Source: Oidiodendron maius Zn
Lineage: Eukaryota; Ascomycota; Leotiomycetes; Myxotrichaceae
Length of the DNA stretch: 64,000 nucleotides
NCBI GenBank assembly: GCA_000827325.1
Contig: KN832880.1
Location: forward strand, 1,282,803-1,346,802
Direction of reading: 5' to 3'
The stretch's first letter is position 1. Each line of letters opens with the position of its first letter. This document shows, one piece after another, positions 1 through 64,000 of the stretch. The translations under genes were made by a program, and so were the position numbers. The notes below the pieces were generated by a model. That model had not been told where the DNA came from. It made no database searches and was given only the letters and a program-made list of their open reading frames with translations.

Positions 1-1150
1 TCTTAAGGGGCAGGTAGCGTACGTTTATGTGTACAATGCAGGGCTGGTGGGGGAATGTTTCCCAGATAAGGATACGGATATTAAGAGGTAAATTGGTGAA
101 CCTTTCAAGGATGACTTTGGATTATGTTCACGTTGTTTTTGTTGTCTGGTCAGTGAGAGTGACGTGAGATGAAGGAAATTGTGGAATTGGCGAGGTCATT
201 GTAAGATTACCTGGCTGTATTCATCCGAGCCCTTGACCCGACACCCGACCACGGGTCACTGTATTGAGTTCCAGACTCATATCCATCATTCCAATCGTTG
301 TTAGTGCTCCAAAGTGAGCCTGTTGAATGAGGCATATTTTTGAGTCACTCTGGTCTTCTCCTTTTAAAATAGGCAAGCTAAAATCGCAACAAACTTTCCT
401 CTTGAAAGACAACAATAGAGTATCTCATATGCATGCGCTATGGCATATTTGGTTGTATATGTCCCTAATACTTCCACTATCAGGCATTTTAGACCTTCAA
501 ACCCAAAAAGATCATTAGTGCTGATTAGTCCGTTCGTCGAGGGAAGTAGAGGCGAGAAGCTTAGGAATTTGGATAAAATGCCGAATTGAGGTAACAGTCT
601 TACTCAGCTCGTAAAAGGACTAGTTGTTACAAGATACTTTGCAGTATTATATTAAGTTCTTCTCGCACACATTCTTGCGCGTTCTTAAGTGATAAATCCT
701 TCGGCATAGAGTCTATTTTTTTTCGTCCAATGGATGAGAGAAAATGTTTCGCCATATTTTGCAACGTAGTAATATCATCCTTGACTAAAAGATGAATACG
801 ATCTAGGCTAGGGTCACACGGCTGACAATTTACCTCAATTTACCGCCAGGAGTTACTGATCTATACTGCATCGGAACACCGGACATATTCCCGACGCATT
901 CCTGGATTTCTCCGTTATATTACGCTGCCGGTGGAACATTTTGATACGATAAACAGTGCCTCTCAACACGTCAAGGCTTCCTTCGGAACTGCCGCATCTG
1001 ACAGCATGGAGCAAAAAAAGATATATCAGAACCCTCTAGTTTCTTGTCCAAAATATTCTGCCTCTCTTCCAATCTATCACCTTGCTTGTTTCAATTAGAT
1101 TTGGTGGAGCAAACTTTACAATAATCTCGGATAACCCACGGACACTCTCA
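1..1150. other. Gene-poor stretch
   Basis: No reading frame here is long or family-like, and no repeat or RNA gene stands out. The sequence is moderately AT-rich. The last part (about 1130-1180) may hold the degraded membrane anchor of the P450 relic that follows. Confidence 0.5.
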
Positions 1151-2216
1151 GGAGCTGTCGTGTTTTTGCTTGGTCTTGTAAGTAGACGATACGTCTTTCC
1201 TGCAGACAGGTGCTGATTTTGGCGATGCGGTATAGTATTTTACCTATCTCGCGAGTATAGCAGTCTAAAACATCTTCTTCCATCCTCTGAAACGCTTCCC
1301 TGGTCCCATATCATGTGTTGCGAGTTGCCTGCCATGGGCTATGGCCTCATTCTCTGGGAACCTTCCGGATGCAATAGCAGCCCTTCATTCCCAGTACGGC
1401 CCAGTTGTCCGTATCGCTCCAGATGAGCTGTCATTTATAGATTCGTCGGCCTGGAAAGATATGATGGGAGCTCACAAACAAAGACCGACAATGCAAAAAG
1501 ATAGTAAGTGTTACGATCTTCTCAGCCATCCCTGCAAAATTTGCCGTCAGAACTAGCAGAGATCCCATCTCTTAATGGCGTTCCCAGCATTTTAACGGTC
1601 GAAATCGATGCCGAGCACAGTAGAATGTGAACTCCTCTCTCCATTTACCGTGACCTCCATTAATTCATACAGGATCATGCCCAGCAGCAACTCTACCAGC
1701 ACGACTCGTCCCTAAAGGAGGAGAACTGGCCGTGGGACACTTTCTCCCTGGTGGTGTAGGTCATTCTTTTTCAACTTTTGCTCTCTAACTGATTTGGGTT
1801 TATTCAAAAGACCAGTGTTAGCATCATAGCGTGGGCTTCTTCTCGTTCGTCTCTGAATTTCAAAAATCCAAAAGTGAGTGCCTCGTATCCTTATCACAGC
1901 CCCTTTACCGCAGCCAAGTTTAACATCATTGGTTCTAGTCCTTTATCTCAGAACACTGGCTTGGTGATCATAACTATGCAAGTGACCGGCTTGAGGCCTC
2001 CAAGCCGTTTAATATTGGGCCACGTGGATGCATTGGTAGGAAGTAAGTCATATCAAATTAAGCCGACTACTCATTGTAACTCGTTCGGTTGTCTTTGTGC
2101 CTTGATCTAATATTTTCCCCTCTGTAAACAGTCTTGCCTATGCAGAAATGCGACTTATCCTTGCTCGAGTTCTTCGAATTTGATCTCGAGCTTACAAATC
2201 ATAACGAATGGTAAAG
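1150..2216 (+). pseudogene. Cytochrome P450 relic lacking its central part
   Basis: Haem monooxygenase remnant. An N-terminal piece starts at about 1272 with NIFFHPLKRFPGP (proline hinge) and runs through QYGPVVRIAPDELSF. A 56-nt intron (1504-1559) leads to NGVPSILTVEIDAEHSRM at about 1565-1628. The next recognisable piece, PAATLPARLVPKGG at about 1683-1724, lies after the ExxR region. After it come introns 1756-1810, 1874-1938 and 2043-2131, all with good GT-AG ends, and the haem loop FNIGPRGCIGR (1,2,5 pattern FxxGxRxC) followed by NLAYAEMRLILARVL. About 250 codons (helices C to K, including the I helix oxygen-binding motif and ExxR) are absent between about 1628 and 1672, and a frame break follows ARVL. 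A hydrophobic stretch near 1155-1180 may be the old anchor. The relic cannot be an active enzyme. It lies next to a Zn2Cys6 regulator, so it could be debris of a metabolic cluster. Confidence 0.85.
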
Positions 2217-2730
2217 TCGAAACCCGTTCTTAGAAATTAACGGCTGCGTGGTAATCCATCGGGCCGGCTTATCACTGTTGAAATTACAAGCCCTTCTGAA
2301 TCTCATACTGCTCTAAATGTACTTGCGATTGTGCAGTTTTTAGCACAGATAGGATTCAGTTATGTCATGTATAACTAATCATAAGTGGTAGAGACGTAGC
2401 TAAGAGTAGATTCGTTCCTGAGCGCAAATCTTACTAACCATGTACAGTAATTGGACTTAAGTGGTGTTATTACCAGCTTATAATCGCTCAGTAAATTTGC
2501 TTAAGCTCGCCTCAACTTCTTTCTGAGGACTAGCTCCAGATGTCAGCACTAAGAATTAACGACTTTGAGATGGGAGAGGTTTTACTCTGTTTGTAACCTA
2601 TTACAGCATTATTGCAGAATTGTTGAGCCACTCAAATCCGCTTCTTAAGGTTTAGTCGGTTGATTTGTGCCTACGTGAGTAATATGTATTAGGGGCCGGG
2701 CCGGTGTGTAGTGTCAGCTGCTCTCCGAAT
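2217..2730. other. Intergenic, promoter side of Zn2Cys6 gene
   Basis: No coding signal was seen. The stretch separates the P450 relic from the next gene on the same strand and presumably holds its promoter. Confidence 0.5.
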
Positions 2731-4577
2731 ATGAACCCTCCTCCAGGTTCATCCAGACGCTGCAGAGAGTGCCGGCTGCGGCGCGTTAAGGTATGCGAGG
2801 TCATTCTATCAATAATACTATCTTAAGCGGTAGATATAATGTTTCTGACAGTTCTTGTTGAAGTGTGGTCTGGAGCAGCCTAGTTGCGACCGTTGTCTCA
2901 AGCGCGGCTTACAGTGCAGTGGACCAAGCAAAGGCCAGATCTTCATTCGGCGAAATATAAGTAATATCCAGGATATATCAGATAGGGAAAATTTGAGTCT
3001 TGCGATTCGTAGCGAGCATAATAATATGTTGCCCCCACGTGGAAGGGCCTTGGCGGCTGTCTGTAGGATTAATAAACAAGCCAAACACCCATCTCCCCTC
3101 TCGACAATTTCCTCCGTTGGCATTTCCGTCGGATTATATCGTTCGGCGGTGGCAGATTTCTGGTCCTTATCATGCGATCCGGTCAAGAATTCAGCAATAC
3201 AAACCGTGGAGGCATCCATGTCGATATGCTGCCAGGTAATTCTCCCACTGGCATTTCGGAACAAAGCCCTCGATGCTGCTCTATTTACCACATCCACAAT
3301 GTACCTCGGTCGGGCAAGAGGTGATGCTAGCTTGCGAAAACTAGCTATGGCTTCCTACCCTACTGCTTTAAGTCATTTTCGTTCTGAACTCACCTTGGCC
3401 TTTGACTCAAAGGCAGAAGAGAGAAATCATAAGGATTCAGTGCTGTCTATTCTAATATCACTGCTTTTATTCGAGGTAAGCTTTCATCTGGCGAGATGTA
3501 TAATACAGGACTACAGATAGATCTGTACTCTATTCCTGAAGAAATATTAACAACAATGTTGTAGTGGCTAGCACACGGTCCTAACGGGGAAGGGTATCGT
3601 CGCCACATTCACGGGGCTCTTACTATTTTGAAGCTCGCCGGACCTCAAAGCTTCCAACCACCTGTCGCGAGACAAATCTATACTGCCATTCGGACAGTAG
3701 TCGTATGTTACAAATTACTGCCCTTAGTAATTATTCTTCTAGGACTAACCTATCTCGTCTGTAGCTGTGCGAAGCATATAAAACCCGCGAGGCGACGTTT
3801 CTCGCCGACGATAATTGGGCCAACATTCCATACCAAGGTTCAGCTAAAACGCATCGAGAATCATTATTAGACATCACTCTCCATGTACCTGGTTTTCTTG
3901 AACGCAGCGACCAGATAAAATGCCTTGGGTCTACGAAAGGCGAAAACGCTGAAGATCAAAGACAAGCAGATGGATTGTCCGCCAAAAAGTCTCAATATAA
4001 ACAAGCTTTAGAATACCTCAGAGACTGCGATTCTTTGATCCAGAAGTTTTACAATTGGCTAGAGTCGCTAGAGGGGCCAGAGAAGCGGCCACTCTGGTGG
4101 TATTCTAGAAATCCAGCGATGGAAACAAAATCTCAGCAATCGTCATTGATCCATTTTTCCTACCCCAAGGCAGCAGGACTCCTTATATATTACTGGACTG
4201 GACTTCTTCAGCTCTATACGACAATTCTCGAAGTACGCGACCTCTTCCGCCATGATGCACTCTTTACGAGCCACTGTGAGGCATTGGGTGCTGATTCTCC
4301 CTCCATGTCCATGTCCATGGATAGACCTAGCCAAGTCGCATTACGAGTCTGTCAGACTGCCGTGTATCTTGGCTCAACTCTGGAGGGCTGCACGATGGCA
4401 TACGTTCCGGTGGAACTGGCGGAGATATATTTCAACCGCTTACTCGCCACAGAATGGCAGAGCGACTGGGGGGACGAGCATGATAGAGAACTGTACTATG
4501 AGCGAGCCCGGATTGGTCTCAAGTGCAGTAAATTACGGGTTGAGAAGTTAAGGCGTGCTCTACAAAACTATCAGTGA
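2731..4577 (+). CDS. Zn2Cys6 transcription factor (fungal-specific TF domain)
   Basis: Nuclear regulator of about 540 residues. Exons: 2731-2790, 2864-3475, 3565-3702 and 3765-4577, with all phases agreeing. Exon 1 encodes CRECRLRRVK, and exon 2 continues CGLEQPSCDRCLKRGLQC, so the zinc cluster (residues 11-38) has spacing C-x2-C-x6-C-x6-C-x2-C-x6-C. The acceptor AAG before TGT was chosen because it gives this spacing; the AG 12 nt upstream would insert four residues. The middle and C-terminal parts (residues about 100-540) look like the helical fungal_trans_2 domain, for example CCQVILPLAFRNKALDAALF and the C-terminal HFSYPKAAGLLIYYWTGLL. The target genes are unknown. The adjacent P450 relic suggests a former specialised-metabolism context, which is inference only. 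No breaks were seen. Confidence 0.85.
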
Positions 4578-5096
4578 GGGGTGGTTTGCTATAGACAAAG
4601 CAATAATAATTTCTCCAACGAAATCTGGACCTCATCAGTGGAGTGTTCTGCAATGCCGACAGTTTAGACAGCCGTGGACACGATTGTATTGCGATCGGAT
4701 TATTCTGCTCGACGTTTTCTATCGAGTCCTTTCTAACAGGATAATTTACGAGTCCGGTTATTTCCTCCGAGTTATTTACGTAACACATTTAGAAGTAAGT
4801 CCGGTATAATATTTGTCCTGATTGAAGGCAGCCATACTATGGGCTGGGGGGTAATAAGCGCCAGGATAACCGAGCGCTATTTGACTCAAAAGATGAAGTA
4901 AGTGCGACGAGAGCTTCTACTGCGGCACGTAATGTTTTGTCTACCTCTCTATTGGTCCTTAAATCCAATATCAACCTCCTAGATTTACCCAACATCTTTA
5001 GACGGTTTCGATTCATTCTACGGCCTCCTTCCTTGAGCTGTCCTTTACACAATCAGCTCTGCTCAGTTGAAATCAATCTGGTCGTTGTCCTCCGCC
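4578..5096. other. Intergenic
   Basis: No gene was recognised between the regulator and the serine hydrolase. It is probably the 3' region of the former and the promoter of the latter. Confidence 0.5.
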
Positions 5097-6320
5097 ATGG
5101 CTGACGACATCGAGACTAGCTTCCAGGCCGCCATCGATGCTGACAAGATCAACGGTGCTGTTATTTGTGCCAGCGACACCGAGGGCCGCTTTATCTACAA
5201 CCAGGCGCTCGGCCAACGTACCCTCCTGTCGGGCGAGAAGCGACCACAGCGGCTCGACGATGTATTGTTCCTGGCCTCAGCCACCAAGTTGATTACCACG
5301 ATTGCCGCCCTGCAGTGCGTCGAGGATGGCCTGTTGACTCTTACCGGCGACTTATCATCTATCGTGCCCGAGCTTGCAGCCAAGCAGGTCATTACTGGCT
5401 TTTCTGACGATGGCGAAACCCCTCTACTGGAACCTGCGGACGGTCCCATCACGCTCGAAATGCTGCTCACACACAGCTCTGGCGTCAGCTATCACTTTGT
5501 GAATCCGCACGTCGCCCGATGGCGCGAGAAATTCGCCCCTCCCAAAGACGACGAGAAGCTTAGCGTTGAAGAGTTATTCAGCTACCCTCTGATCTTCCAG
5601 CCGGGTGCCGGCTGGATGTACAGTCCCGGGCTCGACTGGGCCGGCCGAGTGGTGGAGCGGGTGACTGGTCTCACGCTGGGTGAGCGTATGCAGCAGCGTA
5701 TCTTCGAACCCCTTGGCATCACTGACGCCCAGTTCTACCCGGCAACTCGCGAGGACCTACGTGCCCGACTCGTTGACCTCAACCCGGACGACCCCAGTGC
5801 ACTCGGCCGCGCCGTGCTCAGCGGCGGCGGCGACATGAACAAGCGCACACGCGGAGACTTTGGCGGCCATGGCCTCTTCCTGCCAGGTATCGACTACGCC
5901 AAGGTTCTGCACTCACTGCTAGCCAGCGATGGTAAGCTCTTAAAACCCACCACTGTCGACGACATGTTCCAGCACCACCTGAGTCCCCAAGCGACCGCGG
6001 GGCAACAGGCCGCGCTGGCTAGCCCCATGGGCGTCTTCTTCCGTGTCGGCATCGACCTCGAAACGAAGATGGGCCATGGCCTGGGCGGTCTGCTGACACT
6101 CCAAGATATCGATGGCTGGTACGGTGAGCGTACGCTCACCTGGGGTGGCGGCACGACGCTCGCCTGGTTTATCGATCGTAAGAACGGCTTGTGCGGCGTC
6201 GGCGCTATCCAGGCTGCGCTGCCAGTGGACGACGGTTTGATGGCCTCGCTGAAGCAGACTTTCCGCCGGGATATCTACCGCAAGTACGCCACGTGGAAGG
6301 AGCAGCAGCAGGTGTTATGA
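5097..6320 (+). CDS. Serine hydrolase, beta-lactamase/transesterase (class C-like) family
   Basis: Intronless, 407 residues. The start at 5097 has an ideal context (ccgccATGG). An upstream in-frame TTG is ignored. The family covers LovD-like acyltransferases, EstB-type esterases and class C beta-lactamases. The active-site SxxK is SATK (Ser61, Lys64). The general-base Tyr is most likely Tyr175 in MYSPG, and the third motif is WGGG near residue 353 (in place of KTG). No signal peptide is visible, so it is likely cytosolic. A polyketide-acyl transfer, ester hydrolysis or detoxification role all fit, and the substrate cannot be told. The gene is strongly enriched in C/G-ending codons compared with the neighbouring regulators and has no introns, which could mean strong expression or transfer. 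Confidence 0.88.
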   Translation: MADDIETSFQAAIDADKINGAVICASDTEGRFIYNQALGQRTLLSGEKRPQRLDDVLFLASATKLITTIAALQCVEDGLLTLTGDLSSIVPELAAKQVITGFSDDGETPLLEPADGPITLEMLLTHSSGVSYHFVNPHVARWREKFAPPKDDEKLSVEELFSYPLIFQPGAGWMYSPGLDWAGRVVERVTGLTLGERMQQRIFEPLGITDAQFYPATREDLRARLVDLNPDDPSALGRAVLSGGGDMNKRTRGDFGGHGLFLPGIDYAKVLHSLLASDGKLLKPTTVDDMFQHHLSPQATAGQQAALASPMGVFFRVGIDLETKMGHGLGGLLTLQDIDGWYGERTLTWGGGTTLAWFIDRKNGLCGVGAIQAALPVDDGLMASLKQTFRRDIYRKYATWKEQQQVL

Positions 6321-7238
6321 TGCTAGAGGTAAGAGTTCAAGGAAGCTTTCGCCTATTTGTTCGTTCCGTATATGTATCGAAAAGAATACAGAAACAACGG
6401 ACTGGCTACATATTTATGTACTGTACAGTACACATGAAGACTGGCATAACTCTTTCCAGAACAGCAGACGAGCCTATTGTCAACAAATTGACATGTGACT
6501 TCTTACGCTCTTTTTCAGTGTCTGCTTGTCTCCCGTAATATCGACGTTGTTCTTTCTCTCTTCGTGCTCTTTCCGCCTCTGGTGATGAATAAAAATATAC
6601 TCCTCCACGTCGCTGAGAATCCTATATCCCCCCCTCCCCCCTCGTAGACCAGGACAAGCGCAAATGCGGCAACGAAAGGAACGCAGCGTGTAGATTTGCT
6701 AGATCGTTCGCAATGGCTCTTAGCGTTTCACTACGTTGGTGGAGTGGTTGAGTTTGCGTATGGACAGTGACAAAGTCTTTTTGGGCGCCTCCTGAATTTT
6801 ACCTAGTTGAAGCCTAGGGACTTTAGTATAATGTAATAAATAACGTCTATGTATAGTGAATGTACTTAATATATCTAAAGATAAGAATAAATAAATGGTA
6901 TATATAAGTTTTAAAAAATAATTTAGTATCCTATAAAATTATAGATCCTTGATATCGAAGAGGCTAGACTTCTGGTGAAGGTTGTAACGCAGCAAGGAGG
7001 CCGGAGTAAATATCTGATTCCCTGCCTCTCTCAGCTGCCATTATGCCTAGCACTGCAACTCGTACCATCCTGCGTATGCGTAGTCCTATACGTCCACGCC
7101 CAGTCGTGCCTACGATCCCGCACTCGGACTATCTGCTTTGGATACAGTATTCGTGTATAGGGCATATTTGTGGGTTGTACGGAACGTATATTTCTCTAGT
7201 ACAGCGACTCGCTCAAGAGAACAGAATCTTTAAGCGGA
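6321..7238. other. Intergenic with AT-rich core
   Basis: Convergent 3' ends face each other across this stretch. About 6780-6960 is very AT-rich and could be a decayed repeat, but no element ends or coding traces were recognised. Confidence 0.45.
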
Positions 7239-8362
7239 TTACACCAGCCACGCTCTAACAAGCTGGTCTACCTGCTCTGTCATATCTACCATAGTAAACT
7301 CCTTCGTGGTCTGGATTGGCTTCGTAGCCTGAAAGAACTCGGTCAACGAGTAAATGGTGTTACCAACCGCAAAGCTGTCTGTTGTGAAACCTCCGCGACT
7401 CCGGAGGCTGCTGTCCATCAACACCAAGCCTAGGTATTCAGCAGTTTCCCAGTTGTCCCTGGTCCCAATCACGCGGGTACCATAAAAATCATCAGACCAC
7501 AGCACCACTCTACCACCGTATTTAGATGGTGCGACTAATGCGTCAGTTCCGGCTGAATAGTTAGCTGGAAACCCTTCAGGATGTACATAAACTGGAGTCC
7601 CGTAAGGTTCGTCAATATTGAAAGTCACCAAGGCTGGATAAAGCCTATCGTTAATGATAATCTTATTGCCAGATCTAATAATCCCACCGGAAACGAGTGT
7701 GTCGTTGATATTCTTCGGCTCGTACCACACGCGCGGTGTACCGTTACGATCAATCTTTACAATGACCGAACCAAATGACCCTATGACAAAAGAATTGCCT
7801 TGATTATCCTCTGCCATATCCTGGAACCCGGTGACCAGCTTTCCGGTTCTCTGGAGAATCTCGTTATGGATAGGCACAAGATCCGACACCCAGCTGATCT
7901 TGCGGGCGTTGGTATCATAGCGAATGATGCTGTTAGGGCCAGTAAAATTAGCTAGCGATGTGTTGCCAGACGTCGTCGCCTGGAATGCAGTAAGTGAAGT
8001 AGCTGCAAAGTACATGGACCCCATTCCGTCGTAGTCTATACCGGTGACGGTATAATCGCTATTTCCAGTGATTCCTGGAATAGTGATAACCTCGGACGTT
8101 TTGCGATATGGGTCATAGACAGCCACCGAGGCATTGTAGTAGAGACTGTTACTTATCAGCGTATAGCAACTTAGCATAAGAGTGAGACACACCCGAAATA
8201 GATTTTGCAGTGGACTGGGTCCCAGTCTGCACTCTCTGGGTACAGGTCAAGCACAGATACATTAAATGTACCTTGGAAAGGCGGACACAAGCTTGTAGGA
8301 GCTGTATACCCCAATGAGAGCAAGGCAAATAGGCCTAAAGCTAATGCGTACATCTTGGCCAA
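7239..8362 (-). CDS. Secreted propeller-like protein (SMP-30/Tri14-like)
   Basis: 358 residues in two exons (8362-8193 and 8145-7239, with a 47-nt intron of 8146-8192). The N-terminus MAKMYALALGLFALLSLGYTA is a clear signal peptide. The mature part begins with a conserved-looking block, CPPFQGTFNVSVLDLYPESA, then repeated Gly/Asp-rich blade-like segments (VTGIDYDGMGSMYFA, FVIGSFGSVIVKIDRNG). Many NxS/T sites fit secretion. The pattern resembles secreted SMP-30/gluconolactonase-like six-bladed propellers and the fungal Tri14-like group, recalled from memory. Metal ligands could not be assigned. It might be a lactonase or a non-enzymatic secreted protein. The intron placement GG|GTGTGT keeps the frame and reads YFGLYYNAS across the junction. 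Confidence 0.7.
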
Positions 8363-9656
8363 GTTAATTTCAACTCGACAATTTCTTCTTAAAATTAAGT
8401 GACAAACTGACTTGTAGAAAAAGAGACTGATGTTTGCGTGGGTATTTCGATCTTGCTCACTGCTATCTTAAATACATTCTTGGAATGACGAACCATTATC
8501 ATACTAATGCTTTGAAATCTTAGCCCGTTGATGACTGAGGAGGTTCCTGCCCGCGTATATGAGCAGGGCGGTGCTAAATTGCGGCGAAAACGTTCACAAT
8601 CTCCGGCTCCTAAAGCCGACCCAAGTTTTAGCGGGTTGAAGGGCTGGCTGAACGCCAAAAAATGACGCATATAGGCCACGAACATCCGCTTACAAGTGCA
8701 GGTAGACTAAATCTCGATCAACCATACGTCATGTAAACCCTGGCCCCTGCCTGCACTTTGGATATAAATTTTATAGAAATTGAGCGGTCGAGGGTCGAGC
8801 AACCCCACAACTCCTGACAGCCGTTCGGTGTGCCCATTAACTAACTTTGCTTAACGCTAACTTGTTTGACTTTAGCAGCTAGGTTAAGTTAAGTCACTAA
8901 CTCCTTGACACAATGAAGTTAGCGGCGGTGAATCGGCCGACACTAGATGATGCTTGTATCAGACGACGCGCGTATCCTGATGAGACCCCAGATGGCATGA
9001 GGCGCAGCTTGAGCGATCATGGAGGTACAGAAGCACCTGGTGGCCATCTAACAGAGCCCGCTAATAACCCATCATTAAAACAATGTCAGCAAACTGCATC
9101 TGTAAGCAAAACAAGATTGTTAGTATTACACTAGTGTTTGTTAGGTCGTTCTTGTATAACAAACATGAAATGAGAGGAGGAAGAAAGAGAGTCAAAACTG
9201 GCAATTAATACCTGCTTGCCATTCGTTCGGATAAAGGCTGATTCAGCGCTAGTTCCCTTCGAGATAGGAAGGAGGAGCTCCAGCCTCCTGCTCTTTGTTA
9301 TAAGATTAATCCTGCTCCCCTTCTTTAAATCTCGGTCATTTTTACCCTATTACTACCCTAACCTTACTCTACCATCCCGTTGTGCTTCTAGAAGATAGTT
9401 GTTCAATCTGCGCCCAGGGCCGAGGAAATTGCCCAACTTAAACAGCTGCAGGCTGGCCTCAATGCTGCATTCGATAACTTCTTCAAATCTACCTATGACA
9501 CTCCTGATAATGTTAGGGAGATAGCGGCTGCTAAACAGTAAATTGGCACGCTGGCCCAAGTTACTTTTGGGACAACTCTCGGGCCAGTTTATTATCATTC
9601 TAATCAACCTCATCGCCCAAATGGCACATTGCTATATGTTGCGTTGCCCGCTCCAA
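8363..9656. other. Intergenic with one coding-like stretch
   Basis: Upstream region of the secreted protein and downstream region of the second regulator. About 9394-9534 on the + strand is open and coding-like (see separate entry). Otherwise nothing was recognised. Confidence 0.45.
9394..9534 (+). pseudogene. Coding-like fragment, helical, unknown
   Basis: A + strand frame of about 46 codons, including AEEIAQLKQLQAGLNAAFDN, looks like real helical protein (heptad-like, Ala/Leu/Gln-rich) and ends in a stop. After the stop the same frame continues with protein-like sequence (IGTLAQVTFGTTLGPVYYH). No family was recognised. It could be a decayed exon of an old gene or chance. Confidence 0.25.
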
Positions 9657-11646
9657 TCAGAGCGGCATCCATGGTGTCATGAGTTCACAGGCCGAAAATA
9701 AATCCGAGTGCGTATCAAAACATTCAGCTGGATTCTCAGTGACTGATGACGCTCTTTCTCCCATATTCTGAGTCTGCGGTGTATGATAATTCAACAGTTC
9801 ATTGCGGAAGAGTGGAAAGACTGTCATCTCTCGCAGATCACGGCTGTCATCTAAGTTCTGCTTACTCCCGATCAGTTCAATGAATGCCATCGCATGATCG
9901 GCCGAGAAGTAGATTTGTTGCAGTTGGGCCAGAGAGTCCGTTGTCTGCTTGAGACTCAACTGTGCAGTTTTGCAGATCGGAGGGGCTGACGATACGGTGT
10001 CCTTTGCGTGCTGCACTGCCGAGGCCAGTAGAGCCGTCACTCCAATGGGAGGTAGAAAGCGTAACAGGTCTGCTTCTTTGAAAACTTTTGCGATTTGTGT
10101 AATTCTCTGAGCACCTTCTCTCACAACTTTCCGTGAAAGGTCTTGGATTGCCCCGGCTGCCGAATCCGGTTGGGAATGAGTAAGAAGTCGAGGTCTATGG
10201 ACGATCCCGAGGACGGTGTAGTAGAGCATCTCCAACGATGAGCAGTGTACAGATACTGTGCTGCAGTTCCGCCAGAGATCTTCATTCACCAAACAATGCA
10301 TAGTGGGACACATATCTGAACTCCACTTGCGCAATTCCTGGTCTCGAGCGACAAACTCAGCGGTAGCAGAGTCTGAAAGGTCTGGGAGTAGCGTCACTGT
10401 AGGTTCAGTTGAGGCAATATGCTGGACCCTTCTTGGCTTGTACAGAGTATGGAGGATGCGTCCGATGAGGATACATAATTTGACTTTCTGAAAGCACAAC
10501 TCTGTTAAAGCCTGCCACTGCTCATCGTTGCTTTGCCCAGAGTACTTCTTCAGTGCCTCGGCGAAGGTTTGACACTCGAAATCGTTTGCCGAAAGAACGG
10601 GAAAACTGGTCTCATCTGTAGAGATGCTGCTAGGCCGCAGCTCACTAAGAGAAATCAATCTATCTCTCATCAGACAGCACCACCACAGTCTACGCCTCAG
10701 CATCTGCTCATGGGGAGACGACATAGCCAGCTCGGAATTTTGACCAAGTCCTAGATCATTAGCAAAAGACAACGCAATCCTCATCCAGTAAGTTCGGCCC
10801 TTGGTATCTGCTGGTTTGTCGTACCAGTAGGTCATCAGCAGAAGTGCCTGCACAAGAGTACTTGGATCAAGTTCCACGTCTGAATCAAACAGTAACTAGA
10901 GTTCTTGCAGTCAGAAATGGATCTACCCATTATGAATGGAAAGAATCACTTACCCTGACTCTATCGAAGAAATATTTGCGAGCTTCCTTGCGACGTTCGA
11001 ATCCCTCAGTCTTGAGATGGCGAATATCGATAAAAGACGTAGCGGCGAACATGACAGCCTGAAATAGTATCAGACTGACTTTCTTTGATCCATTTTTGCC
11101 TTCAACTGCGTCGAGAAAATACCCGAGATCTAGGAGAGGTAAGAACGGATGGACATAGCAGATATAAACGCGCAGTAGCTCCCCCATCACAGCCTGCCGT
11201 GGGAGTGAGAGGGCTTTCTTCTGACGAAGAAGGCATAGCACGCCTGGGTCGAGATCTGGTCGTAGCGGGATAATGTAGCTCGGCAAATGGCATTCGGGGC
11301 TAATTTCTTCGTGTATCGGTAGCAAGTCTGTTGGACTTCTACCTGTCGGAGGTAACGGGCATATGTCAGAAGTCCAACACTCGTCGAGGTTGGTTGTGAT
11401 TTCTTTTCCGGCGCCTTGGTTGTTGGTCGACTGGACGGTATCGACTTCGAATATATGCATGCTTTCTAAAGGAAGCCCGGGCCTATATGCATGCTTCGTC
11501 ATGCTTCTCTTCCTGCCCACGACCAAGCACTCGGCATTTGTGCGAGCGCAGTTTTGACATGGGGTGCCACTACTTGATACGTCGCATTTGATTTTACGGT
11601 CGCGACACCCACGGCACGCGTTCGGGGCTCTGCGTCTTCGAGGCAT
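9657..11646 (-). CDS. Zn2Cys6 transcription factor (cutinase-regulator-like MHR)
   Basis: 643 residues in two exons (11646-10954 and 10895-9657; intron 10896-10953, 58 nt, GTAAGT donor). The zinc cluster CRGCRDRKIKC...CQNCARTNAEC lies at residues 10-40 with C-x2-C-x6-C-x8-C-x2-C-x6-C spacing. The middle homology region includes GELLRVYICYVHPFLPLLDL, a Phe/Ile-rich block FAATSFIDIRHL, and after the intron SDVELDPSTLVQALLLMTYW and RRRLWWCCLMRDRLISL. This arrangement is typical of regulators related to cutinase/lipase activators (CTF1/FarA type), but the assignment to that subgroup is by resemblance only. Nothing is broken. The gene shares no operon-like organisation with its neighbours. Confidence 0.85.
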
Positions 11647-12628
11647 TCAATAACTCTCCCCGACAGGCACAATTGGACGAGAGAAGAAGCCCAGGACTGG
11701 TGATCTTTGCCATTGTTTCGCAGCCAGGCAGGATCGGGTAACTTAAGTGTTGGTGGATTACTGACTAATACGCTAAGCAGCCAAATTTAGCTAGTGATTT
11801 AGCGGATATCAAGCCCTGAATTAGGCTTCCGTACACAAGTATGCATCCTTTTGTTACTACCAATTTTGCCACCTACCTAAGGCATATAATGAGGGGATAT
11901 ATATGTTCTGTAGTCAGGTAGTCAGTCAATATCAGCTGTACTGGTTGCTTATTAATTGTCAATGTTAATTGATCACGTGAGACTAGTACCAACAGTAAGG
12001 TGACGGGTGTAAGAAGGCATCACGTAAAAAGGGTCTGTTCTTCTAAAGGTGGCGGGTTCGACCACCACTTTTATACATATTTCCTAGCATAATGTACCAA
12101 ATACCATCTCAAATAACCGAAATAAATATGCTTGAGTATACATAAGGTCTCCCTGTATTCAGCTCATGGATATTAGCATTTTAATGCTCAAGTGTCAGTA
12201 TTTGGAGTTAGTCAGCACTCAAACTTGACCGGTGGGCCAACTTCTAGATACGGTGATAATATGGGGCTCACCTAAATCAGTCGAGGGCCAGTCACTCAGA
12301 AATAAAACTGAATACCAGTTTTAACTAGTAGTGTAGCTTGATAGCATTAGATTCAGTTGAAGCGTTCAGGTGATAAAGATTAAGTTAGCCAATCGAGAGT
12401 CGAATTATTTACACGAATACGTCCCCGAAGAGCGTATTCGCTTGGCCCCCGTAAGATTTATTTACATAGTCGCCCAAGGCTATCCACAACAGTCAAGAGT
12501 TCTACTTGACTTCATACCTTGAGATGGCCGACAGACTGTACCTCATAGCGAGCGAAAACTGTTCACATTTGTGTGACATTGACCGACGAGAGGCAAGGAA
12601 CAAGAGCAATCTTCTATTAAAAAACTGC
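11647..12628. other. Intergenic
   Basis: About 1 kb between the regulator's 5' end and the hydrolase's 3' end. Near 12046-12066 a T-arm-like GGTTCGA motif occurs, but no tRNA can be folded around it. Nothing else was recognised. Confidence 0.5.
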
Positions 12629-13447
12629 TTAGACTGAAGCGGCTATGCTGATAATGACTTTGACTAGTTCCTCCGGCGCAGTTACGTTCGGGCAATGACC
12701 GGTGTTTAGCGTGTGAACATCAACCTCCTTGCCGCTCTCCGCCTTGATCCTCTCGATAAACTTCCGCTGCTTGTCGAGAGTAATGATAAAGTCATTCTCA
12801 CAGACAATGTATGAAGCAGGAATGTGTTTGTATGCAGGATAGGTTAACTGCCCTGCGAAGCTGAGAGCTGAATGCCTGGGCATCACCTTCACCAACTCCA
12901 CGGCCTTGTCGAACTCTAGGTCCGGAAACGTTCCCCTAGCGCACAATTCTATACCAACCAGTCTCAAGAAACCATCCTATAATAAATCAGCCTAACGTAA
13001 TAAGTTTGGAGGAGTTAATGAGCGTACATTGCTAGCCTCTACCAGCTCTGGTGGAGCCTCCCCTTGCTCGTTGATTAAGGTATCTCCCTCAAGTAATACA
13101 ATAGAACTCAGGTAGGCAATTCTGACAATCCCTCCGCTCTTCCCCTTTGCTTGTCGCTCGGTCTTGCCTACTCCTTTTGCAGCTTCCGTTCCAACCACCC
13201 CTCCGTACGAGTGAGTTAGCACAAGGACGTCTCTCCCTTTGTCTGCAAGACTCTCAATTATGCCCCTGAAAAATACAGCGTCGTCATTCATGCTGGCGGG
13301 TTGTTCAGGTGGGTTGCGACTCGTTGATGGCAAGCTGTTCACGAATGCTTCGTACCCTTCTTTTTGAATCCTGTTGGCAAGATCATAGTACATAGAGGCG
13401 AATGAAAAAGAGCCAGGTATGATAACGATTGAGGGTTTTGAGGCCAT
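12629..13447 (-). CDS. Alpha/beta hydrolase (AB hydrolase 6 type)
   Basis: 255 residues in two exons (13447-13028 and 12976-12629; intron 12977-13027). Strand beta-1 and oxyanion region: IVIIPGSFSFASMYYDLA. The nucleophile elbow is LTHSYGG with Ser80. The likely acid is Asp202 in CENDF and the base His234 in TGHCPN, so the triad is complete. The protein is small and lacks a signal peptide. It resembles the fungal group related to plant methyl-ester esterases and hydroxynitrile lyases, acting on small esters. The natural substrate is unknown. Its promoter region faces the 3' end of the next gene on the same strand. Confidence 0.85.
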
Positions 13448-13848
13448 ATTGATATTAGAATTTTGGAATGGTAGCTTTCAGGGCAAGGCAGAATTGATAC
13501 TTTATAAGTAGCAGGTAGGTGGAGGGAGGCACTGCGTTTAAATAATTTTGGTATTCGATAATGTTGCACGTACGTAAGTAGTGAGGTCGGTAATAATGTC
13601 CCAAACGGGTAATTAGCCGCAGTATTATCAACAACGCCCCATAACAAAGCGGATGATCGACGATACGGGCGGTGTAACTAAGGAGCCGTCCAAGGTCTTT
13701 TGCTGAGCACAGCATCGATATTACGTGATACGTTGATAATAATGAAGTGTTAGTTCAGGCTATTCTAGTCGGACGATAGGTTTAGAGTTTCTCACTCTCC
13801 TCTTGAAACAATTAATTCTCTACATCAAAGTCGTAATTTCGCAGAGGA
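13448..13848. other. Intergenic
   Basis: Short upstream region of the hydrolase. No feature was recognised. Confidence 0.5.
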
Positions 13849-16206
13849 TCAGTTCTTCCATTCAGATCGACGCCACACTTTTGAGATTATAAAAACCTGA
13901 GCTTGGTCTTCGTCGCACTGCTCCAGCAGCTGTCTAAAGCCCAGCTCATCAGACAGCTCATTGGCGAATGGATTGATGGTTGATCGATCACGAGGATAAG
14001 TATTCCTTTGAACCCAAGCCCTCAAGCGCCTATTTGACCTGTAAAGGTTCTTCTTTGCGAACCGCAAGCAGCTCTGAACAGTGTCATGACTCGAACTCCA
14101 TGACTGCCCTGCCAGCTCAACTGGTTTCTTAATCGATATTGACTCCACTACTGGGCGAATTGCCCCCTTTAACTCTTCCTGTTCTAGCACGAATTGTTCG
14201 CAATTTTGTTTGAAGAACAAAATTGCTTCCTGGATCCGAGGCACTAAGTACTTTAACGGAGCGTTTCTGGCGAAATTGAGATGCGGAGAATGCGGGCCTA
14301 CATCAAAAAGTCCAGACACGAAGTCGAACGCAGCATGTTTTCCAAGTTCTTCGACGGTCTGCTGTTCCCCCGAGAAGATTTTAATACGCTCCAGTTCCTC
14401 AGCAGATGTTGCGCGGTCATTGAGTCGGCAGAACTTGAGGCTTAGCATGACTGCTTGGCCGTCGGCAATGAAGGCTTTGAAATCTCTCCTAAGGTTTGAG
14501 GTCCGAAACAGAAACTCGTCAAGCTGCTTTCTCTCACTGTAGAACTCAGGTTCGATGGAAAGAGCAGCACTCCAGAGCGCACGCCAATCGTAAATAGTTA
14601 CGCGAAACAGTAAATGTCGTAGATTCTCAGCGGAAGAACAAAGGGACGTCGCTGCTCGAATATCGTGTTTCGACATTTTTGTTTGGTCATATCTTCGAGC
14701 TGTATGGACTATCCAGTTGCAAATAGCAGTGAATTTGAACTGAGTTGCACATACTGCGATTGGAGACCACCCGTAAACATCGAACTCCTCCATTTCAGTG
14801 TTCTCGGATAACTCGCAAGGGCCGCATCCTAATCGAATTAAGTTTGACAACGGATCGTCTTCTTCAGTGGATTGACGAGATAGAATAAACATTGATCTGT
14901 AAAACCAGGCCAGCCAGTTTGGGAAATGCCTCACGGGCAAGTCGAGCGACATCTCCGGCTCGAATCTATTCAATTTTCCGATGATTCCGCCGAGGTCTTC
15001 CGTCGGTGATCGATTGACTGGCTGGGTCTCGTCTTTGATATCATCGATGTCGTCAATATCAGTGGCGATACTCCTTGCTTTTTTGGTCTTCTTCCAATAT
15101 TCAAAACTATCGGAAGTTGGATCTCTAGGGAACTCATCCGTGAGAATCTCCTCCTTATGTATAGTCTCTACCACCATCTCACCATCATCCTCTGAGGCTA
15201 TTTCCCCCAATATCACTTGCTCTAATTCTTCATCTTCCGCTTCCTCTTTCTCTGATACTTCCTCCTCCTCTGATGCTTCCTCCTCCTCTAATTCTTCTTT
15301 TCCAAATACTACTTGTTTTCCTTCATCTTCCATTTCTTTTTCTTCCTCCAATGCGTTCTCCCCCAACTCCTCGTCAACTTCTATTGATCCATTTTCTTTT
15401 CCTCCACTCTTCTCGTCGCTCTCATCTAAACTGTTATCCTCTTGCACACTGAGACTAGTATTTCCAGAAAATGAAATGGCCTCGTCCTCATCAGGCAGGA
15501 CATCATCCAGGGCGCCCCTAGTCCCAAGCTCCATAATATACTCCCTGATCGTCTTCCCATGCTTCTCAATAACCTTACTGGAGAATCCCTCTTTAATTAA
15601 CCCCCTTCGGAATTCCTTCCAAACCTTCTTGTCATCCTCAGCGTACGATGTTAAAATCGAACCTTCCCCACTCGGACCACTTCTCACTTGCAGCTCTGCC
15701 GTAATCCAATTTAAAGACTGCCTCATCTCGCTCAACTCCCCACCCTGCCTCTCCATATATCTCTCTACCCTCCCTTGCGACCCAATAGTTATTAGATTCA
15801 AAAATAGTGTCAACGCCGATGTGTATGTCGCAATCTTAACCCTTATCTCGCCCAAATCCTGCATCTCTCCATTTCCGAACCGCACCCTCTGCCAGAGCCT
15901 CGTCACCTTCCGTTTCTCATCATCCAAAGCATTGTATTTCTCAAGTATCTGTGCGAGAACGCGTAGCACGCGCGCACAGTTCCGTGTGAGGAGCAAGAGC
16001 TCATCGCGCCGCCCGTCGTGTGTCTGGCTCAGCAGAGATGCAGGATTCTGCACTTCGACTGAGAGCCGCGAGAGTACGATGTGCAGACTAGTGACTTCGC
16101 GCGAGAGGCCGGCGTGCGCGCCGACGGCTTTCCGTGTGTTCTGCACAACGCTCCATGCTAGTTGCGTGAGCTGGATGAAGTCTCCGATAGAGTATCCAAA
16201 GGACAT
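13849..16206 (-). CDS. Protein with STAND-type N-terminal helical domain and Glu-rich tract
   Basis: About 785 residues, intronless. The start was placed at the Met of MSFGYSIGDF, the usual beginning of this domain. The open frame continues 50 codons upstream to 16356 with no conserved sequence. Residues 1-230 form an all-helical domain like the N-terminal (helo/Fungal_N-like) domains that precede NACHT or ankyrin modules in fungal STAND receptors, followed by the common block DDKKVWKEFRRGLIKEGFSS. No NTP-binding P-loop is present. Residues about 238-353 are very acidic, with runs of Glu. Residues about 430-785 are helical and not recognised, and include a second Trp-rich segment. It may be a free signalling or adaptor form of an NLR N-terminal domain. 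The function is unknown. Confidence 0.7.
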   Translation of the reverse strand: MSFGYSIGDFIQLTQLAWSVVQNTRKAVGAHAGLSREVTSLHIVLSRLSVEVQNPASLLSQTHDGRRDELLLLTRNCARVLRVLAQILEKYNALDDEKRKVTRLWQRVRFGNGEMQDLGEIRVKIATYTSALTLFLNLITIGSQGRVERYMERQGGELSEMRQSLNWITAELQVRSGPSGEGSILTSYAEDDKKVWKEFRRGLIKEGFSSKVIEKHGKTIREYIMELGTRGALDDVLPDEDEAISFSGNTSLSVQEDNSLDESDEKSGGKENGSIEVDEELGENALEEEKEMEDEGKQVVFGKEELEEEEASEEEEVSEKEEAEDEELEQVILGEIASEDDGEMVVETIHKEEILTDEFPRDPTSDSFEYWKKTKKARSIATDIDDIDDIKDETQPVNRSPTEDLGGIIGKLNRFEPEMSLDLPVRHFPNWLAWFYRSMFILSRQSTEEDDPLSNLIRLGCGPCELSENTEMEEFDVYGWSPIAVCATQFKFTAICNWIVHTARRYDQTKMSKHDIRAATSLCSSAENLRHLLFRVTIYDWRALWSAALSIEPEFYSERKQLDEFLFRTSNLRRDFKAFIADGQAVMLSLKFCRLNDRATSAEELERIKIFSGEQQTVEELGKHAAFDFVSGLFDVGPHSPHLNFARNAPLKYLVPRIQEAILFFKQNCEQFVLEQEELKGAIRPVVESISIKKPVELAGQSWSSSHDTVQSCLRFAKKNLYRSNRRLRAWVQRNTYPRDRSTINPFANELSDELGFRQLLEQCDEDQAQVFIISKVWRRSEWKN

Positions 16207-16673
16207 TTGCTTGAATTGGACATCCGAATTCGTGGGTGGAGAGTAGAAATACACTAAAGGAGCAGAAGAGGGGTAACGCGCAGCCACGGTATTTTTTGAC
16301 TCCACCTTGCGACTAGGCTGTTCATGATAGAGAGTGGAGCAACATATGCCTCTCAAGCTGGCTGTTTATAGAATCCGTGGATATTATACTCTATAAAATC
16401 TAGCATCTTATGACTACGTTTTTCATTTTAGCTTTTAGTCCTTTGATTATGAATATTATATGAGCTATTATATATGGATGGACCACACCTGCTCAATCCA
16501 CGTGACAGAAGTGGCGCCGACCTGCAACGCTGTTTAACCAGTCTCTGACTCATGCACCTCTTATCGCCTACTTCTTTTTTCAATTACTTTCAGTCTGAGC
16601 ATACTTGCGAACTTCTACTTTCAGAGGATAGCAGTCAGTCCAGAACGACGACGCCATAGCTGCCACGCCCGCC
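16207..16673. other. Divergent promoter region
   Basis: 467 bp between two divergently read genes, probably a shared promoter region. No motif was identified with confidence. Confidence 0.5.
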
Positions 16674-17354
16674 ATGTCAGTCACAGTCTTGCCCATCGCG
16701 CCAACGTCCAAAGAAGTAGAAGAAATGATGGAGGTCTTTAAGAACGCATTTGGCCCCGATCCACTTATAGAGTTTTGCTTTAACCGGCCTAATGTCCCAC
16801 GGAAGCCGAAGGAGAAGAACGTAGCTGAGCACTTAGAACGTATAGCTAGTCCACAGTTCATCTACCACAAAGCTGTTGATCCCGAGAGCCCTAGCGGACC
16901 TATATTGGGCGTCGCGGCATGGTACTTGGTCGATAACCCGCGGAATTCGACGCAGAATATCCCATGGGGCGATCCCTCACCGGAGGTACACTTAGAATGC
17001 TATGAAGCCTCTCTCGGCGCCTTACGCCGCTGGCGCCTCAACTACTTCCATGAACGCAACCAACCCTTCATCTACATGGCCATACTGACCGTCATGCCAG
17101 AGGTTCAGCGTCGCGGCGTCGGTAGTGCACTGCTAAGGGTTGGACTGAAGGAAGCTGATCGTAGGGGATTGCCAGCTTTCATCGAGGCTAGCCCCTCAGG
17201 ACTGGGCTTATATAAGAAGTTCGGCTGGGAAGAAAAGCTGAAGACTACTGTCAACCTTAAAGACTATGGTGGCGAAGACGTGGAATGCGTTACAGTTGGG
17301 TTGGTTCGTCCTGCGGGTGCAAAGGAGACAACTGGGACCTCGCCCAATGTTTGA
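16674..17354 (+). CDS. GNAT-family N-acetyltransferase
   Basis: 226 residues, intronless. The acetyl-CoA binding segment (motif A) is LTVMPEVQRRGVGSALL, matching the Q/RxxGxG/A consensus at residues about 140-156. It is followed by EADRRGLPAFIEASPSGLGLYKKFGW (motif B), where the SPSGLGLYKKFG loop is typical of small GNATs. The N-terminal half is variable and probably binds the amine substrate. Cytosolic. This fungal group acetylates small amines or is uncharacterised, and the substrate is not predictable. It is divergent from the Glu-rich protein. Confidence 0.88.
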   Translation: MSVTVLPIAPTSKEVEEMMEVFKNAFGPDPLIEFCFNRPNVPRKPKEKNVAEHLERIASPQFIYHKAVDPESPSGPILGVAAWYLVDNPRNSTQNIPWGDPSPEVHLECYEASLGALRRWRLNYFHERNQPFIYMAILTVMPEVQRRGVGSALLRVGLKEADRRGLPAFIEASPSGLGLYKKFGWEEKLKTTVNLKDYGGEDVECVTVGLVRPAGAKETTGTSPNV

Positions 17355-17839
17355 CGGCCAGAGTTACACGTCCACCACCTAATGCTCCCTCAAAATTAGT
17401 GGCAGCACAACATAAAGTCAATAACAATATAAGTGAGGAGCAAACCATTTCGGAACAGTAAATGTTGACATAATGTACTGTTACTTGATGTCTGGGGTTC
17501 TTCTTCGTTTAGCGGAAATATCTATTCTACCAGGTGTGCTTTCCTTCTGGCATTCCATATGTGATATCGATTTAAGCTCCTGTTCACATGTTAGTTGGGT
17601 CAAGTGAAGTACATACCTTTATACAACCAGTACGCAGAGAGTTCCTTTGCTCTCTCTCTAAGCCTGGAGCCGATTCCGTCAAGAACGATACAGGCAGTCA
17701 AAGCAGGTGGGGGCAAGGATCCGGTTTCAATGTTTACTGTAATCTAACAGCGTGAGACTTAAACAGAAATAAAAAGGTAGATTCAGAGGAAATTAGTCCT
17801 GATCCGTATCGCTACGTTCTTTTAGCATTGACGATCACT
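17355..17839. other. Intergenic
   Basis: 3' region of the acetyltransferase gene. No feature was recognised. Confidence 0.5.
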
Positions 17840-18202
17840 TTAGTCAGCGTCGCAACTAATTGTAGAAATCAGGAGTAGCCCACACTGGGCACTGTCTTTT
17901 GATCCTATTCTTGGCGGGACCCAACCCGCTTCTCCTTGCAAAATACTCGTCCACGGGTGCGCGTAAGCAATCTGCCGACGGATCTTGCCACCGTCGAAAG
18001 ATACCTGAAACAGGATAAACTCGCAGACCCCGGTGAATCTGGTACGGCCATTTTAGACATGGACGGAATAGCGGCTTGGCTTTCCGACCTCTTTTACCAT
18101 GACAGGGGTTAAGTACTCGAATCCCCCGGGCGCTATACCAAAGAAGCTAAAACCTGGCAATGGCGTGGGAATTTTCAGCGGGGTAACTCTTTGATGGCTA
18201 TT
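17840..18202 (-). pseudogene. Short coding-like frame with one stop, unknown family
   Basis: About 120 codons on the - strand, interrupted by one TAA at 18053-18055. The residues look like real protein on both sides of the stop: PTPLPGFSFFGIAPGGFEYL before it, and TRFTGVCEFILFQVSFDGGK and IRRQIAYAHPWTSILQGE after it. No GT-AG pair of sensible length removes the stop. No start is obvious and no family was recognised. It may be a recently broken gene or an exon with an unseen partner upstream. Confidence 0.35.
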
Positions 18203-18450
18203 CTAGACGCATCGTGATGGCTACGGCCGTTCTGCTTCCTATATACCCGACTGCTTATTGGACCTGATAAAAGACCATGTAGGTCATCAGGCACAGGTCT
18301 TGTAACCTGATAGCAGCTGGCGAATCGGCGTCACACTCGAGTTGATATACTTGTTATATAGCCATGTGTCTCTTCCCACGACCTTATTTTGTCGACTCCC
18401 TTCCATTTTCTTTTTCACATTGCTCGGATTGTTGTCATCACTTTATCAAT

Positions 18451-19287
18451 ATGAAGCTCACTCTTGTCTTACTTTTGGGCCAAGCTAGCTTAGCTTTTGC
18501 CTATCTAGCTACAACTACTGCAAGTGCTTCGATTTCTCCTCTGGCCATACACTAATTGTATCATAGCGCTACTACGATGGACAAGAAGGCGCCTGTGGCT
18601 GTGGTACTAGCTCAGGTCTTTTCTCCTGGCAAGTCAGTTTCCTCCCAACCCTTCATTGTATCTCTACATTCCTCACGCAATATTACGTAGCTCGGCATCA
18701 GTAACGGTGTCTATACTGCTGCAGGCTCACAAGCCCTCTATGACACTGCTGGCGCTTCTTGGTGTGGAGCTGGATGCGGCAAGTGTTATAACTTGACGTC
18801 TACAGGCAGTTCGCCCTGCACTACCTGCGGTGAAGGCGGAGTTGCCGGCGAGAGCATCATTGTCATGATCACGAATCTATGCCCTTATAACGGAAACCAG
18901 CAGTGGTGCCCACCGGTTGGCGGCACTAATCAGTACGGATATAGCTACCACTTTGACCTCATGGCCCAAAGCCCTTTGATTGGCGACAATCCTATTGTGA
19001 ATTTTGAACCGGTGGCCTGCCCTGGACAGGCTGTCTCAGACTGGGATACCTGCGTGTGCTACGGACAGACAGCAACGGACACAACACCAAACGGACTGAC
19101 GACAGGTGGGACCCAACCTGCCTCAGCCACAAGCTCGAACAAACCTACGAGCACGGGCTCTTCTGGGGCTACTCAAACTTTGTACGGCCAATGCGGCGGC
19201 ATTGGCTGGACTGGTCCTACAGTCTGTGCGTCCCCAGCCACCTGCGTCGAAGGAAACTCTTATTACTCTCAGTGCTTAGATAGTTAG
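18451..19287 (+). CDS. cel45A: GH45 endoglucanase with C-terminal CBM1 (Cel45A/EG V type)
   Basis: 243 residues, secreted, endo-1,4-beta-glucanase acting on cellulose. Exons: 18451-18519, 18567-18632 and 18691-19287. Signal peptide [17 protein letters not shown], then the GH45 catalytic domain opening [17 protein letters not shown] with the catalytic Asp in [19 protein letters not shown] in the middle, and a second likely catalytic Asp in YHFDLMA. A Ser/Thr/Pro linker (about 175-205) joins to a CBM1, [17 protein letters not shown]...YYSQCL, with its Cys and aromatic residues. Length and order closely match Trichoderma Cel45A from memory. The first intron (18520-18566) begins GCAAGT, a GC-AG intron with branch-like ACTAAT. 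The second (18633-18690) begins GTCAGT. It is likely repressed by glucose and induced on cellulose as in its family, but no sites were assigned. Confidence 0.95.
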
Positions 19288-20125
19288 AGGAATTTATGAC
19301 TAGCTTCCTAGCAGAAGTAAATAATCTTCTGTGGGCGGTAGTTGACATAAGAGATACTACGCACAGTCAGACATCAAACCTGTCGTCAGTCTGAGTCTAA
19401 CGATAGAGCTTATTAGCAACCTCATCTGGCCATAGAATCCAATAAGATTTGGATCTAGATTCTAAGGCTTTTGTATGTGAGCTTGTTATTTGTGGCCCGA
19501 CTATTGAGGAGATTTTTGTCTGCGGAGTTGTTGTTGTCGAGGCTGCTGTACAGTACGTGAACTTGAGCTGATTGGAGGAAGGGAACTTGCTATAGCAGCG
19601 GACATCCTTCATCTTGTATTCTTTAAATATTTTAGCATTTTAGTCATCTAGCGCTTCTACCTATTAAGTACATTATACTTTACATATTTATACTTCTATT
19701 GTATATAAGTTATTAATCTTTATAAAGTACTTAAATTGAGCTTATACTAGTGCTTCGCCGGCACTACTTATAGCCTTCACCCAGCAATAGCTCTCATTAT
19801 GAGCAAAAGACGTCTGACTTGTCAGAATAAGGAAAGATAATCGAGAGTTCAGACACTATTCCCGGCCTACTGTCCAAAGGCGGTTATAATCTTGACAATT
19901 GACCAGGCCATCTCACTCGTCAAGTGCCTCTTTTGAAAATCCCTAGATATGTATTATGGCGAACTGATCCTCTTCATACCTAAAGCACATTGTCTTCTAA
20001 ACCTTGGCCCGAACCTTTCTCCCTTCCAGAGCGATCTCATTCCTTTAGACTGTGATTTATTTTAGGTTTTCCTTGGTCTATGATGACTACAAATTCATAG
20101 AAGCTGACAAATCTCTATCTGAAAT
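19288..20125. other. Intergenic
   Basis: Convergent 3' ends. About 19620-19760 is AT-rich. No gene or repeat was recognised. Confidence 0.5.
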
Positions 20126-21957
20126 TTAATCAACACCCCATATGCCCAACGGTCCTTCCTCTCTTCTACCGCCTCCATTTGTCACTAAATCACGATCTAG
20201 TCGCCTAATTCTCTTGACGAGCGTACCCACAATTAGGGGTCCAATAATTGTGCAGAGTACAATGGCCCAAGTGGCTATCAGATAGATTTCAGAAGGTTGT
20301 GAAGGTTCCCTGGAGATATCAGAAGAGAATACGCCCGTTGTCTCTGCCAAAGACGCGATCAAGAAACCAATCTCTCCACGGGCAGTCATGGCTGTACCAA
20401 GTACAGCAGCTGGATAGAGCGACAAGGGACGGTTGATATGTTTGGCTTTCAGTTTTTGGGCGCGTTTCCGTCCTTCGTTTGCGTTAGCAGACGTCTGAGG
20501 TGTGCCGTCAGCTACATCATGTAGCTGAATGCTCAAATTGCCAGTCGTCATTACCCCTGCCTGACTAGTAGAAGTCTCTTTGCCTTTATTCGTCGATCTC
20601 TTTTCTCCCTTCTTCTTCGCTGCCCTGCCCAAGATTCTTAGATCTCTAATCTTAGACTTAAGCACAAACTTAGGGAAGATAGGGCCAGAGAATCTCACAA
20701 GCCAAAGACCTGTGGCGAGTTTTGCAAATAGCATTAGGATAGTATACACGATACCACGCCAGACGACTGGGCCCGAAAAGAGCTTAGTGAGGGGAATGGC
20801 AAAGCCGATTGAAGCGAAAAAGAGGGGTTTGAATAAGCGATGAAGGATTGGTCCATAAAAGAGTTCGAAAGTCGCAGCTCCTGATGTAGAAGCAAGGACA
20901 AGGGTAGCGGTCGAGTTGGGCGCCGAGGCTGATCTGTTTATGACTGCTGGATTCGCTAAGTGCGGCGGGGCTTCATCTATTCTCTCCGTGCAAGTACCAT
21001 TCCTATCTCCGGTAGATGCGGCATTATTGGTGGGAGTGGTACGCTGCGAAAATTCGCTATCCCACCAGCTGATAGATGCTCCAGCCAAGTACGCAGCGAA
21101 CAGATTTGATGTCCCTGCATATGATGCTCCAGTGACTAGGCCTAGGAGAATTATCGTGTGAATAACGACCGGGGTGTAAGTGTTTCTAGCTGTCCTTGCC
21201 ACCCTTCCATCTTGCTTTGCCCTGACCTTCGAGTTGAACCATAGCGTCACTGGCTTAGCAATAAACATACAGGTTAAAATAACAATTCCAAGCCCGATAG
21301 ATACCGCGATCGGCCTGACGACAGTGATAGGACTAAAGCTATCTTCGCCGAGGTTTGAGATGACTTGCACCATTACTAATCCAACAACGTCGTCCATCAT
21401 CGCTGCAGTGGTGAGGACAACCCCCAGCCGACTGGATGAAAGTCCACTCGTGCTAAGGATGGTAAATGTCGTGCCCAAACTGGTAGAGCAAAGCGCCGCA
21501 CCTGCACTAAAAGCCTGTAGCGGTGTGGCAGAAGCAAGAGGTTCAAGACTGAAGGATAGTGCAATAGGGATGGCGATGCCCGTTAAGGCCACCATTGTTG
21601 CCAGGACAGCATTGGCTTTCAAAGCTGCGAATCTAGTTTGCAGTCCCCCTGCAAGGTATCAGCAACAATAATTTGGTAGAGTCATGAAGCATGAGCAGTA
21701 CCTTCATAGACCAAGAGAATAAGACCAATATATCCAAGTTGTACAATGACAGTCTCAGTCTCTTGGCTAAGCAGTTTCCCCCCAGGTGTTCCCCATGCCA
21801 CACCAACAAAGATTTGGCCGATGAGCCCACAGAATATTAGGTTGTCAAAGACGTGGTTAATGATATTAAGGACGAGAAGAAACGCAGTCTGGGTTAAGAT
21901 AGTGACAATATCTGGCTCATGATATGGGAGATAGGACATTACTTGTGTCGAAGACAT
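20126..21957 (-). CDS. CPA2-family Na+/H+ (cation/proton) antiporter
   Basis: 592 residues in two exons (21957-21702 and 21648-20126; intron 21649-21701). It is a polytopic membrane protein. The first exon holds the first helices and reads into VYEGGLQTRFAAL across the splice junction, the conserved third-to-fourth helix region. The exchange core is ALCSTSLGTTFTILSTSGL followed by AAMMDDVVGLVMVQV, whose paired Asp residues (MMDDVVG) match the cation-binding site of CPA2 exchangers (NapA/Kef-like). A hydrophilic loop rich in Lys/Arg (around residue 430) separates the last helices, and AMTARGEIGFLIAS is the conserved ARGE helix. It probably exchanges Na+ or K+ for protons at the plasma membrane or a vacuolar membrane. 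No defects were seen. Confidence 0.9.
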
Positions 21958-22967
21958 ATTGGATCTATTGAAAAGCTGTTCATCAGCTCATAGGAGATAG
22001 GATATCAAAATGGGAGCAAGTTGAAAAGCTTACATGTGTAGCGGGAATGAGGTCAGCCCTCTTGTAGCCTGGTGCCTTAGGCCCCAATTCCTGCACGTGA
22101 GATGATTATTATGTGTAAGGTTTACTTTCGTTATTGTAATCTTACAATGCTAACTAACTGGTTTGTTCAACGGGGTGATTTATATTGCCGCATATGGGTA
22201 ATTGGCCGAAGACTCCTGATCACTGAAAGTTAAAAAAAATCGGGGCAGGGGAACCCAGCCGTGAAAGCGCCTGGACCACTGACAGCCACCGAATTACGAT
22301 AACCTGGCGAGTAACAAACACCAGGTCTGTCCATCGCCAATTGGTTAACTATGTTTTAACAGTACTGATGATCCATGAGGGTTGTTGGTTAGTCCCAAGT
22401 GCTCTGACAAGCGTATCTTCTCATTACCAATTTTAATAACTCTATGGGCGCTGCATTAGATGAGCGGAATGCACAAACTCTTATACCAACCTTTCTCTCC
22501 GTCGCACATAGCCCAGCCTAATAGTAGATTTACACAGAGGTTAGTAACCAAATTACGTCACTGCGCCCTTCGCTTTTTGCGAGATCCTGTGCCATTTCCA
22601 CTTCCAATTGCTGTGACGTCGGATGTCGTATTGACGGCGATAAAGTATTGGGAGCTTCCCGCCCCACCTCTGGCAAGTTTCGCAACACATCTCTAGTTCC
22701 TCGGAGATAACGTCCGGCTGGCACCCATTATAAGCAGCAACTTGGCTTGAGGCCCTCCTGAGATTTGAAATCCTTCCCATCACGCCTGTAATGCTACGCC
22801 AAAACAAAAGGCTGGGGAATTTTCTGACGACACATCATATCATCATTGGTAGTACCCCAAGACATAGTCGGACAAACTGTAAACGTAAATTCTACCCTCA
22901 TCATTCTTCATTAAGCTTCAATTCCTTCCAGGCTTCCTCAAGACACTTCTCCTCATTACTGCAAAAC
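21958..22967. other. Divergent promoter region
   Basis: About 1 kb between two divergent genes. No gene was recognised. It presumably holds both promoters and the SDR 5' leader. Confidence 0.5.
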
Positions 22968-23914
22968 ATGTCTTCCTCGACGAACAACAATTTCCTGCTC
23001 GACGAAGTCTTCAATGTCAAAGGAAAAGTAAGTTTGAATGATACTATATTGTATTGTACGAATTTTCGCCGTCATATCACTAACTTCATTAGGTTGCGCT
23101 TATCACTGGCGGTGGTAGTGGCATTGGATTGATGGCTACTCAAGCCCTAGCTGTAAATGGTGCTAAAGTCTATATTGTCGGTAGGACGAGTGAGAAGCTC
23201 GATACCGTTGTAAAGACACACGGACAGAATATTTCTGGCGAGATCATTCCAATCACTGCTGACATCACATCGAAAATTGAGATTTCAAAGCTAGTTAAGG
23301 AGATTGAATCTCGAGAGAGGTGTCTCTGTATTCTCATCAACAATGCTGGCATTTCAGGCAGCACGCTGCAAACTGAAGCTAAATCCGCCGAAGAAATGAA
23401 GAAGCATCTTTTCGACGATGAAAGTTCTACGTTTGAGGATTGGTGTAACACGTATCGCACCAATGTCCCACAGCTGTTCTTTATGACAGCAGCATTTCTT
23501 CCTCTGCTCCAAAAAGCATCGGAAGACCAACATGGATATTCTGCAACCGTAATCAACATCTCCTCTATCTCCGGGATTGTCCAGTCTTCACAGCATCACT
23601 TTGGATACAATGCTAGTAAAGCTGCCGCAATTCACTTGACTAAACTTTTGGCCTCCGAAGTCGCGAATAACGGATTGAAAGTCAGAATTAACAGTATCGC
23701 TCCTGGAGTATTCCCGAGTGAGATGACCGCTGGTAGGAGTGGCGAAGACCAGAAGAGCCATATTGAGAAGGAGAAGTACGAGAAGGTTCCTGCGAGACGT
23801 CCGGGGAAGGATCAAGATATGGCCGGAGCTGTACTCTTTGCGGCTACAAACCAGTACTTAAATGGTCAAACAGTCTCTGTAGATGGTGGATATTTATTGC
23901 ATGCTGGTGCTTGA
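22968..23914 (+). CDS. Short-chain dehydrogenase/reductase (SDR)
   Basis: 293 residues in two exons (22968-23027 and 23093-23914; intron 23028-23092 with GTAAGT and CACTAAC branch). NAD(P)-dependent oxidoreductase with a Rossmann fold. The TGGGSGIG cofactor motif starts at residue 25. NNAGISG is the structural NAG motif. A catalytic Ser lies in ISSISG and the YNASK Tyr-Lys pair near residue 210. The C-terminus YLNGQTVSVDGGYLL is standard for classical SDRs. The cofactor preference cannot be read for sure; GRTSEK after beta-2 fits NADP(H). Cytosolic. The substrate is unknown and there is no cluster partner. Confidence 0.9.
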
Positions 23915-24301
23915 GGCAAATGGCATATAAAATTCGCCTGCAATATTACGTACCATAAAAGTGATTTATTCACAACCTTGCCCATATTTAAGATTGATGA
24001 ACTTTAGCCTCGGGAGTCCTATATCTTCATCTTGATCGTAGCTGTGCCGTATCTAGGCCTCGTGGGGGCAAGGGCAATAGGTATCGCTTCCTTAGTAGAG
24101 TTTCTAGCAAAGCGACACTTGGTATAGGCATATGCTAGTGGATATTTATAAGACTTAATGCGTAAATGGGAATAACGTGTAGTTCCTATCTGTTAACCAG
24201 TATAGCGGCCTTCCGCATGAAAATGATTTTGTAATAAAGTCGGTAATAACCTCGCCTAGGCTAAGAATCTACTGTACCATATTGTTGGAGTTTTTCCATA
24301 T
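23915..24301. other. Intergenic, former 3' flank of the bli-3-like gene
   Basis: No gene was seen. Its right edge is the original sequence downstream of the bli-3-like gene before transposon insertion: read on the - strand from the target TA, about ten more codons precede a TAG. Confidence 0.5.
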
Positions 24302-24303
24302 TA

Positions 24304-26197
24304 CAGTAATCTCTGGATAATACGGAACACTAATATTTAAGGATTATTTCCGGTTAATAGAGAGTTCCGTATATTCAAGAGTATGACTAATCTAATCCCC
24401 CCCCCTTTTTTTACCCCTAACCTAGCCAACCAGTCAGATTCGACTGCTTCTTTAAGTTGGTCTTTTCGGCCTATAAGATCCGTGACTCCTTCTATAACTG
24501 GGCTATTAGGTCCTGATTAGCCAGCTGATCCCTTTGCTCCTAGTATAGTTTTAGAGTATTTAATACTGCAATTGCTTCAGATACTGAGACCTTAGCCACC
24601 TCCTCAACACTGACCTCTTGATCATCCTGGAGGGAGTAATACGCTATAATCTGATCAGTTATATCCTCTTCTGAATCAACTATCCTTTCGTCCTCTATAT
24701 AGATAAAGCTCCTTATATCCGCTGGCTCCTTAATCCTTTAATCAGAAGTAGCCAGAGAGCTAGCCATGCCTTGAATTTCCTGGATTAATTTAAGAGATTC
24801 AGCCCAGTAGCTATTATTTTCAGGCCCTTCTTTAACCTCATGAACCCCTCTAAACCCCTTTTGCTAGCACCTAGTTATTACAGTCGAATCAACAGACTCC
24901 CAGGCTTGAATACTCTATTCAATAGCCTATAAAACATGGTATGTCTTAGTATAATCCCTTCCAGTATTGAATTCAGTTATAAGAAACTATAAAAGCTGCT
25001 TCTTTATATAACACTTCCAGTTCTGAATAATCCCTTAATCCAATAGTTGAAAGAGAAACGTTGTTTTAGCTGGAAACTACTCAATTCAAGTCTATTTAAG
25101 TGGCTGCTCCTTAAGTAATTTAACTGTAGCTTTATAGGCACTAAAGTTATCTATTAAAAGAAGTACAGGCTTTTGAGCCCTCTTGTTAAACCACCTTAAC
25201 CACTTAGCTATAATTATATAGGTTATCTAAGCAGTTGAATTTACCCTCCAAAAAAAGCCCTTGTTCTTAGTATTCTTGATATGATTTTAAGTAAAACAAT
25301 ACAGCCTTTAAGCCTTGCTAATAAACTAGAGAGGGAGCTTATTACTACTATCCTTATTACAGTAAAGGTTAGCTATAATGCAAGTTTTATTAACCCTCTT
25401 ACTAGTAGAGGTTATTATAAGGCCTAAATTAGGAAGCCTTTTCTAAAGAAATCCAGTCTTATCTACATTATAGGTATTGCTAGCTAAATATTCAGCCTTA
25501 ATTAACTGAATACGCTTTATCTAAGTGATAATATCCTCAGTTATTTCAACTAAAGAGGCTTCACCTACCTTCCTGTAGCAGTGGAAGTTATATCTATTCT
25601 TGAATCCACTTAGCCAGCCCTTGCTCTAACCTGGACACTCCAATCCTTGATATTTAGGGAGCCTTTACCAGAATTCAGAAGCCTTTAGCCTTAAGAGATT
25701 GCCTGAAATAATGCTATAAATCTGATCAAATTATACTGCCTAATTATTTAGGGCCTTCTCAAGTGTATTCTACTTTGTAGTCCTTGAGTTCTTTGCCTTT
25801 AGATCAACTTGATCAGAATCAAGGTAACTATTCTTTACTGAAAGGATATCATATACAGTTAAAGAGCTTAAATGATGTCTATATTCAGTATACCACCAAG
25901 CAGATATATCTGCAAGAGTCTTCTTTAGGCCAGGTATATAATACCAGGTATATAAAGCCTTCTTTTGAGCGTTAGTAATACCAATTCGAGGCCGCTTAGC
26001 CACTGGAACAGCTAGAAAAGACATAATTAATAAGAAAAAAGGACTCTTTTTAATCCGGAAATACTAGAAAAAGTGTTCCAGTTACGGTAAAAAGAGAGTT
26101 TCCGGATATTTGCCCTGAAAAATCAAATTTTTCCGGGTATTTTCCGGGTAAACGAGAGTTCCGGACTAACCAGTTCCGGATTAGAAAGAGATTACTG
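24304..26197 (-). mobile_element. Fot1/pogo-like DNA transposon (decayed)
   Basis: 1894-bp element flanked by a TA duplication (24302-24303 and 26198-26199). The terminal inverted repeats begin CAGTAATCTCT on both sides, with imperfect matching continuing for about 25 bp to CGGAAC. A second GAGAGTTCCG motif lies further in at each end. The transposase lies on the - strand from 26024. Its start, KRPRIGITNAQKKALYTWYY, is a CENP-B-like helix-turn-helix, and the DDE core is visible as YNVDKTGFL (about 25445-25475) and LLLIDNFSAYKA (about 25139-25175). Many stops, the high AT content and the TA-rich substitutions suggest RIP-like mutation. The element is non-autonomous now. Its insertion trims the bli-3-like gene. 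Confidence 0.92.
25770..26024 (-). pseudogene. N-terminal part of Fot1-like transposase
   Basis: 84-codon open part of the broken transposase, containing the CENP-B-like DNA-binding start. Downstream the frame is closed by numerous stops and shifts. Confidence 0.85.
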
Positions 26198-26843
26198 TAT
26201 AACCTCCTGTTGGCTCAACTCCCTTAACTTGTTTACTGCAGGCACTTTCCCCGCCACAACGCCCTGTGCCACCCCAGCCGCCTTAGTAAGTGCGTTCTTC
26301 CTCGAAATGGAGTAGGTCGCCGATTTCGTCTGCACCCTGATGATACCAATGCGCGGATCCTCTGGTCCTCCATTGTGTGTTCCGTCACCAAGGTCACCCA
26401 GCCATGCCTTGATCACCGAAGAGTAATATTTTTTCACGACGGAGCGGTCAGTGATAACGGATGCTGTACCAGATATTGAAGCCCACTCCCCAGAGCTGTT
26501 GAGGAAGGCGATATTAACATGCTGGTCCGACTCAATGTCATTAGTTTTGCCGGTTTCAGTGTTTGTATGAAAGATGAGGTCGATACCACCAGATTCCTGG
26601 ATTGGACAATTTTAGCTGGGTGCCAACATTAAATAAGGATAGACATGCCTTGGCAGCCAGAGCCATACACCTCGAGACAAGATCCCCGGTGCGACCGTCT
26701 CTCGTAGTCATCATGCTAAATTTGCAGGCCGATGCAAACTCGCTTAGGCCCTCTACCTTATCCTGGATAGATGCTTCATCCAGGTTCTTTGCTTTGTAAG
26801 GATCCGGTGGTATTTCACCGGTGTCTGCATTTGAGAAGGACAT
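26192..26843 (-). CDS. bli-3: bli-3-like FMN-binding split-barrel protein, 3' end altered by transposon
   Basis: 199 residues as it stands, in two exons (26843-26649 and 26596-26192). The family is the pyridoxamine-phosphate-oxidase-like split barrel known in Neurospora as blue-light-inducible bli-3. Features: start MSFSNADTG, FSMMTTRDGRTGDLVSRCMAL, IDLIFHTNTETGKTNDIES, NIAFLNSSGEWASISG, KAWLGDLGDGTHNGGPEDPR and RIGIIRVQTKSATY. The intron 26597-26648 starts GCATGT, so it is a GC-AG intron, and no GT alternative keeps the frame. The Fot1-like element inserted into the last codons. The TA target plus the repeat end reads ATA CAG TAA, so the stop codon comes from the transposon. The barrel is complete, so the protein is probably still functional. 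Confidence 0.85.
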
Positions 26844-27856
26844 TTTGGATACCTTAATTAATGGCCTGTGACTCTGTTCGCTATTTTTGAGATACCGATG
26901 GATTGTTTTTGGATAACGAGTTTGATTAGTCAAGAGGCGTGTGTGAGCAATTTAAGGTAATATATATAGATTCGTGTAGCTGATGTGAGGCGAATTTGAA
27001 GTAGCACCAAATTATTGAGCTGATACTGTATATCTATATAGTCGACACTGCTTCTTGGCTAGGGATATTGCGAGGAATAGACATTCTCCTACGTCACATT
27101 ACGTAGGGGCTCGGTAAAATGGGTGAACTTTTCGAGTTTCTTCAACCGAAGAAAACCTAGTACAGTTATGTGTGAAATTGGCGTCCTGTCCTCAAACTCT
27201 TAAGAAATATTATAAGCGCACGGGAATGCGTATTAATTTTTATCCGCACGTCGTATTTCACGGTACTTTATGGGACCTAAAAGGGCCAGCGCCTGAATAG
27301 GCAGAAAGGCAGGAATGGAAGGCGACTGCTCACTCGCGCCATAACCGCCTTTAACCCATCAACGGCTCGACCACAATGCGCCAAATCTCGCGCTCTCCAA
27401 GCATGTTCTGATTCAGAACATAATCAGTAGTAAGTAACAGATGCTAACGGAATCGGCTTCCGCTTTAGAACACTTTCAGATTATGTGCTCAGCGAATGCA
27501 AAGGTGCTTCCCTTTCATGCCTAGCAAGTCGTCCCAGGGTAATAATAAGCCACGAAGATCTTGAAAAGCGCTGTACACGCAAGACTACAGTAAACTCCGC
27601 GGTTCCCTGTTTTGTATTCTTAAACTCCTGCTTTTTTCTAGACACTCGCCCTTCGGCTCTTAAATGGTTGCTAGGCAAATATCTTTCTACAGTATGTATT
27701 ACGTTATGCATGGAATGGTTCTGACCAATCTAGAACACACTAGAAATCAAGTGACAATTATAGATTATTATAAAGGCATATGTTCCCCGAGACCCTCTAT
27801 GAAATAGAGATATAAAGAATAATATATATTATATGTATATAATGCTTTTATCTATG
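26844..27856. other. Intergenic
   Basis: Upstream of the bli-3-like gene and downstream of the HET-NACHT-WD40 gene. No feature was recognised. About 27780-27850 is AT-rich. Confidence 0.5.
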
Positions 27857-30800
27857 CTACTCCGATATAAGCTTTGGACCTTCCTTGAATCCGAGCAGAG
27901 AAATCCCTCCGGATGAGTGTCCTAATACAATGCTTTGGTTCCAGACAGCTTCACAAGTCGGTCGATAACCAGGAGGAAGCCAGACAAGATTTGACTTTCC
28001 TTCCGCTACCCAATTATTTGATACAAATAAAGTATGCGGAATGCTGCTGCCTTGTGCAATTCCTTGTGCCATTGGGCTGACCGAGTTAGAATGGCCCTCA
28101 AGTGGGTGCAGCACTGCTCCCGTCGCTGCATCCCAGAGCCGCACTGTCTCGTCAATCGACCTGGACACCACCTGCCTGCCGTCTGGCGAGAAGGCCACTG
28201 AGTTGACCCAGTCCGAGTGGCCCTTGAGTGTCTGCAGCGCCGCTCCTGTAGCCGCATCCCAGAGCCGCACTGTCTCGTCAATCGACCTGGACACCACCTG
28301 CCTGCCGTCTGGCGAGAAGGCCACTGAGTTGACCGGGCTTGAGTGGCCCTTGAGCGTCTGCAGCGCCGCTCCTGTAGCCGCATCCCAGAGCCGCACTATC
28401 TCATCGTCTGACCCTGACACCACCTGCCTGCCGTCTGGCGAGAAGGCCACTGAGTTGACCGGGCTTGAGTGGCCCTTGAGTGTCTGCAGCGCCGCTCCTG
28501 TAGCCGCATCCCAGAGCCGCACTGTCTCATCGTCTGACCCGGAAACCACCTGCCTGCCGTCCGCCGAGAAGGCCACTGAGTTGACACAGCCTAAGTGACC
28601 CTCGAGCGTCTGCAGGGTAGCGCTCCAATCGGCTTGCACCTTTGGTTTTGTTTGGATCCAAGCTGGGATACACTTCTTGAATCGTTTCTGAATGATACTC
28701 TTTTCTGGGGCAAAGATAAGGGCCGAACAGTATATTTGGAGAGGGGCTTGTTCAATTACCCATCGGTTATATAGGACGAATCGTTTTGCATCATGGACGA
28801 ACATATATAGACTAGGGCATTGATCTGCCTTATAATAGATTAGTCAAGTTTCCTTTATATATATACTATATAAAAAAAGCCTACTGGAATTTTAGTCTCT
28901 AAAGAGAGTAGCGCGCGAATCCCTTCAGAAGTCTTCCCTATCCAGCTGAGAGCCTCAAGCCAGTGGAGAAGATGCACCTGGAGAAATTTATGGACTTGGC
29001 CGCTATCGAAAAGCTGAGCTTCACTCTTGTGGAGATGCTGAATCCAGTAGAGACATGCGTACCTAACCTCTGGAGGAAGGCATTGCTCTATTTTACTACC
29101 CTCTATGTCCGCTACAAGTGTGCCGGGCACCTCTTGTCTGCAAATATCTTGCTTGAGACAGCTTGATATAAGCCGGATACAGTTGTCTGCTAGTGTTTGA
29201 TGTGCGTGCCTCTCGTCAACCCAGAAATTTGAATCACGGTACCTCTCTTTATTAAGCAAGAAGTCGCGAAATGAAGGATGATGTAGACGGAGAGGGAGAG
29301 TTTGATCCTTCGGGATATCTAAGATAGCATGAAGATCCTCTAGCACCGGGCCAATGTCCTGATTAGGAAGATATAGTAATCTAGTAAGAGCGTCGACAGA
29401 AAGGGGAGAGGATAAGGTAACAATACTCCCAAGAAATTCTCTTAGTATATTATATAAATCTTCTTTTTCTTGTTCTGTATAATGCTGGTGAATAGAGTTT
29501 TTAAGGACAGTAAGGTAGATCTCGCTGAGGTGATTTTCTGGTGTAGCAACAGACTTATCGCCTTTAAGTATCATATTAAGTCGTCTCGGAACAAATCGTC
29601 GGCCTTCACGAATAAAGCGACATGCAGTTGCGGCCCATATGAACAAGCCGCTAGCCTGCTGGACTAACAGCCGGATGACTGGCTCACCTGGCCAGCTAGC
29701 TTCAAGACCCCATTCCTGTCCAATCGATCTTAGTTCATAATCTAGGAAAGTAGAAATATCCTGGTCCACAATAGCCGCTTCTATGTTATGAAGGATGAAG
29801 TCATGGCGCTCAACATCTGGAATCCTGCGGAAACTGTGTCGGATTGGAATTTCTGGTCTGCTTGTAATTAGCACCCGTACTCGAACCTTCAGTAGTCGAG
29901 CCTCAGCTAAGAGTTGCAGAATTATCCGAATGTGGCCTTCATTATCACACTCGTCAAGGGCATCTACTACAAGCACGTACGAGGCTAGAAAGGAGCCTTC
30001 AAGCCTCGATAACGGACGGAAGACAAGCTGACGCCACTGATCAGAGAGAGACTGGCTTGCAATATCATTTTGCTCCGTAATAGCATCGGAAATAAATCGC
30101 TGGATTTGTGGTATATTGCATGCAAGCTGTGCGGCAAAACTTGTAAAGAACTTGCCAGCATGGCTGATATCTCCACCACCTCTTGAGAAGAAGAAGCTGG
30201 CCCCAAGGCGTTTTTGGTCAAAGTATCTGCGGGCGACAGTCCGCGCAACTGTCGACTTTCCTGTGCCGGCTAAGCCATTTAACCAGAAGATACACCGCTC
30301 ATCTTCTCCATCAGCCCAGTTGTATATCTCTTGTAGTAGGTCAACTCGGGTGTCGGGGAGGCAGATAGGTGCATGTTGATTGTTGTATGAATTGAACGGC
30401 GCATCAGCAGCAGACGGTAGACGATCGAGTCCTAAGTTGTTAGTCAAGGTTCGCTCGGATAGCTATACAAATCAAAGTTGGGCATTTACCCTTTGAAGGT
30501 TTGTTAATCTCCTCCTTGAGCCGGTTTAATGCATTATCTCTCCCTTCGCCATATATAAGCGGCATATAGACATCAAATATGCCTAGTAACGAGTATGCCT
30601 GGTCTTCTTCGCGTGCGGTCTGGCGATTTTCTGCCCATAATAAACGCTCTTCGACTCCGAACTGAGATAGAGGGGCTCCGTGAATCGCTGAAACCGCAAT
30701 CCCAGTTATATCGTGGATTTGTCGCTCTAGGGATTTCTTATCGCCTAGTCGCTTGCCCTCATGGGAGAAGAATTCAACTGAGCTAGGGGCAAGGAGTTCT

Positions 30801-31231
30801 TGAAGGGTCCAACCCCGGGTAAACCATCTGCTTGCGCGAAAAGCTGATTCCCAAGCAAGCTCGGATTGTAAAGCACCTCTTTTCCGCTTGGCTGTTGAAA
30901 CATCCGATAGATAGACGTAGCATTTGACCGCATTCTGGTACCAGCGGAACATTGAAGTGATGGCCTCTTGAAGCTCGACAGCATTGGATTTGTCGATACA
31001 GCAGGTGTCCACCCAGAAGTATTGCAAGCCGTCACGCTTAGCCTGTTCTCCGCAGAACTGTATCTTGCTGTATCCCGCCATTTTCGTGCCAGTACCATCC
31101 ATAAGATCTGCCAAGGTGACCTCCTCCGGTCCCCATCTGTGCGAAAGTATAGCATACTGCTCGGGAATGTCGTCGCCAAAGAACTGGGTCAGGCTGAACT
31201 CGCCATCGTTATTGTATGCTAGTAGACGCAT
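27857..31231 (-). CDS. HET-NACHT-WD40 STAND receptor (HNWD/het-d,e-like)
   Basis: About 1086 residues in three exons (31231-30490, 30431-28885, 28828-27857). The HET effector domain, residues about 20-170, carries AILSHRWG, FWVDTCCIDK, RWFTRGWTLQELLAP. The NACHT NTPase follows with Walker A GLAGTGKST at 300-308 and Walker B-like VLVVDALDECD. The last intron (28829-28884) was placed so the protein reads DQCPSLYMFVHDAKRFVLYN, the usual link to the repeats. The C-terminus has four full 42-residue WD repeats plus a partial one, 126 bp each and nearly identical in DNA. The last repeat decays into SVSPMAQGI. In this family the repeats recognise non-self effectors, oligomerise the NACHT and trigger HET-mediated cell death. 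The specificity is unknown. The gene looks intact. Confidence 0.92.
28110..28610 (-). repeat. Four near-identical 126-bp WD40 repeats
   Basis: Period of 126 bp, seen as the recurring CCGTCTGGCGAGAAGGCC at about 28177, 28303, 28429 and (variant) 28558 in + orientation. Differences between repeats concentrate in a few codons after GHS and around VVSG/RS-D/I-DE. This pattern is known for the polymorphic repeats of HNWD genes, where concerted evolution and diversifying selection meet. Confidence 0.9.
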
Positions 31232-33003
31232 TAATCAGACTGGATTTCGAATATTTCGGAAGCGTTCTCAGTAATATTTGTCATAAGGTCCGTATGCATA
31301 CGTGGTTATTTGTTAAGTTGTGTGCGTTCATGTCGACAGAGCTGAACGACAGCCTCGCGGCGATGGTGGGACTGATGGATACTCTGATTCTTAGGCAGAT
31401 AATCAGGTACGGAGAAAGCCAGCTAGCCATAATAGCTCTAGTAGGAAGCATAGTCACGTGCCTGTCCGAAGATAAAAGCGGGCGGTGTCCTTGTGCCACC
31501 CGTTCTCCATCTTCCCCTGACATCTTACCTTGTTCCGTAGCGACGTGTTAATCGCCACCCCCGCTTCTGCTCGTATCAACCTGACGATGGGCGTGGATGA
31601 TTCCCAGATAATTCGTCCAGTGACGATGAGATTGAGCCTCAGCCTCGCAATACATCTAGTTCCCACAGCGAACCCGCTAGTGGCGCGCCGGGCCTTCAGC
31701 GGAGCCGGCTGCAATCCGCCCCCATAACACCTGCCATTCGTGCCGTATGCGACTGGGATCCAGACCGGTCGTATGGCGAACAGCCGCCACCTTCTTGTAT
31801 GCACTATATAATGGAATGGAAGCTGACATTGAACAAGAGAGTAGTCGCGAAGCAAACAGAGGATGACCTTGTGCTGGCCCCAAGCTACTTCTGAAACGAG
31901 GAGCTATCGTCAAAGATTGCAGATATTGTAAAGTCGTCGGGTAAGCCTTATAAGTCTGACGCAACGCTTGTCTAGCGATCTTATAGTCTCCTTCGCCAGG
32001 CCAATTAAACATTTCTAGATTTAATACGAAAAGACTGAGCTTCTCAAGGATCTCGGAACGTGGCAACTGCATAGAACGAAGTATGGTCTGTAAGTGGATT
32101 GACAACACCAGAGAAGCTCAATCGTCAGGACACCAGCAGCTAGCAAGCCGATATGTTATAGCTATATTTGAAGAATCGTATTAACTATACAAATGCTAAC
32201 TTATATCCGTGCCAAACTAAAAATCGGTCTTTCTAGCGCGAGCTTTCTTTGCTATCGTAATATATAGTAAATTGATAATCTCGATTAATATATAGACGGG
32301 AGCCTTTAATCCATCACCTGTGCGCTTAACGAGAGTCTGCTAGAGGAAGAAGTCTGCATAGATAAACTCTAGGTATACAGATTTAGTAGGAAAATTTGGG
32401 TTGCTCTAGGATTGAATATCTAAAAGAAGACAAGGATTAGATCTGGTCCGAATTGGCGGCCGAGATATTCAACGAGCCCAGCATTGTCATGGCGCAGAGC
32501 GGGCAGCAACAGGATTTTTCTTTCTTTAGTATACCGATGAGCACGTCCAGCAGCAAGAGGAAAGCCGTAAGAAGCTGCAGGCGAAGGGCAGTAATGCGAT
32601 CTGCTACTTGTATTAGCGACAGGTGTAAGGACTTCTATTACAATCTAATCTCCCGTCTTTGTCAACAGTGCATCTTATAACCAGCATATCTGCCGTTACG
32701 ACGAACATAGTTGCATCGCCCAACGCCCATGCAGTCCACATCAGCAATGGGCTCTTTGTGTTTCAGACGCAGTTCATCCATTGACGGGCCCACGGACGGG
32801 TCATTTCAGTAACATCACATTTTCAGTAAGGACGAGGGTGTGGTATAGTTCCAACAGTCACTTTCTCAGGGACCAAGGAAAATCAGTGTTGAGGTGTCTC
32901 ACGTGGGTCAGTACTATGGCAGGAATATCCTGCGTCTCTATATAGCATGTAAAATACAGTGTGTTTCTACCTTATTCCAGACTGTCTCGCCATTTTGGAA
33001 ATT
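31232..33003. other. Gene-poor stretch with coding-like debris
   Basis: Includes the 5' flank of the HET-NACHT-WD40 gene, a coding-like - strand piece (31880-32108, separate entry) and an AT-rich stretch at about 32130-32440. On the + strand about 32445-32620 is a weak open frame with KKLQAKGSNAICYL in a second frame. Nothing was recognised with confidence. Confidence 0.4.
31880..32108 (-). pseudogene. Coding-like C-terminal fragment, possible fungal TF
   Basis: Minus-strand frame with QLPRSEILEKLSLFVLNLEM and FNWPGEGDYKIARQALRQ looks like a real helical segment, reminiscent of the C-terminal end of fungal Zn2Cys6 regulators. No zinc cluster or other exon is near. Probably a relic. Confidence 0.3.
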
Positions 33004-34455
33004 CTACGATTTTACAATTGGAGGAATCATGGTCGAGTAGAACCACGATGCAAACTTCACGCTAGGCTCATCAATCAGCCGCGTGATAACCTCTCCCATC
33101 CAGAGTGTGAAAGGTAGGAGGATTAAATGCGGCAGAATGAATGCGATCTCCAGTCCCTGAGGCCCCACCTTTGGTAGGGGAAACCTGTTCACCCAGTTGG
33201 GGATGGCCTGCAGTTCGGCCTCGTGTGCCCAGCCCACCGCTGTGTAGAGTCGGTCGCCGAGAGTCCACAGGATCGGTCCATGGACCAGGTAGAAGGCGTA
33301 TGAGATGCGCCCGAGATGCTGATTGAATCGAGTCTCGAAAAAGGCCTTGAGCCATGGTATCCGTGGGATAGTGGCCACAATAAGGGTCGCGGCCCAGAAT
33401 AAATAGAACCACTTGTAATCAAACACGGCCTGTGGCTTGAGAAAGGAGAGCAAGTACCATCCAGGAGAATCTCGAAGTACCTTTTCATCAAAGTTCACGG
33501 AGGGGACGCCACCAAGGTACGTGCTGATCACAAATAGGGTGTAGAAGATGGCGGTTTTGTATGGCTTCAGTATCGAGACGAAGCTAGGGAGGTTATCGCT
33601 CAGAGCCAGCATATCCAGGTCGTTGATAAGCATCCCTGCCGCGAAGGCAGCACAGTACCAGCCATCTGTAATGTACATGAAGTACCAAATGAGTCCCACC
33701 TCACACATTAGGCGTGCATTCCGCGTACATCTTGAGAACGCCAGGACGGCGGTGTAGATGACGATGGACCCCTTGAACTCGACCGGGATGGACCAGACAT
33801 GGACGTTGTAGGTAAACCAAGGGGAGCCGCCGCCGCTGAAGATAAAGCTGAAGTTCTTAAGCTCCATATACCATTGCCATAACTCGTCACGGTATTTATT
33901 CTCGCGCTTGGCAATGGTCCAAATGTCAAACACATGCCATAAGGTCAGGTAGAGGAGGGTTGTCCCAATCACTGGAAGATAGAGCCGAAGCCACCGTCTA
34001 AATAGTGCCGAGGCCAGGTTGTCGGCCAACTTGGCCTGCTCGCCGGCGTGGATCAGGGACATCGGCTTGGTCGACAGCACATATCCAGAGATCACGAAGA
34101 AGGTGGTTACGGCGTAGTGACCGCCCGTGAAAAAATTCCGGATTCCGGGCAGCGTCGCAAAGTAGTATTTCCCGTCATAGCCCCAGGCGTTTTCCATGTT
34201 GACTTGGCTCACGTCGTGTGCCCACAATTGATGGTGGTGGAAGTAGACCAGGAGAGCCGCAAATCCTCGCAGGCCATCTAGATAGGCGGTGCGCCTCAGT
34301 TGTTTGCGTGGACCGCCCATCTTGACCACCGATCGCGTCACATCCCAGAGCCATCTTATCGCACGACTGGTATAAGAGTGCTTCGATTCAGGTGTAGTTT
34401 CCTCCCAATATCTGCCATTCTCCAAGAGACCGGCGTTTTGTGTTGTTGAAGACAT
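33004..34455 (-). CDS. Acyltransferase 3 family membrane protein
   Basis: 483 residues, intronless. The start at 34455 (MSSTTQ) was preferred over an upstream in-frame TTG. An N-terminal cytosolic tail of about 55 residues is followed by the family opening, AYLDGLRGFAALLVYFHHHQ, with the catalytic-type His pair and RGFAA motif. Then come FFVISGYVLS (motif II), FRRWLRLYLPV, VHVWSIPVEFKGS and a late SYAFYLVHGPILW, which carries the family's H-G-P loop. Ten or so hydrophobic segments. Members transfer acyl, usually acetyl, groups from CoA or a lipid donor onto sugars or other exported molecules. With the two Golgi-type membrane proteins just upstream on the same strand, O-acetylation of a surface glycan is a plausible but unproven role. 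Confidence 0.85.
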   Translation of the reverse strand: MSSTTQNAGLLENGRYWEETTPESKHSYTSRAIRWLWDVTRSVVKMGGPRKQLRRTAYLDGLRGFAALLVYFHHHQLWAHDVSQVNMENAWGYDGKYYFATLPGIRNFFTGGHYAVTTFFVISGYVLSTKPMSLIHAGEQAKLADNLASALFRRWLRLYLPVIGTTLLYLTLWHVFDIWTIAKRENKYRDELWQWYMELKNFSFIFSGGGSPWFTYNVHVWSIPVEFKGSIVIYTAVLAFSRCTRNARLMCEVGLIWYFMYITDGWYCAAFAAGMLINDLDMLALSDNLPSFVSILKPYKTAIFYTLFVISTYLGGVPSVNFDEKVLRDSPGWYLLSFLKPQAVFDYKWFYLFWAATLIVATIPRIPWLKAFFETRFNQHLGRISYAFYLVHGPILWTLGDRLYTAVGWAHEAELQAIPNWVNRFPLPKVGPQGLEIAFILPHLILLPFTLWMGEVITRLIDEPSVKFASWFYSTMIPPIVKS

Positions 34456-35577
34456 CGCGAGGGGCTGCAATCCGAGTGCAGCCGGGGGAGTCAGGGGCGA
34501 ATTGTATGCTAAAGCAGTTGGTGTTGGAAAAGTTGGCAGGGAGGTCGATTAGGCTCTCGTTTACTGCAATTGCATTCGTCCAGAGGCCCAGGGGTCCTGC
34601 TGGCAAAGAGCTGCTCGATCGCAGCAGGGAGTGAGACAAGAGATCCAGTCTCTGTATGGATTTGATGGCTGTCGACACTGATCGGTTTTCGTATGGGCCG
34701 AGGAAGCGGAGGGTGAGACTGCGACACTTCGACGTAGATCGTGTCAGAAACAAGTCCGGCGCGCCATCCACCGATCCGGTTCTAATGCTGACTAACGCGT
34801 ACAGTACGTACAATCACCAATATCCCTGATGTCCGGCACAAAATGGTATTTAAGGTCTGTAAATTGATTCAGTATAAGTGCAGTGGCTTAGAATGGCTCG
34901 GATTAGGCTGTACCCTCCTTAAAGCGGCTCCTTGAGGATATATTTAGAAATGCCAGGGCTAAAAGGGGTTAGTTGAGAGCACATCTCTGCAAATACATTC
35001 ATATCACGTGCTGCAATCCAGGAAGCAACAAAATTGCGAGAGACATGGAAAGCATGGAGGGCCAAGGACATCCTCCAATGTAGATAAGCCAAAGCGACTC
35101 CAAAGCTCACTTTTCGGTGCGGCCTGCCACGCGATGCGAATTGCAGCATTGCAGCCACAGGCTACTGTGTAACTGGCTCTAGCTCCATTGAGGGAATGAA
35201 TCTCCTTACTCGCGCAGGTTGCCGCAGCCAACCATTGCCATTGGCCACTTTCACATTTTAAAATCTGCAGCATCTTTACCGTGATTTTCGTGGGTACTTA
35301 GTACCTGCGCCGATAGTATGCGCCAGTGACCTCGATTTTATATACGCTACAAGGTTTCTTCGTTCTGATGTAACACAAATATTACACTGATTATATGCTA
35401 CTCACTTATATAGAACATAGGCTATTTTTGTTCCTTTGAGTCTAATAAACGCTGCAATTTCATTAGTAAGAACGCCACGACCTGCGGAAGTCGAATATAT
35501 CCCCTGGTCCAGTTGCCGTAAGCTGAGAGATACATGTCGTAAGTTATACTACTTATTATGTTATATTACACTAATAT
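34456..35577. other. Intergenic
   Basis: About 1.1 kb without a recognisable gene. Short frames on both strands look random. Confidence 0.5.
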
Positions 35578-37016
35578 TTATGAACCACACAGATTTAGAC
35601 CCTTCAATAGGTCACCAGCAACGACATCTATCCCACCCGTCGAGACATCTTCTATCCCGAACAGCACGAGTATCACGTCATCAATGTAGCCATGGTACTT
35701 TTGACCATGGGACTTCCAGCTTAGTGATGTAACGTACAAAAATTGCGTTTGGTTCATTATCTTTTTATCTTCGCCCTTCCACTCTCCTTGCTTTCCTCGC
35801 CCGTTGATCCAGAATGGCTTCGACGTGATACCATGAACCGCAAAGGGAGCTACCTGCTGAAAGAGCATAACGTAAGGCTCGTACAGTATATGGTCGGAGA
35901 ATTTCTTCTTGTGCTGGAAGATAGTCATAATAAAGGTGTTAGAGTCGCTGGGCTTGCAAGCTGGATCTGATCGCTTGCAGAGTGTGATCGATAACGAGTT
36001 CGTCGCTTGGTGCAATGTTTCGTGTGGTGGCGTGAGTGTAGGCATGTATTTCGCCATGCAATTCTCATCACTCGCTGCAGCTTGAAGTGCTAGGTCTGGC
36101 CCGACTGTACCGTTGTATGACAATTGTGTAAAGACACGTTTTGGTGCGATGTCATGATGTACATACATCTGCTGATCTTTATCCCAGAAGAGGAAATAGT
36201 TCTTCTCCATGAAGTTATAAGGAGGGGGCCGCTGCAGCTCGGTCGGTATTCTGAACTGGTCTTTGTCAAAGAATTCGAATCCCCAATCCACTAGCACCCT
36301 AAAGTCCAGTATCCATTGTCCGAGACATGCATGCAGGGCAGTCGATCCGTAGATTGCATACGGTAATGATGGGCCGTAGAAGACCCTAGCATCATGAGGG
36401 CCAACACTCCATCCAAAGTATGCTCGATCACCCGTACAACTGTCGTAGCTGACCTGCACGAAATGGTTAGCCTTGCCATGGTTTTGGCGAGATAGGCAGG
36501 CCGAGTCGAGAGTCAGAGAAGAATACTCACAGGAGTAGTGCCGATGGGCAAGATCAGCGGCGAATCCACGCAGATCAGTGTGCCCTTCTTAAACTTTGCA
36601 TTACAGACCAGTTCGGCGAAGAAAACCGAGTCTTTCACCTCCCCCCTTTGTTTTTGGGCGACGATAATCCAGGTGTCTTCCAGAGATGGGTGAGGGATGG
36701 CATTGGGATTTATCGCATCCCACTCACCGAAATGGATCGGGAAGTACTTCTTGTCTGCAGTCGAAACCGAGAAGATCTCATTATATGCTCCTTCGACGTA
36801 GACAGCGCCTGGTGGCACTATCTTCCCCGTCCCGTCTGTTTTCTCTGTTGCACCCGACTGGTCGAATGATGCTGCTGATTCCGCCGAGGATCCCCCGCGG
36901 AATGATGGCAGTGTGATCGATGTCTCGCTGGATAGTCTGAGGGTGAAGAAGACGAAGAATGTGAAGGCGAGAAGCCCTACGATGGGAAGGAAACGCGCGT
37001 GTCTCCGGAGCAACAT
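35578..37016 (-). CDS. Type II membrane protein A, putative glycosyltransferase-like (two exons)
   Basis: 453 residues in two exons (37016-36531 and 36453-35578; intron 36454-36530). Short cytosolic N-terminus, then one membrane anchor (PIVGLLAFTFFVFFTLRL), a Ser-rich stem and a lumenal domain. Conserved blocks shared with the paralogue at 41148: INPNAIPHPSLEDTWIIVAQ, VGPHDARVFYGP, EKNYFLFWDKDQ, ITLCKRSDPACKP, KYHGYIDDVILVLFGIED. The layout recalls fungal beta-mannosyltransferase-like (GT91) or five-bladed propeller Golgi proteins, but that is a weak resemblance and the family should be treated as unknown. It probably acts in the Golgi on a glycan, near the acyltransferase gene. Confidence 0.7.
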
Positions 37017-37625
37017 TAACGGGGAGCTGAACTGCGCCGCAGTAATCGTGTCACGATTGACCGATTAACATACGTGGAGGAAAGGGCGCGGGTAGAAGAT
37101 GGATGTGCTAAAGGTGCGCATGCTACCATCAAAGCGCCCTATCGCGAGCATGGTGTTCTAGAAGGCATTGGGGGTGAGGAGGGAAGTTGGGAAATTGGAA
37201 ATTGAGAAAGTTATTGTATATCCATCCGCATTGCGCCTTTGGCGGGTAGTCTGGGGATTTTATTGGACAATATATCGTAACAAAGCAATTTGGCAATCTA
37301 TCCCTGCGAAGCGAAACCCCCCATAGCAGAGTTGATAAGCTTACTAGAAATACAAAATTTTTCAGCGAAAAAAGTAATGCCACTTTTGTAGTCATCTAGC
37401 TTCATATACCTTGTAGCCTACTTCCTACTTCAATGGCTTAAGTTCGTAAGGAAGGACTTAAAGCTGTACAGTATTAACTATCAACGATTTTAGCCAAGAG
37501 AGAACAAACAGTATGACAGGGGAAGGCTGAAGGCGCTGCCATTTAAAATGCAGATACATGGGGTATACCGAAGTTCGGTATGAGTACGAAGTTTTTGAGT
37601 GGTTACATTTAATAGATGATTCCCA
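37017..37625. other. Intergenic
   Basis: No feature was recognised between protein A's 5' end and the HET gene's 3' end. Confidence 0.5.
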
Positions 37626-39389
37626 TCAATCCTGTGGTGCTACCTCTGAATTTCTTCTTTTAACCCCTGAAAATAACAAGTCTAAGACAAACATATTATC
37701 ATCAAATATCAATTCTTCCTTTATTCGAGCGGTCATAACTCGATTTTCAAAAGAGAAAGTTGTTATTGCTTCACTCAGAGCATGACCATGTTCACTGGGG
37801 ATATGCTCGACCAGAATCTGATGCAGTCTTACCTTGCCCAGTGCTGCAGCCACTGGCTCATTCATATTATCCCTCACTTGTTTAATGTGAATATCAATTC
37901 CAACTTGCCTTTTGGGATTCCAAAGATGTATAAAAGTCAATAGTAACACAAAAGCAGGACCGTCTTTCTTGGAGAAATACAGTGCCGCTAGTGCACCACG
38001 CGAGCCCTTATCCCAAGTCATTGATTTATTCTTGTAATTCCAGGTATGAGAAGCATTGTCATCGTCCTTAATTTTGATAGGGTATTCGCAGTACAGAGCC
38101 TTATGAAACTTCAGGCCTAGCTCCTGACCGTATTCACGTAACCAACAGCGATGAAAAGAGTATGATACTCTGGACCACAGTGGCTCTGCTCCGAAGAGGT
38201 AGATCTTCTGACTCCCTAAAGATGCGGCTTCTGAATATTTTACCTCGATAAAATCCCGATCAGCGGCGCGGCAAAAGCTGTCTTCTGATTCGGACATGCC
38301 CAATGCAGACATTTGCGCCAGTGGTATCGCAATGGCAGTACCAAGGTTATTTTGGTGGCCACATTCTAGTATTGCCCAGTGTGTGTGATTATTGTGATTA
38401 TCCTTCGGGAGATTATGCTCCCTAAGGCGCAGGTGAACCTGCAGTCCTCTGTTTGTCATGGCATACGGCATTCTTTTCATATTATGAGGAGTAATGTCAA
38501 CAGAACTGTTGAATGCCACTGGGTGTGGTGCAAGAACCCCTACACCGAGAATAACACCTTTTCCTGGGGTGTTACTCGACCCAAACAAAGTATTGGGAAA
38601 GTGGTGATTCCACGCAAACAGACTGTGATCGTACCTCGATCGCATAATCTCTTCTTGCAATCGAATAAACGCTCTCTGACCTTCTCCGTAGAGGAGAGGC
38701 ATACTAACATTGAAAATACCCATTAGACAGTATGCTATATCCTCAGTTCTAGTTGTTTTTCTTTCGGAAGCCCAGGACATTCTTCGCGCTATGCTTTTCG
38801 TAGGCAGTAACTCGTGGTCATGTAGTACATCCGAGTCAATTCCGGTGGTCTTTGAGATCTCTTTCCCAAGCTCCATTTTCTCCCCTATTTCGTTCCATGT
38901 AGAGTCATAGAAATACACGATCTTTGGAGCTATAAGTTCCTGAAGGGTCCAGCCTCGTTTAAACCAGCGAGATGTGGAAAGAAACTCACGAGCTGGAAGA
39001 GGAGAACCAGGAGGTGTGGCCTCAGGATCGGAGTCAATCTCGATAACCTTTGGCTCAGGTTCCTTGGAGACATCTTCAAGGTACGCAAGGCAGACTTTGG
39101 ACTTTCGATACCAGCGAAACATCGAATTGATTGCTTCTGAGAGCTCGGCCGACGAAGATTTGTCGATGCAACAAGTGTCGACCCAGATATATTTGCAGCG
39201 GTGCCTCTTTGCTTCAGCAGCAGATCCAAAAATCTTGTTCCAGCCACGTTTTCTCCGACCTAGGTCAGTTGCAAGGTCTTGAAAAGTAACCTCGTCGTCG
39301 CCCCAGGTGTGCGATAGAGCAGCGTATTCTGGGACATCGGAACCGTAAAATGTCTCTAGCTGAAGAGTTTCTATGTTGAGCAATCGCAT
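37626..39389 (-). CDS. HET-domain protein
   Basis: 587 residues, one exon, starting MRLLNIETLQLETFYG. The HET domain (residues about 20-165) shows YAALSHTWGDDEVTF, CKYIWVDTCCIDKSSSAELS, MFRWYRKSKVCLAYLEDV and RWFKRGWTLQELIAP. After an acidic linker, EDIAYCLMGIFNVSMPLLYG and a C-terminal region of about 300 residues complete the typical DIYA-type HET gene without NTPase or repeats. The C-terminal part is unknown and variable in such genes. HET proteins trigger incompatibility-associated cell death when partnered with specific alleles, and no partner can be named. No breaks were seen. It sits between two paralogous membrane-protein genes. Confidence 0.9.
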   Translation of the reverse strand: MRLLNIETLQLETFYGSDVPEYAALSHTWGDDEVTFQDLATDLGRRKRGWNKIFGSAAEAKRHRCKYIWVDTCCIDKSSSAELSEAINSMFRWYRKSKVCLAYLEDVSKEPEPKVIEIDSDPEATPPGSPLPAREFLSTSRWFKRGWTLQELIAPKIVYFYDSTWNEIGEKMELGKEISKTTGIDSDVLHDHELLPTKSIARRMSWASERKTTRTEDIAYCLMGIFNVSMPLLYGEGQRAFIRLQEEIMRSRYDHSLFAWNHHFPNTLFGSSNTPGKGVILGVGVLAPHPVAFNSSVDITPHNMKRMPYAMTNRGLQVHLRLREHNLPKDNHNNHTHWAILECGHQNNLGTAIAIPLAQMSALGMSESEDSFCRAADRDFIEVKYSEAASLGSQKIYLFGAEPLWSRVSYSFHRCWLREYGQELGLKFHKALYCEYPIKIKDDDNASHTWNYKNKSMTWDKGSRGALAALYFSKKDGPAFVLLLTFIHLWNPKRQVGIDIHIKQVRDNMNEPVAAALGKVRLHQILVEHIPSEHGHALSEAITTFSFENRVMTARIKEELIFDDNMFVLDLLFSGVKRRNSEVAPQD

Positions 39390-40049
39390 GGTTGTAATCT
39401 AGTGGTCCTTAAATTCGACTAATTAATTGAACGGTGGTGGTGAATGGGGCTTGGCGGACAAGGCTGATGTTGGCTTGGTGTCGTGGCATCAACTACGAAA
39501 GGTGATTCCTATCAGATTTGCGCAAGGAAGTCTGCCAGCCTATTATCTGTGAATTGCTGAGACTGGCGGCACTGAATTTGCAGATTTCTTGGCCTTGGAC
39601 TTTGGGGTGCGAGTCCAAGGCTGAGATCCTTTACATGCTATTTTCTGGCCGATTTTGCGGCCAAGGAAGCGGAGCCGACTGCTGTTGTCAAAAAAGTTTT
39701 CGGAAACGGCAAGAAAAGCCGAGTCCGAATTTGCGGAATTTTACCAACACCAGTTCTCGCCCCTGCAATTATATACCTCTTAGCCCTATGGCATATAAAA
39801 TTCTTTGATAATACCACACTAAGATAGCTACAAAAGATTCATTACGTTTGTTGTTAGGATTTTTGCGATCTGTCAACTGTCTGCCTCATCAGGGCTTCGG
39901 AGGATGTTGTTTACATGTTAAATCACGCATTCCATATATAACCGAGCCTTATTATAGTGGGCTTTCTTCTAGTAGGACTTCATCAACCCATCTTCTCACG
40001 TATTAGGCTGAAGATACAGACTGTGTTAACTAGAGAACATCTAGTCCAG

Positions 40050-40255
40050 CGAGGTGAAACTTTTTGTCAAAATCACACTATTCTGTTTTTGCATAGAGCT
40101 GTATAGTCCAAGTAAGTTGCCTTCCATCCGTTTGCACCGACAATTAAAGTTCCTTGGATATCAATGGCATATTGAAACGCATTAAAGCCATAGAAATACT
40201 GGTTTGAAGTCCACTGGGCCTGCAACTGCAACATTTTGAGACCGACCCTTCACAT
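40050..40255 (-). pseudogene. Coding-like fragment, unknown
   Basis: A - strand frame of about 50 codons includes FNAFQYAIDIQGTLIVGANG, which looks like folded beta-rich protein. A second frame upstream (SQNVAVAGPVDFKPVF) also looks coding. No family was recognised. Likely debris of an old gene. Confidence 0.25.
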
Positions 40256-40479
40256 AGGATTCAGCTATGTTGTGTTTAAGTTGGCCTTCAATCATATGTC
40301 CGACTTAGCGATTTGGTGGATTTTGTTCATCCTCACATGACGCCCAAGCTCGGGCTAAAAAGCCTCCTGCACCAGCGTCTCCGAGTTCAACGTATCTTAT
40401 AGTGGGATGTCATGAGTTCTGCGAGTCGCTTAAAAGAGCAGTTACGACCCTCCCCAGGCATAACATAGCGCTTCTTGGC

Positions 40480-41040
40480 TAAGAGGCCGAGAACTGGGAA
40501 GTCTCTTTCAACGCCCGCAAAAAGGGCGTATTAGATAAAAATTGGGTGGAATGTGACGAGACATTGGCGACAGATTCGTGGTTCGAGGGATTTCTGACAG
40601 GGTGCCAGAAAGGTTCGTGGCCTGAAAGATTTCCAACAGGAAACACCGTGCCGACATGTGCAAACCGAGGCCTCATTTAGCAGTATGCCGCCCAGCTTAT
40701 CGAGTATCTCCATCCGGTTTGCATTGGCAGCATCCTACTTTCAAAATCACACAAAGCGTACAAGTGCTTCCACAGATGGTAGCAGCCGAGAACAGATCGT
40801 GTTCGTGATAGTCGTTATCGATTTAATGGTCTAGATGCTCCGGAATATGGTACCAAGAACCGCCTCAGAGTGACCACATCGTTAGAGCTCAGCGATGCTG
40901 AGTTGGAATCCAAAGTCCTCGGGCTCATAGAAGGTGGACACCTCATAGTCAAATGCTGTGCTGTTTGCCGAGGGCCTTTCATCATTTTGCCTTCGGAATT
41001 CGCGGTATCGCATTGCTGTTGTAGCACAGGCGGCGACACA
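40480..41040 (-). pseudogene. Coding-like fragments, Cys-rich, unknown
   Basis: Minus-strand pieces such as EDFGFQLSIAEL (about 40890-40925) and a Cys-rich piece VCTCRHGVSCWKSF (about 40610-40670) lie in different frames. They may be remains of one broken gene. No family was assigned. Confidence 0.25.
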
Positions 41041-41147
41041 ACGTAACTAGTTCAGCTCGCGCTAGCTGTCCTCGGACCCGATTTTTCCTTGGTACTAGAA
41101 CAGCCTGTAGATATATATTATATATCATTAGTTGTTCGTGAGGACAT

Positions 41148-42536
41148 TCATAGTAAGGCACACAGGCCTAGATCCGCTAACAAGTCACCTGCCATAATAT
41201 CGATACCCCCTGTGTCCGAATCTTCGATTCCAAAGAGCACGAACAATACATCGTCGATATATCCGTGATACTTTTGTCCGGCTTTCTTCCAACTTAGTGA
41301 GGTAACGTATATCATTTGTGTCTGATCTGATGGATTGCCATTGAGATCCTTCCATTCCCCAGGCATTCCCCGCCCGCTGATCCAGAACGGTTTGGTCGAT
41401 ATGCCATATAAGGCGAAGGGAGCCATTTGCTCGAAGAGCGTGACATAGGGATCGTAGACGGCGTGACCGCTGTAGAATTTCTTATGTTGGAAGACGGTCA
41501 AGATGAACGTGTTTGAGTCGTCTGGTTGGCACCCTGGGTCTGATCGCTTGCAGAGTGTAATCGAGATTGAGTTAGTTGCTTGGTGTATGGACTCATTTTC
41601 TAACGGAAGCTTTTGCATATACTTGTTCATGCATTTCTCGTCGCCTGTAGCAACTTTCGGTGCCAGATCTGGTCCTGTTGAGCCATCATCTGATAGCCTG
41701 GCAAAGACGCGCTTCGGGAAGATATCGTAGTGGGCGTAGACATTCTCATCCCTGTCCCAGAAAATAAAATAATTCTTTTCGACCATCCCATATGGTTCTG
41801 GTCGCTGGAGTTCTGTTGGCATGCTAAACTGTGCTTCATTAAAGAATTCAAATGGCCAATCCGTCAATAATCTCAGGTCCTGTATCCATTGACCAAAGCA
41901 CGTGTATTGGGAGTTCGATCCGTATACAGTGTAAGGCGCGGTGGGGCCATAGAAGACACGAGCATCGTGAGGACCAACATTGAAACCGAAGTACCCTAGA
42001 TTACCAATACACTTGTCGTGGCCCTGAAGAACGTTAGGTTCACTATTTTCATATTGATGGTGGGCTCTTACACGTGTCCTCCCTATGGGCAGGATAAGGG
42101 GGGGTTCAATGCATGATAGCCCCTCGCCAGTAAAGACGGCGTTACAAAAGAGCTCAGCGAACCATACTGAGTCCTTCACGGAGTGGTCATGCCGTTGGGA
42201 CACGATGATCCAGGTGCTTTCTAAAGTCGGGTGGGGGATAGCGTTGGGATTTATACCCCTGTGCGGAGGGAATTTAATTTTGAAATACTTCTTATCCGAC
42301 GTTGAAAGTGAGAATATCTCATGATATGCCCCTTCCGTATAGCCAGCAAAGGGATGGCCAACATGGTTAGAAGGTGTTCCCGACTCTTGAAACTCGCTAC
42401 TCAATCCGTTGGAAAAGGGGCTGGTGAGTGACGGCAATGAGATCAAGGTCTTGCCGCACAGCTTAGCAACCAGCAAGATGAGGAAGATGGCAGGGCCGAC
42501 GAATAGAAGGAGACGTTTTAGCTCTCTGACCAACAT
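41148..42536 (-). CDS. Type II membrane protein B, paralogue of A, putative glycosyltransferase-like
   Basis: Probably 446 residues in two exons (42536-42072 and 42023-41148). The whole span is also open, giving 462 residues, but the 48 nt at 42024-42071 begin GTAAGA, contain CCTAACG and end CTTCAG. They sit at the position of the intron in paralogue A, and the second exons are then both exactly 876 nt. An N-terminal anchor, VGPAIFLILLVAKLCG, is followed by a stem and a lumenal domain with INPNAIPHPTLESTWIIVSQ, VGPHDARVFYGPTAPYTVYG, EKNYFIFWDRDENV, SITLCKRSDPGCQP and KYHGYIDDVLFVLFGIED. Same tentative role as A, in Golgi glycan modification. The family is unknown. Confidence 0.75.
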   Translation of the reverse strand: MLVRELKRLLLFVGPAIFLILLVAKLCGKTLISLPSLTSPFSNGLSSEFQESGTPSNHVGHPFAGYTEGAYHEIFSLSTSDKKYFKIKFPPHRGINPNAIPHPTLESTWIIVSQRHDHSVKDSVWFAELFCNAVFTGEGLSCIEPPLILPIGRTRVRAHHQYENSEPNVLQGHDKCIGNLGYFGFNVGPHDARVFYGPTAPYTVYGSNSQYTCFGQWIQDLRLLTDWPFEFFNEAQFSMPTELQRPEPYGMVEKNYFIFWDRDENVYAHYDIFPKRVFARLSDDGSTGPDLAPKVATGDEKCMNKYMQKLPLENESIHQATNSISITLCKRSDPGCQPDDSNTFILTVFQHKKFYSGHAVYDPYVTLFEQMAPFALYGISTKPFWISGRGMPGEWKDLNGNPSDQTQMIYVTSLSWKKAGQKYHGYIDDVLFVLFGIEDSDTGGIDIMAGDLLADLGLCALL

Positions 42537-42940
42537 TGTCAGAGAGGCAAAATGTCACGGGCGTTTAAGAGAAGTTATCGACGTGACAGGTTACGTGGAA
42601 ATGAATCTTGGAAGGGAGCTAGCAGACCGAGTCACGTGTGAATCAACTTTGCCGAAGTTGACACGTGAATTGTGTAATGATTATGTCAGCACCCCTGTAC
42701 TGGTTGTGGGCATTACCCTTTTTGGACCGTGTACCTCCCCCCTTAATCTCCTATGAATCCAGTTCGACCCTTAATGTCCACACTGTCGCACGCCCTTCAA
42801 CACTATTACAGCGATTGGAATTTGCTACCGGAGCGTTAATTGCACTGGACATTTTAATGGGTTCCGGGTGCGGTCTCTTCTGAAGAGTACTGTGACGGTC
42901 CAGCCAGGCCAGGGCGGTGTGGTTCTGCCGGGCTGGTTGT
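42537..42940. other. Intergenic
   Basis: Promoter side of protein B and left flank of the repeat array. No other feature was recognised. Confidence 0.5.
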
Positions 42941-44015
42941 GGCTAAGATCCAGGTGTGTGTGTGTGTGTGTGTGTATCTATTTTACGGCCGCAGGCCGTG
43001 GCTAAGCACGCGTCCTGCCTATCCCTTTATAGGGCAAAGGCCGCCAGGAGTTAAGTCCTGGGTTTTAATATCTAAGAAGACTGATAATATATGAAGTGAC
43101 TTGTAGTGCATGTTCCATATCACTATAGTCGGAAAGGTAGCCTGCCCTAGGACAGGAATAGGTGTATCTGCTAGCTGCAGTAGGTCCTTCAACGCTCCTG
43201 ACCTCTACCCTACATCAGGGATATGCTATTACTATTAGAGAACAAAAGAGAGGTTGTTATACAGCTAGCCTATACTAGAAAGGGGGGTACCGAGGGCAGA
43301 TATCCTTGAAGAAGCGGGTCTTGTCTAGCCAGGAGGCTAGCTCTCTAGCACCCCTAGGGGTACTAAGTAAGGTGGGAAGGACTAAAGAGGGGGCTCCAGG
43401 GGGCCTTGGGGCGTGCCTCTTGGCTCTACAGTAGAAGAAGAAGTATAATCGTCCCTTACGGGAGCTGTAGCTGTATAGTATATAGGTGTCCTTGTAGCTG
43501 AAGCGCTTGTAGTAATCAGCAAAGTCGCCGTGGCCAGACCTAACGGCTAGGATTCAGTCTAGTATATAGCGTCTGAGCTTTAGCTTATCTGGTAGGAGGG
43601 GGGAGGTTATTATCCCTAGTTCCTGGTAGGACTATAGGGCTACTGTACGCCAGAGTGTAAGTACTACTGTAGGACCTTTAGCCTTAGCTTGTCGTTTCAG
43701 GGTGGCTAGGGAGAGAGGTAGGGAGTTAGGAGGGGGGAGGGCAGCTCTCTCCTTGGCTGCTAGGTCAGCAGCCTTATTTCCAGGGACTTGTATATAGCCA
43801 GGGACCTAGCGGATCCGAACTTTACTAGGGGGAGTATCAGGGAGCCTCTTATAGGCAGGCTAGGTATAGGCTAGCTTGTAAAAGGCATGGAAGACGGACT
43901 GGGAGGAGCCTATCGAGGGGCTTAGGAGGCATATAGCCACTGCTAAGTTATCCAGAAATATCCAGAGGTCCTTAGTAGATCAGGAAGCAGGGCTAGCTAA
44001 TATAGCCTTGGCTCT
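42941..44015 (-). mobile_element. LINE unit 1, 5'-truncated
   Basis: About 1.07 kb: the (TG)n tail, 3' untranslated part, C-terminal region and end of the RNase H domain (FLDNLAVA-like, about 43950). It ends in GCCTTGGCT at the same base as unit 2. Fewest transition mutations of units 1-3. Confidence 0.85.
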
Positions 44016-45086
44016 AGCTAAGATCCAGGTATATATATATATATATATCTATTTTATGGCTGCAGGCCGTGGCTAAGCATACATCCTGCCTATCCCTTTA
44101 TAGGGCAAAGGCTGCTAGGAGTTAAGTCCTGGGTTTTAATATCTAAGAAGACTAATAATATATAAAGTGACTTATAGTGTATATTCTATATTACTATAGT
44201 CGGAAAGGTAGCCTGCTCTAGGATAGGAATAGGTGTGTCTGCTAGCTATAGTAGGTCCTTTAATGCTCCTGACCTCTACCCTATATCAGAGATATACTAT
44301 TACTATTAGAGAACAAAAGAGAGGTTGTTATATAGCTAGCCTATACTAGAAAGGGGGGTACTAAGGGTAGATATCCTTGAAGAAGCGGGTCTTGTCTAGC
44401 TAGGAGGCTAGCTCTCTAGTACCTCTAGGGGTACTAAGTAAGGTAGGAAGGACTAAAGAGGGGGCTCTAGGGGGCCTTAGGGTATACCTCTTGGCTCTGT
44501 AGTAGAAGAAGAAGTGTAGTTGTCTCTTGTAGGAGCTGTAGCTGTATAGTATATAGGTGTCCTTGTAGCTGAAGTGCTTGTAGTAATCAGTAAAGTCGCT
44601 ATAGCTAGACCTAACAGCTAGGATTTAGCCTAGTATGTAGTGTCTAAGCTTTAGCTTATCTAGTAGGAGGGGGGAGGTTATTATCTCTAGTTCCTGGTAG
44701 GACTGTAGGGCTACTGTATACTAGAGTATAAGTGCTACTACAGGACCTTTAGCCTTAGCTTATTGTTTCAGGGTAGCTAGGGAGAGAGGTAGGGAGTTAG
44801 GAGGGGGGAGGGCAGCTCCCTCCTTGGCTGCTAGGTCAGCAGCCTTATTTCCAGGGACTTGTATATAGCCAGGGACCTAGCGGATCCGAACTTCACTAGA
44901 GGGAGTATCAGGGAGCCTCTTATAGGTAGGCTAGGTGTAGGCTAGCTTGTAAAAGGTATGGAAGACGGACTGGGAGGAGCTTATCAAGGGGCTTAGGAGG
45001 TATATAGCTACTGCTAAGTTATCCAGAAATATCTAGAGGTCCTTAGTAGATCAGGAAGCAGGGCTAGCTAATATAGCCTTGGCTTT
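44016..45086 (-). mobile_element. LINE unit 2, 5'-truncated
   Basis: About 1.07 kb and collinear with unit 1 over its whole length, with many C-to-T and G-to-A changes. The dinucleotide tail is (TA)n instead of (TG)n. Confidence 0.85.
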
Positions 45087-47519
45087 AGCTAAGATCCAGG
45101 TATATATATATATATATATCTATTTTACAGCTGCAGGCCGTGACTAAGTATATGTCCTGTCTATCCCTTTATAGGGCAAAGGCTACCAGGAGTTAAGTCC
45201 TGGGTTTTAATATCTAAGAAGACTAATAATATATAAAGTAACTTGTAGTGTATATTCTATATTACTATAGTCAGAAAGGTAGCCTACTCTAGGACAGGAA
45301 TAGGTGTATCTGCTAGCTGTAGTAGGTCCTTTAATGCTCCTGACCTCTGCTCTATATTAGGGACATACTATTACTATTAGAGAATAAAAGAAAGGTTGTT
45401 ATATAGCTAGCCTATACTAGAAAGGGGGGTACTGAGGGTAGATATCCTTAAAGAAGCGGGTCTTGTCTAGCTAGGAGGCTAGCTCTCTAGTACCTCTAGG
45501 GGTACTAAGTAAAGTGGGAAGGACTAAAGAGGGGGCTCTAGAGGGCCTTAGGGTATGCCTCTTGGCTCTATAGTAGAAGAAGAAGTATAGTTATCCCTTA
45601 CAGGAACTATAGCTGTATAGTATATAGGTATCCTTATAGCTGAAGTGCTTGTAGTAATCAGTAAAGTCGCTGTAGCCAGACCTAACAGCTAGGATTTAGC
45701 CTAGTATATAGTGTCTAAGCTTTAGCTTATCTGGTAGGAGGGGGGAGGTTATTATCTCTAGTTCCTGGTAGGACTGTAGGGCTACTGTATACTAGAGTAT
45801 AAGTACTGCTGTAGGACCTTTAGCCTTAGCTTGTTGTTTTAGGGTAGCTAGAGAGAGAGGTAGGGAGTTAGGAGGGGGGAGGGCAGCTCTCTCCTTGGCT
45901 ACTAGGTTAGTAGCCTTATTTCTAGAGACTTGTATATAGCTAGGGACCTAATAGATCCGAACTTTACTAGGGGGAGTATTAGGGAGCCTCTTATAGGTAG
46001 GCTAGGTATAGGCTAGCTTGTAAAAGGCATAGAAGACGGACTGGGAGGAGCCTATCAAGGGGCTTAGGAGGTATATAGCTACTACTAAGTTATCTAGAAA
46101 TATCTAGAGGTCCTTAGCAGATCGGGAAGCAGGGCTAGCTAATGTAGTCTTGACTCCTGTTAGGGCAGCCTTAGCTTTGGTATCAAATACTTCCCTGGCT
46201 AAGCCTAGTAAGAAGGAACTATAGATAACCTGTTAGCTGGCTTAATATCTAATATAGCCTCTACTAGTCCTACTATCAGCTAATTAAGAGCTATCTGAAA
46301 AGAGGGTGATATCTCTACTAGGGAGGGAGGTATAGAAATCAAGGAAGTCCTTAGTAGCCTACTCTTTTATCTAGCCTCTAGGGCTATATATCTATAGGAG
46401 TGTTATCTGATAAGTCTTATAGACTAGTTATAGGGTATAATATAAGGGGTTAATCTGTTCTAATAGAGGTAGGTTGAGGATATAGTAGGTAAAGCGACTA
46501 GAGGGGTGCTGTATAAGTAAGACCTTTTTAGCCTATATATATAATAAGTGATTGGGGTTAAGCCTATAGATATAGACTGTATCTATAAGGGCTAGTTGGT
46601 TCAGCTTGATTTTAGGGGGTAAGAGTCCTGACTCTTGGTATAGGGTAGCAGTAGGTATAATATAGAAGACTAGCAGGACTGCTCTAGTACCTGCTAGTAC
46701 TACCTTCTATAGAGTGTTTAGGTGTCTATCTACCTGGTTAGAGATAGATCTAGCAGGTAGTGGTTTAATAGGTCTTATAGGTGCTCTAATAGATATAGTA
46801 AATATAGCAAGTTGTTTAGCAGGGATACTAGATGGTTTAATAGGCCTTAAGGTCCTTGTAGGTGTTCTAGTAGTCTATAAACATCCTGGCCACCAAGTTT
46901 CAGCTATAAAGTAGGCCCTGTAGAGTATACAGGCTGTAACGGCTTGCTGTAAGAGGTATAGGGATACTCCTTGGACTATATTTCTAAGGGATTTCAGGGC
47001 CTAGGCTACTTTTAGAGCCTTAGCAGCAGACTCGGTAGTATACTACTTGAAGGTTAGTCTCTTATCAAATAGGACACCTAGCTAGTATAGGTAAGGTTGA
47101 TCCCTATTTTCTGAGACTGTAATTAAGCCTGCTGATACTATAGGGGTGGTCAAGGGGTCCTGATCTAGCTTGTGTCTCGAGAAGTGTATAAGCTCCGATT
47201 TAGCTGGTTTAAAGGTTATCCCCTCTGATGAGCCCTAGTCTAGGGCCTCCTGTAGGGTGGCCGATAGTGCCTGGCTATTAGTCTCTAGAGAGGGGGAGAC
47301 AGCTAGTAGGGCGGTATTATCTGTATACCTAAACCTAGTGCTAGGTTGCTCTAGTTTGAAGAGGGGGGCTAGGTATAGCATAAAGAGGATAGGTGAGACC
47401 GGGGAGCCCTGGGGAAGTCTGCACTAGATGTCTATACGCGGTCCTACTTCACCATCTAGTCGTATATAGACGGATCGATCTGTAGCAAAGGAGGCTACCC
47501 AGTGAACTAGGTTAGTAGG

Positions 47520-47930
47520 CTAGCCCTGTTCCCGGAGCCTCCTGACTAGACGGCCAGGGAGTACGGTATCAAATGCGCCTTTAATATCTAGGGTAAGGAG
47601 GGATGCAGTTAGGCGACGATTCAGGGCATCCTCAACATCGTGTGTGAGACAGGTGGTTAGGTCGACTGCAGAGCGTAGGGGGAGCGCTCCGAACTGCTGG
47701 TCAGCTAGGACTCTGTAGGTTACAGCGATCCAGGCTATATTCCGAGCTATAAGGCGCTCAAGCCCTTTACCTAGTATAGCTAGGAGTGCCCTCTGAAATC
47801 CTACAGCTGAATCCTTCATTGGCCCCTTGAGCAGCTTCTGGTATATAACTGCGACCTCGAAGTTACTCAAGGGTGACTGTCCGTACTTTGTGCTTTCAAT
47901 ACCCTTAGGGCTTGTCCCCCCTAGGTGCAC
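47520..47930 (-). pseudogene. Reverse-transcriptase fragment of Tad-like LINE
   Basis: Open for 136 codons. GKGLERLIARNIAWIAVTYR, QQFGALPLRSAVDLTTCLTH and LLTLDIKGAFDTVLPGRLVR are RT domains 1-3 of Tad1/I-type non-LTR elements, including the first catalytic Asp (DIKGAFD). The first 40 or so codons are not RT-like and look like a different sequence joined at about 47805. Confidence 0.88.
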
Positions 47931-48065
47931 CCTGTACCTAGAGGGTTAAGGAGCCGTAGTCAGGGACTGGCCAGTCCCTAGCGGTGCTGCAAGCCAACTG
48001 CTCTAAACGGTCGAATTTAAAGGTTTACACCTTAAGTAGGCTGCAGGAGGCATACCAGTAAGGTA

Positions 48066-48131
48066 GCAGCTAGGACGACACCACAGCTGGCTTTTTAGAG
48101 CCAGGGGCCCGAGTGCGATTCGGGTAGCTGT
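48066..48131 (+). other. Cloverleaf-like inverted-repeat cluster in LINE unit 3
   Basis: GCAGCTA (48066-48072) pairs with TAGCTGT (48125-48131), CTGGC with GCCAG (48087-48104), and CCCGA with TCGGG (48108-48124). The three-stem fold resembles a tRNA lacking a D arm. T-arm-like GAGTGCGATTCGGG differs from the standard TTCGA loop. It may be a tRNA-derived fossil, a structured leader or chance. Confidence 0.3.
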
Positions 48132-50353
48132 GACCTTGAAGGTTCCTCCCTATTAGTCTACCGACACGCGTATACTATCCTCTCGAGCCAGTGTAATGTC
48201 TCATCAGTCATATATACACTACTACAGCCCACCAGGGACCTAGGCGCGACCCTAGGGCCTGACTTCCTGTTACCTAGAGCTGTCTCCAGCAAAAGGCCGA
48301 CCGTGTCTTGCAGGAGGAGACGCGTTTTAGCAGCTGCCACGCCGGCACAACTGCACACACTCCTCCTACTAACCTATACCGCTTCCCCTATATATATCCA
48401 GTATGCGGTGCGCTGTGTCCCAGCGACATGACCTCGAAGGTAGGTTGGGCGCTCCACACGCCTCTCACGCGAGGTTCCCTATATAGGTCTGCCAGACTGC
48501 CACCCGTAACCCTTTGGTCTTAACGAGTCGTCCTTGGACCTATATAGGGGTTAACAACTTCCATTACACAAGGAGGAACACTTAAGGATCTTCCAAGCCC
48601 TCAAGTCGCGCCAGGGAGTAAACTGCAACCCTGACGTGACTACTCAGAGCCGGACAGTATCGAGGGTGTCCTGTCCCTACTATAGTACATAGTAGGGTCG
48701 GATGGTTATTGTAAGCCATCTCCCTCTTATATAATCAATTGACTAGCGGGTAGTGCGATAGTTCGAGTCGTGGTCGATTCGACGTGTATGTTATGTTGTA
48801 GTCGCGGTCATGTACAATTCTTGACCAGAATCACAACAAAACCACGTTTCGCGCCCTCAGCAACCATGCAGCAGGTACACGGCGCTGTAGCCCCTCGGAC
48901 TCGATAGACTGAAGAGTTAAATATCATATCCTCGATTTTTGCGATGTCCAGCGCCCTTTTCAGGGCGATTCCGATGGCTGTTCACCAGAGAGGTTTTTAA
49001 TATTGAAACTGGCTAAGATCCAGGTATGTGTGTGTGTGTGTGTATCTATTTTACGGCCGTAGGCCGTGGCTAAGCACGTGTCCTGCCTATCCCTTTATAG
49101 GGCAAAGGCTGCCAGGAGTTAAGTCCTAGGTTTTAATATCTAAGAAGACTGATAATATATAAAGTGACTTGTAGTATGTGTTCCATATCACTATAGTCGG
49201 AAAGGTAGCCTGCCCTAGGACAGGAATAGGTGTATCTGCTAGCTGCAGTAGGTCCTTCAATGCTCCTGACCTCTGCCCTATATCAGGGACATGCTATTAC
49301 TATTAGAGAACAAAAGAGAGGTTGTTATATAGCTAGCCTATACTAGAAAAGGGGGTACCGAGGGCAGATATCCTTGAAGAAGCGGGTCTTGTCTAGCCAG
49401 GAGGCTAGCTCTCTAGTACCCCTAGAGGTACTAAGTAAGGTAGGAAGGACTAAAGAGGGGGCTCCAGGGGGTCTTGGGGTATGCCTCTTGGCTCTATAGT
49501 AGAAGAAGAAGTGTAGTTGTCCCTTGTAGGAGCTGCAGCTATATAGCATATAGGCGTCCTTGTAGCTGAAGCGCTTGTAGTAATCAGTAAAGTCGCTATA
49601 GCCAGACCTAACGGCTAGGATTTGGTCTAGTATATAGTGTCTGAGCTTTAGCTTATCTGGTGGGAGGGGGGAGGTTATTATCCCTAGTTCCTGGTAGGAC
49701 TGTAGGGCTATTGTATACTAGAGTATAAGTGCTGCTGTAGGACCTTTAGCCTTAGCTTGTCGTTTTAGGGTGGCTAGGGAGAGAGGTAGGGAGTTAGGAG
49801 GGGGGAGGGCAGCTCCCTCTTTGGCTGCTAGGTCAGTAGCCTTATTTCCAGGGACTTGTATATAGCTAGAGACCTAGCGGATCCGAACTTTACTAGGGGG
49901 AGTATTAGGGAGCCTCTTACAGGCAGGCCAGGTATAGGCTAGCTTGTAAAAGGCGTGGAAGACGGACTGGGAGGAGCCTATCGAGGGGCTTAGGAGGCGT
50001 GTAGCTATTGCTAAGTTATCTAGAAATATCTAGAGGTCCTTAGTAGATCGGGAAGCAAAGCTAGCTAATGTAGCCTTGGCTCCTGCTAGGGTAGTCTTGG
50101 CTTTAGCGTCAAATACTTCCCTAGCTAAGCCTAGTGAGAAGGAACTGCAGATAACCTGTTGGCTGGCTTGATATCCAATATAGCCTCCACTAGTCCTACC
50201 GTTAGCTAATTGAGAGCCATCTGAAAAGAGGGTAATATCTCTACTAGGGAGGGAGGTGTAGAAATCGAGGAAGTCCTTAATAGCCTGCTCTTTTGTCTAG
50301 CCTCTAGGGCTGTATATCTGTAGGAGTGTTGTCTGATAAGTCTTGTAGACTAG

Positions 50354-50935
50354 CTACAGGGTATAGCGTAAGGGGTTAACCTGTTCTGATAGAGGTAGGT
50401 CAAGGATATAGCAGGCAAAGCGACTAGAGGGGCGCTGTATAAGTAAGACCTTTTCAGCCTGTGTATATAATGGGTGATTAGGGTCGAGCCTATAGATATA
50501 GACTGTATCTATAAGGGCTAGTTGGTTTAGCTTAATTTCAGGGGGTAAGAGTCCTGACTCTTGGTATAGGGTAGTAGTGGGTATAGTATAGAAGACTGGT
50601 AGGACTGCTCTAGCACCTGCTAGTACTACCTTCTGTAGAGTATTTAGGTGTCTATCTACCTGGTTAGAGACAGATCTAGCAGGTGGTGGTTCAATAGGTC
50701 TTATAGGTGCTCTAACAGATGCAGCAAATATAGCAAGTCGTTTAGCAGGGATACCAGACGGTTTAATAGGCCTTAAGGTCCTTGTAGGCGTTCTAGCGGT
50801 CCGTGAACGTTCTGGCCACCAAGTTTCAGCTGTAAAGTAGGCCCTGCGGAGTATATAGGCCGTGACGGCTTGCTGTAAGAGGTATAGGGATACTCCTCGG
50901 ACTGTATTTCTAAGGGATTTCAGGGCCTGGGCCAC
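50354..50935 (-). pseudogene. Open post-RT segment of the LINE
   Basis: 193 open codons beginning MAQALKSLRNTVRGVSLYLL and passing through LPVFYTIPTTTLYQESGLLP, the linker between RT and RNase H in Tad-like elements. Being open this long suggests that unit 4 is younger or less mutated than units 2 and 3. Confidence 0.8.
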
Positions 50936-51837
50936 TCTTAGGGCCTTAGCAGCAGACTCGGTAGCATGCTACTTGAAGGTTAGTCTCTTATCAAATAGGA
51001 CACCTAGCCAGTGTAGGTAAGGTCGATCCCTATTTTCTGAGACTATAATTAAGCCTGCTGATACTATAGGGGTGGTCAAGGGCAGGAACAGAATTATATT
51101 GCAAAGCTAGTCTACAATACAAGAGGGAGTAGCGAGCTCCCACCACGCTTTCCTATATATCCTTAGTCTGTTGCCGAAGCTTACCTCCAGTATATATTTC
51201 GAAGGGACGTCGAGGCCCTAGCGACCTCCCTTATACCCTCTGCCCTGTTTGCTCCCTAAGCCTATATCAGCCTACTATACCTACTGCCCTATAGCTCTAC
51301 CTATAGACCAACACGCATGTCTGTCCTCTCGGGCTATATAGATAGTGTCATATAGGTCCCTTATAGGTGCCTTGTAGCTACTTCGCCTAACTGTCGCTAC
51401 CATTATATACTATACCTTGCAGCAGTATACTGTTTCGTGTTACCTTACCAGGTCTCCCCTTACAGTAAGGCTGACCGTATCTTGCAGGAGTTATGAAGCA
51501 TATAACCCTAGCCAGGTATCATATAAACGCTTTTCTCTCCTACTAACTAAAGTGTATATATCCTCTCCCCCACTTCCTAGCTACCTGCTTTGCCCGTCCT
51601 CTAAACGCCCTGCTTTGCCTGTGTCTATTAAACCCTATATTTGTAAAGTCGAAGTTATGGTGCTATATAGTCGCCATACGTCCTCGGGCCCGCCTCTACA
51701 GTGGAGTTCCTCTGTACTGTATATCTGTAGGTTCACTGTGAAGCCAAAGCTGCGGCACCTGTATCGTCCCCCTAGAATTCCCTCGATTGACTAGTACAAT
51801 CACTATAACCCTCTAGTCCTTATATAGATTTCTTCAC

Positions 51838-51880
51838 TTAACGAGAGCTCCGAGTGTTTGTTGGTTAACGAGAGCTCCGA
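51838..51880. repeat. 16-bp direct repeat, 27 bp apart
   Basis: TTAACGAGAGCTCCGA occurs at 51838-51853 and 51865-51880, in the far part of LINE unit 4. Possibly a small subrepeat of a 5' region. Confidence 0.6.
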
Positions 51881-52285
51881 TAGATGTTTCGTGGGTCCTT
51901 CGAGTGACCGTCGTCGCGCCTGCAATCTCGATACTCTTAGGTGAAAATTTTTCATACACCCCAGAGGTGTCCTGTTATACGACTAGGCAGCGGTTCCACG
52001 TCACCTCTGCATCGCAGTGATCGAAGGCCTATTCCCTAGGTAGGTAGTCGTATGTCGGATGGTTTTTATACCCATTTTGATGGTAGTCCTCTGTTCTGGG
52101 TGGCAGCTCATCACCAGCGTCGTACGGGCGCAACCCCGTCGTACAACCAGCGACGCCCACACCAGCTCCATCGAATGCGCTGGTCTCCCGTTGGCTCTAT
52201 AATAATATCGCAATCATAGGTTCGTAGCCAGCACCACGTACAGGTGGGAGTTCGACTTTTGCTGGCCGGCTAAGATCCAGGTGTG

Positions 52286-52773
52286 GTGGTTGAGGAGGAT
52301 TCGTGACGAATTAGGACTAGCGTGCCGGAGCGGGCGCAGCGATTCGCTACGTTCCTTCGGCACTAGGCTTAATCCGGGCCGAGCTGTATTTAATAGTTGA
52401 GCGTGCTGCACCGAGTCCTTCTCTCCTTAGTTTAATTGTCTTCGTCAATACAGCACCTTTACTGGCCACTGCCTCCCTTCGTGAAGCTTATAGTAGCCAG
52501 GCTGTCACAAGTACGGTTGTCAAACCACGTCGTAGATGAAGCCGGGTATTAATAGTTGACTCGCTTACACCAGCTGACTGAAGTGCATTCGAGTCGACTA
52601 TTACGCAGACATTCAATGTAGATATAGAGAGCGCAGAATCACTACTGCTTGCCAGGCAAACGTGCCTTTAAATGAATACGTTACTAATTGTCTTAAATAA
52701 TGCTATTAAAATATCACATATCCAAGAGAATGTTGACCTCCCATCTCTTTATAAAGTGCTCTTAAGTGAAGAT
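52286..52773. other. Intergenic with one strong hairpin
   Basis: CTAG-C-GTGCCG (52317-52327) pairs with CGGCAC-TAG (52358-52366) around a GC-rich loop. Otherwise nothing was recognised between the array and the SDR gene. Confidence 0.4.
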
Positions 52774-53763
52774 TTATATCGAGGCTTTGGTCTGATTATT
52801 GGGGCTCCACAACGGCACAATAATACGAGGAAATCCATTGAGTCCAAGAACAAATTTGTCCAGTGACTTAATTTCTGCTTCCATAGCCTCTAATTCCACT
52901 GTATCCCAGTTGGCCCAAACAAAACGTCCTCTCAGAAAGTGTGCTCTTGGGCTGGTGGCCCACACCACAAAATTTGCAGAGAGCTCAGCTGCAAATATCT
53001 TTGATTAGTCAAAGACAGTCATATGCGACATATGTATCGGGAATGTGACATTACCATCATCCCATGGAGCATTAGCTCCTAACTTTTGGCCTTGTTGAAA
53101 AGGCTTCATTCCCATCGCGGTTTGTACCACTCCAGGATGCACGTTGATGACTTGCATATCTGGTTTCTCCATCTGCAATGTCTCAAATAACTTTGCAGAT
53201 GCCATTTTGGAACTTCCATACGGACCTTGTCCTGCCATCAGTATATGGGCTGAACCCGTAGATATATTGATGACGCTAGCGTGAGTAGAAGAGGTGCCTG
53301 GACTCAGAAATGTGCTGATCACATTCATGCTTCCTTTGACATTGACCTCATAGCATCTCCACCAATCGCCAATATCTGCATCCGCCCACAAGGAGAGATT
53401 GTTTATATATCCAGCATTATTAATGAGCACATCGATTGGCCCAAATTCCAGCACGATAGTACCGAATGCTGCGCGGACAGATTCTATTTCAACGATATCA
53501 GCAACAACAGGGAGAACAGAGCAGCCCCTGTGATCTTTTTCAATATTGACTTTAGTAGTCTCAAGCGCAGTTTGGTTTCGGCCCAGTACGGCAATTCGGG
53601 TTGACCCAGCCCTTGCAAAGGCGCGGGCAACTGCTTGACCAATACCACTACCACCTCCAGTAATGACAACCACACGACCTTGGGCAGAGATATCCGAGTT
53701 TGTGGGGTTGATAGCTGGATACGGCGCAGAATGGTATGTAGGTACCGGGGAAAGAGCCGCCAT
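52774..53763 (-). CDS. Short-chain dehydrogenase/reductase (SDR)
   Basis: 307 residues in two exons (53763-53055 and 52988-52774; intron 52989-53054, with acceptor TTTGCAG). The start is the second Met, MAALSPVPTYHSAPYPAI, in context gccatcATGG, rather than a Met ten codons upstream. Cofactor motif TGGGSGIG near residue 37, NNAGYINN, catalytic Ser in STGSA and YGSSK. The spliced C-terminus reads WDDAELSANFVVWATSP and GRFVWANWDTVELEAM, the usual end of this fungal NAD(P)-dependent SDR subgroup. The unspliced frame stops 17 codons into the intron. Cytosolic, substrate unknown. Confidence 0.88.
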
Positions 53764-54501
53764 GATGGCAGAGATAAGATGGATGAATATCATTTATTAG
53801 AACTAATGGGTACGGTTCTATTTATTTATTAACAACATGCTCTATGACGGAAGGCCATCGATCTGTAGTAGATTTGCAATCTATCCTTGATTTGATGTTT
53901 ACGCCGAGGTTGATTCTGTATAATTAACAATCCTTTTCGGACTCGGCTTCGAAATGTCCCGTCGTAACGTCTTTTGAGTTAACCTAAGCTTTACTTGGTG
54001 CACTAGTAAGCCGAAAAGTGTTGATGTAGCCGAATAGGAAGTATCGTGACTCTGAGCAGCTGTACCCCTCCGACAAACCAACGAATAACTTCACACAAGC
54101 TATGATTAGCTTACTTCATCCGAATCCCTTCTATTGGTCCATTGCGTTTTACTCTGGTGATGAAAGTCCTGTACTTGGAGCTCTAACGCCGAACCGAGGC
54201 ACGCACTTCGCTGAATCGGGATCGGTGCGACAAATTCTACCGCCGGCTTATAATCGACCGCGCCTCTTTACTATAGTCAGTTGCAAGTGATCTAAGCCCC
54301 ATACTTGTATCTAGTAAATTGGCCCGCTACCTTAGACATCAGATTTCGGGCGTGCGGTGCAAGACTTAACGTGTAATAACGAAAATACGGAGGCATTTCG
54401 GAGCAGTAGACGGACGAGATTGACCCGTTTAGTGAATGGTTGACGTACCGATTCGTTCTAAACAGAATTATATCTACTTAAAAGCCTCATTCGAACCATT
54501 T
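53764..54501. other. Intergenic
   Basis: SDR promoter side and the 3' flank of the NB-ARC-TPR gene. No other feature was recognised. Confidence 0.5.
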
Positions 54502-57066
54502 TCATTTCCATACGCCTGCAGCATCAATAGCCAATTTTTCTGCCTTCCATACACCAAATATCATGGAGGATGAGATAGTATCAGGATGATCAATACCCAA
54601 GACCCGAGTCCGTAACTGTACGCATTCCCCCATTAGTTCAAGGGCTTCGGTGTGTCGACCTTGAGATTTATAAGTAAAGGCGAGGTTGCCTATCGCGGCT
54701 AGCCTATCTGGATGCCCAATCCCAAGCACCCTCATCGTCATCTCTATTACATGCATTCCCAGCTCTTCTGCCTTCTTCCATCGACCTTGATACCGGAACG
54801 TCGTTGCTAGATTGTTCATAGAGGTTAGCGTGTCTGGATTATTCGCACCAAGTACCCTCTCTCTCGTCTCCACCAGTTGCATGTCTAGTTTTTCAGCTTC
54901 CTTCCATCTGCCTTGATGCCGGTACGTCGACGATAGGTTGCTCATGCTCTTTAGAGTGTGTGGATGCTCTGCGCCAAGCACCTTCTTTCTCATCTCCATC
55001 ACTTTCACATCCAGCTCTTCGGCCTCCTTACACCGACCTTGATGCCGGTAATTCGTTGCGATATTGCCCATACTAGTCAGTGTGTCTTCGTCATCTATAC
55101 AGAGCACCCTTATCATCGTCTTCTCCAATTTTATGTCCAGCTCTTCGGCCACCTTCCATCGGCCTAGACTCCAGGACGTCGATGCGACGTTCCCCATACT
55201 CTTCAGAGTGTGTGGATGCTCCGCGCCAAGTACCATCTTCCTCATCTCCATCACCTGCTCGTGCAACTCCACTGCCTCCTGCCATCGGCCGCCAAGGCTG
55301 TATGCTAAACCTACCATCTCCATACTGCTCAATGTTTCTTCCTGTTCTTTGCCGAAGAGTTTTCTCCTCGTTTTCATCACCATTACCGACATTTTCTCTG
55401 CATCAGTAACATTTTCTCTGCTCCATGCATACCATGCTGCCTTGTATAATAGTGAAGCCCATTCTTCTAATGAGGTTTTGTTATCTGGCTGCTGCGCTAT
55501 TGCCGATTTTGCATATGGAAAAAGCGATTGACACTTTTCCCAGTTCTTGTACTCCCCTGTTAGAAATTCAGCCGAAAGGTTTTTGATGAACTGCTGTTTC
55601 CACCTTTCAAGCGGTCCGCAAGTACCAAGCCATTCCCGTATAGCCAGCTGTACTAGTGAATGCATTTCGAAAGTAGTCTTATCTGTATTAACCGAGATAA
55701 ACGAGTAGTTTTTTAGTATTAGTATATCATCTTCGAATCCATCGTTCCCAATTGAATCCGATACACTATCTTCGTCATTGTCCTTCTTATAATTCACACC
55801 GGCCTTTCCCACGTACTTACGATTTTGCACTATTTCGATCGTTCGTACTAATGCCTCAGGTATCTCATGCGGATCAAAAAAACTTATAAGTGATAGTAGA
55901 TTAGCTGCAGATTGTCTTGTATGGTGGATATGCTCAAATGATATTTGCCAAGTGGTGATGGTAGATGGTTTAGCCCCCCAGTCTCTACGAAGGTGTCCGC
56001 CTTTATGATTCAAGAGGCTCATCTTCTTGCGATCGCTTTTTTGAAACTCTTGAAAATACTGCTTCACTGAACAGCGTGGCACCATTTGTGTAATGTATGC
56101 CGCTGCTTGAACAATAGCAAGCGGCATAAACTCAAGCGCTGCTACAAGTTCAGTCATATCTGTGCTATTGCTCTGCCCTCCTAGCTTCTTCTTAAAGAGC
56201 GCCAGGCCATGCTCCTTATCCATCGGTTCGACTGCGATAATATCTCTCTGTTCAACAAGCCTTAGTGCTACCTCCATACTCCGCGTTGTGATAAGAATCG
56301 ACCCATTATGGCTTTGGGGGAGATACGCTGAGAGTAGCTGTCTTGATCTGCCAATCTGGCTGCCTCCTGATCCATCGTGGCTTGAGGAGACGGCTCCATT
56401 AAAATCGCGGTGGTCATCAATATTATCAAGTATAAGGAGCCATCTTTCCCTCTTTTCAATATATAGCCAGCTATGAACAAGCTTAAAAATATTGGCTTGA
56501 GGATCTTTCCGACCGGTAATCTGTAATCGGTCTGCAATTTCCCGATAGCTTTGTTCTAAACGGGCTGCGTTACTCGCGTAGACCCAGAAAACCCACGTCT
56601 CAAGCGATCGGTTTCTAATTTGGTAAGAGTATTCGATGGCAAGTTGCGGCTTCCTTCATAGAGGTTAGACTAGGTGGATAAAATCAGACCCATGCCCTAA
56701 AGCTTACCCAACCCCACCTAAGCCCACAAGGGCAGTCCTGGACCCAGGTATAGAACATTTAGCACGGATCTGCTCTAGAAGAGTATGCCGATCGACGTAG
56801 TCGGGATCACGAAGGAATGGAACAGTAGACGACGGACTTGGTGGTGTCCGTGGTCGCTCTGGCAGAGGATCGCCATTAGCAGAGTTGGGCTTGCCCATTG
56901 CTTACGTACCTGGCGGGAGGTGAATCCACTCGCTATTGATCTTAATGTTGTATGTGTCTCCAAGTTGGGCTCTAGCGTTGTTATTGACTTGAATATACTT
57001 GAATTGATGGCCAGGCTGCAGTGGACCTGAATGCAACCATCTGGAGCCTTCCATCGCCACGGCCAT
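54502..57066 (-). CDS. NB-ARC-TPR STAND receptor with HET-s-like N-terminal motif
   Basis: 819 residues in three exons (57066-56910, 56858-56708, 56653-54502; introns of 51 and 54 nt). Residues 20-45 include VNNNARAQLGDTYNI, resembling the short HET-s-related amyloid signalling motif (core A-R-x-x-L-G-[ND]-x-[YV]) found at the N-terminus of some fungal NLRs. A Pro/Ser-rich linker and TVPFLRDPDYVDR follow. The NB-ARC P-loop reads GLGGVGKPQLAIEY (98-111), with Pro where Ser/Thr is normal. Walker B is RWLLILDNID and the later motif GSILITTRS. The C-terminal half has six or seven 42-residue kinesin-light-chain-type TPRs (VLGAEHPHTLKSM-like). Such receptors bind a ligand through the repeats and may template an amyloid in a partner effector. 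No partner gene was seen nearby. Confidence 0.85.
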
Positions 57067-57829
57067 CAACTGTTGTACGCACTAATGGCGCGGGAGAGGG
57101 GATATTCACGGAACAGATCCCCTATAGAGTGCGAGTGGAGAAAGAAATATGGTCTCCGCGGCAATGTCACATTAACTATAACAATGTATGTGCGTTGTTT
57201 CGGAGGAGTCAAAGTAGAATGAGGAATCGCGAGGCTGAAGCGGCTGATGAACTCTCAGCTGGCCGCCCACCGGGCTTCCGCGAGTCTCATTTCCAATTGA
57301 GACTTTTTCAGGCCTCATGCATATCCAGATATCAGTCATTTTATGTTGAATCATGCCATTCAACTTTATAATAATAATATACGGCTATGGATATAGAATA
57401 GAATACAGCCTCGCCGAATTTGCTGATATTTACAGGGACGAGTTCTAACCCACGTAACGCAATGCCATATACACCTAGTATATATTAAAAAAATTCTCTT
57501 TAAACCATATCCGTATTTAGAATTCTAGCCTAGTCAAGAAGGTAAAGGTAGTGACTGAGCCCAGTGGAGTGGTTATGTGCATTATTATAAGCAACCACCT
57601 TATAATAGCACCCTCCCTTCACGCTTTATATATCACCACCCCTGTGATCTGCCTCATGAAGCAGCTCTGCCTACCTGAAGCGATATCAAGAAATAATAAC
57701 AATATAATATTTACTTACGGTCTTAATTGCGCTTGACAAAAGATATAGGAAAATACTCTATGCTCGTATAAAAATTCATCAAATTGCTAAATAACTGTAA
57801 TTTCTTCTCCTTTCTAACTATCGTATAAT

Positions 57830-57847
57830 ATATTGCCTAGGCAATAT
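57830..57847. repeat. 18-bp perfect palindrome
   Basis: ATATTGCCTAGGCAATAT. The function is unknown. It could form a cruciform or bind a dimeric regulator. Confidence 0.6.
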
Positions 57848-57905
57848 AGTACAATATTACATTTATACTATACTGTAGTAGTAAAGGCTTCTTCCCTCTT
57901 TAGCT

Positions 57906-58030
57906 TTCTCCTCCTTATTAATATAGAGGTTTATTGTTAACTGCAGAAATCCATTACAGCCCTCTATAGTCTTTTCCTCCTTATTAATATAGAGGTCTAT
58001 TATCAACTATAGAAATCTATCACAGCCCTT
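57906..58030. repeat. 66-bp tandem duplication
   Basis: Two units, each with CCTCCTTATTAATATAGAGG followed by a similar 36-bp tail ending CACAGCCCT or ACAGCCCT. Unit 2 differs mainly by transitions (for example TGTTAACTG versus TATCAACTA), consistent with RIP-like or neutral decay. Confidence 0.75.
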
Positions 58031-58923
58031 GATAATTAGATTCTAGATTAAAGTCTTAGCCTTTAGTAATTAGGTAACCTTATTGCCTCCTTTATAATAG
58101 CCTCTTCTAGACGGGATAGTAATGTTTAATATAAAAGCATAAGTAAGACTATAATTACAGTTTTTATTAGATATATAGTATAGAAGTAGAGTTAATATAA
58201 CTAAACTTTATATTCTTTTCTACCTTAAATACTCTCCTTATTAGAGTTTCTTATACTAAGATTCCTATAAACTCTTTTCTACCTATACTGCGCCTAGAAT
58301 ACACTCATTCTTTACCTTCTAAATATAGGACTGTTGCCCCTTTCCCCTTCCCTTCCCTTGTACAAATAGCAAAGACCATTCAGAACAACCTCTTCTAGGA
58401 CAGACGCATGTCTCTATCGCGAGGTGCCTAGTCTGACTCTAGTGGGAGCTGCTAGCTGGGCCCTTTTAAACTTTAGCTAGGTCTTCCCTTAAGCACTGAT
58501 TCGTGGGAAGTGAGTAACAATCTTGGATATGCTCTTATAGATAAAGCCGGAGTTTATTTTGCTACCATTTAGTGAGGACAGTTCTAAATTAAGTTGCAGG
58601 GACTGCTATTCTTCTGCGCGTTCGTGCGCTAGCAATTGGTTCGCTCCCATTTTCAGCTCGCCCGCTCGTGTACTCTTAACATCGGTTACCAAGCTGGCAA
58701 GGTTATTATTCGGTTTAACCCCTTCACGTAATGCACGCGCTAGTCACTGCTTCCGAGAGACTACCATTATACTACTCAGTCAGCGTATGTGGAAAGGTGG
58801 AAAAGCTTCTCGAAGATGAGTAGATGATGTGACAGACGAAGTTAAGATCCGTACTGTGCATGCCCAAGGCTATGACCGATATAATGTGTGCTTGTAAAGA
58901 GGCCTAGTAAATATAGACTTGCC

Positions 58924-61900
58924 TCATAATTTGCTCTCTTGGTACATGACCAGCGCTTTTAAGTAGTCCGGCACTTGTTGGACAACAACCCTATATCCCC
59001 ATGGTGCCATATAGTCATATAACACGGCTTCTACAGCCTCACCATCAGGCTTTCCAGATAGCATTTCTGATCGATTATGTGGTAGAAGCTCATCCAAGAC
59101 AACTTTCGCTTCGTTTCTGAATACCTCGACGAGTTCCTCATGTGACACTTCATCTCTTGCTCCTCGAAGGTGAGCCGATCCCGAATAAGTTGATGACAGA
59201 CTTATGTTAGAAGGTTCCAGTGATCTTGCAGAAGGTGTTGCTTGTAAGATCAATGAGAAATAGTACTTTGCTCGAGCGACGTTTTCTCTTGGCCAGTAAA
59301 CCTTTTGGTGATGTATCAAGACCTTTCGAATCCAGTCCCTGGTCTTAGTATCAGTGACGTTCAGTGGTTTAGAGGGAACATATATTATTTAAGACACGTA
59401 CTCGGCAATTTCGAAGTTATGGTCGAAATAGTTCATGATCCCCAAGGTTAGGTAGCTCTGCAGAGTCAAAGGGTTGCTCTTACCACACCTCGCAAGTCTA
59501 ATGTCCAAGACTTCTTCGTGTTCTTTGATAGCTTGCTTAACTTTTTGGTCTTGGAAAAGAAATATTGCCCAGTCAAAACGATATACTGTTGTAAGCAACG
59601 TTCCAGGTCCAGCTTTCCTCATGAGATCCGCTGCTGCTTTCGCAAATTCGACTGCAAGGTTTGTCTGTCTTCTATATACGAAAACGAAAGCCATCGAGTG
59701 GTAGTATTTCGCGTACTCGTATGGGAACGCCTCGGGACGACCCCAAGTTTTGAATTTCTCGAAACAAATATTGGATAACTCTTCAACCTTGTCGAATCGG
59801 TTGAATTGTTGGTAACTACAACTGAGGTCCATGACAGCGTTGTGAAGTAAGATGTCCTCCTCGGTTCTGATGTCAGCAGGAGCTCGACCCTTTAAAGCCT
59901 GCTTACGAAGGTCCAGTGCTTTAATACGGCGCTCAAGACCCTCGTCGCGTCGAGTAATACCAAGTGTGTCTGTATACATTCCAATGACAATATGGATATT
60001 CGTCCGGACCGGGCTGGAGTTATCGAACGCGATGGAATCAAGAATATCCTCAGCAGACTTCATCAACTTCTCGCCAACTTTGATAAGTCCACGGTCGTAT
60101 AGGTCAACACCAAATTGCGAGAAGATCTCTGCAAGTTCGAATGATCCGGCGATCTTCGGCTTGGCCCTATTATAAGCAGCTTCTAGACTTTGAATTTGAG
60201 GGAGGTATTTCTCAATAATCGGCCAAGTTCCCTCCTCAGGCTGCTGCAAAGCAGAAGGCTTCGGCAAAACTGCCTGTAGAAGTTTAAGGACTATGTCAAA
60301 TGACTTCTGGCGCTGGCTGGTCTCATTATTGAGCTTGTGGAGTATTGCACGTTGTAAGGACCTATGTGTAGCCAAGCAAACATCCCCATTTATCGTCTCA
60401 CGTCTAACAAGCTGACTATCTCGAAGTTGTGCAACCATTGAAAACCTGTATCATGTCAGAATACTTCTAAAGTATAGGTTTTTGATGGTGTACTTGTTCT
60501 CATCAAATCTGAGGAAGGCAAGATCGTTGTCACTATGGTCCGAGAAGATCATGCTCTCAGGAACAGCCTCAGGGTTGAGGAATGCCAAAATGTAGAGAAG
60601 ATTTCGGGCATTATCAGATAGTTTGGTTAGAGCAACGTCAAATGCAGCATTCAACGGTTTATCGTACCCAAGGTTCTTGTCGGCTGTAGAGTTCTCTGGA
60701 ATACTACTGGACTTCTGGAGCATAGCAAGATATTCCGCTAAGGAGCACTGGGATATCTTCATGAAGCCAGTTGCTTGGTTTAAGTACAGAGGAAGTCCAC
60801 CAACAATGTGTGTTATCTCAGATGCTAGATCTTTCTCTTCTTCAGTACTCTCATCGCCTTTGAATCGAGTAAGTAAGAGGCTCGAGCCGGCGGGTTTATC
60901 GAAAGGAAGAAGCTGAACAATATTATTAGACCAGGGAAGAACATCAGCAGGTTTCTGAGTCGTAATTATAATGGAACTAGAGGAGTCCGTCGATGAAGGC
61001 CAGTAAACAATAATGTCATCCCAGGTCTCAACGTTGTCGAACACAAGGAGCCAACGCTTGTCTTTGTGGGTCAGCTTGTATTACTTGCAAAAAGGAAGGA
61101 AATGATGGAACGCACCAGTGGTTTCAAACCACTCTTGTATCTTCTCCAATGTGTTTTGGTCGATGATACTGGTGCTACCAAACAGACCAAGCTTCTTTCC
61201 AATCGAGCTATAGGACTTCAATATCTCAGCAGAGCTTTCAGCTCGAACCCAGAAGACCCAATCATACAAAGACCGATATTTATAGGCATACTCCAGCGCC
61301 GTCTGTGTTTTCCCGACCCCTCCGATCCCATGAATAATGCATATATCGGGTTCTGAATCGTTAAAGGAAGTAGCAGAAGCATTCGACTGAGTGGAGGATC
61401 CCTCGAGATACTGATGGATCTGAGAGAATTCATCATTTCTGCCAAAGAATTCGTTATTTCTCCTCACTATATTGACCATATGACGTAAATTCACCCGCGA
61501 CCGATGTTCTACAATGGATTCCGCAACGCTGGGGTTCGATGCAGGCGTCTGTACTCCCTCGATCGACATTGTTGGAACGTGCTTCAGGGCGTTTTGTTTC
61601 GCAGCAATTTCTTGCTCGAGTAGTCGAACCTGAATCGTCTTGACCTGCTCCTCAAAATTCTGTCCGTGGATCGAGGCACATTCCTCAATGTCTTGCAGTG
61701 TCTTCTTGGCCTCCTTGGAGAAGGCATACTTACTCCGAAACTTTGAGCCTATAACATATTAGTCGCAATCCAAGTATGATCGTACAGGCGGTATACTACC
61801 GCGGTCTTCAGAAGTTATCCGTATCAATTTCACGTAAAACTTTAGATAATCGTCGTACAGATCTGCCAAGGCGAGACGGAGCCGAACATTGTCTGAGTTG

Positions 61901-62330
61901 TAGATGGAGATTGGCCTCTCGAAGTAAGGCATGGCCAAGTCAAGTGCCATCACCTGATCAACAGTGTTTTCTCGAAGCTCTGCGCTTTGAAAACCGGACT
62001 CCAAGGTTATATTTATCAGTTCCTAGTCTTTATTCGCTTGAGCTGTCGGCATACCTCGAGAGCGGCAAAAAATGCCCTCCACAGCAGAGTCGCATAGGCG
62101 CCATCGCAAGTTGTGCTCTGGAGAGCGCTACTAAATGCCTTTGTTTTCTCGATAGATGGTTTCAGTTTCTGTTTGCTGTCTGTCCTATCTGCTGATTTGT
62201 GCAATAGGCTGTCAAATGCAGTGTCGAATGTCTGATCATCTTGGACAAAATCCAGGGTCCTCACTTTTGTCGCTGCCAAATCACGTTTCTGTTTCTGAAA
62301 AATGTCATCTAGGATGAATTTGAAAGACAT
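58924..62330 (-). CDS. NB-ARC-TPR STAND receptor (six exons)
   Basis: 1047 residues: exons 62330-62055, 61998-61800, 61748-61116, 61061-60494, 60445-59398, 59343-58924, all phases agreeing and introns 48-56 nt. The helical N-terminal region (1-200: LWRAFFAALE, FERPISIYNSDNVRLRLALA, DDYLKFYVKLIRI) is of the type preceding fungal STAND NTPases. NB-ARC: Walker A GIGGVGKTQTALEY (299-312), WVFWVRAESS, RWLLVFDNVETWDD and SSSIIITTQKPADVL, then GGLPLYLNQATGF (GLPL motif). The C-terminal 600 residues are helical, partly TPR-like (LSCSYQQFNRFDKVEELSNI, TNLAVEFAKAAADLMRKAG, KQAIKEHEEVLDIRLARCGK), with a final unknown domain of 139 residues. It probably acts as a nucleotide-switched sensor in self/non-self or stress recognition. 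Intact by inspection. Confidence 0.88.
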
Positions 62331-62987
62331 CGTAGCTGATGCAGCATCTTGATATTCGTTGTGACAAGGCGTCTGAATTTACAGAGCTCTTTGGTAACGC
62401 ATGCTCCGCACACTCGATTTTCACGACGCCTGCGCGCGGGAGGCACGAGAAACACGAGCACTGCGATCGTGCCGTAGCCATACTGACACTCCATGGACGA
62501 GCCGCTGCCAATCCATGGGATGTTTTGGTTTGCCCCCTTGCCTTCTCTAACAAATGACGATCGACCACGTGCAGTGCGGCCTTCCCACTCCCGTTCCGGC
62601 CGCTTGTTGCCGTCACTTTCCTTGTTTGTTCAGGAGTGCAGCAGGTCCTGTAGCAGATAAGTGTTATTTTAAAACAAAATGCCTGTTCAGGACTAGCGCA
62701 AGTTCACATATCCATCATTTGTGACTTAACCGCATTGAGTAGAAGGCGCTAATCCTGGAGGTTGGGCCAAGCTGGCTGTGTCACCCGCCTAAGGTTCCGC
62801 GCCAGCCCCGCGACATCGAGTTCTCAAATTCACATTTGCTTCTGGATCTTAATACGACCCGTCGGCAGAAAGCATCCATATCCCACTTCTGTTTGCTCCT
62901 GTCTGCTGTCCACAACCCTGCCCCAAGGCTACATGACAATCATAAATAGTTTGTTGTTCAGTGAGTCACCTTTGCTCCTGTAGGCAA
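62331..62987. other. Divergent promoter region
   Basis: 657 bp between two divergent genes. No gene was recognised. About 62400-62630 is GC-rich and may be a CpG-rich promoter. Confidence 0.5.
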
Positions 62988-64000
62988 ATGGGCTCATACA
63001 TGAATGCAATGAAGTTGAAGCTGAGCACTGTCGTTCTACTTTCTTGTTTTGGCTTTCTAAGTTTAATCTTGCTGTGGTCCTTGATTCTTCCGAGCTCTAA
63101 TAGGCTAGGTCTCGAGGACCGAAGTAAGTTGCTCTTTACTATACCTCAACGGGTGACAAAAACTTTCGTTCTGACAATTCTGGATACTCTAGCCAAGCAA
63201 CCAAACATGGACCACATCATCAAACGACTCGCCTTGCTACGGCCAACGATCGAGGAAATGATGTCCAGGACCGGAACTGCTGGTCTCACATACGGAGTTG
63301 TCCATCACGGGGAAATCATTCATACAGAGAATTTCGGGTATCGAGATGTCGAAGAGAGACTCCCAGTGAACGAGGATACTATATTTCAGGTTGCATCCCT
63401 CACGAAGGCTATGGTGGCAGCTGCAATTGGAATACTGGTCGAAGACAAGAAAATGAATTGGGATACTCCTGTCAAAGAGATATTACCAGAGTGGCATGTC
63501 CAAGATCCAATCGTACGCAACACTACCACTATTATTGATTGCTTGGCCCATCGTACTGGCCTGCAAATGAATAACTACTGGCTCGAGAGCAATAACAATA
63601 TTATCATCCCTATGAAGGACAGCATGAAGCTTCTCAACGGCCTTATACCAGTCAAACCATTTCGAGGTCAGTTTCAGTACAATAACCTTGGTTACGAAGT
63701 GGCAGGTCACGTAATCGAAAAGCTATCGGGCATGACATGGGATCAGATGTTGAGTTCGAAGATTTTTGAACCCCTCGAGATGCATCGGACAGGCACCCAC
63801 CAGAACTTCTGCGGACCTGACAACGTTTCTAAGGCATACGGGTCTCTTAGCAATGGTACGCCGGTCCGGATTGGCGACCCTAAGATTGGCGATAACACTG
63901 TTGCTGGTGCCGCCGGCGGTGTTCGAAGTTCCCTCAATGACATGCTCAAACTCATGAAAGTCTGGCTTAAGACAGGAGAACATCAATTTAGTTCTCGTCT
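62988..64000 (+). CDS. Membrane-anchored serine hydrolase, beta-lactamase family (5' part)
   Basis: Starts at 62988 (MGSYMNAMK). A signal anchor, TVVLLSCFGFLSLILLWSLI, lies about residues 13-32. A 69-nt stretch, 63124-63192, begins GTAAGT and ends TACTCTAG. It is in frame and stop-free, but it is probably an intron, because splicing joins LEDR to TKQPNMDHIIKRL. The catalytic domain starts TGTAGLTYGVVHHGEIIH, then GYRDVEERL, SxxK as SLTK in FQVASLTKAM, HRTGL, and YNNLGYEVAGHVIEKLSG with the Tyr-x-Asn motif complete (YNN). No stop is reached before the window ends, so the last motif (HxG) is not visible. The family includes esterases, transesterases and D-aminopeptidases. The substrate is unknown. 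Confidence 0.8.
   Translation, partial: MGSYMNAMKLKLSTVVLLSCFGFLSLILLWSLILPSSNRLGLEDRSKLLFTIPQRVTKTFVLTILDTLAKQPNMDHIIKRLALLRPTIEEMMSRTGTAGLTYGVVHHGEIIHTENFGYRDVEERLPVNEDTIFQVASLTKAMVAAAIGILVEDKKMNWDTPVKEILPEWHVQDPIVRNTTTIIDCLAHRTGLQMNNYWLESNNNIIIPMKDSMKLLNGLIPVKPFRGQFQYNNLGYEVAGHVIEKLSGMTWDQMLSSKIFEPLEMHRTGTHQNFCGPDNVSKAYGSLSNGTPVRIGDPKIGDNTVAGAAGGVRSSLNDMLKLMKVWLKTGEHQFSSR

Follow-up and report, generated by a model that had tools for sequence, protein, structure and literature searches.

What kind of region is formed where four genes of non-self recognition type lie within 35 kb of each other, with a repeat array among them, in the ascomycete Oidiodendron maius Zn? The question arose from a 64,000-nucleotide stretch of contig KN832880.1 (hereafter the window), for which a preliminary description had named a HET-NACHT-WD40 gene, a lone HET gene and two NB-ARC-TPR genes (here NLR1 and NLR2), and had read the segment as an accessory one in which recognition genes accumulate. 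All four genes are confirmed by Pfam domain matches and all lie on the minus strand; the link of their families to non-self recognition is supported by these matches and by the literature. Gene models were produced with a small purpose-built gene finder, trained on the long open frames of the window, and fungal features are apparent in the form of spliceosomal introns, a transcription factor domain (PF11951) and the HET domains themselves. The features discussed below are as follows.

13852-16206, minus strand: gene with a possible PigL_N-type N-terminal domain (PF17111, sub-threshold) and an acidic middle part.
27860-31231, minus strand: HET-NACHT-WD40 gene, HNWD-like (Pfam matches, open spliced frame, intron ends).
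28112-28615, minus strand: four 42-residue WD40 repeats, 34-39 of 42 residues identical per pair.
33007-34455, minus strand: acyltransferase 3 family gene (PF01757, 100.6 bits).
35581-37016, minus strand: paralogue A, without a Pfam family, one predicted intron.
37629-39389, minus strand: lone HET gene, 587 amino acids, single exon (PF06985, 61.7 bits).
41151-42536, minus strand: paralogue B, 462 amino acids, without a Pfam or NCBIfam family, hydrophobic N-terminus.
42934-51082, minus strand: LINE copies, RIP-mutated (repeat period, RVT_1 fragment, C-to-T pattern).
53008-53793, minus strand: short-chain dehydrogenase (PF00106, 131.6 bits).
54505-57066, minus strand: NLR1, with a short N-terminus, NB-ARC (GKP), DUF7779 and 42-residue TPRs; two predicted introns.
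58927-62330, minus strand: NLR2, with an unassigned N-terminal region, NB-ARC (GKT), DUF7779 and TPR; five predicted introns.

We consider that this is very probably an ordinary fungal NLR/HET cluster, in which STAND-type receptors, probably independent of one another, have gathered in a changeable region. The HET-NACHT-WD40 gene provides the clearest likeness to a known system. Its domains follow the order HET (PF06985; 52.5 bits, cut-off 22.5), NPHP3_N (104.2 bits) with NACHT (36.4 bits), and WD40 (176.1 bits), which is that of the HNWD genes het-d, het-e and het-r of Podospora anserina. Three exons (31231-30490, 30431-28885 and 28828-27860) join into a stop-free frame of 1086 amino acids, and both introns possess GT..AG ends and a branch-like site. 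An additional intron offered by the gene finder (30778-30876) was discarded, since it would remove the HET domain from an open frame. A PDB sequence search with the NACHT exon returned no credible match.

As assembled, the gene contains four clear WD40 repeats of 42 residues each, with a mean identity of 86.9% (219/252 across six pairs; individual pairs 81-93%); this resembles the 42-residue, more than 80% identical repeats of HNWD genes and lies above the published mark for high internal conservation in that family, 85% over 100 amino acids. Among the four repeats 19 of 42 codons vary, nine of them changing the amino acid, and four of these nine fall on the seven positions of 42 that have high dN/dS in HNWD repeats and serve to classify them (P 0.028, on our own numbering map, for which the conserved residues given in PMC1805685 served as anchor). 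Per site, synonymous change exceeds amino-acid change (pS 0.22, pN 0.078). Across the repeats (28112-28615), 12 of the 26 CpG sites vary between C and T, as do 7 of the 67 remaining C sites; RIP was considered as the source of the WD40 variation and set aside, because many of the CpG changes are silent third positions and tolerance accounts for them equally well.

Unlike the Podospora genes, whose reactive alleles have about ten or more WD40 repeats, at least ten being required for reactivity in the published account, the gene has only four clear ones, a difference that concerns reactivity and not kinship with the HNWD family. Illumina assemblies reportedly do not reconstruct the WD40 repeat region, and hence this may be either a non-reactive allele or a gene whose repeats were collapsed by assembly. 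Its product would most likely be a STAND switch, in which a partner protein is sensed through the WD40 repeats, nucleotide binding and oligomerisation are the task of the NACHT module, and HET domains thereby brought together lead to regulated cell death.

The two NB-ARC-TPR genes differ from each other at the point where nucleotide would be bound. NLR2 matches NB-ARC (50.5 bits), DUF7779 (40.9 bits) and TPR (34.3 bits) and has a canonical Walker A (GKT). The start codon, by frame count, is the ATG at 62330, and exons that the gene finder placed upstream of 62335 were discarded; the model rests on five inferred introns, several of which have weak donor sites. NLR1 matches the same three families (NB-ARC 42.2, DUF7779 33.4 and TPR 241.1 bits), and a GK[ST] Walker A was not found in it: its motif is GKP, with proline at the usual Ser/Thr position. 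The codons of this motif are joined across an intron (56654-56707) whose acceptor, AAG, is of a less usual kind; the other nearby AG sites break the frame. The Ser/Thr of Walker A is required for nucleotide and magnesium binding. In a bacterial, not fungal, comparison set, selected by the P-loop pattern with a following Walker B-like stretch and perhaps including a few proteins that are not NB-ARC, 10 of the 16 readable loci (26 examined) had T at this position and the other 6 had S. NLR2 would most likely function as the HET-NACHT-WD40 protein does, with the TPRs as sensor and the unassigned N-terminal region as effector. NLR1 may be a receptor that is weakened, or that acts without handling nucleotide normally.

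The preliminary description had also ascribed fast turnover to these families. Among the repeats, the WD40 units show signs of it in their high pairwise identity, whereas the six 42-residue TPR units of NLR1 have a mean identity of 45% and so give no sign of recent concerted evolution. A scan of prokaryote genomes with the whole of NLR1 found no relative; with the TPR units alone, 78 loci were retained as the best of 131, and at two of these 78 the searched P-loop pattern lies upstream of the TPR in the same frame.

At the short N-terminus of NLR1 (56905-57066), one 21-residue window, beginning at residue 20, fits the common features of the HRAM amyloid motif (PMC5485727), expressed as a rule of hydrophobic residues at positions 3, 6, 8 and 14 and G at 17 of 21, provided that alanine is counted as hydrophobic. 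Of 33668 six-frame positions 66 also satisfy the rule, as do 21 of 9543 gene-model positions, and the chance expectation of a fit in such an N-terminus is about 0.07-0.16. In its short N-terminus and the one fitting window NLR1 may be compared with HRAM-bearing NLRs (PMC5485727, PMC9815663), but most HRAMs in the published set begin at residues 5-9, and no partner copy of the NLR1 motif occurs within the window, the best other match scoring 31, below all 15 of 15 shuffled queries (32-37). No Pfam amyloid family matched NLR1, and a PDB sequence search with its N-terminus gave no credible match. Amyloid signalling by NLR1 was dropped as a claim, the rule being too loose.

Could the neighbouring receptors form a working module, in which different sensors cooperate, for example with NLR1 as the sensor and NLR2 as its helper? 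Different specificity modules close together had suggested as much in the preliminary description. Plant sensor NLRs can have poor P-loops, and NLR1 with its GKP lies 1.9 kb from NLR2 with its GKT, with no gene between them. Plant sensor-helper pairs are described in PMC12258605, a paper that finds head-to-head pairs to be rare in Sordariales (13 of 225 two-gene clusters); NLR1 and NLR2 stand in tandem and not head to head. Furthermore, they share only 24.6% identity over 280 residues, and hence are not recent duplicates. A cooperating module of this kind seems to us quite unlikely, and its most specific form, a fungal sensor-helper pair in which ligand sensing falls to NLR1, its P-loop disabled and its N-terminus perhaps amyloid-forming, and execution of the response to the P-loop-competent NLR2 beside it, very unlikely. 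On the favoured reading of an ordinary cluster, the genes probably act independently and would lie together since such genes collect in changeable regions. The AT-rich gap between NLR1 and NLR2 also contains a two-copy tandem repeat of 66 bases (57894-58029).

The HET domain of the lone HET gene is 44.7% identical over 253 residues to that of the HET-NACHT-WD40 gene, and the two are therefore not recent duplicates; the C-terminal part matches no Pfam family. The protein would most likely join a death-inducing HET domain to a recognition region of its own. The gene is flanked by paralogues A and B, the exon pieces of A being 63% and 51% identical to B, and neither matches a Pfam family. Each paralogue has a hydrophobic N-terminus, and an intron interrupts only one of the two. 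PDB sequence searches with the lone HET C-terminus and with paralogue B gave no credible match, and the structure predictions were of low confidence, with a mean pLDDT of 31.2 for lone HET (from one sequence) and 33.4 for paralogue B (from three window rows). The arrangement invites comparison with the het-B locus, where a HET protein with a C-terminal lectin fold adjoins a PII-like partner gene (PMC10890737). Both loci encode a HET protein that is not an NLR and is comparable in length, 587 amino acids here against a C-terminal domain end near 622 in BH1, but the neighbours here lack a family match in place of the PII-like neighbour of het-B, and Pfam gave no match at all in the lone HET C-terminus or the paralogues. 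The paralogues could be partners of the lone HET protein, a suggestion that comes solely from their position.

The repeat array that had been placed among these genes is real, as judged by its repeat units, and RIP-mutated, as judged by a C-to-T pattern. From 42934 on, LINE units that each measure some 1071 bases or more follow one another three times head to tail, with a period of 1071, and another copy occupies 49009-51082; a reverse-transcriptase fragment at 47523-47945 scores 25.8 bits against RVT_1, under the cut-off of 29.6. Units 1 and 2 have a common 5' junction, which points to tandem duplication and not to separate insertions. These two units differ almost entirely by C/T or G/A (92 of 93 differences), and, with direction read from the less mutated unit, 78 of these count as C-to-T going from unit 1 to unit 2, 71 of them in a CpA or CpG context, with both strands affected. 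The other unit pairs examined, each taken against unit 1 or unit 4, show a similar pattern. CpA is the usual context of RIP, and CpG has additionally been reported for some ascomycetes. Hardly any mutation is seen at CpC or CpT in the LINE copies. A further observation is that the sequence ACCTGGATCTTAGC, perhaps a target or tail sequence, recurs where the LINE units have their 3' ends, with one additional occurrence outside the units (at about 42960, 44029, 45100, 49025 and 52283).

An array of this kind raises the prospect that the whole segment is decaying, and that its genes are relics near silenced repeats, the WD40 domain having been shortened and the P-loop damaged. The four WD40 repeats, the GKP of NLR1 and the adjoining RIP-mutated LINE array would all be expected of such a segment, but the main reading frames run open for long distances. 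The TpA/ApT index, 1.46-2.24 over 42-52 kb, falls to 0.71-0.93 across the NLR and HET genes, where it resembles the rest of the window save for a mild shift to 1.19 at 58001-60000, an interval that contains the end of NLR2 and the AT-rich spacer. We consider decay unlikely, and retain the reading of an ordinary cluster beside a RIP-mutated array.

The cluster itself conforms to a published definition. In Sordariales, NLRs have been counted as clustered when less than 40 kb and fewer than eight non-NLR genes separate neighbouring ones (PMC12258605), and the three NLRs here are separated by gaps of 23.3 kb (five genes) and 1.9 kb (none); the locus is thus a further example of an arrangement already described. 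Across the 37 genomes of that study, clusters took in 602 of 2349 NLRs; three to five NLRs were present in 47 of the 272 clusters, and only 16 of the 272 consisted of paralogous copies. Three NLRs within these limits and no recent paralogues are what the two sets have in common, whereas the LINE array inside this cluster sets it apart from those of Sordariales. The presence of HET genes near each other and near genes without known family is also seen in Neurospora, where 42 of 69 HET genes are clustered with lineage-specific genes (PMC10684091). The idea of an accessory segment fits published patterns of HET gene clustering, by analogy with these genomes. Third-position GC does not clearly set the NLR and HET genes apart: the values (lone HET 0.436, NLR1 0.473, HNWD 0.493 and NLR2 0.518) fall within a range of 0.424-0.665 for 19 entries, three of the four in its lower third.

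The segment could instead belong to the cargo of a giant transposon of the Starship type. Such elements can carry NLR-type genes, but no DUF3435 captain was detected in 40 Pfam queries (some of them repeats) covering part of 1958 six-frame segments, a scan whose scope would be exceeded by an element larger than the window. We regard this origin as extremely improbable.

What the locus adds is a cluster in which three receptors that differ in their sensors lie beside a RIP-mutated LINE array, in agreement with the idea that recognition genes of fungi accumulate in changeable regions. Two leads come from it as well: a receptor with a Walker A proline beside an intact one, and a short N-terminus whose sequence satisfies a loose amyloid-motif rule. 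If variable among strains, the region would be a candidate for incompatibility; in P. anserina, 4 of 132 HET-domain genes are given as incompatibility genes, and so this role is unlikely for any single gene here on numbers alone.

A fifth gene, at 13.8 kb, had been credited in the preliminary description with an NLR-type N-terminal domain and no NTPase. Pfam found no NTPase in it, but the N-terminal domain is supported only below threshold (PF17111, PigL_N; E 3e-4, 20.7 bits against a curated cut-off of 27.2), and the gene is at most a possible relative. Elsewhere in the window, an AT-rich stretch at 25773-26063 holds an HTH_ABP1_N fragment (PF18107, E 1.3e-9), which we take to be perhaps a remnant of a pogo-type transposase. 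A beta-lactamase-family gene (PF00144; 62988-64000) is divergent from NLR2, about 650 bases off, and runs beyond the window edge; a second gene of the beta-lactamase family lies at 5057-6317.
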